A stretch of DNA of 64,000 bases from Diplocarpon mali. Its lineage: Eukaryota > Ascomycota > Leotiomycetes > Helotiales > Drepanopezizaceae. The translations under genes were made by a program, and so were the position numbers. Each line of letters opens with the position of its first letter. Within the stretch, counting starts at the first letter, position 1. This document shows positions 1 through 64,000 of this stretch, piece after piece. Under the pieces are notes generated by a model. It was not told the DNA's origin. It saw nothing but the letters and a program-made list of their open reading frames with translations, and did no database searches. The DNA lies in NCBI GenBank assembly GCA_024741835.1, contig JAENRP010000133.1, positions 46,282 through 110,281 of the forward strand, in the 5' to 3' direction.

Positions 1-905
1 TCGTCTGATTGAAGACCTAAAGAGGGCGTACGAGCTTACTATTATAGGAGATATCTCCTAGTTCTTTAAAGTAAGGATTATTTAAGATAGGAAGGCAAAG
101 AGGATCTCTTTAGTTTATAATACCTATATTGAGAAGATCGCTTAAAAGTTTAGAGCTAATATAAGGAGAGTGCCTAATACTCTACTATTAAAGAAGGAGT
201 TTATTAAGAACTTAAGGCAAGCTTCTTTAAAAAAGGTAAAGGAGTATTAAAAGAAAATAGGCTTTATTCTTTATATAGCGATTATAATACGCTTAGATAT
301 TACATTCGCAGCCTTTTAACTATCTTTCTTCTTAACTAATCCAAGCTTTAAGTACCTTTTAACCGCGGACTAGACGCTTTGATACCTATATAGTACGCGC
401 TTCTTAGGAATTGCCTATAGCTTTAAGGCTAAGGAATACTAATTGGTTGCGTCTTTAGATGCTTCTTTTAGAAATGATTAAGAGACCCGCAGATCCTCTT
501 AAGAATACGTCTTCTTCTTATTTAAAGGACCGATTATTTGAAAAGCGAATCGCCAAGCGACTGTCACGCTCTCTTCTATTGAAGCAAAACTCTATAGTAT
601 AGTTTCTATTGCAAAAGAGATAATGGCTATAAAATGCCTCTTTAAGGAGATTCGCATAGACTCCCTCTTTAAATAGAATATATATTGCAATAACTAATAG
701 ATAATTCGGCTAATTATTATAAAGAATAAGAAGATTAAGATAAGCCTTTAATATATTGAAATTAGCAATATATAGATCTGCTAAGAGTACTAAAGAGGAA
801 GCTTTTAGATAATCTACCTCCTTACTAAGGAGATATACGCAGATAGGCTTACTAAGAACCTAGACTACTAGAAGTTTAAGAGCTTTATTCGTTTATTAAA
901 CCTCT
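1..905 (+). pseudogene. copia-alpha copy 1 pol remnant: RT C-terminus and RNase H
   Basis: Reading through TAA/TAG stops gives the end of a copia reverse transcriptase, then a copia RNase H from about 350 to 905. Recognisable steps are YLYNTRFL-like, the DASF motif region near 455, GYVF plus GGPI-like near 510-540, and the LSS-E-ELY motif near 570-600. The closing ADRLTKNL motif, at about 840-870, usually ends copia RNase H. Stops fall where glutamine or tryptophan codons are expected, as RIP predicts. The protein would copy element RNA into DNA and degrade the RNA strand. No functional product is possible. Confidence 0.85.
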
Positions 906-2383
906 AAAGCTTTTAAATAATCGTTTAGCAACTTGCACTCGCTAGTAAGTAGTTACTTATTACTAAGAGACTTATACTTATAAGCTCCTACTTTCTTATA
1001 GTTATATTTATTTGTTTTCTCTTATAAAGTATACTATAGAAGCTTCTCCTTTTTTAAAAATATAAGAATAGGTAACGTTCCTAAGCCGCTATTATAAGGC
1101 GCGACCCTCTCTTAGATTCTCCTAGCTAAGGCTAAGAGCTGAGACGCCATAGCTAAGAGCTCTATATAGATCTCCTCTTAAGAGAGGCCTACTAGTACTC
1201 CCTTGGCTAAAGGCCCGCTAGCAAATACACTAGCGAAGGCGGAAGGTGCGATAGGAGCGATAGGAGCAAGGGCGCTAGGGGCGGCAGTAAGGACAGGCGC
1301 AGCGATAGCAAAGGCTAGGGAGATAAACAGGGAGACTATAGCAGCGGCTGCAATAGCAGAAGCGAAGGAGACGGGAGCGGCGGCGGCGGCGATAAGGGCA
1401 AATAGGTCTAAGCTAGAGGGGCTAAGAGCAAATAGGAATAGTACGCTAAGAGCGAAGGAGGCAGTAGCACTACTACTTATAGGAGTGGCAGGCCCTTCTA
1501 GCACTAGGGTTCGATCGCTTCCATCTTTTAAAATCAGCTTAAAACTTAATAAGACTTAATAAGATATACTATAGAAGCTCTAAAGCGCACCCTTTACTGC
1601 ATTTAGCAGTAGCGCCACCTCTTCCTTAAAAGCGCCGTAGGCGCAGGCTAATACAATAGCCTTTTAAGAGGCGAGGAGAGGTCTGCTAGCCTACTAGCAG
1701 CCGTTGCTTAGCACTATATAATAAACGCAATACGTATTAAAGGTACTATTAAAGTACTAACAATCGAGATTGCTAGTACTCCTATATGCGATATAATGTA
1801 CGCACGCGTTATTGCGCTTTATCATAGGCTTAAGTATATAGCACGCAGCAAGGGCAAGGCTCTTAAGTAGCAGCGGCAGCGGCAAGGGCAGCGGCAGCAG
1901 TAGGGACAGCAGCAGCAGCTCGTTACTTAGTAGGCACTAAGAGGACTGGGATAAGGTTCCTACTCTTATAAGAGTGCTAGCAACCTAGCGCAAAGTTAGT
2001 ATAACGCAAGGTATAGGGACTTTAAGGGTCTTACTTTGCAAGGACAGCTAAGGCCATAATAAACAAGAGTTCCTTCTATATTTAAAAATTATTAGTATAA
2101 AGATAATATTTTTAAATAATAAAGAAGGGTTATTTTTAAAAGAAGGGAAGGAGAACCTTTGCGATAGAAATACTCTATAGGAAGCCTAATAGAGCACTAG
2201 CGTAGAATTATAAAGATTCTTAAGCGCGCTTATTGCCTATAGTAACCCTTTTTATTTTAAAAGGAACGACCTTTAGAAGGGTAGCATATAAGATAGAGCC
2301 TCTTTTCCTTACAACTGCCATTCTTTCTTTTATTTTATCTATATAGCTAAGCGATTTTAAAAGCATCGCCTAATTAAAGGGTA
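906..2383 (+). other. copia-alpha copy 1, 3' extension with alanine-rich open frame
   Basis: Some 1.48 kb lies between the end of RNase H and the 3' LTR, much more than copia elements usually have. A frame at 1179-1559 is open except for its bounding stops and is rich in GCN alanine codons with scattered Arg, Lys and Glu. The same frame is open in copy 3 (34338-34703) and for 106 codons in copy 2 (10141-10461). A GC-rich stretch at about 1860-1920 (AGCAGCGGC-type) reads as a Gln/Arg-rich run in one frame and a Ser/Gly-rich run in another. I recognise no domain. GCN codons cannot become stops by one RIP change, so openness alone is weak evidence. Conservation of the frame in three copies is better evidence. 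Confidence 0.5.
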
Positions 2384-2581
2384 TATTATGCAGAATAGGC
2401 GGAGTCTCTACTTATTCTAAAGACCCTTTATATGACTCCTACTAAGTCATAGACTCTCCCTTTTCTTTCCGAAGTCTCCTTACCATATATATACTAGATA
2501 ATAATACAATCAATCATCTTCTCCTACTTCTGCGAGCCTCCTAAGCGACCCAATAAAGGCCCTCCAGCCGACCGCACCATA
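2384..2581 (+). repeat. copia-alpha copy 1, 3' LTR (198 bp)
   Basis: It starts tattatgcag (from TGTCGTGCAG by transitions) after the purine tract aaagggta and ends in caccata. It matches the other four copia-alpha LTRs along its full length. Confidence 0.93.
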
Positions 2582-3936
2582 CTTCTATTAGGTTATCCGC
2601 AGGCTGCTTATCTAAAGCTCCCTCTATATTCTTAACAATTAACTCAGCGTCCTAAGCTTCCTCCTCCTCCTCTTTAATCATTTACATAATCTCTTTAATA
2701 ATTAGAAGCAGGTGGCCAGCTACCTTTTTATACTCCTTAAAGTAGAATTTGGACTTATCGAACTTAACGTTTCAAGAGATTATAACCTTTCAGAGCTTAG
2801 GCACCTAGATCTTATATATATTAATAGTATAATAACTAACTAGGTATCTAATATACCCTTATAGTATAGTTTTAAAAGCTCTCTTATTCTTTAAAGCTTT
2901 CCTTTCCTTCGCTAATAAGTACGCGCGCGCTCTATACGCTTTTATACCCCCTTATTCTAGTCTTAAATCAGTAGTAAGCTTTATAGTAATCTGCGGATTA
3001 TACTACCTAAAGTATTATCTAAACTAGAGCTAGAGCACCTCATTTGGACTCTTCTATCTCCTGCGCTTTAATAGGCCGGTATTATAAAGGTATATTACTG
3101 CTAGTACGACTTTAGGCCATAGGTGCTCCAGGAGGTTAGTAGAGATAAGTATAGTAAGTGCCTTTTTAATAATCTCTGCTCCTCCTCTTTCGAAAGCTCT
3201 ATTTGGTTTATAAGTATAAGATAGAATGACTTCTACCTCTATGCCTTTAGCTTTGCACTACTCTTTATATTTCGATACTCCTTATAGGGGAAATACTAAG
3301 GTATTATTATCGCTCCTTAGAATATATAGGAAGAGGTAGTAATAGCACTTTACCTATACTTTAAAAGATTAAAGAGCTCTTAGAACTAGCGTTAGGGACT
3401 TATAGAGCAGAGTATATTTAAATAACTTCCTATTAAATTTATCTTTAATTAGGAGAAGCCAGCTTTCTAAGGAGAGGCTTAATGTACTATAGTTAAATAG
3501 GTCTTAAGAGCACTTAAAGAACGGTCTTAGAGCCTTGAAATCTGACTCTCTCTTAAAAGGCTTTTGCTTAGCTTTTGCTTAAGCGCAAGCTTTACAATTG
3601 ATTTATAGCTTCCCCTTGATCTTTACCCCTTTTACATTTAGTATAAGCTTCTTAAGCGCCTTAGCTCTTAGATAGCCTGATTAAAGGTATTAAATATCTG
3701 CTAAATCGTTTCTAACTCTTAGGAATATACTGCTCCTTAGGGATTTATATTAGCTTTACAAACGCTATTATAAAGTAGGGAAGGCTAGGTAGGTTGGTTA
3801 AGTATAGTATAGCAAGTTAGGAGTATTATAAAAGTTGATAGGCTTATATTTAAACACTATGATATTCAACCTACACTCAAGCTGCTTTATAACTACGTTA
3901 TTATCTACTATACCCCTTTAAAGCGTTGCGTCTAGG
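2582..3936 (-). pseudogene. Copia relic G, integrase part (minus strand)
   Basis: On the minus strand, reading through stops, this is a copia integrase. From about 3600 down to 3560 there is a CKAC-AKAK segment like the CxxC of the HHCC zinc finger. The core follows, and near 3190-3080 comes ERGGAEII and then LLEHLWP-VVLA-IYLYN, the hallmark after the catalytic glutamate. Near 2870-2790 is the YIRYLVSY-NIYKIWVP type segment of the copia integrase C-terminus. G is interrupted on the left by copia-alpha 1 and on the right by copia-alpha 2 (TSD ctagg), and resumes at 11533. It is heavily RIPed and nonfunctional. It is an older layer than both alpha insertions. Confidence 0.8.
3932..3936. repeat. 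TSD ctagg, left of copia-alpha 2
   Basis: ctagg directly precedes the 5' LTR and recurs at 11528-11532 directly after the 3' LTR. Confidence 0.92.
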
Positions 3937-4133
3937 TGTCGTGCAGAATAGGCGGAGTCTCCACTTATTCTAGAGACCCTCCACGTGACTCTACTTAGTC
4001 ATAGACTCTCCCTTTTCTTTCCGAAGTCTCCTTACTATATATATACTAAATAATAATATAATTAATCATCTTTATCCATATTAGCGAGCCTCTTAAGCGA
4101 CCTAATAAAGGCCCTCCAGCTAACCGCACTATA
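3937..4133 (+). repeat. copia-alpha copy 2, 5' LTR (197 bp)
   Basis: It begins TGTCGTGCAG and ends actata. It would hold the element promoter and polyadenylation signal. It contains the internal landmark tctcccttttctttccgaag seen in all five LTRs. Confidence 0.95.
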
Positions 4134-4150
4134 GTTATAAGCCCTATAAG
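4134..4150 (+). other. Primer-binding site, initiator-Met half-tRNA type
   Basis: Directly after the 5' LTR is gttataagccctataag. Copy 3 has the less mutated gttatgagccctataag at the same place. Its complement, GGGCTCATAAC, matches the anticodon arm of eukaryotic initiator methionine tRNA (anticodon CAT), not the tRNA 3' end. Drosophila copia is known to prime from such an internal tRNA fragment. Confidence 0.8.
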
Positions 4151-7100
4151 TACTTTAATATGCTTTCTCTTCGCATACAACTGGTTAAAGGGCCCTTTAA
4201 GCTCTTAACCGACTTTTCAAGTATTTATAATAACTCAAAGGACCTTTATTTTCAATTAATAAATCTTTATTTTCTAATCGAACCTTATTTTACAAACTTT
4301 ATTTATATACCTAACCTTTTTCACTAGACTCTATTTAATATATCTAACTCTTTAAGCATCTCTAAGCCTTACTTTAATACTTCTGCCTTTTAAGTAAAGT
4401 AGTTTAATAAATATATATTCTTCGCTAAGCTTTATAATATCACTATTTTTACTAATCTGAGACTCCTATTTAAGTCAATTATAAAGACTGAGCCTTAAGC
4501 TCCTTCTATATAAGAGCTTAAGGAACTGGAAACGGCTAACCTCTGCATAGTATACGCAAAGTCTTATAAAGAGTATGCAGCGACTCTATTTAAATAGATT
4601 TACGCCTACTTTCCCTTAGGAGATCTATTAAAGGCTCTTCCTCTATAGGCTTCTTATAAGGATATTAAAGATAAATATAAAATCCTAATAAAGGAGTACT
4701 ATATTTATAAGGAGACTTAGAAGACTTAACGCAAATACTATAAGCTACTATTAGAATAGGTCTCTAAGACCGTCGATAGAACGCTCTTAGCTTCTGTAAT
4801 AGCTTAAGTATAAATCCAAGCTAAGAAGCTCTCCTCCTTAATACTTAATAAAGATACTCCTATAAGTGGAACCCTTGCTAACGACCCGCATATTAATTTA
4901 GTAAATTAGCAACTCTTACTCTAAGGCCTAGTATCTATTTTAAAGCGTAATATTGCGCCTTCTAATAAGGCTATTCAGTCTCAAACAAGGCTTTAGTATC
5001 GCAATATACTATACTAAGGCAAGACTAAGAGAACTAATACTTAATAGTAGATCTGGGAGTAGTAGGAGGCATACCGCTTAATAGAATAATATAGTCTTCC
5101 TAAGATTAAAGGGAGATTAAGAGTTATTGACTTTTTAGACTTAGTTATAGTAAAGATCAATCCGAGTTAGGCAACTCGCCTAAAGGAGGAAATCATTACT
5201 AATAAGTAAATAGGAACCCTATATAAGCACGACCTAATATAGCTAAGCTACGCCTTAGCAGGTATTAAATCTAATAGAGCGATTAATAATAAAGGGCTAG
5301 TAGTTTTTACTACTTAAGAGTCTTTCTTAGATACTAAGACCCTTTCGCAGGCTCTAGCAAGCAGCTTCCGAAATCGCTCTATAAGCTCTAAAAGGGAGAT
5401 CAGGCCTAAGTGCCCTTATAAAGGCTTTAAAAATCACTATTAGAAGCCCTAGGACTATCGGAAACTATTATATACTATAGATAGGCGTAAGGAAAATATA
5501 AAGGTTCTCCCTTTGCAAAAGGAGGTCCTATAAATACAAAAGGCGTTAAACGCAAGAGACTAGTTTAAAGGTCTTTAAGCATAGCTTAAGGAGAATAATA
5601 TTATAATAATAGCAATTGACAAATTCAAGGAAAAGGCTTTAGCCTTTAGAAAGGATAGTTTAAGTAAAAAGGAGAACTTACCAATCTTTATAGTAATAGA
5701 TCCCTCTACCTTTAATACTTTTAAAGAATCATTTAATATCTACTACCTCTTTAAGCTAAAACGCTACCTGCTCTCCTTAAGTATACTCCTTAATAATTAT
5801 ATAGCTACTTATATTATTAATTCAAAGGATTTACTTATTATAAGCACTTTCAAGCCTTTTGGCGACTTATAGTAATATATTAAAGCAAGTACCTTAAGGC
5901 TTTTAATCATTAGATAAGGTAATAGATATATAGCAGACTCTCTTTTATAGTATAACGGCTTTCTTATAAGGATAATGCTTTGCAATATTGCTATTATAAA
6001 GGAGTTTACTACTAATATCATCTTAGAGAGGCTCCTTATAGATAAGGGTTTTTAGTACTCTAAAGTAAACCTTACTTTACGCTCTAGGAGTATTAGAGAT
6101 TCTATAAAGCAAGCTCAATTAGAGCGTTACTATAATCTCGTTTTCTTTAAATATAAGCCTATTAACTATTTAGATCTTCCAAATATGCTTTAATATGACT
6201 TCTTTACCTTAATAGCGTTTCCTATAGCTAAGACGACGCTTTATAATAGGTTCTAGTCTAGCTATGCACCTACTAAGGTATAGGATAATAACGCGTACAC
6301 TTAGCACCTTTGCACTAGCCATTTAGGCGCAAAGGCTCTTTAAGCGCTAATCAAGTGCGCTAAAGGAGTAAAGATCAAAGGAATATAAAGGCTAGAGTGC
6401 CTTATATACGCAGTAGCGTCTGCTAAGTAAGTTATTTCTTATACTACCTTTAAGAACCGATCTTTAAAGCCCTTCTTTAGGATCTCTTAGGATCTCTTTA
6501 ACTTTTTAAACAACTTATACAATAATTGCTTATAAGTTCTTTTAATTAAGAACGAATATAGTAGTATACTCTAGATATTCCTATTAAGATCGAAGGGCAA
6601 AGATATAATTATAAAGGTCCTTTAGGCCTTTAAAGTATAAGTGAAATGCCAATATAGGCTTTTAATTTGCAAGATTAGGTAAGATAATAATACTTTAGTA
6701 ATCTTCCTAAGGGAAGACTCTCTTATAAAGTACTAAAGATAGGTAAAAGAGAAGGGAATAGATTTAGAGCTTACTCCTACCTATATATACTAATCCAATA
6801 GAGGCGCGGAGTAAGCAAGAAGGGAGTTGATTAAACGCTTTATTAAAATGAGAATCTACGCTAGGCTTTTAGCAAGCCTTTAGCTAAAGGTTATAAAGGC
6901 TGCTATATACCTCTATAACATCTCCCTACTTACTAGAAAGAAGATGATCTTACTAAGCGAGGCTCTCTATAGTTGGTTTAAGTAGTATTTTCGATTTTAT
7001 AAGCCGCTGCTTATTAAGCAGATGATAGCAAGCTTAAAGCCTAACTAAAGTCGCATTTATATATATAGCGCTTGCGCATACCCTTTAATTAAAGAGAGGA

Positions 7101-9850
7101 AGGTAGAAAGGGATTGCTAAACCTTTAAAATTAAACCACAAAGGCACCTAAGTTACTTAATTAGATATATTACCTCTAATATTTATAAAATCTAAGTTCC
7201 TATGCTTTAGCAAGTAATAATAACTTATAATATCAAATTCAATAAGTCTCTCTTCTATAATCCAGAAGCTAAGCTCGCAAATCCTATATCGCGCTAGGAA
7301 CTTAAGACAACCCTTTAATTAATTAAAGAGGGAAAGGGAGCTTAGGACGCTAAGTTCAAAGGCATTTTCGAGAAATCAGAGCTTATCGCAAGGCTAAACG
7401 CAATTACCGCAGAAGAAGCCGCTATATAAGAAGAGCCTATATTACAGACCGACGCTGCTCTATAGCCTTTAACTAATAATATAGAAGGCCTTAACTTAAA
7501 TCCAAATCCGAGAGACCCGCTTAAAAACTTAAGGGTAAAAGCAAGGGAATTAAAAGTTACTTCGCCAATCTCTAAGAAGGCAAATGGCGACTAAAGCTTA
7601 AGGGTAATAATTCCCTATAGAGGCCCTACTAAAGAAGGAACTATAGAAGACTCTAAAGGAGTCTCTAAAGACGAGTTTTATAAGGCGATCGGCAGATCTC
7701 TAGCTACTATTCTATATAGGAATAGAGATGGCTTAAGAGCTCTAAGATAGAGTCTTTAATTATAAAGGCAGGCCCTAATAAACTTTAGTAAAAGGCTAAA
7801 GGCACTACTACTGAGATCTAAAAGGAACTTTAATAGTCTTATAAGAAGTGACCTAGTAAGAGAAGCAGGCCTTAATAATATAATACCTTAAGTTATAATA
7901 CTAGCTTAAAGACTATAAGCTTAAGAGATAGAGCTATTTAGACTTTTAAAGGAACCTTTAGTAATAATAAAAATAAAGGAGAAGACCTATAGAGAAAAGC
8001 GCAAAGAGGAACTCCCTCTTCTTAGGCAAAAGAGGATAAGACGCTTAAGTATTAAGTAATAGGAGACTTTAAAATTATATACTACCGCTTTAAAGTATAT
8101 ACTCTCTTAAAGCAATATTAATTTACCTTACTCCTTATATACTTAAGAGTTTATATTAACCTTTTAAGTGAACGAATAAATAAAAGAGGATAGGAAGGAC
8201 TATTTAATAGTTTATATAATTATTAAAGCTGCAATTAATAGTTAGGCAAAGGATAAAGCGTAGTCTCCTAACCGCCTATAGCACTAAGGCTCTTTACTAA
8301 AGCCTTTGAAAGGATAGCTAGACCTAAAGAAGTACCCTTTTAGTAAACGATTTAAAGAAGGAGGGCGCTAGGAGATTAGGAATCTAAAATCTCAAAGTTG
8401 CTAAAGAATCGTATAAAAGGATTACTTAAAGCCCTTGCCAATACTATTAAAATAGGTATTTACCTATAAGGTTAATAGCTCTAGCGAGCTTCTAAAGTGC
8501 CGATTATAGCTAGTTATACAAAGGGATCTCTAAGATAAAGCTTCAATTTTCTCAACCTACGCAGCCATACTTATAGCAAGGTCTTTTAAAGTTCTAATAG
8601 CGCTTACCGCATACTTTAATATAGAAGTAAAGCAGTTCGACGTTATTAATGCGTTTGTCAATGCTCTTAAAGACCTAAGGAGTACTCTAATCATATGCTT
8701 CCTATTAAATGGCTTTAAGCGCCCTAGTATAATAGTAGAACTGGACCGCGCGCTCTATAGGCTAAAAGACTCTCTAGTGCTATAGTATAAGAACTTCGCA
8801 AGAACGCTTAAAGGCCTTTAACTTAAGCTATTAAGCGAAAAGCCTTATATTTTTATAATAAAGGATTATATAGTCTTTATAGCATTTTATATTAATAATA
8901 TTCAAGTATTATATAAGGCCTTTAACTTAAATCAAGCGACTCGTCTAATTAAAGACCTAAAGAGGGCATATAAGCTTACTATTATAAGAGATATCTCTTA
9001 GTTCCTTAAAGTAAGGATTATTCGAAATAGGAAGGTAAAGAGGATCTCTTTAATTTATAATACTTATATTAAAAAGATCGCTTAAAAGTTTGGAACTAAT
9101 ATAGGAAGAGTGCTTAATACTCTACTATTAAAGAAGGAGTTTATTAAGAACTTAGGGTAAGCTTCCTTAGAAAAGGTAAAGGAGTACTAAGAGAAAATAG
9201 GCTCTATTCTTTATATAGCAATTATAATATACTTAAATATTGCATTTACAGCCTTTTAACTATCTTTCTTTTTAATTAATCTAAGCTTTAAGTATCTCTT
9301 AGCCGCAGACTAAACGCTTTAATACCTATATAATACGCACTTCTTAAGAATTGCCTATAGCTTTAAGGCTAAGGAATACCAATTAGTCGCATCTTTAAAT
9401 GCTTCTTTTAAAGATGATTAAAAGACCCGCAGATCCTCTTAAGGATATGTCTTCTTCCTATTTAAAGGACCAATTATTTAAAAAGCGAATTGCCAAGCGA
9501 CTATTACGCTCTCTTCTACTAAAGTAGAACTCTATAATATAGTTTCTACTATAAAGAAGATAATAGCTATAAAACGCCTCTTTAAAGAGATTCGCATAAA
9601 CTCCCTCTTTAAATAGAATATATATTATAATAACTAATAGACGATTTAGCTAATTATTATAAAGAATGAAAAGATTAAAATAAGCCTTTAATATATTAAA
9701 ATTAGCAATATATAAATCCGCTAAAAGTACTAAAGAGGAAGCTTTTAAATAATCTACCTCTTTACTAAAGAAATGCATATAAATAGGCTTATTAAAAACC
9801 TAAACCGCTAGAAGTTTAAGAGCTTTATTCATTTATTAAACCTCTAGAGC
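4151..9850 (+). pseudogene. copia-alpha copy 2 Gag-Pol polyprotein (RIP-inactivated)
   Basis: Reading through TAA/TAG, the copia order is clear. Gag runs from about 4200 to 5640, with a basic segment KCPYKGFKNHY near 5410 that resembles a damaged zinc knuckle. Protease (DNGA-like box followed by ATYIINSKDLL) is near 5785-6050. The integrase H/C domain lies near 6290-6420, its core near 6460-6830, and its C-terminal part (LSYLIRYITSNIYKI) near 7150-7195. The reverse transcriptase DVINAFVNA box is near 8640-8675 and its YINNI, the mutated YVDD, near 8889-8905. RNase H lies near 9290-9850, with the DADGLTKNL-like end near 9780-9810. The family makes Gag particles and copies its RNA to DNA. Most stops sit where Gln or Trp is expected. 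Noncoding today. Confidence 0.88.
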
Positions 9851-11330
9851 TTTTAAACAATCATTTAGCAATTTGCACTTACTAATAAGTAGTCACTTAT
9901 TACTAAAAGACTTATACTTATAAGCTCCTACTCTATTATAATTATATTTATTTATTTTCTCTTATAAAGCGTATTGCAAAAGCTCTCCTTTTTTAAAAAT
10001 ATAGAATAGGTAATATTCCTAAGCCGCTATTATAAGGCGCAACCCTCTCTTAGATTCTCCTAGCTAAGGCTAAGAGCTAGGACGCTATAGCTAAGAGCTT
10101 TATATAGATCTCCTTTTAAAAGAGGCCTACTAGTACTCCCTTAGCCAAAGGCCTGCCGGCGAATATATTAGTAATAGCAGGGGCAAAGGCAGGAGGTATA
10201 GTAATAAGGGCGGCAAGGGCAAGGGCGGCAGGAGCGAGGACGGGCGCGGCGATAGCAGGGGCTAGGGAGACGAATAAAGAGACTATAGCAGCAGCTGCAA
10301 TAGCAAAAGCAAAAGGGATAGGAGCAGTAGCAATAATAGTAAGGGCGAATAGGTCTAAGTTAAAAGGCCTAAGAGCGAATAGGAATAGTATACTAAGAGT
10401 AGAAGAGGTAGTAATACTACTACTTATAAGAGTAGCAGGCCCTTTTAGTACTAGGGTCTAATCGCTCCTATCTTTTAAAATCAGCTTAAAACTTAATAAG
10501 ATTTGATAAAATATATTATAAAAGCTTTAAAGCGCACCCTTTATTATATTAAGCAATAACGCTACCTCCTCCTTAAAGGCACTGCAGGCATAGGCTAATA
10601 CAATAGCCTCTTAAGAGGTAAGGAAAGGTCCGCTAGCCTATTAGCAGCTGTTGCTTAGCACTATATAATAAACGCAACGCGCACCAAAGGTATTATTAAA
10701 GTACTAATAATCGAGATTGCTAGTACTCTTATATACGATATAATATACGCACGCGTTATTACGCTCTATTATAGGCTTAGGCATATAGCGTATAGCAAGG
10801 GCAGGGCTCTTAGGCAGTAGCGGCAGTAGCGGTAGCAGCAAGGGCAGCAGGGATAGTAGCAGCGGCTTATTGCTTAGCAAGCGCTAGGAGGACTGCGCTA
10901 AGGTTGCAGCTCTTATAAGAGCGCTAGCAACCTAGCGCAAAGTTAGTATAACGCAAGATATAGGGACTCTAAGGGTCTTACTTTACAAGGGTAGCTAAGG
11001 CTATAATAAGTAGGAGTTCCTTTTATATTTGAAAATTATTAATATAAAGACGATATTTTTAAATAATAAAAGAGGGTTATTTTTAAAAAAAGGGAAAGAG
11101 AACCTCCGCAATAGAAATACTCTATAGGAAGCCTAATAAAGCACTAGTATAGAATCGCGAAGATTCCTAAGCGCGCTTATTACCTATAGCAACCCTTCTT
11201 ATTTTAAAAGGAACGACCTTTAAAGGGGTAGTATATAAGATAGAGCCTCTTTTCTTTATAATTGCCATTCTTTCTTTTATTTTATTTATATAGCTAAGCG
11301 ATTCTAAGAGCATCGCCTAATTAGGGGGTA
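9851..11330 (+). other. copia-alpha copy 2, 3' extension
   Basis: This matches 906-2383 and 34048-35527. The alanine-rich frame is open at 10141-10461 (106 codons), ending at a TAA where copy 1 has CGA and copy 3 has CGA, so the stop is a RIP product. The GC-rich Gln/Ser-coding stretch lies near 10800-10865. The region ends in the purine tract ttaggggg before the LTR. No known domain was recognised. Confidence 0.5.
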
Positions 11331-11527
11331 TATCGTATAAAATAGGCAAAGTCTCCACTTATTCTAAAGACCCTCTATATAACTCTACTTAGTTATAAAC
11401 TCTCCCTTTTCTTTCCGAAGTCTCCTTACCATATATATACTAGATAATAATATAATCAATCATCTTTATCTATATCAGCGAGCCTCTTAAGCGACCTAAT
11501 AAAGGCCCTCCAGCCGACTGCACCATA
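11331..11527 (+). repeat. copia-alpha copy 2, 3' LTR (197 bp)
   Basis: It begins tatcgtataa (RIPed TGTCGTGCAG) and ends caccata. It is more heavily mutated than the 5' LTR of copy 3. It is followed by TSD ctagg (11528-11532). Confidence 0.95.
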
Positions 11528-11532
11528 CTAGG

Positions 11533-13560
11533 CCTATATACTATACCTTAGCCTTCTTTAAAAGAGGCTCTAAGATAATATTAATATTAAACCTATCTAT
11601 AAGTACTATATTCCTAAGCTCTAAGTCTCTTTTATTAGTAAGAACCCCTTTTATCAGACGTATACTCCTTCCCCTTATTAATAGACTTAAGCTCCCTGCC
11701 TTTATATAGTCCTAAGGATATGCGATTTTTAATAATCTAAGAACTAAAAGCTCCTTTCGATTAATAAGGTGCGTTATAGCGCAGTTATCAAGTAGGGTTA
11801 TATTTAAAAGAGCGTAGGGAGCTCTAAGGGTAGAGTATATTCCTGGGGTAAAGTCTTTAAAGAGAGTTAGATCTAAAAGGGCGGCTATAATCTTAGATTT
11901 GCTGCTCTTTAAAGCTTTAGCAAATGTTTTTTCCTTAAATTGATCTATAAGAGCGTATTTAATATAAGAGAGCTTAGCTTAAAGCTCTCTCTATTTTAAG
12001 GAAGTAAGGTTTTTATACATTCTTTTAACCTTATTATAGCTAGGAAGGTTTCGAAGTGTATCTTCCTTAGCGCTAGTTAAAGCGTATTTCAGCCTATTAC
12101 ACTCCTTTAGGTTCTAAAAGTGATTTTTAACCTAAGGGCAAGGGCACTTTTTAACGCTCTCTTTAATAGTCTTCTTTGCCTTGCCTTTACTTAATGCTCT
12201 TAGATTAGTATAATCGCCTACTCCTTTAAGCGAGGCGTATACTCTAAGGGTTGCCTTTAATAAAGAGCTTGCGAGGCTTCGCTCTATTAAGCTTAAGAAC
12301 TAATTAATATAATAGACTATATCTTTTCTATGCTTTAAGCTTAGCTTATTATCTTTAATAAGCTTTGCCTAAGTCTACTAGGACTAAGTAGGAGCCTAGT
12401 AGTAAATCGACTATAGAAACTTTATAATTGTAAGGGAGCTTTGAACCTTTAGGATTCTATAAGTTCGAGCTTCCTAGTAGATCTCCTTAAAGCTAGTAAG
12501 CTAGGTCTTCGGGTCCACTTTACTACTCCTTATTTCAAAGAGTATATTATTATAATCTTCTTAAATTGACTCTATTATACTAACCTTAGAAGGGGCTAGT
12601 TCCTTGCGCAAGTGCTTTATGATCTATTAAATTAACAGTTTCCCCGCTTCCTTATAGTTATATTACATTACTTAAAGTAACGTAGGGTATACTATCTTAG
12701 TAATCCAATAGTATAACTGAGTATAAGAGCTCCTATTCCTTTTCTACATTTCTACTATAAGATTATATTACGTTACTGCTATTTTATACTCTAGCTCTAC
12801 GTCTTTAGCTATTATCTTCGCAGGTAGTAGTAGAGCTGGTGTTTATTAATCAGTAGCTTCCTACTATTAGTATAACTTATAGTAGCTTTATAATATTCTT
12901 TAGTCCTATCTTTCTACAATTTTTTCAAGCTGCGGCAGTTCTATTTCTAGATCCAGTAGATATAGAGCTTTATTCTTATAAAGTAGAGCTTGATTTCCTA
13001 TCTCTATAGTATATAATTTAAAGTTATTAACCTATCTTAACTTCTTTATATACTTCTAAAGCTGCAGAAATTCGGCCTGAAACTCTAGCTTAGCATACCA
13101 AATGCGCTATGACTTCCTATCCTAGAGTATAACTCTACTAAAGCTAAGCTCTTAAGCTTCTTTTTACTAGTATTCACTTATATTAACTGGGATAGTAAGG
13201 AGTATAGGTTCTATTAGTTAGCTGGGAGCGTTATAACGTCGAATCTGATTGTATAACGCGTATAGGCGAGGGAGAATGGATGAAAAATAGTAGTAAAACC
13301 TCTTTAAGAAGTCTCTAAATATAGTAGATTTTTGATCGTTTGCTCCTAAGAGTCGCGAATAGTACTGATAACTATCGTGCTATATTTAGAGGTAGATTCT
13401 CAGTAGTGGCAGAAGCTTGTAAAATTCTACTCTAACTGTATACCTGAGCTCCCTTTATAGAAGTGCTCTATGGCCACTTCAGGGGTACATTACATAAGCC
13501 AGTCCTCAAAGGCCTCAGCGCCTAAGGCTCCTTATAGCGCAACACACTAGTATTAAATCT
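11533..13560 (-). pseudogene. Copia relic G, 5' part: pre-integrase, protease and gag region
   Basis: This continues relic G after the copia-alpha 2 insertion. Minus-strand reading through stops gives long charged, Lys/Leu/Glu-rich stretches. From about 13130 down to 12940 it reads WYAKLEFQAEFLQL-KYIKKLR, then NQALLYKNKALYLLDLE, which I take to be Gag-like alpha-helical sequence. No LTR or primer-binding site for G was found, so the right edge is a guess. Part of it (about 12850-13560) keeps many more TG and CA dinucleotides than its surroundings. Assignment to Gag rests on position and composition only. Confidence 0.5.
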
Positions 13561-14450
13561 TTCTATAAACTAAGCTTAGTTCGCGTCCGATTTTAAAGTT
13601 TTATTAGCTTGCAAATTCGGTATACTAAGCGATCCTTTAGTACTTAGATCTTCTATTTTAAGGTTAAGACCTTATACAAGCCCCTTAATTTCTCTAGCCT
13701 TAAATGCGCGAATCTTCTATACATTAGCTAATACCTTAATAGGCTTTCGGCTTCTAATAGCTTTAATAGCTATTAGTACGCAGATTCCTATGCAGGAGGC
13801 AAGCTGCCCTCGTTCCTAAGGTCATCCTATACAGCTATACCATATGCGATATAAGGGGTTTCGTATATATTTCGGACGGCTGTTTAACTAAGAGACCTTA
13901 GAAGGATATCTATATACGGCTAAGAGGGACTATAGGAGGGAGGATATTCATAGGTATAAAGGTACTATCTCAGTTATATAAAGATAGATAGATATTATAA
14001 TAGATTCTTTTTAATAATAAGTACTTAACTATATTTATATAAATATTAATTACTAGTATAGAACCTATACTAATTAGTAGTAGCACCTTTACTATAGATA
14101 GTAAGGTTATTAAACTGAAGAATTCTTTCTTGATTTAAGGAGTACTTGATTGTATTTCCGGCTTACTTTAAATACTAACCTAAATGTATAAAGTAATATT
14201 AGTTACTATTAGAGGGGAAAAGGCGAAAGGTACGCGAATTAAGCTAGAGTTATTACTTTAAAGGTAGATACTATCCTCTTTTACTTGCGTTCTATTACGC
14301 ATTATAATTAAGGTAAAACCGGAGTGCAATTAGTATCGTAACTATAATTAGATAATAGCGTAATAATACGTAAAATATAATTATATCGGACTTCTTTCGG
14401 ACCCTATTAGGGCGTAGAGCAATATCTGGATAATATTAGAAAATGACTAA
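13561..14450. other. Unassigned AT-rich sequence between relics G and F
   Basis: I see no recognisable gene or paired repeat in this stretch. It should contain the 5' ends of G (minus strand) and F (plus strand), perhaps their LTRs, but I found no matching partner for either elsewhere in the window. It is RIP-like in composition. Confidence 0.4.
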
Positions 14451-14652
14451 GGGGAGACTATTAATACTACTTAATCTAAGGCAACCCTAGATACTAAGGA
14501 ACCTTAAAAGGAATACAAGACCTTAGGAGGATCAACCTAGCGAAAAGGCCCTTGGATTAAAAGACCTTTACACAGAGAACTTCCGAAAGATACTATAAGA
14601 CAGCAAAAGGAGAGGGTTATACCTCGCTAAGGACTTTTAAAAGGAGTTCTAA
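14451..14652 (+). pseudogene. Copia relic F, fragment a (gag start)
   Basis: This is the piece of copia F left of gypsy A. Reading through stops gives a charged helix that continues in frame after removal of gypsy A and one TSD copy. The join at 14652/36262 reads DF-KEF-D-IVGDFKSLDKDV. That continuity supports both the element identity and the insertion boundary. The start of Gag is not resolved. Confidence 0.6.
14648..14652. repeat. TSD tctaa, left of gypsy A
   Basis: tctaa precedes the gypsy A LTR and recurs at 36257-36261 directly after the far LTR, 21.6 kb away. Confidence 0.92.
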
Positions 14653-14893
14653 TATTACGGCCGCATTACGTGCACGGTCATATCACGTGTCGAAGTCAGG
14701 TGCACGCTAAGGTAGCGAGGTGGCTGGATCACGTGTATGCTAGTAAAGCACCTGTACTTATTCTAAAGGAGCTTTACTAAAGACTCTTTCTTCTTTATCT
14801 TTTCTTCTTTATTATATAGCGTACCTCTTAAGGTAATACAGTTAGTATTACTCGATTATCGCCCCTTTATACGCTTTAAAGCAAGTTATAATA
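14653..14893 (+). repeat. Gypsy A 5' LTR (241 bp)
   Basis: It starts tattacggcc (RIPed TGTTACGGCC) and ends gttataata. The 3' copy keeps the ends TATTACAGC and CGTAACA, so the original termini were TGTTAC and GTAACA. Confidence 0.94.
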
Positions 14894-15900
14894 TAAGAAA
14901 AGATCAACTCAACTTTTGCTAAGAAGCTTAATATCTACCCCTTTTAGAATTATCACTTCGAACTGCCTTAAGTAACTCGATCTCGATTCTCTTACTATAA
15001 ACTGCCTTAAGCAACTCGTATATAGCGCTTAGATCTTACTAATTTAGTTTTTAAAGAAAGCTAAATAACAACCTTCGAATATAAGATTAGCTCGTTTTTT
15101 CGACCCTTTACCTACTCTATTTTGCAAATGGAAATTCACCTTTAATTTTAATTCGAAAAGAAAAAAAAATTATTTACTATGCCTTCGCTTTGCTAGTATA
15201 GGCTATTGCCTAAAGCAGTATAATAACTTTTCTCTTCTTAACTCTCTCCTTCTCTTATAAATACTCTATACTATATCGACCTATATTTATCGATAACTCT
15301 CCTTTTACTCTTCGAAGCTCCTCACTCCTTTAAAACCCTTAAATACAACTCGACTCTTCGAAAAACCCTCTTTGCAAATAAGTTATCGACCTTCTTTATA
15401 CTTCCCGTCGACCTATACTTATCGACAATTCTCCTTATACTCTTTAAAGCTCCTTACTCCTTCCTTCGAAATACTTAAATACGAAACTAAGGGACTTATA
15501 CCTATATATACATATAAAGACTTAATTAGCTTTAATAGGTTATACTATACCGTTAGAGATTAGGTCAACTTTAGTAGAGTAATAAGCTTTAGATCCTCAG
15601 ACCCCACTTCCCCGGATTTGCACTATACCCTTAAACAACCTTATTACAACTCCTAATTAATGAAAAGACGTGATCCCGAAGTAAAACCTTCTTTCTTAAG
15701 ATCTATAAACTTATAATACCTTAATATATATTCTATTAAAAGGCTTTAAAAATATATATAGCTCTGCCTATACTAATCTTCCCCCTTTTAAATAGGTCAC
15801 TATTTAGTATTAGGTCCCTTTAGACTAAACTAGATAATATAAAAAGAGTTAATACTTATAACCTTTAATCTTATACCACTTAAGAGAAGTGAAAGGTTAA
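14894..15900 (+). other. Gypsy A leader between 5' LTR and gag
   Basis: This is about 1 kb of AT- and pyrimidine-rich sequence. A primer-binding site should begin at 14894 (taagaaaagatcaactcaac), but I cannot match it to a tRNA. A 63-codon frame at 15372-15563 has no recognisable domain. Two pentanucleotide-like echoes (cgacctatacttatcgac at 15410 and cgacctatatttatcgat at 15278) form an imperfect direct repeat. Confidence 0.45.
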
Positions 15901-17260
15901 CCGCACCTCTACTACTAGGCCTTACTACCACCAGTTCTCTAGGCTTTACTGCTACTAGTTCTTTAAGCCTTACTACCAACCCTAGTCCTAGAGATATTTC
16001 TCCTCCTAAGCCTACTTAAAAAGAAACTTCCCTTAATATAGATTCTACTCTTAAGCCTAGCTTATAAGTAGATTCTTAAAATACTCTATTGCTATCGATT
16101 GAAGTTAAAGAAGAAGATACGCTCTCCTTAACGATATCTACCTTTACTATATCGGCCCCTCTCTTCTCAGCTACTTAGCAGGCTGAAATCGCAAACCTTA
16201 TTAGCGCTATTATAGCCGCTACTCTTTAAAATAATACTACTACCCCTTCTTCCTTAAGTATTAGCCTTTAAAATACTCAGTCCTTTACCGCCAACTTACT
16301 ACCTCCCTTAGACTATTACCTCTTAATCATCCGACATTTAATCCTAGCTATCGACTCTTATCAGATTAAGTACCTTTAAACCCATTTTAGCAACTATTAG
16401 GGTAAAATCACCTATAACGCTTAAAAGATAATTATAAAGGTATTTATTTAAAAGTAATTAAGCAACTTCACTTTAAAAGAAGACTAAATCACTATCTACT
16501 TTAAGTATATAATAGGTAAAGCTTAAAACCTAATCCTATAATATATAGATCCTATCTTTACTAATAAGTTTATATGCGCTATTAATATCCTTAAGGTCTT
16601 AGATTAAAGGTTCTTTAATTATAATTATATTTAATTCGCTAAGCTTAAATATAATAGGCTAACTATAGGTTTAATATTATATTATAAGTTCCGATTTAAG
16701 TTTATTACCCTTACTATAGCTAGTAAGATCGATTAGTCTTACTAGTTCGATAATATTTATAAAAAGGTCTCCTTAGCCTTAAAGAATAACCTTTAAGTAG
16801 AGAAGTATAAAATAAATAATGATTATACTACTTTAAATAAGTTCTTAACTATTGCGGACCGCAAGGCCTATAATATTAAATAAAAAGAAGCCTATAACGC
16901 TTGATAAGTCGCCCTTACTATCGCATTCTCTCCTTTAAAAGACCGCGTCCCTAGCATATTAAAAAGGGAGTTATAAAGACCTATAGCTATAGCTACCTCC
17001 CTAGCTCCCTGCACTTATTTCCCCTCGCCAGCGGCCTACTAAGAAGGGTCTGCTAGCCTAAAGCCGTCGTCTGGTCTCTACTATAATTACAAAGCCCTTA
17101 GTTATCATATAATAAACTGCCTTAAGCTAAAGAAGCAAGGCAAGTTTATAATAGCTAAAGTTGAAATAGAAAACGACTTACTATTAGGAAACTGCTAAGC
17201 TATAGTAAAGACTCCTACTATAGTATAGGTTATAATTTATAAAAAGACTTAGATTTTGAT
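15901..17260 (+). pseudogene. Gypsy A gag with zinc knuckle (RIP-inactivated)
   Basis: Read through stops, this gives a Ser/Thr/Pro-rich N-terminus followed by a helical capsid-like region. Near 17079-17120 is YYNYKALSYHIINC, a CCHC zinc knuckle with its first two cysteines turned to tyrosine and a Gly to Ser. Each change is a single G-to-A step. The knuckle would bind element RNA during packaging. It lies upstream of the protease and RT region of the same element. Confidence 0.7.
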
Positions 17261-17835
17261 TCCTACCTATTAATAGGCGGCTGCTAGTTCTTAATTCTTA
17301 TAAAACTAGCTTAAAATGGATTATTTATTAAAATAGTTACCTATATTAATAGTAGAGCTAATATTTTTAATATTATTAAGACGTCTCTAATATACTAGCT
17401 CTCTTAAAGACTTAAGGTAAAGTTTATTAAACTGCTTAAACCAATTACCCCTATTAGCTATAATAGCCTTAAGAGAAAAACTATTCGATTTACTATCTTA
17501 CTTACCTTTATAATCGATAGGCGATAAATAAACTTCCCTTTCCTAATTATAAGCTTAAGAGCAACTAATATTTTAATTAATAGGAAGTTCCTAAAGCACT
17601 ATAACTTTAAATAATCCTATAGAAAGGGGAAAAATAGTATCTCTTAGCCTAAGGATATGCCTATTATCTCTTACTTTAATCGATATATATTAATCGATCT
17701 CTTATAGCTAATAAAACCCTTAATAGCCTAATAAGACGTCGATCGTTAAGCAGCTATAATAGATGCTAAGGATAAAGACCTAAAAATAGCCTAAGCCTAG
17801 CTCTCTATACTAATAAGTAGTAACGCCTCGAATTC

Positions 17836-17905
17836 CACTCCTAGGCCTGGCTTATAAGTGAAAACTGCGAACTCGAATTCCACTCCTAGGCCTAGCTTAC
17901 AAATG
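17836..17905 (+). repeat. 45-bp-period palindromic module array, gypsy A site 1 (2 units)
   Basis: Two 25-bp cores start at 17836 and 17881, exactly 45 bp apart. Each consists of an arm CACTCCTAGGCC, one central base and an arm like GGCCTACAAGTG. The arms are inverted repeats at 10 of 12 positions in the best-preserved copy (26694). In the element's frame the core reads NSTPRPGL(Q)V. It lies in the linker between protease and reverse transcriptase. The 20-bp spacer (aaaactgcgaactcgaatt) differs from that at site 2. Confidence 0.8.
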
Positions 17906-18965
17906 GCCTCTTATAGACCTAGGGATAGCAGTTTCTTTAAAGACTTAAAAAGAGATCTGAACTATATAAAGAAGGCCTTGCTAAGAGTACTAGACCCTTT
18001 GCTCCCTCTTTTAATAAAGAGAAACGCCCCTTTGAAAACGGCTTATTAAATCAACCTAATCTTAGCCTTAGCAATCGGCGCCCTTTACTACCGCTTTATA
18101 ACTAAGGTAAGATAAGCTATATAAACTTAAGAACTAGCGCTTAAAGGGTTTATATTTATAAGCTCTATTTATAATTTAAATTAAGAAATCAATCGCTAAG
18201 AAATCAATTGCTAAGAATCGGTTAGGTAAGCTGAAATTAGCTCCCTTAGCCTTAGTTCGGCGCTGTAAGCTAAGTATAAGAGCAATGATAAGCTAATAGA
18301 TTAGAAGCTCCTGCCTTAATACACTAAGTTTAAAAACGTCTTTAGTCGCTAGGCCTTTGATTAGCTATTGTAAACTAGGCTAAGGGTAGATTATAAAATC
18401 GAACTAATAGGCGAGAACAATTTAATAATCGAACCCCTTTACCGCCTTACTAATAAATAGCTCTTAAAGGTCAAGAGCTATATTCTTAAGAACTTACACA
18501 AAGGATTTATTAAAGCTTTAAGTTCCTTTTAAATAGCCCTAATCCTCTTTATTAAAAAAGCTAATAGCTCCTTATATCTATATATTAATTATCGGAAACT
18601 AAACGCCTTAATAAAGAAAGACCCCTACCTAATTCCACTTATTAATAAGATAATAGTATATATATCGAAAGCTTATGTTTTTATAAAAATCGATATATAA
18701 TAAGCCTTCTACTATATTTATATATTAGCTAACACTAAGGACCTAACTACCTTCCGCACGCATTATAGGACCTATAAATATAAGGTTTTGCTATTCGGGC
18801 TAATAAATAGGCCTATTACCTTTTAAAGGTTTATTAATAATATTCTCTTTAACTACTTTAACAATTTCTACTCTACTTACTTAAATAATATTCTAATCTA
18901 CTTAGAAAACTCCCTTAATTATAAGATTCATATTAAGAAGATCTTAGGAATTCTCTAATGCTATA

Positions 18966-18970
18966 GCCTT
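18966..18970. repeat. TSD gcctt, left of gypsy B
   Basis: gcctt directly precedes the gypsy B LTR and recurs at 25329-25333 after the other LTR. Confidence 0.92.
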
Positions 18971-19262
18971 TGTGACGGATTATTACTATATGTGGGTTCG
19001 TACCTAGTTCGTACCTAGTTCGGCTACGGCTTAGCGCAATCTTAGTATAGGCTATGAATCAGGTTACTCCTAGTTGGCATCCGGTTCGGCTCCCCTTAAG
19101 CGAATGACCCTCTTTTCTTTATATATATATACTATGCCCTTCCACTCCTTTAAGGCTCTATAGTTATTAATTTTAAGTTATTATTAAGATATTCTATTAG
19201 TATTGCTATATGATTTATATATATATCGGTGCTAAGCAGAGGTTATACTCTTAGTTATTATA
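18971..19262 (+). repeat. Gypsy B 5' LTR (292 bp)
   Basis: It starts TGTGACGG and ends agttattata (RIPed CGTCACA, as kept in the 3' copy). TGTGACGG and CGTCACA are near-inverted termini. A short tandem duplication, ggttcgtacctagttcgtacctagttcgg-like, lies at 19003-19022. Confidence 0.94.
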
Positions 19263-22030
19263 TTATTAACAACTCCTTTGCTTCGCTAGAGATAGCATTA
19301 TAATATCTATTTATATTATTCCTAATAGTCGACCGAAACCCTAATAAGTACAATAATATACTAGAAGACTTATACTAAGCTCTTGCTATAAGCTTAAAGA
19401 ATAGTTCCCCTTATCACTCGGTCTTCTAAGACCCTTTGCTCTCCCTTCCTTTAAAGAGGTGCTAGTATTACCTTTAGTACCTTTCCTGCTAATTCCCTAC
19501 TAGCTAATAACAATAGCCTTAAAGTTACTATATTATAAGCTGAATTGGATTCCTTATAAGTTCGACTTGCATTTATATTAAAAGAGTATAATAGGTATAA
19601 TTGTAAGCTGAATTCTATATATTAACAATTGATCGATTAAGAAAGAGATTTAGATGACCTTTGAAACGCTTTTAAAGGCATCCTTAGATTAATTAAGAAA
19701 ATACTAGCATTAGAATAAAACCCCTTCGGTTTACCTACGCGCCTTTAGCGCTTTATAGACTTCGACCTACTTCCTTCTATTTCCTCTACTGCGCATAGTA
19801 AGCGATGTAATAATTAAAACGATCCTTCTTTTGCTTCCTTTAACTAATATACTACTAATTCGCCTTTAGCTTAGCAGCTAAACCTCCCTTATATTTATAA
19901 TATACTAAATCTCACTTAGAAACTTTCTAATGGCTATAATTACTATATTAAATACTAAGAGACTTATATACTTAATAATTTAAAGCTTTACTACTCTTAC
20001 TTCTATAAGGAATAGGCCTGGCTTAATTATATTTTAGATTAGACTAAGGGTATAGCTAAAGATTAGCTGACCCTTTAAGTACTTAATAAGGACGCCTGAA
20101 TCACTGCCGAAACCCTAGTAAGTCAACTTGCTAAGTTCTTAGCTAACCTAGCAGAATACAAAGAAGCTAAGATCGAGTTTACTACCCTTTATATAAAGGC
20201 TAATAAGTCTTTTTAGGAATTCTACCTTAAGTTCTTAAGACTAGCTGCTATAGTAGAAATTGATAATAATAACCGACTCTATAAAGCCCTTTAAGAAAAG
20301 ATACTAAAACGACTTCGAACCCCCCTTATATAAAAGTAGCATAAGACTAGGACGTTGGATAAGTAGGTTACTACTATCTAATAAAAAGACGTCGGATAGC
20401 GCGCTAAAAGGATGCTATATAGTTAGATATAATATAAAGATAGATTAGGCACTAAGGCTAAGCCTAATCTTAATAAGCCTACCTAATAAGGAGATAATAA
20501 TAAATCAACTCCCTTATTAAGAAACTTTTCTAAATCGTATTCGAATTGACCTTAGTATAGTACCCCTGCCCTTAGACTTACTAAGCCTAGATCTTCCTTA
20601 TTTCCTCTACGCTAGACCGATACCCTTAGCGCTCTCTCTCCTATAGCTGATCGAAAAAATTAGTTTGATAAGCGGCTGAAATCCCCCTCTATTACTCTTA
20701 GGTATTATAGCTCTTGCGTTAATAAGCTAGAGTATAATGGCTAAGGATAGAGTAGCAATAAAGAAGAGGACCTTAAGGCCGAATAAGATAATAGTAGCAT
20801 TCCCTTTCCTTTTCCGACTCTTAAAGGAAACGCCCCTGCTTAAGTAAAGCCTCCTTCTTAAGCGCACTTTATAATATATAATACTTCGATTTGAAAAACC
20901 TCCTTAATAGTAATTTGATAATAAAATAGATCCTACTTTTAAAGAATAGTATTTCTTATAAGGTATTAGTACTAATCAATATAAGCGCTAATAGGTATAC
21001 TTTAATTAATTTGATATTATTTAAATCTTTATCTTCTTTCTTTAAACCTTTGATTTAAATACTTTCTATACCCTTCCTAGTTAAGGGATATAATAGCTCT
21101 TAGGGTAGTACTATTACTTATTATATATTACTTAATCTTTATATCAATTAGCAAATTCAATCTTTTACTCCCTTTCTTATTACTAACCTTAGCAACTATA
21201 GAGTGATTTTAGGATAAGCTTAGCTTAAGGAGTATAAAGTTTCTATTAATTGTGCTTCTCACAAGCTGACCTAGCTTAATTCCTACCCGCTTATCGTCTC
21301 TTTCGCAAGGAATATTAAAATTACTAATATTAAATGATAAAACTTAGATCGATACTACTAATAAGATGCAATTTAATATAATACAGTATTAGAATAGTCC
21401 CTTTCTAAGTATAAAGCTCGACGCTAAGAAGCCCTTTCCTAACTCCCTCTTAAATTACCTCTTATTCTAATTAAATACTCTTTTACTAATTCTACCCCGA
21501 CTTTACCCTAATTTAAAGGTAATACCTTTTCTAAGGACTACTCTTATAATATATTAATTATAAAGCGAGAGCTTAATGCGATTGAGCCTAACTTAGCCCC
21601 CTTTCCTATTTCGACCTTAAAACGCACTTGCAAGTAGATAGCAAAGTGCAAAATTCCCCTTTTTTCTTTAAATATATATGTAATTTTAGCTTATGCTTTT
21701 TATATAATAGTTAAGAATTAGTAAGGCGTAGAGCTCTTTAGTACTTTATTTTATAAAATTGATTAATTGATTTAAGATAATTAAGAATATTAGACTTAAT
21801 AATGTACAACCGATTCCCTTTTAAACTAATACTATAATAAAGAGGTTTCGATAGCTATTTTAACTGCCTCCTTTAAATTAATTAAGAAACCGATTCCAGC
21901 TGCTTATAAAGAGTACTGCTATATATTCTCGAAAGCCGCTTCTAATGCGCTGCCGCCCTATCGCCTTTATAATTATAAAATCGAGCTTATAGCTAAATGT
22001 ACTTAAAAGGCCCTTTAATACTCCCCTTTA
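19263..22030 (+). pseudogene. Gypsy B gag and protease region (RIP-inactivated)
   Basis: After the LTR comes about 350 bp of leader (primer-binding site not assigned), then from about 19620 a helical Gag-like reading, with DWL/YLEF-type capsid stretches near 20150-20330. A charged segment near 20370-20880 follows. From about 20940 to 21300 the reading (SNISYKVLVLINISANRYT-like) fits a degenerate retropepsin, but no clear DTG/DSG is left. Assignment of the boundary between Gag and protease is uncertain. Confidence 0.55.
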
Positions 22031-24960
22031 TATAAGATGTCTATACCTAAGCTAGAAATAGTAAAGGCGTACCTTATTAATAACCTTAATAAGGGATTTA
22101 TTAAGGCCTCCTCTGCCCCTTATACTGCGCTAGTACTATTTGTAAAAAAGGCCAATAGCTCCTTACGATTCTATATTGACTATTATATGCTTAATAACCT
22201 TACTTATAAAGATCGATACCCCTTATCCTTAATTGATAAAACCCTAGCTCGATTAGCTAGCGCTTAGATTTTTATAAAGCTTAATATATAGTAGGCCTTC
22301 TACCAGATCTAGATAGACCCCGACTTTAAGGAACTTACTACCTTTAGAACTTGGTATAGCATATATAAGTATAAGGTGCTCCCTTTTAGCCTTACTAACG
22401 GCTTTGCAACCTATTAAAGGTATATGAATAATATCCTTTTTAATTACCTTAATGATTTTTATATAGCCTACTTAAATAATATCCTTATTTACTTTATTAA
22501 CTGACTCGACTATAAATCGCATATAAAATAGGTTCTTTAGCGATTATTAGATATAGGACTATAGGCCGACTTAAAGAAGTATAAGTTTAATATTATAGAA
22601 ACTAAGTACCTTGGCTTTATTATTACTACTAAAGGCGTTTGGGTTAACCTTAATAAGGTAGTAGTAGTAGAGAATTAGACCTACTCCTCTACTATAAAGG
22701 GTATTTAGTTATTCCTTAGTTTTTATAACTTTTATTATCATTTTATTTAAGATTATAATCTTATTACTGCCCTTTTAGTATACTTTATTAAGAATAATAT
22801 TCCCTTTTAATTTACCTTTAAATGCAAGCAGAGCTTCCTATAGCTATAAGAAGCTCTTACGTATACCCTAATCCTTTAGTATTATAAGTAAGACCTCTCC
22901 TATATGCTAGAAACTAATGCCTTTAATAGTATAGTTGCCTTTGTATTATCACAATAATATAGGTCCGAATAGCTCTTAGTTGCCTACTATAGTAAGACTA
23001 TAGCACTAGCTAAGCTGAACTATGCTATATATAATAAGGAGATGCTGGCTATTATTCGATTATTTGGCCATTTTAAAGCCGAGCTTGCAAGAGCACCTTA
23101 TTAAATTATAGTATATATAGACTATAAAGCACTTAAGTACTTTATAACTATTAAAAACCTCAGTTCTTAATAGGCCCGCTGGGCCGAGCTTCTCTCTAAA
23201 TATGACTTTACAATTACCTATTGACCTGGCTTTAAAAACCCTTTTACTAACGCCTTAACTTACTATATTAATAAGTTAAAGGATTAAAATATAATAAAAC
23301 GCAATAACTGCCTTATAATGCTATTATGCTAGGATTAGATTAACCCTTAAATCCTTTTTAAATAGCTTTATAAATAGATTACGGCTAAGAACCTAGTCTC
23401 TATTAAAGAAGTTTCGGCCTTCTCTTTTACTTTCTATATTATTAATTAAGTACTAGCTGTCAATCGATAATATAGGCCTTATTAGGTCTATTGCTAAGTA
23501 GCCTTTTAAAACGGGTCCGATATAGCCCCGACTAAGGCTAACCTTTGGATAATAGAAGGAGATTTGCTTCTCTACTAAGGTAAGCTAGTAGTACCTGATA
23601 TAGACTACTTTTATATATTACTTATATAGGAGGTTTATAATCAAATTGCTACTGCGCATTTAAGCGCGCGCAAGACCTACTAGCTTCTCTCCTTATAGTA
23701 CTACTAGCCGAATCTACGCTAATACGTCTCTTAGTACTATAAGAACTACTATACTTATAGATAAAGCAAAGTCTTTTATAATAAGAAACCTAGTTTACTC
23801 TAACCCTTTCTAGTACTAAGCCGACCTTAGGAGCATATTACTATAGATTATATGAGTTTTAATAAAGATAAATATAGCTATAATAATATTCTTATAATTA
23901 TTAATCAGTTTAATAAGTAGGCGATATTGATTCCTTACCAAAAGGCTACTGATTTACGCTAGCTAGCCTAACTCTATATATACTATATATATCGCTACTT
24001 TAATCCCCCTTTGATAATCACCTTAGACTAAGGCCCTTAATTCATTTCTAGCTTTTGGAAAGCTTTTACCTCTATTTTAGGTACGAAACTGACCCTTGGC
24101 TTAGCCTATTACCCTTAAACTAATAGCTAAATCGAAAACTATAATTAATACCTTACGCAATGCCTTTGCCCTTTTATTAGCTACTACTAAAACGATTAGA
24201 GCGAATTCTTGCCTATAATGGATTTCGCCTAGCTAATTTTCCTTTATGACTCTCTTAGTAGCTTATTGCTATTTGAAGTAGTATATAGGTATACTCTGCG
24301 TACTAATTAGGACTAGAAGCTTAATATATCTGATTTGGAGTCCCCTTTTTAGAAACTTAATTAATAAGACGCCCTTAAGTACTCTATAAGATATTATAAA
24401 GCTTGGACCCTTGCTAAATCTTATATCCTTAAGGCCTAGGAACGCATGCGAAATGCACCTAATACCTTTTGCTGCTTTGCTACTTTCGAAGTTAGCGATC
24501 TAATATACTTAGATATGCGTCCCTACCTTATAGATAGGCCTTTTAAAAAGCTTAGCTACCTTAAAGCTGGCCTATTTGAGATAGTAGAGAAAGTGTTTAA
24601 TTTATACTAACTAAAGCTACTTAACTTTATAAAGGTATATGATATCTTTTACCTAAGTCGCCTTTAAAGAGACCTTAGTACTCCTTTAGATGGTTAAGTA
24701 AATAAACCCCCTCCTACTATCAATATTATAAGAGAATAAGAATACAAAGTAGAGAGCCTGCTTACTATACGAAAGTAAGCTAGTACGCTTACGTACTGCG
24801 CCTTATAGGTTAGCCGCAATATTGATTTAAAATGGTACCTAGCCTCTAATTTTATATATGCGCCTTTTAAGCTTTGCGAATTTCATTTAGAAAATCCAGA
24901 CCTTTTAAGCCCGCCTGCGAGGCTTCCTAATTAGATATAGGCCTATACTAATAGTATAGA
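22031..24960 (+). pseudogene. Gypsy B pol: RT, RNase H, integrase, chromodomain
   Basis: A 76-codon fragment, 22037-22267, is still open and holds the RT signature NNLNKGFIKASSAP, LFVKKANSSLRFYIDY. The YLDD box is mutated to YLNNILIYFIN near 22468-22500. RNase H (TNAFNSIVAFVLS) lies near 22914-22955. The integrase HHCC-like region lies near 23640-23760, with its core from about 23830 (HITIDYMSFNKDKY) to 24200. A chromodomain begins near 24730 with EYKVESLL-IRK and ends with ASNFIYAPFKL-EFHLENP near 24840-24900. A chromodomain directs insertion to H3K9-methylated chromatin in this class. All domains carry multiple stops. Confidence 0.85.
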
Positions 24961-25036
24961 TGATTATAATAAAATAGGTAATAATAAACTTATGGTTAGA
25001 CGCTTGAGGATAAGCTTTTTTTAAGAGGAAGAGTGA

Positions 25037-25328
25037 TATAACAGATTGTTATTATATATAGGTTTGTACTTAGTTTATACCCAGTTTAGCTACAGCTTAG
25101 CGCAATCTTGGTATAGGCTATAAACTGGATTACCCTTAGTTGGCATCTGGTTCGGCTTTCCTTAAGCGGGTGACCCTCTTTTCTTTATATATATATACTA
25201 TACCCTTCCACTCCTTTAGGGCTCTGTAATTATTGATTCTAAGTCATTACTAAGACGTTCTATTAGCATTGCTATATGATTCGTATATATATCGGTGCCG
25301 AGCAGAGGTTATACTCCCAGTCGTCACA
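25037..25328 (+). repeat. Gypsy B 3' LTR (292 bp)
   Basis: It starts tataacag (RIPed TGTGACGG) and ends CGTCACA. Same length as the 5' LTR. The purine tract aagaggaagagtga lies just upstream. Confidence 0.94.
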
Positions 25329-25333
25329 GCCTT

Positions 25334-25748
25334 TAAGCAGATATTAAGAAAAGCGAGTTCAGGGTTACTAAGATTAAGTTCTTAGGATTTATTATTAAAG
25401 TTTACAAAATTGAGGTAGACCCTAATAAGGTCTTAGTTATTTAGGAGTAGAAATACGCTAAGAATGTACGCAGCGTATAAAGCTTCTTAGGGTTTTATAA
25501 CTTCTACTAAAGGTTTATTCAAAGCTATAGTTATATCTGCCGACCTTTAATAGCTCTTATAGGAAACGTTCCTTTTAACTTTAACAACACTTATAAGGAA
25601 GCTTAAGAAGCTCTGCGCTTAAGGCTTTAAACGACCCCGATTTTATACTACTATTACCCTTAAAAGTAGATAAGGCTTAAGACCGACGCCTCCAACGGTA
25701 TAATCGCTAGCGTACTCTCCTAACTTTAAGAAGATAAGAACTACTACT
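25334..25748 (+). pseudogene. Gypsy A reverse transcriptase C-terminus and RNase H start
   Basis: This resumes gypsy A RT after gypsy B. KKSEFRVTKIKFLGFIIKVYKIEVDPNKV at about 25350-25440 is the standard gypsy RT thumb/connection segment. SFLGFYNFY-RFI near 25485-25515 follows, and the RNase H start, KTDASNGIIASVLS, near 25680-25720. It is broken by the TRIM at 25748 and resumes after 26251 with YYLIGYFLKTINNAELNY. Confidence 0.82.
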
Positions 25749-25833
25749 TATTATGCAGAAAATAGGCTAAATATGCTAGTACACGCCCTAAGGTATGGAT
25801 TCACATTTTGGCCAAGCGGTATTATATATAATA
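25749..25833 (+). repeat. TRIM 5' LTR (85 bp)
   Basis: It starts tattatgcag and ends atataata. It pairs with 26162-26246 by transitions only, for example tattatgtacgata against tattatatataata at the end. Confidence 0.88.
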
Positions 25834-25850
25834 GTTATAAGCCTTATAAG
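25834..25850 (+). other. TRIM primer-binding site (initiator-Met half-tRNA type)
   Basis: gttataagccttataag directly follows the LTR. It differs from the copia-alpha site (gttatgagccctataag in copy 3) by transitions only. Confidence 0.78.
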
Positions 25851-26161
25851 TATAGCGATAAATCTTTTCGCATTCCTCTTGCGCAAGGTTTAGCCGACGT
25901 TTCTTACTTCGAAGTTCTATTAGTAAACCACTTTTTAAAGAATTCGGTAATAATTATACTCGGTTTCGATTGCATCAATAGAAGTTTCGATAGATTTAAG
26001 TAAAACGACCTTTAATATATAGCCGAAGAAAAATGCATTCCAGCCTTCCGACCACTTATTTCCTACTAGCTTAGCAGTTTATACGCTATATCTATACTAC
26101 TATAGACTGAGCTAGTACTTAGGCCGCTGGAAAAACTGTTCTTCCGGCGACCTAAGGGGTA

Positions 26162-26246
26162 TATTATATAGAAAATAGGCTAAATATACTAATACGCGCC
26201 CTAAAGTATGGATTCACATTTTAGCCGAGCGATATTATGTACGATA
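26162..26246 (+). repeat. TRIM 3' LTR (85 bp)
   Basis: It follows the purine tract taagggg and is followed by TSD ctact. It is the same length as the 5' LTR. Confidence 0.88.
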
Positions 26247-26648
26247 CTACTTAATCGGGTACTTCTTAAAGACTATAAATAACGCCGAGCTAAATTACCC
26301 CATTTATAATAAAGAGCTCTTAGCGATTTTTAGATCGTTCTACTAATAAAAGGCAAAGCTACTTAAGGCCTAGAAAATAGTATATATATATATAGATCAT
26401 AAAGCCCTTAAGTACTTTATAACAACTAAGGACTTAATAGCCTAGTAGGCTTGCTAGGCGGAGTTCTTCGCTAACTTCAACTTCCTTATCATATACTGAA
26501 TAAGCATAATGAATACGCTAGCTAATATACTCTTACGTCAAGACTAGGAGCTGACCCCTCTTAAGGCTAAGAAACGAGCTTTATACTACCAGCAGCTCTT
26601 ACTTAACGACAAGCTCTTTATAGAAGTACTCGCTACTAAAGGCGATTC

Positions 26649-26763
26649 CACTCCTAGGCCCGGCCTATAAGTAACTTTAGCGCAGATCAATTCCACTCCT
26701 AGGCCTGGCCTACAAGTGACTTTAGCGCAAATCGATTCCACTCCCAGGCCTGGCCTATAAGTA
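26649..26763 (+). repeat. 45-bp-period palindromic module array, gypsy A site 2 (3 units)
   Basis: Three 25-bp cores start at 26649, 26694 and 26739, an exact 45-bp period. The middle unit is the least mutated, with arms CACTCCTAGGCC and GGCCTACAAGTG around one T. The first two spacers are near identical (actttagcgcagatcaatt and actttagcgcaaatcgatt), so the array grew by duplication of the whole 45-bp unit. In frame it reads STPRPGL-VTLAQI (N/D) three times, that is 15 residues per unit. It lies in the RNase H-integrase linker. Confidence 0.85.
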
Positions 26764-28128
26764 ACGATTATGCCTATTGCGCTAATAGAGGCACCTGCCG
26801 ACCTAACGTCTAAGGTTGAGTATAATATAGCAAACTATTATATTATCGATAAGGTCATTTAAGCTAATAAGACCTCCCTTAAGCTATAGAAGTTCCGAGA
26901 CAAGGCGCAGAGCTATAGCCTCGACTATAAACTCAGCTAAGGCAAACTCTTCTTCTAAGGTAGACTCATTATACTATCCCAACCTCCCGAACTGCAAATA
27001 GCCCTAATTCGTTATATGCATAAGTAATCCTATATCGCATACGCAGGAATTGGAAAGACCAGACTTCTAGTAAGAAGAAAATACTATTAGAAAAGCCTTA
27101 GTAGCGATATTAGTATATATATCTAGAACTATTATTATTTAAGGATAAAAGCTCGATATAATAAAGCACTAGGTTTCCTATAACCCTTGCCAATCCTTAA
27201 ACGAGCATATTAGCACTTAATAATGGATTTCATAAAGCTGCTGCTTAATGAACTCGGCTACAACTTTGCATTAGTAATAATAAACCGATTATTAAAGAAG
27301 GCAGTATCGATCCTATGCTATAAAACAGTTGATGCAAAAGGCCTTATAGAATTGTTTTTAATTTACTAGATACGCCATTTTAGCATGCCCAATTCAATTC
27401 TATTAAATAAAGGCGCCTAATTCGTCTCTTCCTTTTAAAAAGAGCTCTATTAGATACTAGGTATAAAGGTCAAGCTAACTATAGCTTATAACCCTAATAT
27501 CGACAGCTAAACTAAGATTATAAACTAGTATTTAAAATAACGCCTTAGACCGTTCTACTTATACTACTAAGACAATTGGAGTTATCTCTTGCCTTTAATA
27601 GATATTGCCCAATTGACCTTGCCTTATAAATCCCTAGGGCAAATTTCCCCTTTCTAAGTGCTAAATAGCTATAAAGCTCGCTTATCTTAGAATTTAATTA
27701 ACCTAAAGCCTTTATAGATAGCAATTAAGAGATTAAATTGTAAAACGGCACTCTATATAGCTATTAAAGCTTAAAAAGTAGTCTAATTCGCTTAATTATC
27801 TCTTTAAGTATAATAGGCTAAAATGAAATAGCTCGCAGATCTCTACTACTAGCCAGTTGATTAGACTATAAGAGATAATATACTAATTAGTATTAAAAAT
27901 TGGAAACTGGACCGGCCGAGCCGAAAGCTCTCCGATAAGTAGTATAGCTTAGTAAAAGTATTAGAAAAGCTAAGAGAAAGCTAAAAGCTACAATTGCCTG
28001 ATTCGCTCCGCTCGATCTACCTTATATTCTACTCCTACTTACTATAGAAATATATTCCTAACCCTCTGCTAGGCTAAGCTTAGGAACCTCTTGCCCTAAT
28101 TAAAGTACTGCTAGAATAAGAGGAGTAA

Positions 28129-28133
28129 GAGAT
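28129..28133. repeat. TSD gagat, left of copia-alpha 3
   Basis: gagat recurs at 35725-35729 directly after the 3' LTR. Removing the element joins the two halves of the gypsy A chromodomain in frame. Confidence 0.93.
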
Positions 28134-28330
28134 TGTCGTGCAGAATGGGCGGAGTCTCCACTTATTCTGGAGACCCTCCACGTGACTCTGCTTAGTCATA
28201 GACTCTCCCTTTTCTTTCCGAAGTCTCCTTACCATATATATACTAGATAATAATATAATCAATTATCTTCATTTATATTAGCGAGCCTTTTAAGCGACCT
28301 AATAAAGGCCCTCCAGCCGACCGTACTATA
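28134..28330 (+). repeat. copia-alpha copy 3, 5' LTR (least mutated copy)
   Basis: It begins TGTCGTGCAGAATGGGCGG and keeps many TG and CA sites (CTGGAGACCC, CACGTGACTCTGC) that the other four LTRs have lost. It ends actata, followed by the primer-binding site. Confidence 0.95.
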
Positions 28331-28347
28331 GTTATGAGCCCTATAAG
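28331..28347 (+). other. Primer-binding site of copia-alpha 3 (initiator-Met half-tRNA type)
   Basis: gttatgagccctataag follows the LTR with no gap. Its complement contains GGGCTCATAAC, the initiator-Met anticodon arm with CAT in the loop. This is the least RIPed copy of the site. Confidence 0.82.
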
Positions 28348-31300
28348 CACTTTAATATGCTTTCTCTTTATATGCAATCGGCTAAAGGGCCCTTTAAGCT
28401 CTTAACCGACTTTTCGAGTATTTATAACAACTTAAAGGACCTTCATTTTCAATTAACAAATCTCCATTTTCCGATCGAACCTCATTTTGCAAACTTCATT
28501 TATATACCTAACCTTTTTTATTAAACTCTATTTAATATATCTGACTCTTTAAGCATCTCTAAGCCTCGCCTTAATACTTCTGCCTCTTAAGTGAAGTGGT
28601 TTAGTAAATATATATTCTTCGCTAAGCTTTATAATATCACCATTTTTACCGATCTAAGACTCCTATTCAAGTCAATTATAGAAACTGAGCCTTAAGCTCC
28701 CTTTATATAAGAGCTTAAGGAACTGGAAACGGCTAACCTTTGTATAGTATACGCGAGGTCTTATAAAGAGTATATAGCGACTCTATTTGAATAGATTTAC
28801 GCCCGCTTTCCCCTAGGAGATCTGTTAAAGGCTCCTCCTCTATAAGCTTTTTATAAAGATATTAAGGATGAATATAAAATCCTAATAAAGGAGTACCATA
28901 TTCGCAAGGAGACTTAAAAGACCTAATGCAAATACTACAAGCTACTACTAGAATAGGTCTTTAAGACTATTAATAGAACGCTCCTAGCTTTTGCGATAGC
29001 TTAAGTATAAATCCAAGCTGAGAAGCTCTCCTTCTTAATACCTAATAGAGATACTCCTATAAGTGGAACCCTTGCTAATAACTTATATATTAATTTAATA
29101 AACTAGCAACTCTTACTCTAAAGCTTAATATCTATTTTAAAGCGTGATATTGCGCCTTTTAATAAGGCTATTCAGTCTTAAATAAGGCTCTAGTATCGCA
29201 ATATACTATACTAAAGTAAGACTAAGAGAACTAATACTTAGCAGTAGATCTAGGAGTAGTAAGAGGCGTACCGCTTAGCAGAATAATACAATCTTCTTAA
29301 GATTAAAGGAAGACTAAGAGTTACTAACTTTTTAAACTTAATTATAATAAAGATCAATCTAAGTTAGGCGACTCGCTTAAAGGAGGAAATTATTACTAAT
29401 AAGTAAATAGGAACCTTATATAAGTATAACCTAATGTAGCTAAGCCGCGCCCTAGTAGGCATTGAATCTAATAGAGCGATCGATAATAAAGGGCTAGCAG
29501 TTTTTACTACTCGAGAGTCTTTCTTAAATGCTAAGACCCCTTTGCAAACTTTAGTAAGCAGCTCCCGAAATCGCTCTATAAGCTCTAGAAGGGAGATTAG
29601 GCCTAAGTGCCCTTATAAAGGCTTTAAAAATCACTATTAGAAGCCTTAGGACTATCGGAAACTATTATATATTATAGATAGGCGCAAGGAAAATATAAAG
29701 GTTCTCCCTTTGCAAAAGGAGGTCCTACAAATACAAAAGGCATTAAATATAAGAGACCAGTTTAAAGGTCTTTAAGTATAGCTTAAGGAAAATGATATTG
29801 CGGTAATAGCAATTGACAAATTCAAAAGAAAGGCTTTAGCCTTTAAGAAGGATAGTTTAAGTAAAAGGGAGAACTTACCAGTCTTTACAATAATAGATCC
29901 CTTTGCCTTTAATGCTTTTAAAGAATTGTTCAATATCTACTACCTCTTTAAGCTAAAACGCTACCTACTCTCTTTAAATATGCTCTTTAACAATTGCGCA
30001 GCTACTTATATTATTAATTTAAAGGATTTACTTATTATAAGCACTTTTAAGCCTTCTGGCGACTTATAGTAATATATTAAAGTAGGTACCTTAAGGCTCC
30101 TAATCATTAGGAAAGGTAATAGATATATAGCAGACTCTCTTCTATAGCATAACGGCTCTCTTATAGGGATAACGCTTTGCAATATTGCTATTATAAAGGA
30201 GTTTACTACTAATATTATCTTAGAGAAGCTCCTTACGGATAAGGGTTTTTAGTACTTTAAAGTAAACCTTACTTTATACTCTAGGAGTATTAGAGATTCT
30301 ATAAAGCAAGCTTAGTTAAAGCGTTACTATAATCTCGTTTTCTTTAAATATAAGTCTATTAACTATTTAAATCTTCTAAATATACTTTAATATAACTTCT
30401 CTACCTTAATAGCATTTCCTATAGCTAAGATAATACTCTATAATAGGTTCTAGTCTAGCTATGCACCTACTAGGGTATAGGATAATAATGCGTATACTTA
30501 GCACCTTTGCGCTAGCCACCTAAGTGCAGAGGCTCTTTAAGCGCTAGTTAAGTACGCTAAGGGAGTGAAGATCAGAGGAATACAAAGGCTAGAGTGCCCT
30601 GCATATGCAGTAGCGTCTGCTAGGTAAGTTATTTCTTATGCTACCTCTAAGAACCGATCTCTAAGGCCCTTCTTTAAGATCTCTTAAGATCTCTTTAACT
30701 TTTTAAACAACTTATATAATAGTTGCTTATAGGTTCTTTTAATTAAGGATAAGTATAGTAGTATACTTTGGATATTCCTATTAAGATCAAAGGGTAAAGA
30801 TATAGTTATAAAGGTCCTTTAAGCCTTTGAAGTATAAGTAAAACGCCAATATAGGCTTTCAATTTGCAAGATTAGGCAAGATAATAATACTTTAATGATT
30901 TCCTTAAGGGAAGACTCTCTTATAAAGTACTAAAGATAGGTAAAAGAGGAGGGAATCGATTTAAAGCTTACTCCTACCTATATACACTAACCTAATAGAG
31001 GCGTAGAGCGAGTAGAAAGGGAGTTGATTAAACGCTCTATTAAAATAAGAATCTACGCTAGGCTTTTAGCAAGCCTTTGGCTAAAGGTTATAAAGGCTAC
31101 TATATACCTTTATAATATCTCCCTACTCGCTAAGAAGAAGATGATCTTACTAAGCGAGGCTTTTTATAATTGGTTTAAGTAGTATTTTCAATTTTATAAG
31201 CCGCTACTTATTAAGCAGATAATAGCGAGCTTAAAGCCTGACTAAAGTCGCGTTTATACATATAGCACTTGCGCATACCCTTTAATTAAGGAAAGGGAGG

Positions 31301-34047
31301 CGGAGAGGGACTGCTAAACCTTTAAAATTAAACTACAAAGGCACTTAAGTTACTTAATTGGATATATTACCTTTAATATTTATAGAATCTGGGTTCTTAT
31401 ACTCTAGCGAGTAATAATAACTTATAATATCGAATTCGATAAGTCTCTCTTTTATAATCCAGAAGCTAAGCGCGCAAACCCTATATCGCGCTAGGAACTT
31501 AAGACGACCCTTTAATTAATTAGAAAGGGAGAGGGAGCTTAGGACGCTAAGTTCGAAGGCATTTTCGAAGAATCAAAGCTTATCGCAGGGCTGAACGCAA
31601 TCGCTGCAGAAGAAGCCGCTATATAAAAAGAGCCTATATCATAGACCAATACTGCTCTATAGCCTTTAACTAATAATATAAAAGGCCTTAACTTAAATCC
31701 AAATCCGAGAGACCCGCTTAGAAACTTAGGGGTAGAAGCAAGCGAACTAGAAGCCACTTTGCTAGTCTTTAAGAAGGCAAATGGCAACTAGAGCTTAAGG
31801 GTAATGATTCCCTATAAAGGCCTTACTAAAGAAGGAATTATAAAAGACTCTAAAGGAGTCTTTAAAGATGAGTTCTATAGGGCGATCGGCAGATCTTTAG
31901 CTACTATTTTATATAGAAATAGAAATGGCTTAAGGGCTTTAAAATAGAGTCTTCAATTATAAAGGCAGGCCTTAGTAAACTCTAGTAGAAGGCTAAAAGC
32001 ATTACTGCCAAGATCTGGGAGGAGCTTTAATAGTCTTATAAGAAGCGACCTAATAAAAGGAGCAGGCCCTAATAATATAATACCTTAAGTTATAATACTA
32101 GTTCAAAGACTATAGACTTAAGAGATAGAGTTATCCAGACTCTTAAAGGAACCTCTAATAATAATAAAAATAAAGGAGGAGACTTATAAAGAAAAGCGTA
32201 AGGAGGAACTCCCTCTTCTTAGGCAAAAGAGGATAAGACGCTTAAGCGTTAAGCAATAGAAGACTTCAAAAGTGTATACTATTACTTTAAAGTATATACT
32301 CTCTTAAAGTAATATTAATTTACCTTACTCTTTATATACTTAGGAGTTTATATCAACCTTTTAAGTGAATAAATAGATAAAGGAGGATAGAAAGGACTAT
32401 TTAACGGTTTATATAATTATTAAAGTTATAATTAATAATTAAGCAAAGGATAGAGCGCAGTCTCTTAACTGCCTATAGCACTAAGGCTCTTTGCCAAAGC
32501 CTTTAAAAGGATAGCTAGACCTAGAGAAGCACCCTTTTAGCAAACGATTTAAAGAAGGAAGGCATTAGGAGATTAAGAATCTAGAATCTCGGAGTTACTA
32601 GAGAATTGTGCAAAAGGATTATTTAAAGCCCTTACTAATACTATTAAAATAGGTATTTACTTATAAGGTTAATAGCTCTAGCGAGCTTTTAAAGTGCTAA
32701 TTATAGCTAATTATGCAAAGGGATCTTTAAGATAAAGCTTCAATTTTCTTAACCTACGCAGCCACGCTTGTAGTAAGGTCTTTCAAAGTACTAATAGCGC
32801 TTGCCGCGTACTTTAATATAAAAGTAAAGCAGTTTGATATTATTAACGCGTTCGTCAATACTCCTAGAGACCTAAGGAGTGCTCTAATCATATACTTCCT
32901 ATTAGATAGCTTTAAGCGCCTTAGTATAGTAGTAGAACTGGACTGCGCGCTCTATAGGCTAAAAGACTCTCTAGCACTATAGTATAGGAACTTTGCAAAA
33001 ACGCTTAAGGGCCTTTAACTTAAGCCATTAAGTAAGAAGCCTTATATTTTTATAATAAAGGATCGCATAGTCTTTATAGCGTTTTATATCAACGATATTC
33101 AAGTATTATATAAGGCCTCTAACCTAGATCAGGCGACTCGTCTGATTAAAGACCTAAAGAGGGCATATAAGCTTACTATTATAAAAGATATCTCTTAATT
33201 CTTTAAAGTAAGGATTATTCAAGATAGGAAGGTAAAGAGGATCTCCTTAGTTTATAATACCTATATTAAGAAGATCGCTTAAAAGTTTAGAGCTAATATA
33301 AGGAAAGTGCCTAGTACTCTACTACTAAAGAAGGAGTTTATCAAGAACTTAAGGCAAGCTTCTTTAGAAAAGGTAAAGGAGTATTAAGAGAAAATAGGCT
33401 CTATTCTCTATACGATAATTATAATACGCCTAAATATTATATTTGCAGCCTTCTAACTATCTTTCTTCCTAATTAATCTAAGCTTTAAGCACCTCTTAAC
33501 CGCAGACTAGACGCTTTAATACCTATATAATACGCACTTCTTAAGAATTGCCTATAGCTTTAAGGCCAAGGAATACTAATTGGTTGCGTCTTTAGATACT
33601 TCTTTTAAAGATAATTAAAAGACTTGCAGATCCTCTTAAAGATACGTCTTCTTTCTATTTAAAGGACCGATTATTTAGAAAGCAAATCGCCAAGCGACTA
33701 TTATACTCTCCTTTACTAAAGTAGAACTCTATAGTATAGTTTCTACTATAAAGGAGATAATAGCTATAAAACACCTCTTTAAAGAGATTCGCATAGACTT
33801 CCTCTTTAAATGGAATATATATTACAATAATTAATAGACGATTCGGCTAATTATTATAAAGAATAAAAAGATTAAGATAAGCCTCTGATATATTGAAATT
33901 AGCAATATATAAATCCGCTAAAAGTATTAAAAAGAAAGCTTTTAAATAATCTACCTCCCTACTAAGGAGATGTACGCAAATAGGCTTACTAAGAACCTAG
34001 ACTATTAGAAGTTTAAAAGCTTCGTTCATTTATTAAACCTTTAAAGC
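28348..34047 (+). pseudogene. copia-alpha copy 3 Gag-Pol polyprotein (RIP-inactivated)
   Basis: Domains lie at the same offsets as in copy 2: gag about 28390-29840; protease about 29980-30250 (CATYIINLKDLL); integrase about 30490-31390; reverse transcriptase about 32600-33230, with FDIINAFVNT near 32830-32860 and YINDIQVLY near 33088-33112, one of the catalytic aspartates still present where copy 2 has NN; RNase H about 33490-34047. Copy 3 differs from copy 2 mostly at CpA/TpG sites. An 82-codon minus-strand frame at 31539-31787 is a chance antisense opening. Confidence 0.88.
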
Positions 34048-35527
34048 TTTTAAATAATCGTTTAATAACTTATACTTATTAGTAAGTAGTCACTTATTAT
34101 TAAAAGACTTATACTTATAAGCTCCTATTCTATTATAATTATATTCATTTATTTTCTTTTATAAAGCGTATTATAAAAGCTCTCCTTTTTTAAAAATATA
34201 GAATAGGTAATATTCCTAAGCTGCTATTATAAGGCGCGACCCTCTTTCAAATTCTCTTAGCTAGGGCTAAGAGCTAGGACGCTATAGTTAAGAGCTTTAT
34301 ATAGATCTCCTCTTAAGAGAGGCCTACTAGCACTCCCTCGGCCAAAGGCCTGCCGGCGAATATACTAGTAATAGTAGGGGCAAAGGCGGGAGGTACGGCA
34401 ACAAAGGCAGCAGGGGCGAGGGCGGCAGGGGCAAGGACGGGCGCAGCAATAGCAAAGGCTAAGAAGATAAATAAGAAGACTATAGCAGCAGCTGCAATAG
34501 CAGAGGCAAAGGGGATAAGAGCGGTAGTAGCAATAGCAAAGGCAAACGGGTTTAAGCCAAAAGGCTTAAGAGCGAATGGGAATAGTATACTAGGAGCAAA
34601 AGAGGTAGTAATACTACTACTTATAAGAGTAGTAGGCCCTTATAATACTAAGGTCCGATCGCTCTTATCTTTTAAAATCAGCCTAAAACTCAATAAGACT
34701 TAATAAAATATATTATAAAAGCTCTAAAGCGTACCCTTTATTATATTAAGTAATAGCGCTACCTCCTTTTTAAAGGTACTATAAGCATAGGCTAATATAA
34801 TAGCCTCTTAAGAGGTAAAGAGAGGTCCGCTAGCCTATTAGCAGCTATTGCTTAATACTATATAATAAATGCAATACGTACTAAAGGTGCTATTAAAGCA
34901 CTAATAATCGAGATTGCTAATACTCTTATATATAATATAATATACGTATGCGTCGTTGCGCTCTATTATAGGCTTAAGCATACGGCGTATAGTAGGGGCA
35001 AGGCTCTTAGGCGGCAGCGGCAGTAGTAGCGGCAGTAGAGGCGGTAGGGATAGCGGCGGTAGCTTATTACCTAGTAAGCGCTAGGAGGACCGCGCCAAGG
35101 TTGCAGCTCCCGCAAGAGCGCTAGCGACCTAGCGCAAAGTCAGTATAACGCAGGGTATAGAGACTTTAAGGGTCTTACTTTGCAAAGGCAGCTAAGGCTA
35201 TAATAAGCAGGAGTTCCTTTTATATTCGAAAATTATTAGTATAAAGACGATATTTTTAAATAATAAAAGAGGGTTATTTTTAAAAGAAGGGAAGGAGAAC
35301 CTTTATAATAGAAATACTTTATAAGAAGCCTAATAGAGTACTAGTATAGAATCGCAAAGATTCTTAAGCGCGCTTATTACTTATAGCAACCCTTCTTATT
35401 CTAAAAGGAACGACCTTTAAAGGGGCAGCATATAAGATAGAGCCTCTTTTCTTTATAACTACTATTTTTTCTTTTATTTTATCTATATAGCTAAGCGATT
35501 CTAAGAGCATCGCCTAACTAAGGAATA
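34048..35527 (+). other. copia-alpha copy 3, 3' extension with 121-codon alanine-rich frame
   Basis: The frame 34338-34703 is open for 121 codons and ends in TAA. It is the longest version of the alanine-rich frame in the three copies and lies in the same phase. There is no ATG at its start, and the upstream bound is a TAA that could be a RIPed CAA, so it may be an exon-like or C-terminal part of a longer product. GC-rich Gln/Ser coding stretch near 35005-35060. No known domain. Confidence 0.5.
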
Positions 35528-35724
35528 TATTATATAAAATAGGCAAAGTCTCCACTTATTCTAAAGACCCTCTATATGATTCTGCTTAATTATAGACTCT
35601 CCCTTTTCTTTCCAAAGTCTCCTTACCATATATACACTAGATAATAATACAATTAATCATCTTTATCCATATTAGCGAGCCTCCTAAGCGACCTAATAAA
35701 GGCCCTCCAGCCGACCGCACCATA
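35528..35724 (+). repeat. copia-alpha copy 3, 3' LTR (197 bp)
   Basis: It begins tattatataa and ends caccata. It is much more RIPed than its own 5' LTR, although the two were identical at insertion. Confidence 0.95.
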
Positions 35725-35729
35725 GAGAT

Positions 35730-36015
35730 AGAAGAAATAATTGGATCTCATATTTAAGTTAAGAAGCTCAAATATCAGATTAAGTAGAAAGGAGCTAATA
35801 AAGACCTCGAATAGTACCTATGCTCTAATACTATAATAGTACCGCATACTATTTGAGATTTCCATTTAAAGAACCCTTAAGCTAAGAGGCCACTAAGGGT
35901 ACTATTAAGCTGGCTTAAGTCATATAATAATAGAATTAACGATTATAGGGACCTAGAGGACAATACGCCTATAGATACAACTGCGCAAGCGCAGTTTTTC
36001 AAAGGGGGGGGGTAG
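35730..36015 (+). pseudogene. Gypsy A chromodomain C-terminal part and polypurine tract
   Basis: Directly after the TSD the reading is EIEEIIGSHI-VKKLKYQIK-KGANKDLE, the YxxKWxG...EW core of a chromodomain with Trp codons turned to stops. DFHLKNP-AKRP near 35850-35890 closes the domain. The segment ends in the polypurine tract aaaggggggggggtag (36001-36015) before the 3' LTR. The domain would read H3K9 methylation and guide integration. Confidence 0.82.
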
Positions 36016-36256
36016 TATTACAGCTATATCATATGCATAGTCATATCACGTATCGAAGTCAGGTGCACGCTAAGGTAGCAAGGTGGCTGGATTATATACA
36101 CGCTAGTAAAGCACCTATACTTATTTTAAAGGAGCTCTACTAAAGACTCTCTCTTCTTTATCTTTTCTTCTCTATTATATAGCGTATATCTTAAGGTAAT
36201 ACAGTCAGCATTACTCGATTATCGCCCCTTTATACGCTCTAAAGCAAGTCGTAACA
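36016..36256 (+). repeat. Gypsy A 3' LTR (241 bp)
   Basis: It starts tattacagc and ends CGTAACA; followed by TSD tctaa (36257-36261). Same length as the 5' LTR. Confidence 0.94.
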
Positions 36257-36261
36257 TCTAA

Positions 36262-39200
36262 GATTAGATAGTTGGCGATTTTAAATCGCTAGATAAAGAC
36301 GTTCGATAACGCCTAAAGGATAACCTTTAGTATTATAAAGTATACGTTTAGTATAAGAAGGGCGTTTCGATCGGCTAGGCACTTTTCGATATAATATACT
36401 AAAAAGGGAATAAGTGGCTAAAAGACCAGCTAGAATTATAGACTTAAGAAGTACTGAACTTAGTTATAGCATAATCTCTAAGATATGGAATAAGGTCTAC
36501 TTTAGAATTTGCCGAATCTATACGAATAAGCGAGCCACCCGCTCAAAGGGTTACTATAGCTAAATAGGAGATACTATATTAAGACTCGCTTTAGTAAAGA
36601 TACTTTAGATATAATAATAATACTTCGCAAGATAACTTATATAAAGTAAACACTTTAAGATAAATAACCGAATGATATAACCTTAAAAGAATACTATATT
36701 AATCTTAATTAGGACGAATCCTAGTCTTATAATACCTAGAGATCCTGAATCTAATACTAATACCGCTGATCCAATCGAGAGACGGATTATTGCTACCCTT
36801 TACTATAAGGAGGGGTTTAAGAGCGCTTTTAAATTTAAACTAAAGCAACGCTTAACTATCTTAGTATATTATAGAACCTTTGACTTTAGATTAGGCTAAA
36901 ACTCTTATAAATCTAAGTAAAATATATACTAAAGAAACTTAGTACTTAAAAGGTAAAGATCACCTTAATAAGAAGCTTTATATATTCGCCGATTTATATT
37001 AAAGAGCCTCTATAGACTAGAGTATATAGTATAAAGCGTTTCCTTTTATACTATAAGACTTAGCTTTAACCTACTACTATTAGTACTTATAAAATAAGAA
37101 CTTTAATTTCGCTAAGCTAATAGAGGCCATTCGGACTAATTATAAGACTAAAGAAAGGAGTAGTAGATTCCTAAGGAGGTAGTTTCGGCTGATATTTGAC
37201 CTATTCTAATAAGAGGAATATTAAAAGGGGAAACCGATCCTGATTTAATTTGAGAACTATACTAAGGAGCTATAAAACTTGCAATTAGGCCTATATACTA
37301 ATATAAAGAATAATCGATCTATTAGAGATAGACTTATATAAGGTATTTCTGGGAATCGGCTATTTCAAATAGCACTTTTTAAGCTACTAGCGACGTTCCT
37401 AGCTCTATTAGATAGCTTATAGGCTTGCGTAGGAGTAGTTGCTTAAGACGGACTATCTAGACCTTAGTACCTTAGTTCAGCTACTAATAGACCCTAATAT
37501 CATTTGGCTAAGGAGCAAGGGTAATCTATAGCGCACTTTTCAAATAGAAAGATAAAGTTTGCCTAAGGTAATAAGAGAGGAATAACCTTCTAACTAAAAC
37601 TAGGTTATATAAGGTGCATTATATATTAGAAAAAGGACTGCTATAGTAGTAAGCACTTAGAAGAAGAAAGAGCCGCCTAGAAGTCTCGCTATATAGTAAG
37701 CCGATAAGCCAAAGGCTATAAGCCAATAGATAAAATATATAAGGTATACTTAGCTTAAGAAGATAATAAAATATATTCAAAAGGTAATAGGACTAATAAG
37801 GATAAGTAGGAAACCTTTTTAAAAGAGGAGGATTAAGCAATTAGTAATCCTAAGGATAGTAATATCAACTTTATTATAATATTCCTAGCTTTTAAAAAGG
37901 AATATGACTTAAGAACTATGCTTAACTAGCTTGAAAAGCAAAAGGCTAAATACCTTTTAATAATAAGGGTTAATAAACCTATACAAATGGACCCTAAGGT
38001 ATTTATAACCTAGTGGACGGATCAGTTCTTCTAAGGATTCCTAATTGATATAGGCGCCTTAAATAAAAATGTAAAAGGAATTAACTAATTCAAAGCCTTG
38101 CAAAATATATAGGATGTAGTTCTAGCTCTACTTAGCGCTGAAAAGTATAAAATTACCTTTAAGGTAGGTTCGCGAAATGCAATCGGCAAGATAACTATTT
38201 AAATACCAGCAGGCCCTATAGAGTTCTTAATTATAAAGGCAGATATACCATTTTTAGTCTGCTTATAATAACTCGACAAAATAGGAGCTAAATATAATAA
38301 TCTACGTAATTTGCTTATAATTAGCAAGGAGAAATACTTAATTATTAGAAAACATAAGCACCTATAGCTCTTACTTAATATAATAAAGCAACTTCTAATA
38401 ACTTTAAAGGGTATAATCAATATATGCTACTTAATAAAAATAGAGATTTAAAGGCTATATAAAAGATTCGATCATCCTTTAGTAAAACGCCTTAAATACC
38501 TTTTAAACTAGGCCGGTTATAACGTAGACTCTAGCATTATAGTAAGAGTAAAGGAAATATGCCGATACTGCTAACTCTATACCAATGCCCTTTATAGATT
38601 CCGATTCAAGCTATAAGATAATATCGACTTCAATTATACTATATATATTAATATTGCTTAGTTTAGTAAAAGGAATGCCCTCTATATAGTTGATAAAGCG
38701 ATAGGATTTAAAGTCGCAAAGTTCTTATAGAAAGGAATAGGAGCATATTCGGCCGACGCAGTATTTTAAGCCCTTAAATTGGCTTAGCTAGATACATATA
38801 TTAGACCTCCTAATTTTATAGTATATAACTATAGTATTAACTTCAATTTAGTAGAGTTCAAAAGCTCTCTAAGATCTATAGGAATAACCCTTAAACTAGT
38901 TCTTATAAAGGCGCACTACTCTATTAGTAAGGTCGAACGGTATTATCGCCCTTTAAGATATGCCTTTAAGATAATAATAGTTAAATACCCTTGATTAAGC
39001 GACAATAAGAGGCTGCAAATAGCTGTTAAAGCAGTTAATAATATAGTAGGGCCTAATAGGATAATTCCCACCTTGCTCGTTTTTAAGGCATATCTAAGGC
39101 TGATTAAACTAGATCTACCGAATCTATCGGTAGAATAAAGGGTAGCAATAATCAAAAAGGCTATAAAGGAAGTTAAGAAGATCTATACTACTCGCAAGGT

Positions 39201-39762
39201 TAACAACGCTTTAAGTATAAGGAATGGCCCTAGAACTACGCATATCTACGATTTAAGGCTAAAAGACCTAGTATTAGTATATTAAGAGAAGGGAGGATAG
39301 ATAGGCCTATTTAAGTTCCTAGGCTTAAAGAACAAAACCTATATAGTTAATATCAGTAGTAGAATAAAGCACTTTAGGTCGATAAGCGTACGCCTATTCA
39401 AAATCGATAATAAAGAAAACTGCCTAAAGGAAACTAAAGGAACTAAACCCAAGGATCGAACGACTACTAAAAGGGAGTAGAACGCAACCGATATTAATAA
39501 AGAAGTAAAGCCCTCTCGCTTAGCTAAGCCGCAACTTAATAACTATAAGCAATTGCTAAGAGTAGAGGTTCCCTTTATTAAGCCTATTTCCAGCCTTCCT
39601 ATAATTAATAACAATTATAATACTAAGATATAAATATCCTTTAAAGCAGATAATAAGCTATACGTGGCCAAATTAGAGGTATTCCTAATAGAGAAGGAGA
39701 ATAGGGACTAAGAACTATCGCAGAAGCTATAGGCAAAAGGCAAGATTACCACTCTTAGGCGC
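36262..39762 (+). pseudogene. Copia relic F, fragment b: gag, zinc knuckle, protease, integrase
   Basis: Read through stops, this continues Gag from fragment a. A CYSSKHLEEERAA segment near 37637-37670 matches the W/YSxxHxxEER zinc-knuckle tail of fungal copia Gags. Protease and pre-integrase follow: GPIEFLIIKADIPFLVC then LDKIGAKYNNL (about 38215-38320). The integrase HHCC region (FDHP, ICRYC) is near 38467-38570. The integrase core reads YTIYINIA to 38670, then YSISKVERYYRPL-YAFKII near 38918-38990 and VNNIVGPN near 39030-39060. The fragment is split by gypsy C at 39762 (TSD ggcgc). Minus-strand frames of about 70 codons here are chance. Confidence 0.82.
39758..39762. repeat. TSD ggcgc, left of gypsy C
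   Basis: ggcgc recurs at 55275-55279 directly after the far LTR of gypsy C, 15.5 kb away. Confidence 0.92.
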
Positions 39763-40020
39763 TATAACGGCAGAAGCAAGGCATAAGTCGATAAAGTCAC
39801 TAAGATCAAGGCTGCTAAATCGTATAGAATTCAAAGCTAAGGAGTATATACAAAGTAGCAAACCTCTCCCTTAATATGCCTCCTTAGCCTAAGACCTAAA
39901 AAGGTCGATTTCTACTAACTACTTATATTCTACCTATTAAAGGAAAGGTATGACTATAAGACGTCGTATCTACTATATTAGTCGCAGGTGCTTTGACAAT
40001 TCCTTAATATAATCGTAATA
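39763..40020 (-). repeat. Gypsy C 3' LTR (258 bp)
   Basis: On the minus strand the ends read TGTTACG and CCGTTACA (reconstructed from the two copies by transitions; here tattacg and ccgttata). Confidence 0.93.
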
Positions 40021-40024
40021 TTAC

Positions 40025-41330
40025 CCTCCCCTTTTAAGAAGCGAGGTGCCCTCATCTCGACCTACTTTTAGATAAAGTCGTACATAATCCTACTTTTAGC
40101 CCTATTAATAAAGCCCTTTATCTTTTTATTCGCCAGATCCCCTTTAGCATAGATAATCTTAATAGTAGTCTCGACTAGTTTATCTAAGTTATTAAACGCA
40201 TTAATAAGCTTTCTATCGTATAAATCCTTAAGATCGCATTATTATTATTGGTTTTCGCATATTTATTCTAGCCAATCTATCTAGTTTGACTTCTATCATT
40301 TAGCAGGAGTGCTAGTAGTAGTAAGGGTGGCCTTCCTTTTCTATATAATAGCATAAGTAGCGACTTACTATTATAGCTTATTGTTCTTATCTTGCAATAT
40401 CTTAAGCTTTAGCGCGTCCTCCTTTGCTTTAGCTCGCAGGGTCTTTAATTCGCGAGATTGTTCGTCGAGATTATTATAAAGGCGATTAAACTCGACTGCT
40501 TTAAATAGTATAATAAAGACTATATACCTACCTTATATAAAAGTTCCTCTTTTAGCTTCGATCTTCGCGACCACCTTATCGATATTAGCAGGCAGGCGTT
40601 CCTTACTCTATATAGCCTTTATAACCGTCTTTTAAATGCGCTATTCGAAGGCTTTGAATCTAGTAGGCCTTAGGTTGACCTACGTCTTGCCTTAGTTAGT
40701 AATGTTTTAGCGTAGCTATCTTTAAAGGTTATTTCTTAATAGCCTTAACTTACTAGGTTGCGACTTCCGAATTATTGCGCTATCCTTTCTCTTTATTAGC
40801 ATACTATCCCTCTTTATCTTAATAAATATAGGTCGGTCGTCTTTATCGTTTTCGTTCTCTAACTTATCGCAGAGCCAGTTGAGAGGAACCTTCTTATTAA
40901 GGGTAGTACTGTTTTTAAATAGGAGGGGGGTTAGTAATAGTAAGGCGATAGGTTTATTATCTTCGTCTGTAAATAGGAGGGGCGTCAGTAATAGCAAGGC
41001 CGTAGGTTCGTCGTCTTTATCGCTCTCAGATTCGCTATTCGTATTACTTATAGCCAAGGGAGAAGAGGTGTTTCTAGCTAGCCTGGTTAGCGTTATAGGT
41101 TGGTCGTCTATCAGCCGTTAGGCGAGGGCAGCCTATATAGGGTCCTCTTCTATTAGGAAGGCTATGGCATCGTTAACTTTAATTATAGAATCGTCTTATA
41201 TATTAAAGGAGTCGGTAGGCGCGATAGCAGGCGTAGTAGTCTTATCATTAAAGGAAAGGGGGTTATTTATTAGTTCGCTTATAGTAATAGTTGGTTAAGT
41301 AGTTTAGTTCAATAATATAGTATATAATAG
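40025..41330 (-). pseudogene. Gypsy C extra reading frame 3' of pol (unknown function)
   Basis: Between the chromodomain and the 3' LTR a sense frame of about 435 codons can be followed. It is fully open at 40722-41057 (111 codons) and otherwise broken only by TAA/TAG at plausible Gln positions. The N-terminal part is Thr/Ser/Asp-rich and acidic (SESESDKDDEPT). Two 18-residue tandem repeats with ALLLLTPLLF follow, coded by a 54-bp duplication. The C-terminal half is charged and looks coiled-coil prone (YNNLDEQSRELKTLRAKAKED near 40430-40490). It stops next to the purine tract. I recognise no family. It could be an accessory protein or a captured gene. Confidence 0.5.
40917..41024 (-). repeat. 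54-bp tandem duplication in gypsy C extra frame
   Basis: Two units start at 40917 and 40971 (aaataggaggggnGTnAGTAATAG pattern on the plus strand). They differ by transitions only, so the duplication predates RIP. Each codes 18 residues containing ALLLLTPLLF. Confidence 0.85.
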
Positions 41331-41724
41331 TAGGGCAGTAGGTTAAAGGAGCAAGTTAATTAATTTGTAAAAGCAAAGCAAAAGTAGTAAGAAGGAGAAG
41401 TATTTATAAGGGAATAGATTTAAGTAGAAGTATTAGCGTAGAATTAAGAATAAAGGAATAGAATAGTAAAGAATAGCAAGTAGTAAAGCGGTGAATCATA
41501 AGAATAGTTCAAAGGGAGGGTAGTCTTTATTATATATTTTAAATAGGTATATTAGCGTCTAGCGCTTTATTCCTAGTCTCTATTAGGGTTAAATCGTTAT
41601 AAGGGTATCTACTATTATTATTAGTGCGTTTGGTAATGACCTTCGTTCTTAAGGGCATTATCTAATAGGTAGTCTAAGTCGAGATTGTCTTTAAAGGCGG
41701 CTTCTAGCTAGGTCTATAATCTCG
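41331..41724 (-). other. Gypsy C spacer between chromodomain and extra frame
   Basis: Purine-rich on the plus strand (gcaaagcaaaagtagtaagaaggag and similar, 41360-41520). No coding signal was seen. Confidence 0.4.
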
Positions 41725-43852
41725 CCAGGGGCTTAAGGGCGTTAGGGTAGTCGAAGTGGAACTTCTTAAGTAGTATAGCCGCATTCTTAAAGTTATTAGT
41801 AGGGTACTATTAATTATTAGGATCCTATCCTACCTAGCTGACTTTATAATAGAGTTACTTTTACTATATATTAGATATTAAGATTTAGTCGACTTCTTAT
41901 TCTAAATAGGTGTCGATAATAATAGGTTCTACTAGTAGGTTGATCTACTTAAGCAAAGGGTTATTAGCGGCTTTCCTTAGTCTATTAGTATAAAAGATAT
42001 TATATATTCGATAGGATAGAGGTAGGTCTACTTTATAAGAGTAGTAGACTAGGCTGATGATTTTAAAAGGGCCTATAATAAGGAAGTCGAGTTTATCGGA
42101 GGGTCGGTCTATTTTCCAAGCTCTCTTTATAATATATACTAAGTCTCTTAAGCTAAAGTCGGATTAGCATTACTTTTTATTTGCTTATTTGAATTATCTC
42201 TCTTAAGCTATTAGTATAGATTCTTAAGTAAACTGGACTGCTTTATCGATTCTTTTAGCCTATGCTTACGCTTCTTTCCTATTTAGCTTCTCTTAAACGC
42301 TCGAGTGCTTAGTAGTATAGGCGGTCTAATTAAAATCCAAGCGAGATTTATAACTATAATCAACTATAGAGAGGGAGAGGCCAGTTGACTTATTCAGGTA
42401 AGTAGCACTAGCGGTATCTATAGTAAGGAGTAAATCGGCCTAATCGTCTTAGAAGTAGTTAATAAAAGGGCATAGTTATATATCGATTATTTAATTAGTA
42501 ATCTTAGTCTATCTATCCATTTAAGCGTATTCGGAGGTCGATAGCTAAAGCTTAACCTACGCTAGTATTAATAACTTATTTATAAAGTCGGAGATAAACT
42601 AAGGTCCTCGGTTGCTAGTAATAGTAAAAGGGCTCCTTTTAAACCTTTAGATATATTAGTAAAATAAAAAGGCAATAGTCTGCGTAGTAGCCTTCTTTAT
42701 TATTAGTAGGCAGATATACTACTTAAAGAGTCGGTTAATTATAATAAATATAATATTGCAGCTATTACTAATTGATCTAAGAGTATAGAAGTCTATAGAT
42801 AGGTCGTCTTATATATGTAAAGGGATAGGCAGTAGTTTAAAGAGTCCTAGCGTCTTATCTTAAGGTTTATATAAACGTCGGCAGTTATAATAGTTAATAA
42901 TATACCTCTTTATATTATAGTAGTATATATGCTATTAGTAGTAGTATTAAAGGAACTATATAGTCTTAATTCTATTAAAGTAAGCTATTAATATACTATT
43001 ATAGATTTAGTAGAGTAGGTAGGTGCAGAGATTGTCCGATTCTTTAAAAACTACTAGCCTTCTATTATATAAGAGTAGTCTATCCTTTAATAGAGTCTAA
43101 GGAGTCTCTTTTCTAAAAGCTTTCTCTTATTCTAATTGTAGCGACTTATAGGTCCGGTTGGCATTAAGGACTTCTTCTATTATTCGGAAATTATCAATAG
43201 AGGAGTAGTTCTTAAGTGCTATAGGGTCAACTAGAGCTATTATAAGACGATCTTAAATAATACTAGCTAGGTTAAGAAGCTAATAGGTTCTTTTAGCTTC
43301 TTTTATAGCTTTTTAAGTAGGCGTAAGTTCGTCTTTCTATAATAGTATATTAGCTATTATATTCTCCTTTCCAAAGTGATAAGTGATTTAGTAATTATAC
43401 CTTAAGAGTATGTCTATCTATCGGATTTATCATTTATTAAGGAGTTTTTTAGTTCTAAAGTACTCTAGAGCTTTATAATCGGTAATCACTAAGAAGCTTA
43501 ATATACTTTACAACTCTGCGTCCTATTCTTTTAAAGCTAGTATAACTGCTAGCATCTCTTTATTATAGATTTTGTAGTATGATTCCGCATTCTATAATCC
43601 TTTAAAGAAGAAGGCAATAGAGTACTATTATTTATCGTCTTTATCTTTTTAATTAAGTACTTTAGCTGCTGCTAGGTTTAAGTAGTCAGTCTCGATTCTT
43701 ATTAATTAATGGTTTTTAAAGTATAATAAGGTAAGCGCATTTAATAGCCGCTTCTTTAATTGTTCGAATGCGTTTTATTATTCCTTAGTTAGGACGAACG
43801 TCGGACAAGTCTCCTTTATTATCAGTTAGTTAAAGAGGCGCGCAATTCGACT
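41725..43852 (-). pseudogene. Gypsy C RNase H, integrase and chromodomain (RIP-inactivated)
   Basis: From right to left: the RNase H part reads LLYFKNH-LIRIETDYLNLAAA near 43690-43650, then IYNKEMLAVILALKE near 43575-43530, and ITDYKALEYFRTK near 43480-43440. The integrase starts near 43150, with a core LSIDFYTL near 42790-42770 and NRGPQFISDFINKL near 42620-42580. Chromodomain EVD-ILISNI---LYYKVS-VG-DPNN near 41910-41820 ends with NFKNAAILLKKFHFDYP near 41800-41750. Trp and Gln codons are stops. The frame is cut at 43852 by gypsy D. Confidence 0.83.
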
Positions 43853-43857
43853 ATAAG
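43853..43857. repeat. TSD ataag (RIPed gtaag), left of gypsy D
   Basis: The right copy at 51379-51383 is gtaag. The left has G changed to A in a TG context, so this change happened after insertion. Confidence 0.85.
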
Positions 43858-44164
43858 TGTAATGATATAGAACCGCCGAAGTGCAGGATCAAGTATAGGA
43901 GCAAGAAGTAGTACAAAAGGCGTATTCTATAGGTCTAATACAAAGGAAACGAAGAAGTTAGAGAGCCCTCCTTATAGGAGAACCCTTCTCCCTTATATAC
44001 ATAAGCAGCTCAAAGCTCTTTGCCCATTTACGTAATATTATATAAGAATATCCTTTTGCACCTTTAGAATCGATTTAAGAAAACCCTATATTAAATCGAG
44101 ATTGCAAAACCTTAAAGTGCTATACTCCTAAGTAATTGCACTAAGTGGAGGTGCAGCTATTATA
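43858..44164 (-). repeat. Gypsy D 3' LTR (307 bp)
   Basis: On the plus strand it starts TGTAATGATATAG and ends agctattata (RIPed GTTACA). It matches 51072-51378 over its whole length. Confidence 0.94.
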
Positions 44165-45430
44165 CTACCTCCCCCCTTTGAGAACGCTTGCTTATAAGCG
44201 TTAGTAGGTTGTAATAATTTTTATATAGTAATGTACTTAGCGCGTTATTATATAAACGGTGCCGTTCTATATTTAGTTTAGCGCAAGTCGCATTATATAT
44301 TCAAATTTGTTTTTCCCTTTATAGGATCTTCCTTCCTTAGTATAATAACTATATATAATTGCATAGGTCTCTTACTCTTACTATTATAGCGCAGGGCTAA
44401 TGCATAGTAGTAGAAATAATTACTACTACTACTACTAACTACTATAAGTAAGTTTGCCCTAGTCTGAGGTCGAATCATATCTAATACGCGTAGTACTAAT
44501 TCCCCTTCTATTAGGCGCCCTTGCGATGGCCTACCGCATTTATTATTACTAGTGTATATAGTGCCTTATGCGCAATATTATATATAAGTGCGAGTTTGAA
44601 TCAGAGCGTAGTAAGAAGTGCTACTAGTACTAGGAGCAAAAGGCGGAGTGCATCCTTATAAGTATCTTAAATCGAGTCCAAAGGCTTAGTTGCGCTAATA
44701 CTTATTTATAGCTTCCCTCTTATATTAGTAAGGAGTTCGCGGCATTATCCGCGGCCCTTAAGGAGTAGCAGGAGGAGGCTCCTTAACAGTAAGAGGAGGA
44801 CGATAATAATAATAATAAGGACGCGCGTGCAGTTTCGGCAAAGAACCGCAAGATGCTCTATTAGAAGGCGGTCTAGCGCGCCTAGATCCTTATCAACCTC
44901 TTATTAATAGCCAGCGCAAAGGCTTTAACTAGCTATACTTAACTCAAGCGCGCTAGCCTTATAGAGCTTCGCTTTATAGCTAAGGCTATAGCAAGCTAGC
45001 TAAAGGGGGTTTAGGCGATAGTTACTATAAGTTAAATCCGAATTAGTATTAAATCGATTGCTAACTTTCTAATAGGAGCGCAGCGACCTTATTAAGTCCT
45101 GGCTAGCGAGGTTAAAGCAATCTAGCCGAATTATGCTAGGCCTCTTAAGGTCTATTACTACGTTAGTAAAGCGGACTGCTATAGTAGTAGAGTCTTTTAT
45201 AAGAAGAGGGGGGCTTATAGTAATAAGGGTCGTATTAGGCGCAGTAGCTAGTAGGGCGGCGCCAGCGGCGGCAATAGGAGGTCGGGGTCGTTTTAAGCAA
45301 GGGCGTAAACGGGAGGCGAGCTTTAGCTTTAGAATAGAGTTAGAGCTTATCTCCTTAAGCGCAGAGGAGGAGGGGTCGGAGGAGTTATAAAGGAAGGGGG
45401 CAATAGGCCTAGTATTATTATACTTATATT
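44165..45430. other. Gypsy D 3' region, GC-richer, with conflicting open frames
   Basis: Polypurine tract at 44165-44180 (ctacctcccccctttg on the plus strand). Then 1.2 kb that is richer in G and C than the rest, with an (aat)n run near 44805-44818. On the plus strand, antisense to the element, 45133-45390 is open for 85 codons, is Arg/Ala-rich and ends EEEGSEEL. A second plus-strand frame (about 44740-45300) also reads well. The two conflict, so I make no gene call. TA-poor sequence opens frames by itself. Confidence 0.4.
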
Positions 45431-48400
45431 TTTTATTATTTTTCTCCTTTTTTTTTTTTTTAATTTATTTGCTAACCTATTTTACATCTGGCCTATTATC
45501 TTTTAAGTGACTATAATCATCTATACCGCTTTCCTAAGCCTTTAGCTAAGCTTATAAGTTCTAAGGTAGTCCTAGCTTTATAGGATTGGCCTAATAAAAG
45601 TTGCGAATCTTATATAAGGATCCTATAAAATTTAAGGCGTAATACTAATTAGGATTAGAGTTATAACTAATCCATTTGACCTAGTACTTTAAATTCCCTT
45701 AAGATAGGCGTATACCTAATATCTTAAATACTTTATACTCTTTTTACCTTGCGATCTTTTCTATAATAGGCCAGGGTTATTCCTAACTTGGCAAAGGGTT
45801 TTGCAGATCTTTAAATAGTAGCTTTAGCGCAAAGATATTATATATTATAGAACCTATAGGCAGCTTAATCTAATATAAATTGCCTACTTTCTTAAGAACC
45901 TCGAAAGGACCTTCCTATTAATTGGCCAGTTTCTTATTAAAGCGGTAGTTCTTAAGATTTTTTATTAAAAGGTAGACTATATCTTTAGGTTTCTAATCAA
46001 TCTCCCTTTAGTATTGATTTATAGACTTACGCATTTTCTCTTAGGCGCGTTTTATATTACCTTTTGCTATTTCCTAAGCTAAGTGCATCCTCTCTACTAC
46101 TAGCCTAGCCTTTACTTAGTTCAATCTTTCCTATAGGCTAGACGGTTTTAAAGAGATCTAATCCCAACTTATCTAAGGTGCAACTCTATACTTAAGCTAA
46201 TATAGGGTTATATTAATAAAAGTGTAAAAGAGAGTAGATTACGTATAATCTATTAATAGAATCAGCTTACTTTAATTATCTTAATAGTAATTAACAAAAG
46301 GCTATAGCCTTAAATTAATATACTTATTTATAATCTCCGTTTAGCCGTCAGTCTCCTTATAATACGCTATAAAGAGTTTAATCTTAATACTGATAATATA
46401 GCAGAACTCTCTTCAAAATGAAGAGACGAATTAAAGGCCTTAGTCTAAGGTAATTATCTTTAAAGTATAGTCAAATCGATAAATCTATTAAACGAACAGT
46501 CAGGCAGTTCCTTAAGCGTTAATATCTTTTTAATAAGGAATTGTAATAGCGCTCTTACTAAGTCGGTCTATAAAAACCAGGATTCGATCAAAGCTATGCT
46601 TATTAAGAGGGAAATCCTTAAAATCTATATATAAGTGCTATATAGGATAGTTAGGAATAGGGAGGGGCTATAAGAGGCCTTATTATTTAATTATCTTTAA
46701 ATGCGAGAATTAATAAGGTCCGCAGTTTGCAACGAATCTTTTATAATCCGAACTTATCCCAACTTAATAGTACTTAAGAGCAAGTAGCTAATAGGTCTTT
46801 AAGCTACTAAGGTATGCGCTTAAAGGTTAGTTATAAGCTTCTTAAATTAGATAAGTGTATAAAGGAGTATTATAGTATATGCAAAGACGCTCTTTAAAGT
46901 AAAGTAATCTATCTTTTAAGGAGTAGTTTTTAAGGAGATCGGCGCGAATCTCTTAAAAGGATTCGCAGTTGTTTTAATAAAGCTTCTTAATCAAATTAAA
47001 AGAATCCTTAGGTCGATTTAAGGTCGAATTAGGAGTATTAGTTAATATTAAGGCTAAGGTACCTTTAGCAGATTCGGCGAGAAATTTTTCGGCCAGTTTG
47101 GTATTTATTTAAAGGTCCAACTAGACTAGGGAAATTAAAACGCAGGATCGGCTATCTAGCTTTGCTTATTTATAAACCAGCATATCCTACTTTTAATAGC
47201 TAAGAATATCAGCCTTCTAATTGTCTTTATTAAGAGTGTATATAATCTGAAAATTAAAGTTAAATAGAAATTCTATCTATTAGTACTATTTCGCAGTCAG
47301 AACCTTAGTAGTTATAAAGTACTTAAGAGAGCGGTAATCTAAGTAAATATTAACTCACTCCTTAAGTGATATAAGCTTAAGTCTTCATTTATAGTAGGAT
47401 TCAATAATAGCAAAGAGTTCCTTATTATATATTTCCTAATTAGGTTTATAGCTAAAGAGTATATACAAATAGAAGCTAATTAAGTACTATTACTTATTAG
47501 AGTATTGCTAAGAAAGTACTTTGGCGATAATGTTATAAGAAGCATTAGTTTCTAGCTTTATAAGTAAGTTAGGGTTAAAATAGTAAATCCGCTAAATCGA
47601 GAGTAGCTGCTTGCAAAGCTCTTTAAAAGCGATTTAGTACTCTTCTATCTAATTCTAAAGTACTATCGATTGGATTAGAATAGAAAGGGGTTTAGCAATT
47701 AGCCTAAAGTTGCAAATGAATTATTAGTAAAATCCGTAAAATCCTAAGTAAGACTTCACTTTAGTAATAGTTTTTAAGTACTTTTAATTGTATAGTAGTT
47801 CGACCTTTTTAAGGTCCGGTTCAATCCTAGTTATTATTAGAATATATTTAAGATATTAAGTATAAGTAATATAGAACTTGCACTTCTTAATATCCACTTA
47901 AAGGCTAGCCTTTAAGAGTCGTTTTAGCACCTTTTTCATATAACCCTAATGCTTTTTAATATTCTTAAAGTAAATCAAAATATTATTTAAATATATTATA
48001 TAAAAATCATTTAAGTAATTTAAAAGAATATTATTCATATACTATTAGTAAGTACTAAGTCTATTATAAAGGCTAAATAGGAGAACCTTATATTTATAGG
48101 ATCTGTACCTTATTCAAAAGGTAGTATATTCCTCTAATTCGGGGTCTATTCGTATCCGATTAAAAGCTGCTTAAATATCTAACTTTATAAAAATCTTAGC
48201 TTTAGATACTTGCTTTAAAAGCTCGTCTATCCTTAGAATCGGGTAAGCGTCCTTCCAAATTAGTGCATTCAGCTTCTAGTAGTCTATATAAAATCGGAGG
48301 CTACTATCGGCCTTCTTTATAAATAGTACTAGTAAAGCAAAGGGGCTAGTACTTATCTCGATAAAGCCTTTATTTAAATTCTCAAGTAAGTACTCCTTTA

Positions 48401-49442
48401 TAACCTTAAGCTCTTTAATAGATTGATAGTAGAAGGGTAAATAGGCATTAAGCAAAGGCCCTTTTAGCTATATCTTATAATTGTAGTACCGATAGGAAGG
48501 GAGGGTATCTATATCCCTTTTTAAAAAGGCTTATCTTAGATATTAGTACTTTTTTAAGAGTCGATCGTTGATTAGCTTTTCGATATTAGGATTCTTAAGC
48601 TTATATCTTTCCTTTAGAATCCTATCCACTTTATAAATACTGGTTTAAAAGAACTTAGTCTCCTTACGCTTTATATTATAATAAAAGGCATTAGTACTAA
48701 TTTTGCAAATAGGAACTGCAGCTTTAGGGCATTTGCAAATAGGGTTAGAATATAGTCGATTTATATTAGACTATTTTCCTAGGTTTAGCTTAATCATAAG
48801 CAGGGGCGCTAGCTTAGTAATAGTAATAGGGATCTCGCACTTAGCTAAGACTATTAAATTGACGCAAGACTATCTTCTATTAATCTATTAAGCTTTATCT
48901 ATAGCTATTTCCTATTCTTTATAATTGATATCGGCTTAATAATCGGATCGGATCCGAAGTCCTTTAAAAGGGAGAAGACAAATGACGATTTCCTTTATAA
49001 ATTAAGGAGATAAGAGGTAATACAAAGGCTATACAAATCGGTTTTCCTTTAAATTAAGTTTAAGTCGGAATCAGCGCATCTATTTGACTTTAATAATAGC
49101 ATTGCGCTAGCTTAGGTTAAGAATAACCTAAGGGCAGTTATAGATACGCCTTTTATCAATTATTAAGTAAAAGCGTATATAATGCGTAGCTTATGCGCAA
49201 ATAGTATTTTAAAATCCATAGATAAGAATAAGGGCTAGAAAAGGAAGAATTTTAAAGCTAGTCGCTTTTAAAAGATATATAAAAAGGGAATAATTTAAAA
49301 ATAGGTAATTAAAGGCTCTAGTATCTATTAAAGCTAATAATAATACTTTAAGTCTATTTATACTAATAGTATAAGAGGTTAGGAATTGCTTCCCTTTTAT
49401 TAAAGAGTTAAGATCTAACTTTAATAAGTTGCACTTTCGCAA
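45431..49442 (-). pseudogene. Gypsy D pol: protease, RT, RNase H, integrase, chromodomain
   Basis: From right to left: protease 49442-49209, a 77-codon frame still open, with LLLALIDTRAFNYLF, the retropepsin ALIDTGA box with Gly changed to Arg (one G-to-A step). RT near 48450-48230: LLENLNKGFIEISTSPFALLVLFIKKADSSLRFYIDY. RNase H near 47640-47280. Integrase about 46900-46130. A chromodomain-like ILDIRYTPILREFKVL near 45760-45690, then NFY-ANPIK near 45610-45580. The C-terminus ends in a basic run before 45431. Apart from the protease piece it is broken by many stops. Confidence 0.8.
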
Positions 49443-51071
49443 GCCTAAGTAAAAGTCTTTTCCTAAGCCTCTTTATCTTCCTAATCTTCCTCTATTTCAA
49501 CCCTATTCTTAATTAAGTTTAAAGTTAGATTAGCTTCCTTTATATCTTTTAAAGTATTAATCTTATTTACAAAAGGGCACTTAGTCTTATAGTAATCAGT
49601 TTTACTATAGGTTTAATAGGTAGCTTATTTAAAAAGCAAAGTAGGAGAACTAGCCTTAGCTAGCATATCTTAGTAAAAAGGGGTAGTAGGCTTTAGGGCT
49701 AGTGACCTAAAGACTTAAGTAGTACTTCTGGCGCTCGGACCGCAAGCAGTCTTATTAAGGAGCGAACCGGATATCTTCTAGTATAATACCAAAGTTGCTT
49801 TGCTTTTAATTAAAGGGTTAAGAAGTTGATTGCTTTAGCGTTTAGTATTAAGGGCATTCAATTGGTTGATTATAATAGTATAGTCCTTCTTTTAAAAGGC
49901 CTTAGCTAAGGGGTAATCTTATTCTATATAAAGAAGAACTACTTAAATCTTAAGACCTTTCCTTAAATCGCAGCTAATTAGAATTGGGCTTAAAACTAAG
50001 GGAAAGTTTCTTTAGAATGACCGGCTTCTCTTATATAAAGGTAATAGAAAGTGGATCGAAATAAGTCTACCTCTTAGCTAATTAAAAAGTAATTTCTTAG
50101 CAGTTCTACTATTTCTTAATAGTTTTAAAAGGGGTTAGTCTTTAAAAGGTATTAAGGTTTGAGGTATATTCGGGCTTATCCTATAGTAGATCCTTAAATA
50201 AGGGCTTAGCGAGCTTGCTTATTCAGATATAGGTTAGTATTAACTTGCAATTAATCTTAGACTAAAGCTAACTACTGCTTATATATTAAAGAGGTCCTAT
50301 TATTAAAGGGGGTGATCTTTTCGATTAGTTGAATTTTTAGCTATTTCGTATCTGTATCGACTTTTAAAGGAGGCTAGGTCTCGCTTTATTAAGGGTAGGT
50401 AGATTCTCGCTTAGTAGTCTAATATATGCGCTAAGCCGTCTCTTAGCTTTAATAAGCTAGGGTCTTTAGGCTAAAGATAGCCTAGGCAATCCTACTAATC
50501 TCGCTTTATAATTATTAATTAGATTAATCTTAGTATTATAAGGATTCTTTTAAACCTAAGACTATTCCTTATAAGATGTTTAGGTTCGAAAAGTCTTATT
50601 TATCTTAATTAGCTTAGCTATAGCGTTATAGTCTTTTACCTTTAGCGGTAAAGGAAGGTCTGGCCCTAAAGGCTGGGGTAGGGGTACTCCTTATAGAAGC
50701 TAATTCCCTAAATGAATTGGGTATATTTTGTATTTGCTAACTTCCGGCTAGTAGGGAATTCATTTTACCGATTTTAATTTCAATAGGGATTTGGTTAAAA
50801 AGGGGTTCTATAGAAAAAGGGTTCTAATAGCGTAGTGCTCTTTTAACTTCTACCTATAGCACTTCTATAAAAGGAGTAGTTAAGAAAATCCGGCTAATAA
50901 AAGCGTTCCTCGATTATACTAGTTAATAAGCTATACTTAAGCTCTTAGTTTATTTAAGAGATCTTTAAAATCCTATCTCTATCGAAAGTCGAAACAACTG
51001 CGAATCGATTTTTAAAAGGGGTAGGATATTATTAAAAGTCGTCCTTAATAGAGAAGAACTTCTTCATTTAA
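49443..51071 (-). pseudogene. Gypsy D gag with zinc knuckle, and leader
   Basis: A zinc knuckle relic reads C/Y-x2-Y-SKTDYYKTKC near 49615-49575 on the minus strand (CCHC with first Cys, second Cys, Gly and His damaged by transitions). Gag-like helical sequence lies upstream to about 51000. The primer-binding site should start at 51071 (minus), but the sequence ttaaatgaagaagttcttc was not matched to a tRNA. Confidence 0.65.
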
Positions 51072-51378
51072 TATAATAATATAGAACCGCTAAAGTATAG
51101 GATCAAGTATAAGAGTAAGAAGTGGTACAAAAGGCGTATTCTATAGGTCTAATACAAAGGAAACGAAGAAGTTAGAAAGCCCTCCCTATAGGAGAACCCT
51201 TCTCCCTTATATATATAAGTAGTTTAAAGCTCTTTACCCGTTTATATAATATTATGCAAGAATATCCTTTTGCACCTTCGGGGTCGATTTGAGAAAACCC
51301 TATATCAAATCGAGATTACAAAACCTTAAAGCGCCGTACTCCTAGGTAATTGCATTAAGTGGAGGTGCAGCCGTTATA
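51072..51378 (-). repeat. Gypsy D 5' LTR (307 bp)
   Basis: It starts tataataatatag and ends gccgttata on the plus strand. TSD gtaag follows at 51379-51383. Confidence 0.94.
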
Positions 51379-51383
51379 GTAAG

Positions 51384-54300
51384 CTTTAATAAATCTCTAA
51401 TAGAAGTTGCAAAATCCTAAGAATAACTGCACTTATTTCTTTATTAATAGGAGGGTCTATTCTTTAATAACCTTAACCTTAGCAGGGTCGACCTATACTC
51501 CTTAGTTAGTAATAATAAACCCTAAGAATCTAATGCTAGTGACTTCGAATTCGCACTTCTTAATATCGACCTATAGGCCAGCTTTATATAGTCTTTCTAA
51601 GACCTATCTAATATAGCATTAGTGCTCTTCCTTAGTTTTTAAAAAGATTAAGATATTATTAATATATATAAAGTAGAAGTTATTTAAGTATTCTATTAGG
51701 ATAGTATTAATATATTATTAAAAGGTCGCCAGACTATTATATAGTTTAAAAGAGAGTACTACTAGTTTAAAAGGGCCATACCTCGTCTTAAAAGCTGCCT
51801 ATATTATAGAGTTAGGGTCTATTAAAATGCGATAAAACGTATAGTAGATATCAAGCTTTATAAAGAGCATCGCGTTCCTAAGTTGGTTAAGGGTTTTTAT
51901 AATTAGGAAAAGGAGGTACTAGTCTTTTTTAATAAGTTTATTCAACTTTTAATAGTTAATATAAAACCGCAGACCGCCTTTAGGTTTCTTTATAAATAAG
52001 ATAGGCAATAAGAAGGCAGCGTTAGATAGTTATATAAATCCCTTCTTTAAATTATTTATAAGGTATTCCCTTATCTTCTTAAGTTTAAGCTTGCTTATTT
52101 TATATAAGTAGGTGGTTTTTATTATTAGTAGTAGTCCTTCGAATTCGATCTTATAATTAATTGGCTGCAATAGAGGTAGCATATTTGCAGCGCTTTTAAA
52201 AAAGCATATAGCTAGGTTATAAAGGAAGGGTAGTAACTTAGCGCGTAACTCGTAGGCCTCTTAAGGTCCTAGAGTATTATACTTGCTAAGCGCGTCAGGT
52301 TCTTCCTCTTCTATTATATGAATTAAGGTCCTATCTATCCTTAAGTCTAAATGGTAAACGATAGCTTTATATTAAGTTAAGATATAAGAGGTCCTCCTAT
52401 TTCTTTTTTTAAAAAGATAATCTAGTTCTATAAGTATAACTGACCTAATCTTAGTATTAGTTTAATAGAGGCTAACTTTAAAGGCTAGTCCTAAGATTAC
52501 CGATATATTTATACTTATTAATTAAAGGGTATTAATATTAAGTTCCTCTTTTTATTATTTATAATTAGCTAGGCGGGTATCGAAGTCCTATATTAGCATA
52601 TCCTTAGACTTAGTTAAAGGGTCTTTAAAAGCTTTCGGCAGTCTAAGGATGCTAGTCTTATTAAGCTATTATTAGTCTTTTTAATTAGTATCTTATTAAT
52701 CTAATTAATAAATATTAGGCTAATATAGCTTCTTTCTTTTATAATCGACGATTATATCTTATTCGGCTAGCTACTTGCGACTTAAGATTATATTATACAA
52801 GCTTAAGTCGGCGGCTAAAAAGAACTATCCTTTAAAGTCGTATTTATCAATTGTAATATCTATTTATATAACCTATCGAATAGCCTCGCTAGGTTATCTA
52901 TTAAATCCTTGTAAAAGGATCGGTCTCTTAAGGTAGTAAGTCAGTAGCTTTAGCTATATAATTAAAGAGAGGAGTATCTTATAATTGATAATTCCTAAGG
53001 CATTGGCCCTATAGTCTATTAAGGCTATTAAGTCAGTATAGCATCCTCTTTAATAAAATCGGTATTAGGTTATAAATTGCTAGCCTCTAATTAGCCTAGA
53101 TAAGTCGACCGATTCCTAGTATCAATTGCGCTTTAAGAGTAATATTTGAAATCCTAAAGCAATTCGTTTCCTAATTCCTTTATATTATCTATCGTCTTAG
53201 CGTTATTCTTTAATTTATTGCGACCTTTCTCTATTAGTATAATCTTATGCTATTTAAGGCAGTCTTGGCTATAGTATCCTTTTTATCTATACTTATAGTA
53301 AGTGTCGTCGGGCTTCGAGGTTCGATTATAAGAGGCGCGTTTATCGTCTCTAAGTACTAAAGGTCTAAGGGTAGTGCTTAATTCCTTTTAAAGACGACTT
53401 AGGGCTCGTTTATAGCATATAGGTCCTATTTATTAAAAGGTAAAGGAGGGCTAGTTGGAAGTTTTAGCCTAATACTTATTTTAATTAGAGCATTATAATA
53501 AAAGGTAGAGTTATCAGTTCTCCTTATTTATAAACTATTCGACTAAGTCTTTAAGGTAGTCGAACTTCCGGTTAAAGAATTACTTTAGCAAAGACACTTT
53601 TACCTTATCTTAAAGCGCTTTATATTAATTATTAGTCGACTTCCTTAATTTAAAAGCTAGTCTATAGAAGTTGGCTTAAAAGGCTATAAAAGGGGTATTT
53701 CCCTATTTAAGCTTTATCTAATCGTCTTTAGCTATCTATTACTCTATTTCTTTATTAACTCTATAGGCCTTTTATAAGATTTGAAATAGCTACGCAGCCG
53801 TTTTAATTTATTTAATAGATCCTTTTATAAGTTGATCTTAGATTAAGCTTTAAGTATCCTTTATTATTAAACTAATAGTATATATTAAGGCGACTGATTC
53901 ATTAAGGAACTCTATATAATTAACCTTTATTTTCTATTATATATTAAAGATCTAGTCCTTAACCTTTATATCTCCTTTACCTAAAAAGGAGTTCAAATCC
54001 TTAATCTTTATTAAGCAGACCTAGCGATTAAGTTTAAAGGTTCGACTTTGTCCTTTAAAGTCAGAGGTATTAGAGTAGAGTTCCCTTTCAATAGGCTATC
54101 TAAGCTAAGCGGTAGGAAGATCTTTATAAGGATTTTTAAAAAGAGGTCGGCTTTATAAAGTAAGGGTAGCCGACTAGCTAGCTAAGTTTATATATTATTA
54201 TTCTTTTACTAAGTTCTTTTAATATACGCTAGTCTCCTAGGTTGTTCTAAGCTCTTCTTATAGCTATGCAATTATAAGTACAGTCGCTTCCTTTATTCTT

Positions 54301-55016
54301 TAAATATAATTATAAAAACTTTAAACTATCGAATCTTATTATTTAATATATTAATAGTAGTATTCTATTAAGCATTCCTTTACTACTAATCGATCCTTAT
54401 ATATAGTAGATCTCTTGCCCGCCTTAGTTCGGAATCTTAGTAATATAAAGAAGTCGTCTCTCTTAGCCTTTATATTAATATAGGAAATAGGTCGGATTAA
54501 GGTTTCTTATTTAAAGGAGGTCAATATATCTTCTGTATTATATAAGGTTCGTTTTAAAGAGGGGGCTAGTTAAGGCTTACTAGCAGAGTCGGCTAGTATA
54601 AGAGATTCGTTATCTGTAGGATTTTAAAGGGTATCCTCTTTAATTAAAAGGTTGCTTAATTTAAGAGGTACTAGCGTTATTATTCTAAGGTTGATTCTCT
54701 TAAAGTAAGAGGTCCTTATATAACGTTTTTATCTTACTAAGGGCTATAGTTAGGAAATGCCTTAACTTATAGATTCTATAATTTCTTTTAAAGTTAGCTA
54801 AGAGCTATTAACTATTAATAGTTATTTTAACTAAGTCTATTAGCTCTTCTTTCGATTCTTAAGTTTAAGAAGGGACCGAACGTCGAGGCTATTCTTTAGG
54901 TTGCTTCTGCGTATTATAGGAGTCAGTCGAAAGAAGGGTCTCTAAAGGGGTATTAGTCCTTTGCTAAGTATATTATATTACCTTATAAGGCCGGAGGGGG
55001 TATAAGCTTTAAATTA
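51384..55016 (-). pseudogene. Gypsy C gag, protease and reverse transcriptase (RIP-inactivated)
   Basis: RT from about 52110 leftwards: REYLINNLKKGFI-LSNAAFLLPILFIKKPKGGLRFYINY. Its YLDD box is YINNILIFLKTKEEH near 51665-51625, then CEFEVTSIRFLGFIITN near 51560-51510. RT continues across the gypsy D site to 43852. Upstream, about 52700-53330 is pre-RT and protease-like but lacks a clear DTG. About 53330-54950 reads as Gag, with many Leu, Lys and Glu. The primer-binding site next to 55017 is not assigned. Confidence 0.75.
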
Positions 55017-55274
55017 TATAATAGTAGAAGTAAGGTATAAGTCGATAAAGTCACTAAGATTAAGGCTGCTAAATCGTATAGAATTCAAAGCTAAGGAGTA
55101 TATATAAAGTAGCAAACCTCTCCTTTAATATGCCTCCTTAGCCTAAGACTTAAAAAGGTCGATTTCTACTAACTACTTATATTCTGCCTATTAAAGGAAA
55201 GGTATGACTATAAGACGTCGCATCTACTATATCAGTCGCAGGTACTTTGACAGTTCCTTAACACGACCGTAACA
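55017..55274 (-). repeat. Gypsy C 5' LTR (258 bp)
   Basis: It is less mutated at its right end (cacgaccgtaaca) than the left copy. TSD ggcgc follows (55275-55279). Confidence 0.93.
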
Positions 55275-55279
55275 GGCGC

Positions 55280-55877
55280 CCTTTTTAGCAATCTCGCCTA
55301 AAGGAGTACTAAGGGCTAATAAATAGGGGGGTATTTATACTAATGAATAAAAATGACCTTGCTATAAAAGGCAAGAGGATCTTGAAATTGAAAATAGTTA
55401 ATAAGATAAAGGGGAAGGAGACAGATCACCTATTCGAGAAATCACACTTAGTTATATAGGCCTAGAATAATACTGGTAAAAAGGAGGAAGGCATAATCAC
55501 TCAATCCCTAACTATCTAATAAGCAAGCTAACGCCTTTTAGTATCACTTTCGGCATTAATCCGGGAATACTTTAAAGAATAGGGCTAGAAGGGCATTCTC
55601 AGCCTATAGGATATTATATAAGCATACACCTAGGCAGCTTTAAAGCTACTATGCGATATATTTATATTTCCTTTATAAGATATCGCTAAGCTATTCCCCG
55701 CAGGTACGGTCTTTAAAGTAGTACTGCTGCTCTATAGCATTCCTAAATTAGGAAATCACTAGTTTAGCACCTATTATAAGTACTATTGCAGCAATCTTAG
55801 TATAGTCAATTCAACTTATAACCCTTGTCTATTAGTAACCTTAAGTACTTCTCCCTTTTTCGATATAGTAGGAATAC
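55280..55877 (+). pseudogene. Copia relic F, fragment c: reverse transcriptase, N-terminal part
   Basis: Reading through stops, this is copia RT. The landmark STYNPCLLVT followed by FDIVGI lies near 55812-55875. In fungal copia of this type, VGMQTDD follows at once. It does follow, but 5.6 kb to the right, at 61434 after copia E (IQTDNTLILK). The join fixes both the family and the E insertion. Confidence 0.8.
55873..55877. repeat. TSD aatac, left of copia E
   Basis: aatac recurs at 61434-61438 after the right LTR of E. Confidence 0.92.
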
Positions 55878-56131
55878 TATAGCAATAAGGTTCTCTGATA
55901 GTGAACTTGATAGTAAACTAGAAGAGGGCACGAAGAAGTATAAGGTGCAAACGACGATATTAGGTGTCTTATGTCTTAATTCATAAGAGCTCTCTAACTA
56001 GGAGCTATTTAAGGTAAGCGGGCTTCTTAGCGAAGCCGCTAAGTCATATGGCAAGTTATATGATATATTATATATATGATATATTATATAATAGATTATA
56101 TGACAAACATGTGACGGGTATACCTGCAATA
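55878..56131 (-). repeat. Copia E 3' LTR (254 bp)
   Basis: On the plus strand it starts tatagcaataagg and ends acctgcaata (RIPed TGT...ACA). It includes an AT-rich part (about 56045-56105) with repeated atatgatatattat, partly palindromic. Confidence 0.93.
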
Positions 56132-58130
56132 CATCCCTCTAGGGAGACCTTTAAAGGTACTTGCTAGTAATACATATGATATTATAACTTTTATTATAAT
56201 CTACAGTTTCATATGAAAAATCAACCTATAGATATTGGAAATAGAGTAGAGTTCGCTAGCGCGAAATCCACCCTTTAATAAGTCAAAATCAACTCGCGGG
56301 CCCGGCCCAGGAGTAAAAAAAATCACCCCTTAATCAAGGTGCAAAACCTTCATATTCAACAATTTGATAAAAGCGGCATAGTTAGAGCTATTTAAGCTCT
56401 TAGTAAGTCTATCGGCGGCGTTGTCTTTAGTATTCGTATATTAGAGGTCCAAATGGCCTTTCCAAAGCTCTTGCTAAATATAATAGAACTTGATATTAAT
56501 ATGCTTTGTTCTCTAGTGATATTCGGGGTTTTCAATAAGATAAAGGGCTCTTTAGTTATCGCAGATCATCTCGACTTTAATAGCGTCGTCGCTAGCGTAG
56601 CCTATTTCCTTAAGTACTTAGCGTATCTAAGAGGCCTCTTATGCGAATTTGCATATAGTAACGTACTCTACTTCTATAAATAAGAAAGCGATAATAGTTT
56701 ATCGCTTAAAGGAGGCGGTAATTACGCTATTATTAAGGAAGAAGATGGCCTTAGAATAGGAGGCTCTACTTCCTCTGTTACCTACCTAGTCAGAATCGCA
56801 ATAGCTATACAATTTCTAAAGCTCTAGGTCAGTTGTTTTACTTCTAAAGGTAGTATAATAGAATCGCGTTCCCTATAAGTATTATAAAACTCGTTTTAAA
56901 GCTACTATATATTATAGCAAAGGGTTAGTAAGGAATTTGCTAAGAATAGAGTAGTGGTATAGTATATCCTAGCGCATATAGTGCGCAAGGTACTATAGAG
57001 AACCACAGATCTCTTAGTACAGCTTTACTTCCTATGGAGTGGCTTAGCCTTTAAATTTAATTATATAAACTTTATAGCTATTAGCAAAAGGCGTTAGTAC
57101 GCTCTTATAATTAGTTATATGAAAACGTTTAAGAACCTTATTAACGTAGGCGTTTTAATAAAGTAAGATTGTTCTATTTTATCGATCTCTAACTATATAT
57201 ACTCCTAAGAAGTAGTTAGCCGGTTCGCTACTTATAATCTTAAAAAGGTTACAAAGATCACTCTTAAACTTATTATATATATTACCCTTCTTTGCTATTA
57301 TAAGGAAGTCGTTAACGTAGGTAATAATAAGAATCCGAGAGGCGCGGTTAATATATACGCAATTATCAGTATCGAGAGGTTGAAAATCGAGCTTTTATAG
57401 CTCGGACTATAGCTTCTCTTATTATAATCGTAGAGATTGCTTTAAGCTATATAAGGCCTTAAGAAGCTTAAGATAGTAGTCTTAAGGTAAAAGAACGACC
57501 TTGTTTTAAGTATATCTAAGAGGTAACTTAATATAGATATTAGAGTCAGCTTTTAAATTAAAGAAAGCTATCTTAACATTGAACTGATCTAGCTCAAAGT
57601 CGTATAGCGCTATAAGTGCAATTGCGATCTTTCAAACTACAGATTTGCAAACTCTAGCAAATATCTAATTATAATCTCAACCTTATTATTATATATAGCC
57701 TTATATAACGAATCTGACCTTCTATTAAGAGATTTCCCTATTTTAGTCTCTTTTTATTTTAAAGACAAGTCTTGATCTAAGTACTCTATTGTCTTTAGAG
57801 AGTTCTAAGCGTTTTACTACTACCTATATATCCTTATAAGCGAGGGAATTGTACTTAGAGTTAATTGCAGATCGCCATTTATTAGCGTTAGCGTAAGAGA
57901 GGGCTTATTCGACTGTTTTCAGGTCATTTAGGTATAGAGAGTTAAGTAAGGCTATATGGAAGGCGCTTAAATAGGCTTCCTTATTATTAGAGTTATCAGC
58001 TTTAAATCTAAGAGCATAAGTTAAGCGAGTAGCTCTCTTCTCGGAAGGCTAAGGGTAAGCCTTATTCTTTAAACCAGGAGGTCTTCCTCTCTTTCTTAGA
58101 GTTGGAAGCTTAGCTTTATTAGCTTCTCTT
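56132..58130 (-). pseudogene. Copia E reverse transcriptase and RNase H (RIP-inactivated)
   Basis: The RNase H end reads YTNTKDNAADRLTKSLNSSNYAAFIKLLNM on the minus strand near 56440-56350, matching the closing copia segment (xTxDMxADGLTKxL). RT lies from about 57900 to 56900. A palindromic module at 56291-56315 lies after the RNase H end. A 76-codon plus-strand frame (56453-56683) is an antisense opening. Confidence 0.8.
56291..56315 (-). repeat. Palindromic module, copia E site 1 (single unit)
   Basis: Minus-strand arms are ACTCCTGGGCC and GGCCCGCGAGT around one G, inverted at 9 of 11 positions. It reads FTPGPGPRVD in frame. It lies just 3' of RNase H. Confidence 0.75.
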
Positions 58131-58135
58131 GAATC

Positions 58136-58250
58136 GACTCGCGGTCCTGGCCTAGGAGTAAAATCGTAAGAGTCAGAATTAACTCGCGGTCCTGGACTGG
58201 GAGTGAAATCATCGTTTTAAGAAGTGACTCGCGGGCCTGGCCTAGGAGTA
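58136..58250 (-). repeat. 45-bp-period palindromic module array, copia E site 2 (3 units)
   Basis: Cores at 58136, 58181 and 58226: exactly 45 bp apart, as in gypsy A. The minus strand reads ACTCCTAGGCC, one base, GGCCCGCGAGT. In frame: DFTPRPGPRV, repeated. The spacers (ttctgactcttacgatt and acttcttaaaacgatgatt) are unlike those in gypsy A. The array lies between integrase and RT. Confidence 0.85.
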
Positions 58251-59630
58251 AAATCACCCCTTAATTGCAGCTCTATAATTAGGCCGTTTTTATTAAATCG
58301 AATATAAGATAATCGAATAATCTTTTTACCTATTTGCGATAGTATATAGATCTAATAGATACTTTTACTATTAAATCCAATAAGAGTACTTACCTTTGCT
58401 CTTAAAGCGAGTTTATTGCTTTGAGTTCGCCTTTCTTTCTTAATTAGCATATAAATGCGATAGCTTAATACTCGAAGATGCTTAATTAAAGGAGTATGCG
58501 GCTTATTAGGCTTAATATTATTCTAAAAGACCTTATATAGAGTCTTGCCGCTAAGAATATCAAAGGCGGTAAGATTAGTAATATATATTACTAAAAGAAG
58601 GAGGTAAGGCTAGAGAAAGGAGGGGATATTTTAATTAATTACAATTGTTTGCAACTTTTCTATTAGTATGCAAATTAATCGTTCCGATCTACTATCTTAT
58701 TCTAGCGTATATAGAGTAGATTCCTTGAAAATCATACTAAGGTTTTCTATAAGTATTTGCATCTATATAAGAGAGTACTCCTTACCTTTATCAGTTCTCT
58801 ACCGCTTAATTATATAATTATATTAAGTTTATAAGAGGCTGATCATCTTCTTATTTACCTTAAAGGCATTAGATTTATTTATATAAGTCTATCCCTACTT
58901 AGCTATTATAGCTACGCAAGTGAAGATAGAAGCGTATTTATAACTATTAAGGCCAGTTGGCTTCAGATGAACTATATTAACGTATAACTTGTCAAAAGCC
59001 TTTATAGGTCGAGGGCGAGCTAAACGTTTATTAATATATTAGAGAGGTTTGCCTTTCTTATAAGGAGCGCAAATTCGCGTCTTCCTTGATTTTGTTTCCT
59101 TAATCTGCATATTAGTAATAGTAGATTGGGTCTTTTTAACCGTTTATAGGCTAGCGTAGCCTAATCGACGGTACTAGAGCTTAATATTAAAAGGTCTATT
59201 CTTAATAGCAGCTAAAAGAGCACATCTACTTATATAACCAGAGGAGTTAGTAGAAGGCTATTCCTTATTAATATATATATTATTATTAATAGTGCAAATT
59301 TCCTTCTTATTAAATAAGAATAGCTTGCTATATCAATAGAAGCCTTTGATTTTATTAAGTTTACTACTTAAGTATAGGTAGATAAGTGATTAAAGTATAT
59401 AAAGAGTATTAATTAACTTAAGAATATATACCTTTCTATTAGATTTAAATGCGTTAACTTTATAAGTACTAACGCTAAGAGGTTAAATAGATCTATTAAC
59501 TATACTTAAAGAGGGTAGATTATCTTAAGTAGTATAAGAAGTAAACTTAAAGAGATTATTAAAGATATGCTTATTAATACCTATATTATATAGCTAACGA
59601 TTCCTTAATTTTAATAAGAAGTAGGAGGTA
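58251..59630 (-). pseudogene. Copia E integrase (RIP-inactivated)
   Basis: Minus-strand reading near 59010-58680: FDKLYVNIVHLKPTGLNSYKY, then TDKGKEYSL and LYTLE-DSRSER. This is the copia integrase core with its D,D,E region (DxxGKEY and the ExxN-like SRSER). The H/C finger lies to the right, near 59200-59400. Confidence 0.8.
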
Positions 59631-59638
59631 AAAGAACT

Positions 59639-59729
59639 GACTCCTAATCCCGGCCTGCGAGTGGAAATCGGTCTTAAAGAGGAATCGCCTCCTAATAAGG
59701 AATTGACTCCTAGGCCCGGCTCGCGAATA
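59639..59729 (-). repeat. Palindromic module array, copia E site 3 (2 units, 66 bp apart)
   Basis: Cores at 59639-59663 and 59705-59729. Here the palindrome is flipped relative to sites 1 and 2: the minus strand reads CACTCGCAGGCC first and AGGAGTC last. It reads STRRPGLGV in frame. 66 bp is still a multiple of three. It lies upstream of integrase. Confidence 0.75.
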
Positions 59730-61179
59730 AGAATTGGCCCTAGGGTTAGTAATAGCATAGTATGCCGAAAGAGGTCATTATCTGACTCTTCGTCTTCCTT
59801 CTAAGTCTTTCTAAAAGGCTTCTTACCTTTTAGTAATAATAGTAAGGACTTATCGTCCTTGCCTTTAAGGTGATAAAATACGTACTTCTTCCCTAAGTCC
59901 TTCTCCTAAGCCTCTCTTTTCGATTTATTAATTGTAAAACAATCTTCTACCTTATAGTATAGCTCTAGTTGCTTATAATAAGGATAGGGGGAGTTAAAGG
60001 AAGAGGTAGTAGTATTCCTAGAGGTACTCTTCTTTAAGTCTTTAAAACCTCTCTTATTTTTTAACTTCTTATAGTTAGAGGAATGCGGCTTACTAGCCGA
60101 TTTATTACTATATAAGACGGTTCCATTTATTTTTAAACTCTATAAGGCTTAAGCTTTATTAGTGATATCTTTAATAAAAGCTTTAAGCGTAATCTTTAAT
60201 TTTCGTCTAGCTGCTATAACTAAGCGAAGGTTAGAACGTTATTAATCTGCCTAAATGGGCTATCTATTGGAATAGCTAATAATAAATATAATAGAGTGCT
60301 AGTAAGAGGGAGGGGCAGAGTCGAGAGCTTCTAATTTAATAATTAAAAGCCTAAAGGTAATAATATAAGCTTTAAGTGAATTAAAGTCGTTATATTTGAT
60401 AGTAATATAGGTTTATATAGCATTATATTCAAGTACTGTTTTAGATCCTTTGTACTATTTTTAAAGAGCTTCCCATATATCTAAGGCAGATTTATCGCCT
60501 TTTATATAAGCTAGTAGGCCTGGTTTACAATTAAGTATAATAGTAAGCTTTATCTAAGATTCCTTAGCTTCTTATCTGACCTAATTGTCCTTTTCCTTAT
60601 TTATAATAGAATAGTCCTATAAGTCAACCTTAAGTAGAGTATATATTCTAGCTTTTATATAAAGATATATAGTTAAGGCGTTTGACTTTGCAAGGTTTAA
60701 AACCTTATTCCTCTATTAGCTATAGTCCTTTGCGCCTTTAAGCTTTTAAGACTTAAGGAGGCTAAGGGCAGCCGAAGATAATAACGATATCTTATTTATA
60801 TATATATATATAGAGTTGTTAAAAGGAGGAGAAGGAGAAGGAGGAGGAGATAAACTATTGAATTCGAGTTTAGGGTACTATATATTAGTCCCTTTAAAAT
60901 TAAGTGATTTAGGCAATAGAGTACTTTTAGCAATTAAGCTAATAATCTCAGCTATTAGTCCTAATGATTTAGCTATAGTGATAAATCTTGCGTAAGCTTA
61001 GATTATTGCGTAGCGCTTTAGAAGGGGAGTAGCCACTGTTTTTATTATTGAAATAACGCTGTCGTATATTATTAATTAAGTAAAACTTAAAAATATCAAT
61101 CAGCCTTTTCATTTGTAAAGGAGACTCTAATCGATAGAATTTATCAAATGCTATTTATAGGCATACGGGGCTTATAACC
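59730..61179 (-). pseudogene. Copia E gag and leader, with primer-binding site
   Basis: Gag on the minus strand from about 60950 to 60100. NCKPGLLAYIKGDKSALD near 60540-60490 and TVLEYNAI near 60435-60415 are typical copia Gag. A Ser/Pro run is coded by the (gga)n tract at 60820-60852. The primer-binding site is 61179 leftwards: ggttataagccccgtatgcc on the minus strand, complement GGGGCTTATAACC, RIPed from the initiator-Met anticodon arm GGGGCTCATAACC. Confidence 0.78.
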
Positions 61180-61433
61180 TATAGTAATAAGGTTCTCTAA
61201 TAGTGAACTTGATAGTAAACTAGAAGAGGGCACAAAGAAGTATAAGGTGCAAATGACGATATTAGGTATCTTATATCTTGATTTATAAGAGCTCTCTAAC
61301 TAGGAGCTATTTAAGGTAAGCGGGCTTCCTAGCGAAGCCGCTAAGTCATATGGCAAGTCATATAATATATTATATATATGATATGTCATATGACAGATCA
61401 TGTGACAAACATATAACAGGCATACCTGCAACA
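61180..61433 (-). repeat. Copia E 5' LTR (254 bp)
   Basis: Same length as the left LTR. It starts tatagtaataagg and ends ACCTGCAACA on the plus strand. Confidence 0.93.
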
Positions 61434-61438
61434 AATAC

Positions 61439-62400
61439 AAACGGACAATACTTTAATACTTAAAGAAGTAGACTTTTTAAAAAAGGAGGAGGATAAGATT
61501 AAAAGGGTAGGATTCCTTACAAAGTTAATATAATACCTATTAAGTACTAAATAACTAGCTTTCAATAGGTATATTATTTCCTAAAAAGGGGACATAGTAT
61601 ATATGCGACAAAAGGGCTAAGGCCAAAGGCTAGAACTAGTCGATACTTCTTAAAAGGGCTATAAGCAATAATACTTAGAGTAGAGAGCAAGAGGAGCTTA
61701 TTTAATTACAATCTGCTAGCCAGAAGCTTCCTTCGATTTATCAGCTATAGCTTAATATTAGGATCTAACAATTTAAGATATAGAGAATCTAAATAAGCGA
61801 CTTAAATAGATCTGAAATAACCCCGAAAGAGGCCTAACCTACCTTGCTATCAATTTGCAAAACGCTAAGCTATTTACATTTATCAATAGATCTTTTGCTA
61901 ATAATAAGGATTTAAGCTCGCAGATTGGCTATATTATTATACTAGCTATTAAAGAGGAAAGAGAATCGCAGTTTACTTTAAAAGGCAATATTCTATATTA
62001 TAGCTCGACAAAGTATAAGAGAGTGACAAAAGCAGTACTAGCCTTTGAACTATATACTATAGTAGCAGGTATTAATATGCTAGTTTTTATAGCTACAACA
62101 ATCGATATAGTAATAGCTAAGCTAAGTCTACCCCGCCTCCCTACTATTATATATATAGATTCCCTCTCCTTATATAAGTGTATTATCAAATTAGGCACTA
62201 TAAAGGAGAAGCGATTAATAATCGATATAATAGCTATTCGATAATTGTATAAGAATAGGGAGCTTATAGAGATACGTTGGATCGATAGCGCTAGCAACCC
62301 CGCCGACGCTATAATAAAAGCTAATCTAAATTAGGCCCTTTAGCAACTAGTAGATACTAATTCGATAACTATTAAGAAGGAGGGATAGGTACAAAGGCCT
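61439..62400 (+). pseudogene. Copia relic F, fragment d: RT end and RNase H
   Basis: IQTDNTLILK at 61437-61466 continues RT. The frame 61855-62244 is open for 129 codons and is clearly copia RNase H: LFTFINRSFANNKDLSSQIGY, then YKRVTKAVLAFELYTI, then IYIDSLSLYKCIIKLGTIKEKR. The expected DASFA is NRSFA and TDS is IDS. It runs on through 62290 as IRWIDSASNPADAIIK before losing coherence near 62400. This is the best-preserved functional domain in the window, though catalytic acids are changed. Confidence 0.88.
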
Positions 62401-63363
62401 ATTAGGGTATAACTAGACCTAAAAAGGTCCTAGATTAATAATATTTAATATTTTTTAATTATAAGCTATTAGCAATTTTTTTTATTTATTTTTTTTATTT
62501 TACTGCAAGATATATTCCTACACTTGCTATTACTACCTTCTTTTTTATCTTTTCTTACTATATTCCTATACTTGCTATTACTACCTTCTTTTTATCTTTT
62601 CTTACTTACTTGCGCGTATTTGCATTTTTATCACTTAAGTAGTACTTAAGAAAGGGGATTATGGCAAAGCAGCGATTATTATATTGCTAAAAACAATAAT
62701 CTACTAACGATTCTACCCCTAATAAGCACTTATCCTAAGCACTAGGATTTCTAAGGCGTAGATCCTTAAACCCCTAAGGCCTAAAAGCCTTACTACCTAA
62801 AACAGCGACCAAGTTAGCCTATTCCTTTTAAGCTTATACCTAAGCGAGGGCGGCTGCGATCTTTGCTAGATTAGGTTTATCTAGATTACTAAGATTTAGA
62901 TCCTTACCCTTTAGGGAGCCTTTAAAAGGCATCTGTCTGCCCTTGCCTTTTTAGCAGCAGATATTATTAGAAAGAGCCCGAGAACGGCCTTTAGCTAAGC
63001 TAGATAGCCCCTTTATATATTAAAGGGAGCCGAGCACCTTAGCGCCTTAAGTTTTAAGGCGCCTAAGGGCAGTATTGCCGCCTTAGATAGTATATAATAG
63101 ATCTTGCAAATAGTTAGTTATTAATATTAGATAGATTTAAGGGCATTTATAACTTATTAAGTATTCGCAAGGTCGATACTATAGCAGAAGGCATAAGCTT
63201 TATTTAGCTAAGCTAGCTAAAGGGCATCTTAAGTCTTTAGGACTATAGAGATTTATATCTAAGTCTCTTTAAATAGGATTTAGGCCGCCTTTTAAATCGC
63301 TTTAACGTTGCTACTAATCTAAGTATCTTAAAGGATAATATACTTATCCTAAGCTTAAATAAG
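62401..63363. other. Unassigned sequence after relic F
   Basis: No gene was recognised. It should hold the 3' LTR of F, but no partner was found on the left side. It contains poly-T rich sequence (62478-62505), a two-unit 48-bp tandem repeat and a Leu/Lys-coding GC-mixed stretch near 62740-63080. Confidence 0.4.
62513..62608 (+). repeat. 48-bp tandem repeat, two units
   Basis: Units starting tattcctacacttgctatta (62513) and tattcctatacttgctatta (62561), differing by one transition and one T of a run. Pyrimidine-rich. Confidence 0.85.
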
Positions 63364-63596
63364 TGTTATAGGTATACCTATCATATATTTATCACATGAT
63401 CTATCATATAACATATCATATATATAATATGTCATATAACCTGCCATATGACTTAGTAGCAGCCCTTGTTAAATAGCTCGTAGTTAGAGAGCTCTTATGA
63501 ATCAAGACACTTAATATCGTCGTTTGCACCTCATACTTCTTTATACCCTCTTTTAGTTTACTATTAAGTTCACTATTAGAGAACCTCCTTGCTATA
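63364..63596 (+). repeat. Copia E copy 2, 5' LTR (233 bp)
   Basis: It is 21 bp shorter than the copy 1 LTRs. The difference lies in the AT-rich atatgatatat part (63385-63450). Confidence 0.88.
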
Positions 63597-64000
63597 GGTT
63601 ATAAGTCCCGCATGCTTATAAATAGCATTTGACAAATTCTATCGATTAAAGTCTCCTTTATAAACGAAAAGGCTAATCGATATTTTTAAGTTTTTTACTT
63701 AACTAATAATATATTATAGTATTATTTCAATAATAAAAACAGTGGCTACTCCCCTTTCGGAGCGCTATATAATAATCTAAGCTTACGCAAGATTCGTTAC
63801 TATAATTGAATCATTAGGACTAATAGCTGAGTTTATTAGCTTAATTGCTAAAAGTACTCTACTGCTTAAATCACTTAATTTTAAAGGGACTAATATATAG
63901 TACCTTAAACTCGAATTTAATAGTTCATCTCCTCCTCCTTCTTCTTCTCCTCCTTTTAATAACTTTATATATATATATATAAATAAGATATTATTATTAT
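63364..64000 (+). mobile_element. Copia E copy 2, 5' end (right-truncated by window)
   Basis: The sequence is the reverse complement of 60790-61433. It starts TGTTATAGG with a 233-bp LTR (63364-63596), then primer-binding site ggttataagtcccgcatgc (63597), then the gag leader and start. Transcription runs left to right, opposite to copy 1. The rest lies outside the window. The Ser/Pro coding tract appears as the (cct/ctt)n run at 63930-63958. Confidence 0.9.

Follow-up and report, generated by a model that had tools for sequence, protein, structure and literature searches.

The window, by which we mean the whole 64-kb stretch of DNA analysed here (contig JAENRP010000133.1 of an assembly deposited as Diplocarpon mali), contains two large retroelements. 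Gypsy A occupies positions 14650..36269 on the forward strand, with LTR-like direct repeats at 14650-14904 and 36013-36269, while copia E lies on the minus strand at 55877..61431, with LTR-like direct repeats at 55877-56129 and 61179-61431. Both repeat pairs were identified by comparing the window with itself and both superfamily labels were assigned by eye, two of the copia E pieces giving no Pfam match. Gypsy A is interrupted at 18972-25325, 25751-26244 and 28134-35724, as judged from the self-comparison together with comparison with stretches L001-L007. Nested in it are a gypsy-like element with 276-bp end repeats (18975-25316) and the second copy of a 7.6-kb repeat, the two copies of which (3937-11527 and 28134-35724) are 89% identical. 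The GC content of the window is 33.5%, with CpA and TpG at 0.41 and 0.33 of expectation, respectively, and TpA at 1.41, i.e. the pattern left by repeat-induced point mutation (RIP), and no stop-to-stop frame of 150 codons or more is present. A 608-codon frame of the assembly shows 100% identity over 98% to Ndc80 of Diplocarpon coronariae and 96% identity to that of D. rosae; by this one protein, the host is taken to be D. coronariae.

Both retroelements carry copies of a short palindrome. The first-pass annotation had listed eleven, and all of these (11/11) were confirmed with a 23-bp core that begins one base past the position given for each. A profile scan of the 64-kb window identified a twelfth copy, absent from the earlier list, and no others; all twelve outscore the best of 40 Markov resamples, and a scan allowing ≤3 mismatches to one core reading recovered the five previously listed gypsy A copies compared to none in 100 shuffles. 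The additional copy, gA0 (16041..16075, forward strand; core 16047-16069), is situated in the 5' part of gypsy A. It is RIP-damaged, scores 21.9 vs 11.6 for the best of 40 resamples, reads DSTLKPSL*VDS and has the 7-bp direct repeat AGATTCT on both sides. The gag-side part of gypsy A harbours two forward-strand copies 45 bp apart (gA1; 17831..17865 and 17876..17910), and three more, also on the forward strand and at 45-bp spacing, are located between what by eye are the RNase H and integrase regions (gA2; 26644..26678, 26689..26723 and 26734..26768).

In copia E, a single minus-strand copy (E1; 56286..56320) is positioned in the 3'UTR directly after the pol stop codon, the minus-strand frame being MKVLHLD*GVIFFTPGPGPRVDF, and hence this copy (core at 56292) does not lie inside the polyprotein, where it had been placed. 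A coding linker of the same element carries three minus-strand copies at 45-bp spacing (E2; 58131..58165, 58176..58210 and 58221..58255). Two further copies, 66 bp apart and upstream of a protease motif recognised by eye, are on the forward strand (E3; 59634..59668 and 59700..59734), and the opposite orientation of this pair (cores at 59640 and 59706) relative to the copia E coding strand had been noted correctly. Other elements have at E3 either a single copy or a pair spaced by 54 or 48 bp.

Searching the 49.4-Mb assembly with ≤3 mismatches gave 3,036 forward and 3,086 reverse matches, where a single palindrome may count on both strands, compared to 9 and 4 for a reversed-pattern control; for the less damaged form (≤1 mismatch) the numbers were 99 and 78, and the control gave none. 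Among the first 100 places listed for the less damaged form, 60 near-perfect copies were assigned to E1 (47), E3 (6), E2 (3), X (2), Z (1) and stretch L135 (1), and all 60 sit in repeat contexts with a GC content between 0.35 and 0.49. A first set of 20 stretches gave 19 with a copy (10 E1, 3 X, 2 E2, and one each of E3, F, gA1 and gA2), the remaining stretch, L048, having been placed without a listed match. Another 20 copies comprised 6 E1, 6 Z, 5 E3 and one each of E2, gA2 and W; the W copy, as well as the copy in L135, was later matched to a site in stretch L171. The profile scan detected no copies in 17 genic 10-kb stretches (43-59% GC; a small sample), where the genic stretch L018 had a best score of 6.7 vs 3.5 in resamples, the weakest copy in the window scoring 14.7 on its worse strand. 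Of 18 readable, arbitrarily placed 10-kb stretches the one with 32% GC holds six palindrome copies and has an array. According to the sections of the D. coronariae genome paper drawn upon here, 34% of that genome consists of repeats, with LTR/Copia accounting for 20.7% and Ty3 for 5.7% (PMC11527701); the word stem "palindrom" is absent from its main text.

The palindrome had been known from two retrotransposons only, and its confinement to gypsy A and copia E had been named as an outcome that would argue against a mobile module. In our data no fewer than five repeat families (gypsy A, copia E, copia F, Y and Z) carry the core, at a total of 15 sites that are either coding linkers or positions just 3' of pol stop codons. 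Recombination between gypsy A and copia E alone, an idea that the presence of both elements in the window invites, is refuted as a full explanation by the copia F, Y and Z carriers with their unrelated flanks, and we give it next to no credence. The copia F label is backed by a Pfam match to Pol_BBD and by a gag_pre-integrase match below the Pfam cut-off, and the copia F array is located between these two regions. Ten pieces searched against Pfam gave no retroelement domain, and several superfamily labels are therefore assigned by eye. By their positions in one 3.6-kb stretch (L171), sites Z, W and V are assigned to a single repeat family; family Y has several sites in stretch L172. Among the matches listed, Y1 and Y are separated by approximately 4,970 bp on four contigs; we considered Y to be an LTR pair and rejected this, the pairs representing Y1 and Y within one element. 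On two contigs, site X lies downstream of the F array at a distance of roughly 3.2 kb, and it therefore appears to represent the copia F 3'UTR.

Alignment of 74 cores from the 15 sites, weighted by site, revealed a common unit of about 34 bp, in which positions -5 to +28 are conserved and, apart from positions 0, 12, 24 and 27, exceed every far-flank position. The outer parts, RATYY and RRAT, extend the dyad. Within-site pairing of the outer arms was no better than pairing between sites (68 rows), i.e. we detected no covariation. Both this test and the flank comparison below (88 rows) include one chance match with six mismatches (L030:414), which is omitted from the 74-core profile; the limits of the unit agree within a few bases. 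A strong hairpin was also considered and rejected, as z was below -1.8 in only three of eight RNA folds and one of six DNA folds, which corresponds to ordinary stability. In most copies the arm ACTCCY faces RCGAGT. All five families show this asymmetry (Y4 in L172 is one example), which suggests one common descent for the palindrome copies in these families. Exact counts in the genome are 330 asymmetric, 82 symmetric GC/GC and one symmetric CT/AG. At gA2, 3 of 15 single-copy sites have the left arm ACTCGC and hence a perfect palindrome, and this could reflect either quasipalindrome correction, in which one arm serves as the template for its partner, or a single change that was inherited. We also observed a perfect GC/GC palindrome at L171:3249 (ACTCGCGGGCCCGACCCGCGAGT), which is outside the 15 counted sites, and symmetric GC/GC copies some 1,640-1,652 bp from a Y copy at G000:C1:406603, C7:183367 and C193:40125.

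Where the unit is coding, less damaged copies show how it is read. In an open frame of 117 codons, the gA1 relative L034 has SNPTPGPGPRVKSANSNPTPNPGLRV, and the gA1 unit in the open frame of less damaged copies is SNPTPGPGPRVKSANS; the corresponding open-frame readings are RGDSTPGPGPRVTT for gA2, RGDFTPGPGPRVNSDSYDND for E2 and EMTPGPGPRVDS for copia F. For E3, with its other orientation, the reading is ISTRGPGPGVSSS, from an open frame of 121 codons in the relative L033. The unit is in frame in Y1 as well as in the gypsy A, copia E and copia F polyproteins, all of which are retroelement and not cellular genes. One codon phase, giving TPGPGPRV or TRGPGPGV, is used in five of six clear coding sites. 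That the reading phase is always alike does not hold, as Y1 is read RLASPACES.

These data bear on whether the unit is a minisatellite at the protein level, i.e. a Pro/Gly-rich linker repeat that is selected as a peptide and has arisen repeatedly. The predominant codon phase is in keeping with this; however, Y1 uses another phase, the unit encodes another peptide in the E3 orientation although the DNA is unchanged, and E1 and X, which follow pol stop codons and are noncoding, have the same DNA, and therefore selection at the peptide level alone fails to explain the common DNA. Moreover, among 448 scored candidates none was related to the array at an E value of ≤0.01, and hence we found no array-like protein in the database. 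We regard this explanation as very improbable. Known coding minisatellites are similar in having frame-keeping tandem units of varying number, but they stay at one locus, whereas the palindrome unit is spread over 15 sites in five unrelated repeat families.

The spacings that had been given for the window (45, 45, 45 and 66 bp) are correct, but a fixed 45-bp period, whose loss in larger samples had been the second outcome named against a mobile module, fails in the larger sample, and we rejected it: spacings of 39, 45, 48, 54, 61, 62 and 66 bp occur, and those of 87, 90 and 129 bp are sums or skips. The claim that spacings are multiples of three stands for coding sites, with 118/118 spacings at five sites (units of 39-66 bp), though the copies of one site are not independent and these 118 spacings amount to few events; it falls for the 3'UTR, with 4/8. 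The eight 3'UTR spacings at site X are 66 (4), 61 (3) and 62 bp (1). Relatives of E2 have four copies at 45/48/48 bp (L035) or two at 54 bp (L040), and the copy number per site is 1-3 at gA2, 3-10 in copia F stretches and 1 or 2 at E3. Neighbouring copies have thus been gained and lost at single sites. Taken together, the first-pass proposal of a palindromic insert common to unrelated retrotransposons holds at the DNA level, as do frame preservation where the insert is coding, tandem duplication and change in copy number.

The unit is DNA common to at least five families and 15 sites with largely unrelated flanks, and both orientations are tolerated. Comparing 88 rows, we found no related left flanks between families and two borderline pairs of right flanks. 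The sites L172:3060 (Y) and L037:291 (X) agree in 13 of the first 15 bases on the right side of their cores (CAARTCATATGGTYT); these two flanks were possibly copied together, a likeness that is within reach of shuffled flanks. A sharp common unit, unrelated flanks and both orientations would be expected of a mobile palindrome that is moved by a trans-acting enzyme, as in rickettsial palindromic elements, MITE-like repeats and the GC clusters of yeast mitochondria. RATY occurs on both sides of the unit, which gives the 7-bp direct repeats at gA0 and E1, and the direct repeats within sites slightly exceed those between sites (permutation p 0.022 and 0.023). The direct repeats are, however, 0-5 bp at other sites, and 7 of the 15 sites have ≤2 bp of direct repeat abutting the core, so that the signal for a constant target duplication is weak and at best marginal. 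Empty sites, as expected for such a mobile palindrome, are likewise missing in the families tested: copies picked by flank were all filled (gypsy A 7/7, copia F 13/13, W 12/12 and Y 8/8), and gap patterns able to match empty sites, which require exact anchors and cover part of each family, found only filled ones (Z 59/59 and gA2 15/15). With the lack of copies in the 17 genic stretches added to this, we consider movement by such an enzyme unlikely, and the self-driven mobility that had been proposed remains conjecture. Upstream of E1, TTAARGG is present in 59/65 E1-type copies. We tried the sequence TTAAGGGGTGATTT beside E1 as a polypurine tract and dropped this reading, since the LTR-like repeat is approximately 160 bp away and the pol stop codon forms part of TTAARGG.

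Alternatively, selection might maintain the palindrome in several LTR families as a functional cis-signal, either a stem in the RNA or a dyad to which a dimeric protein binds. The exact length is kept in 59/59 Z matches, and a symmetric consensus of about 34 bp without covariation of the outer arms is as expected of a dyad protein site. On the other hand, positions range from the gag side to the 3'UTR with 1 to 10 copies per site, and other repeats in the window manage without it: neither copy of the 7.6-kb repeat nor the gypsy-like element at 18975-25316 has a palindrome above the resample threshold, and none is present in the RNase H-integrase linker of the latter, a linker too distant to be aligned with that of gypsy A. 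The TPxPG motif is also absent from the 50% identical copia F relative of Podosphaera aphanis. We hold a cis-signal to be as doubtful as insertion by an enzyme. Weak hairpins, the lack of established co-copied flanks and the marginal direct repeats nevertheless leave some room for both.

To the reading that the palindrome is an insert of about 34 bp and of one descent, residing within LTR retrotransposons of D. coronariae and spread as a passenger via the retroelement cycle, we assign roughly an even chance. Since every copy tested in the carrier families has the palindrome, it owes its present abundance to the elements that host it. Transfer of the passenger between retroelements would take place within their own life cycle. 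It would most likely result from a template switch after the palindrome has stalled the reverse transcriptase or cDNA repair, and the insert would be retained only in a linker or UTR that tolerates it. Tandem arrays may then form by slippage or unequal exchange at the palindrome, and RIP would afterwards decay the copies. Template switching suits the confinement to retroelements in our sample, the variation of the arrays and the possible correction of arms.

Rickettsia palindromic elements (RPEs) and the yeast mitochondrial GC42 are the nearest known systems in the literature as far as it was covered here. RPEs are similar in being in-frame palindromic repeats in protein genes and also present outside these, and in the portions of the reports used, their mobility is inferred and target duplication is uncertain (PMC2229807, PMC10969869). 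Going by these descriptions, RPEs differ in being 105-150 bp long and residing in bacterial cellular genes, whereas the fungal unit is about 34 bp, nuclear, situated in LTR retrotransposons, arranged in tandem arrays and, in 17 stretches, not seen in host genes. GC42, likewise from a fungus, is a GC-rich palindrome comparable in length (42 nt), and RNA-mediated copying as well as merging or shuffling of units are discussed in the part of that study considered here (PMC4478555). It is mitochondrial and mostly intergenic, with a putative 2-nt target duplication and presence/absence variation, in contrast to the palindrome reported here, which is nuclear, often coding, located in retrotransposons and without an empty site found. 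Fungal mitochondrial double-hairpin elements and palindromic repeats are also short palindromes, whose optional presence is taken as mobility in the passages cited (PMC7218506), but they are mitochondrial, of other sequence and outside retrotransposon frames. The Conserved Hairpin Site of GalEa copia elements is a hairpin-forming motif in fungal copia retrotransposons that, as outlined in the sections used, consists of two 9-bp sequences fixed directly after the 5' LTR with a proposed role in priming (PMC5445492); the position of the palindrome is instead variable (coding linkers and 3'UTR) and its carriers include gypsy elements. In the portion of the open-access literature covered, we found no description of a fungal nuclear retrotransposon repeat of this kind.

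More tentatively than the passenger reading itself, we suggest a "parasite of parasites", i.e. a gene-less 34-bp nuclear palindromic replicator that spreads horizontally between LTR families via reverse transcription and builds in-frame peptide arrays within the polyproteins. Protein-coding palindromes are known from a few bacteria and organelles, and such a gene-less replicator would represent a eukaryotic, retroelement-bound counterpart of the rickettsial ones. If reverse transcription moves the bare palindrome, template switching would provide very short sequences with a route to selfishness, and it would also be a source of linker peptides in polyproteins. Thousands of palindrome copies are present in nuclear retrotransposons of one culturable fungus, and fully sequenced strains of D. 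coronariae and its sister species have been published, according to the sections consulted (PMC11527701).

Finally, tandem repeats of 48 bp and 13 bp, AT-rich and unrelated to the palindrome, are present in the window at 62475-62606.
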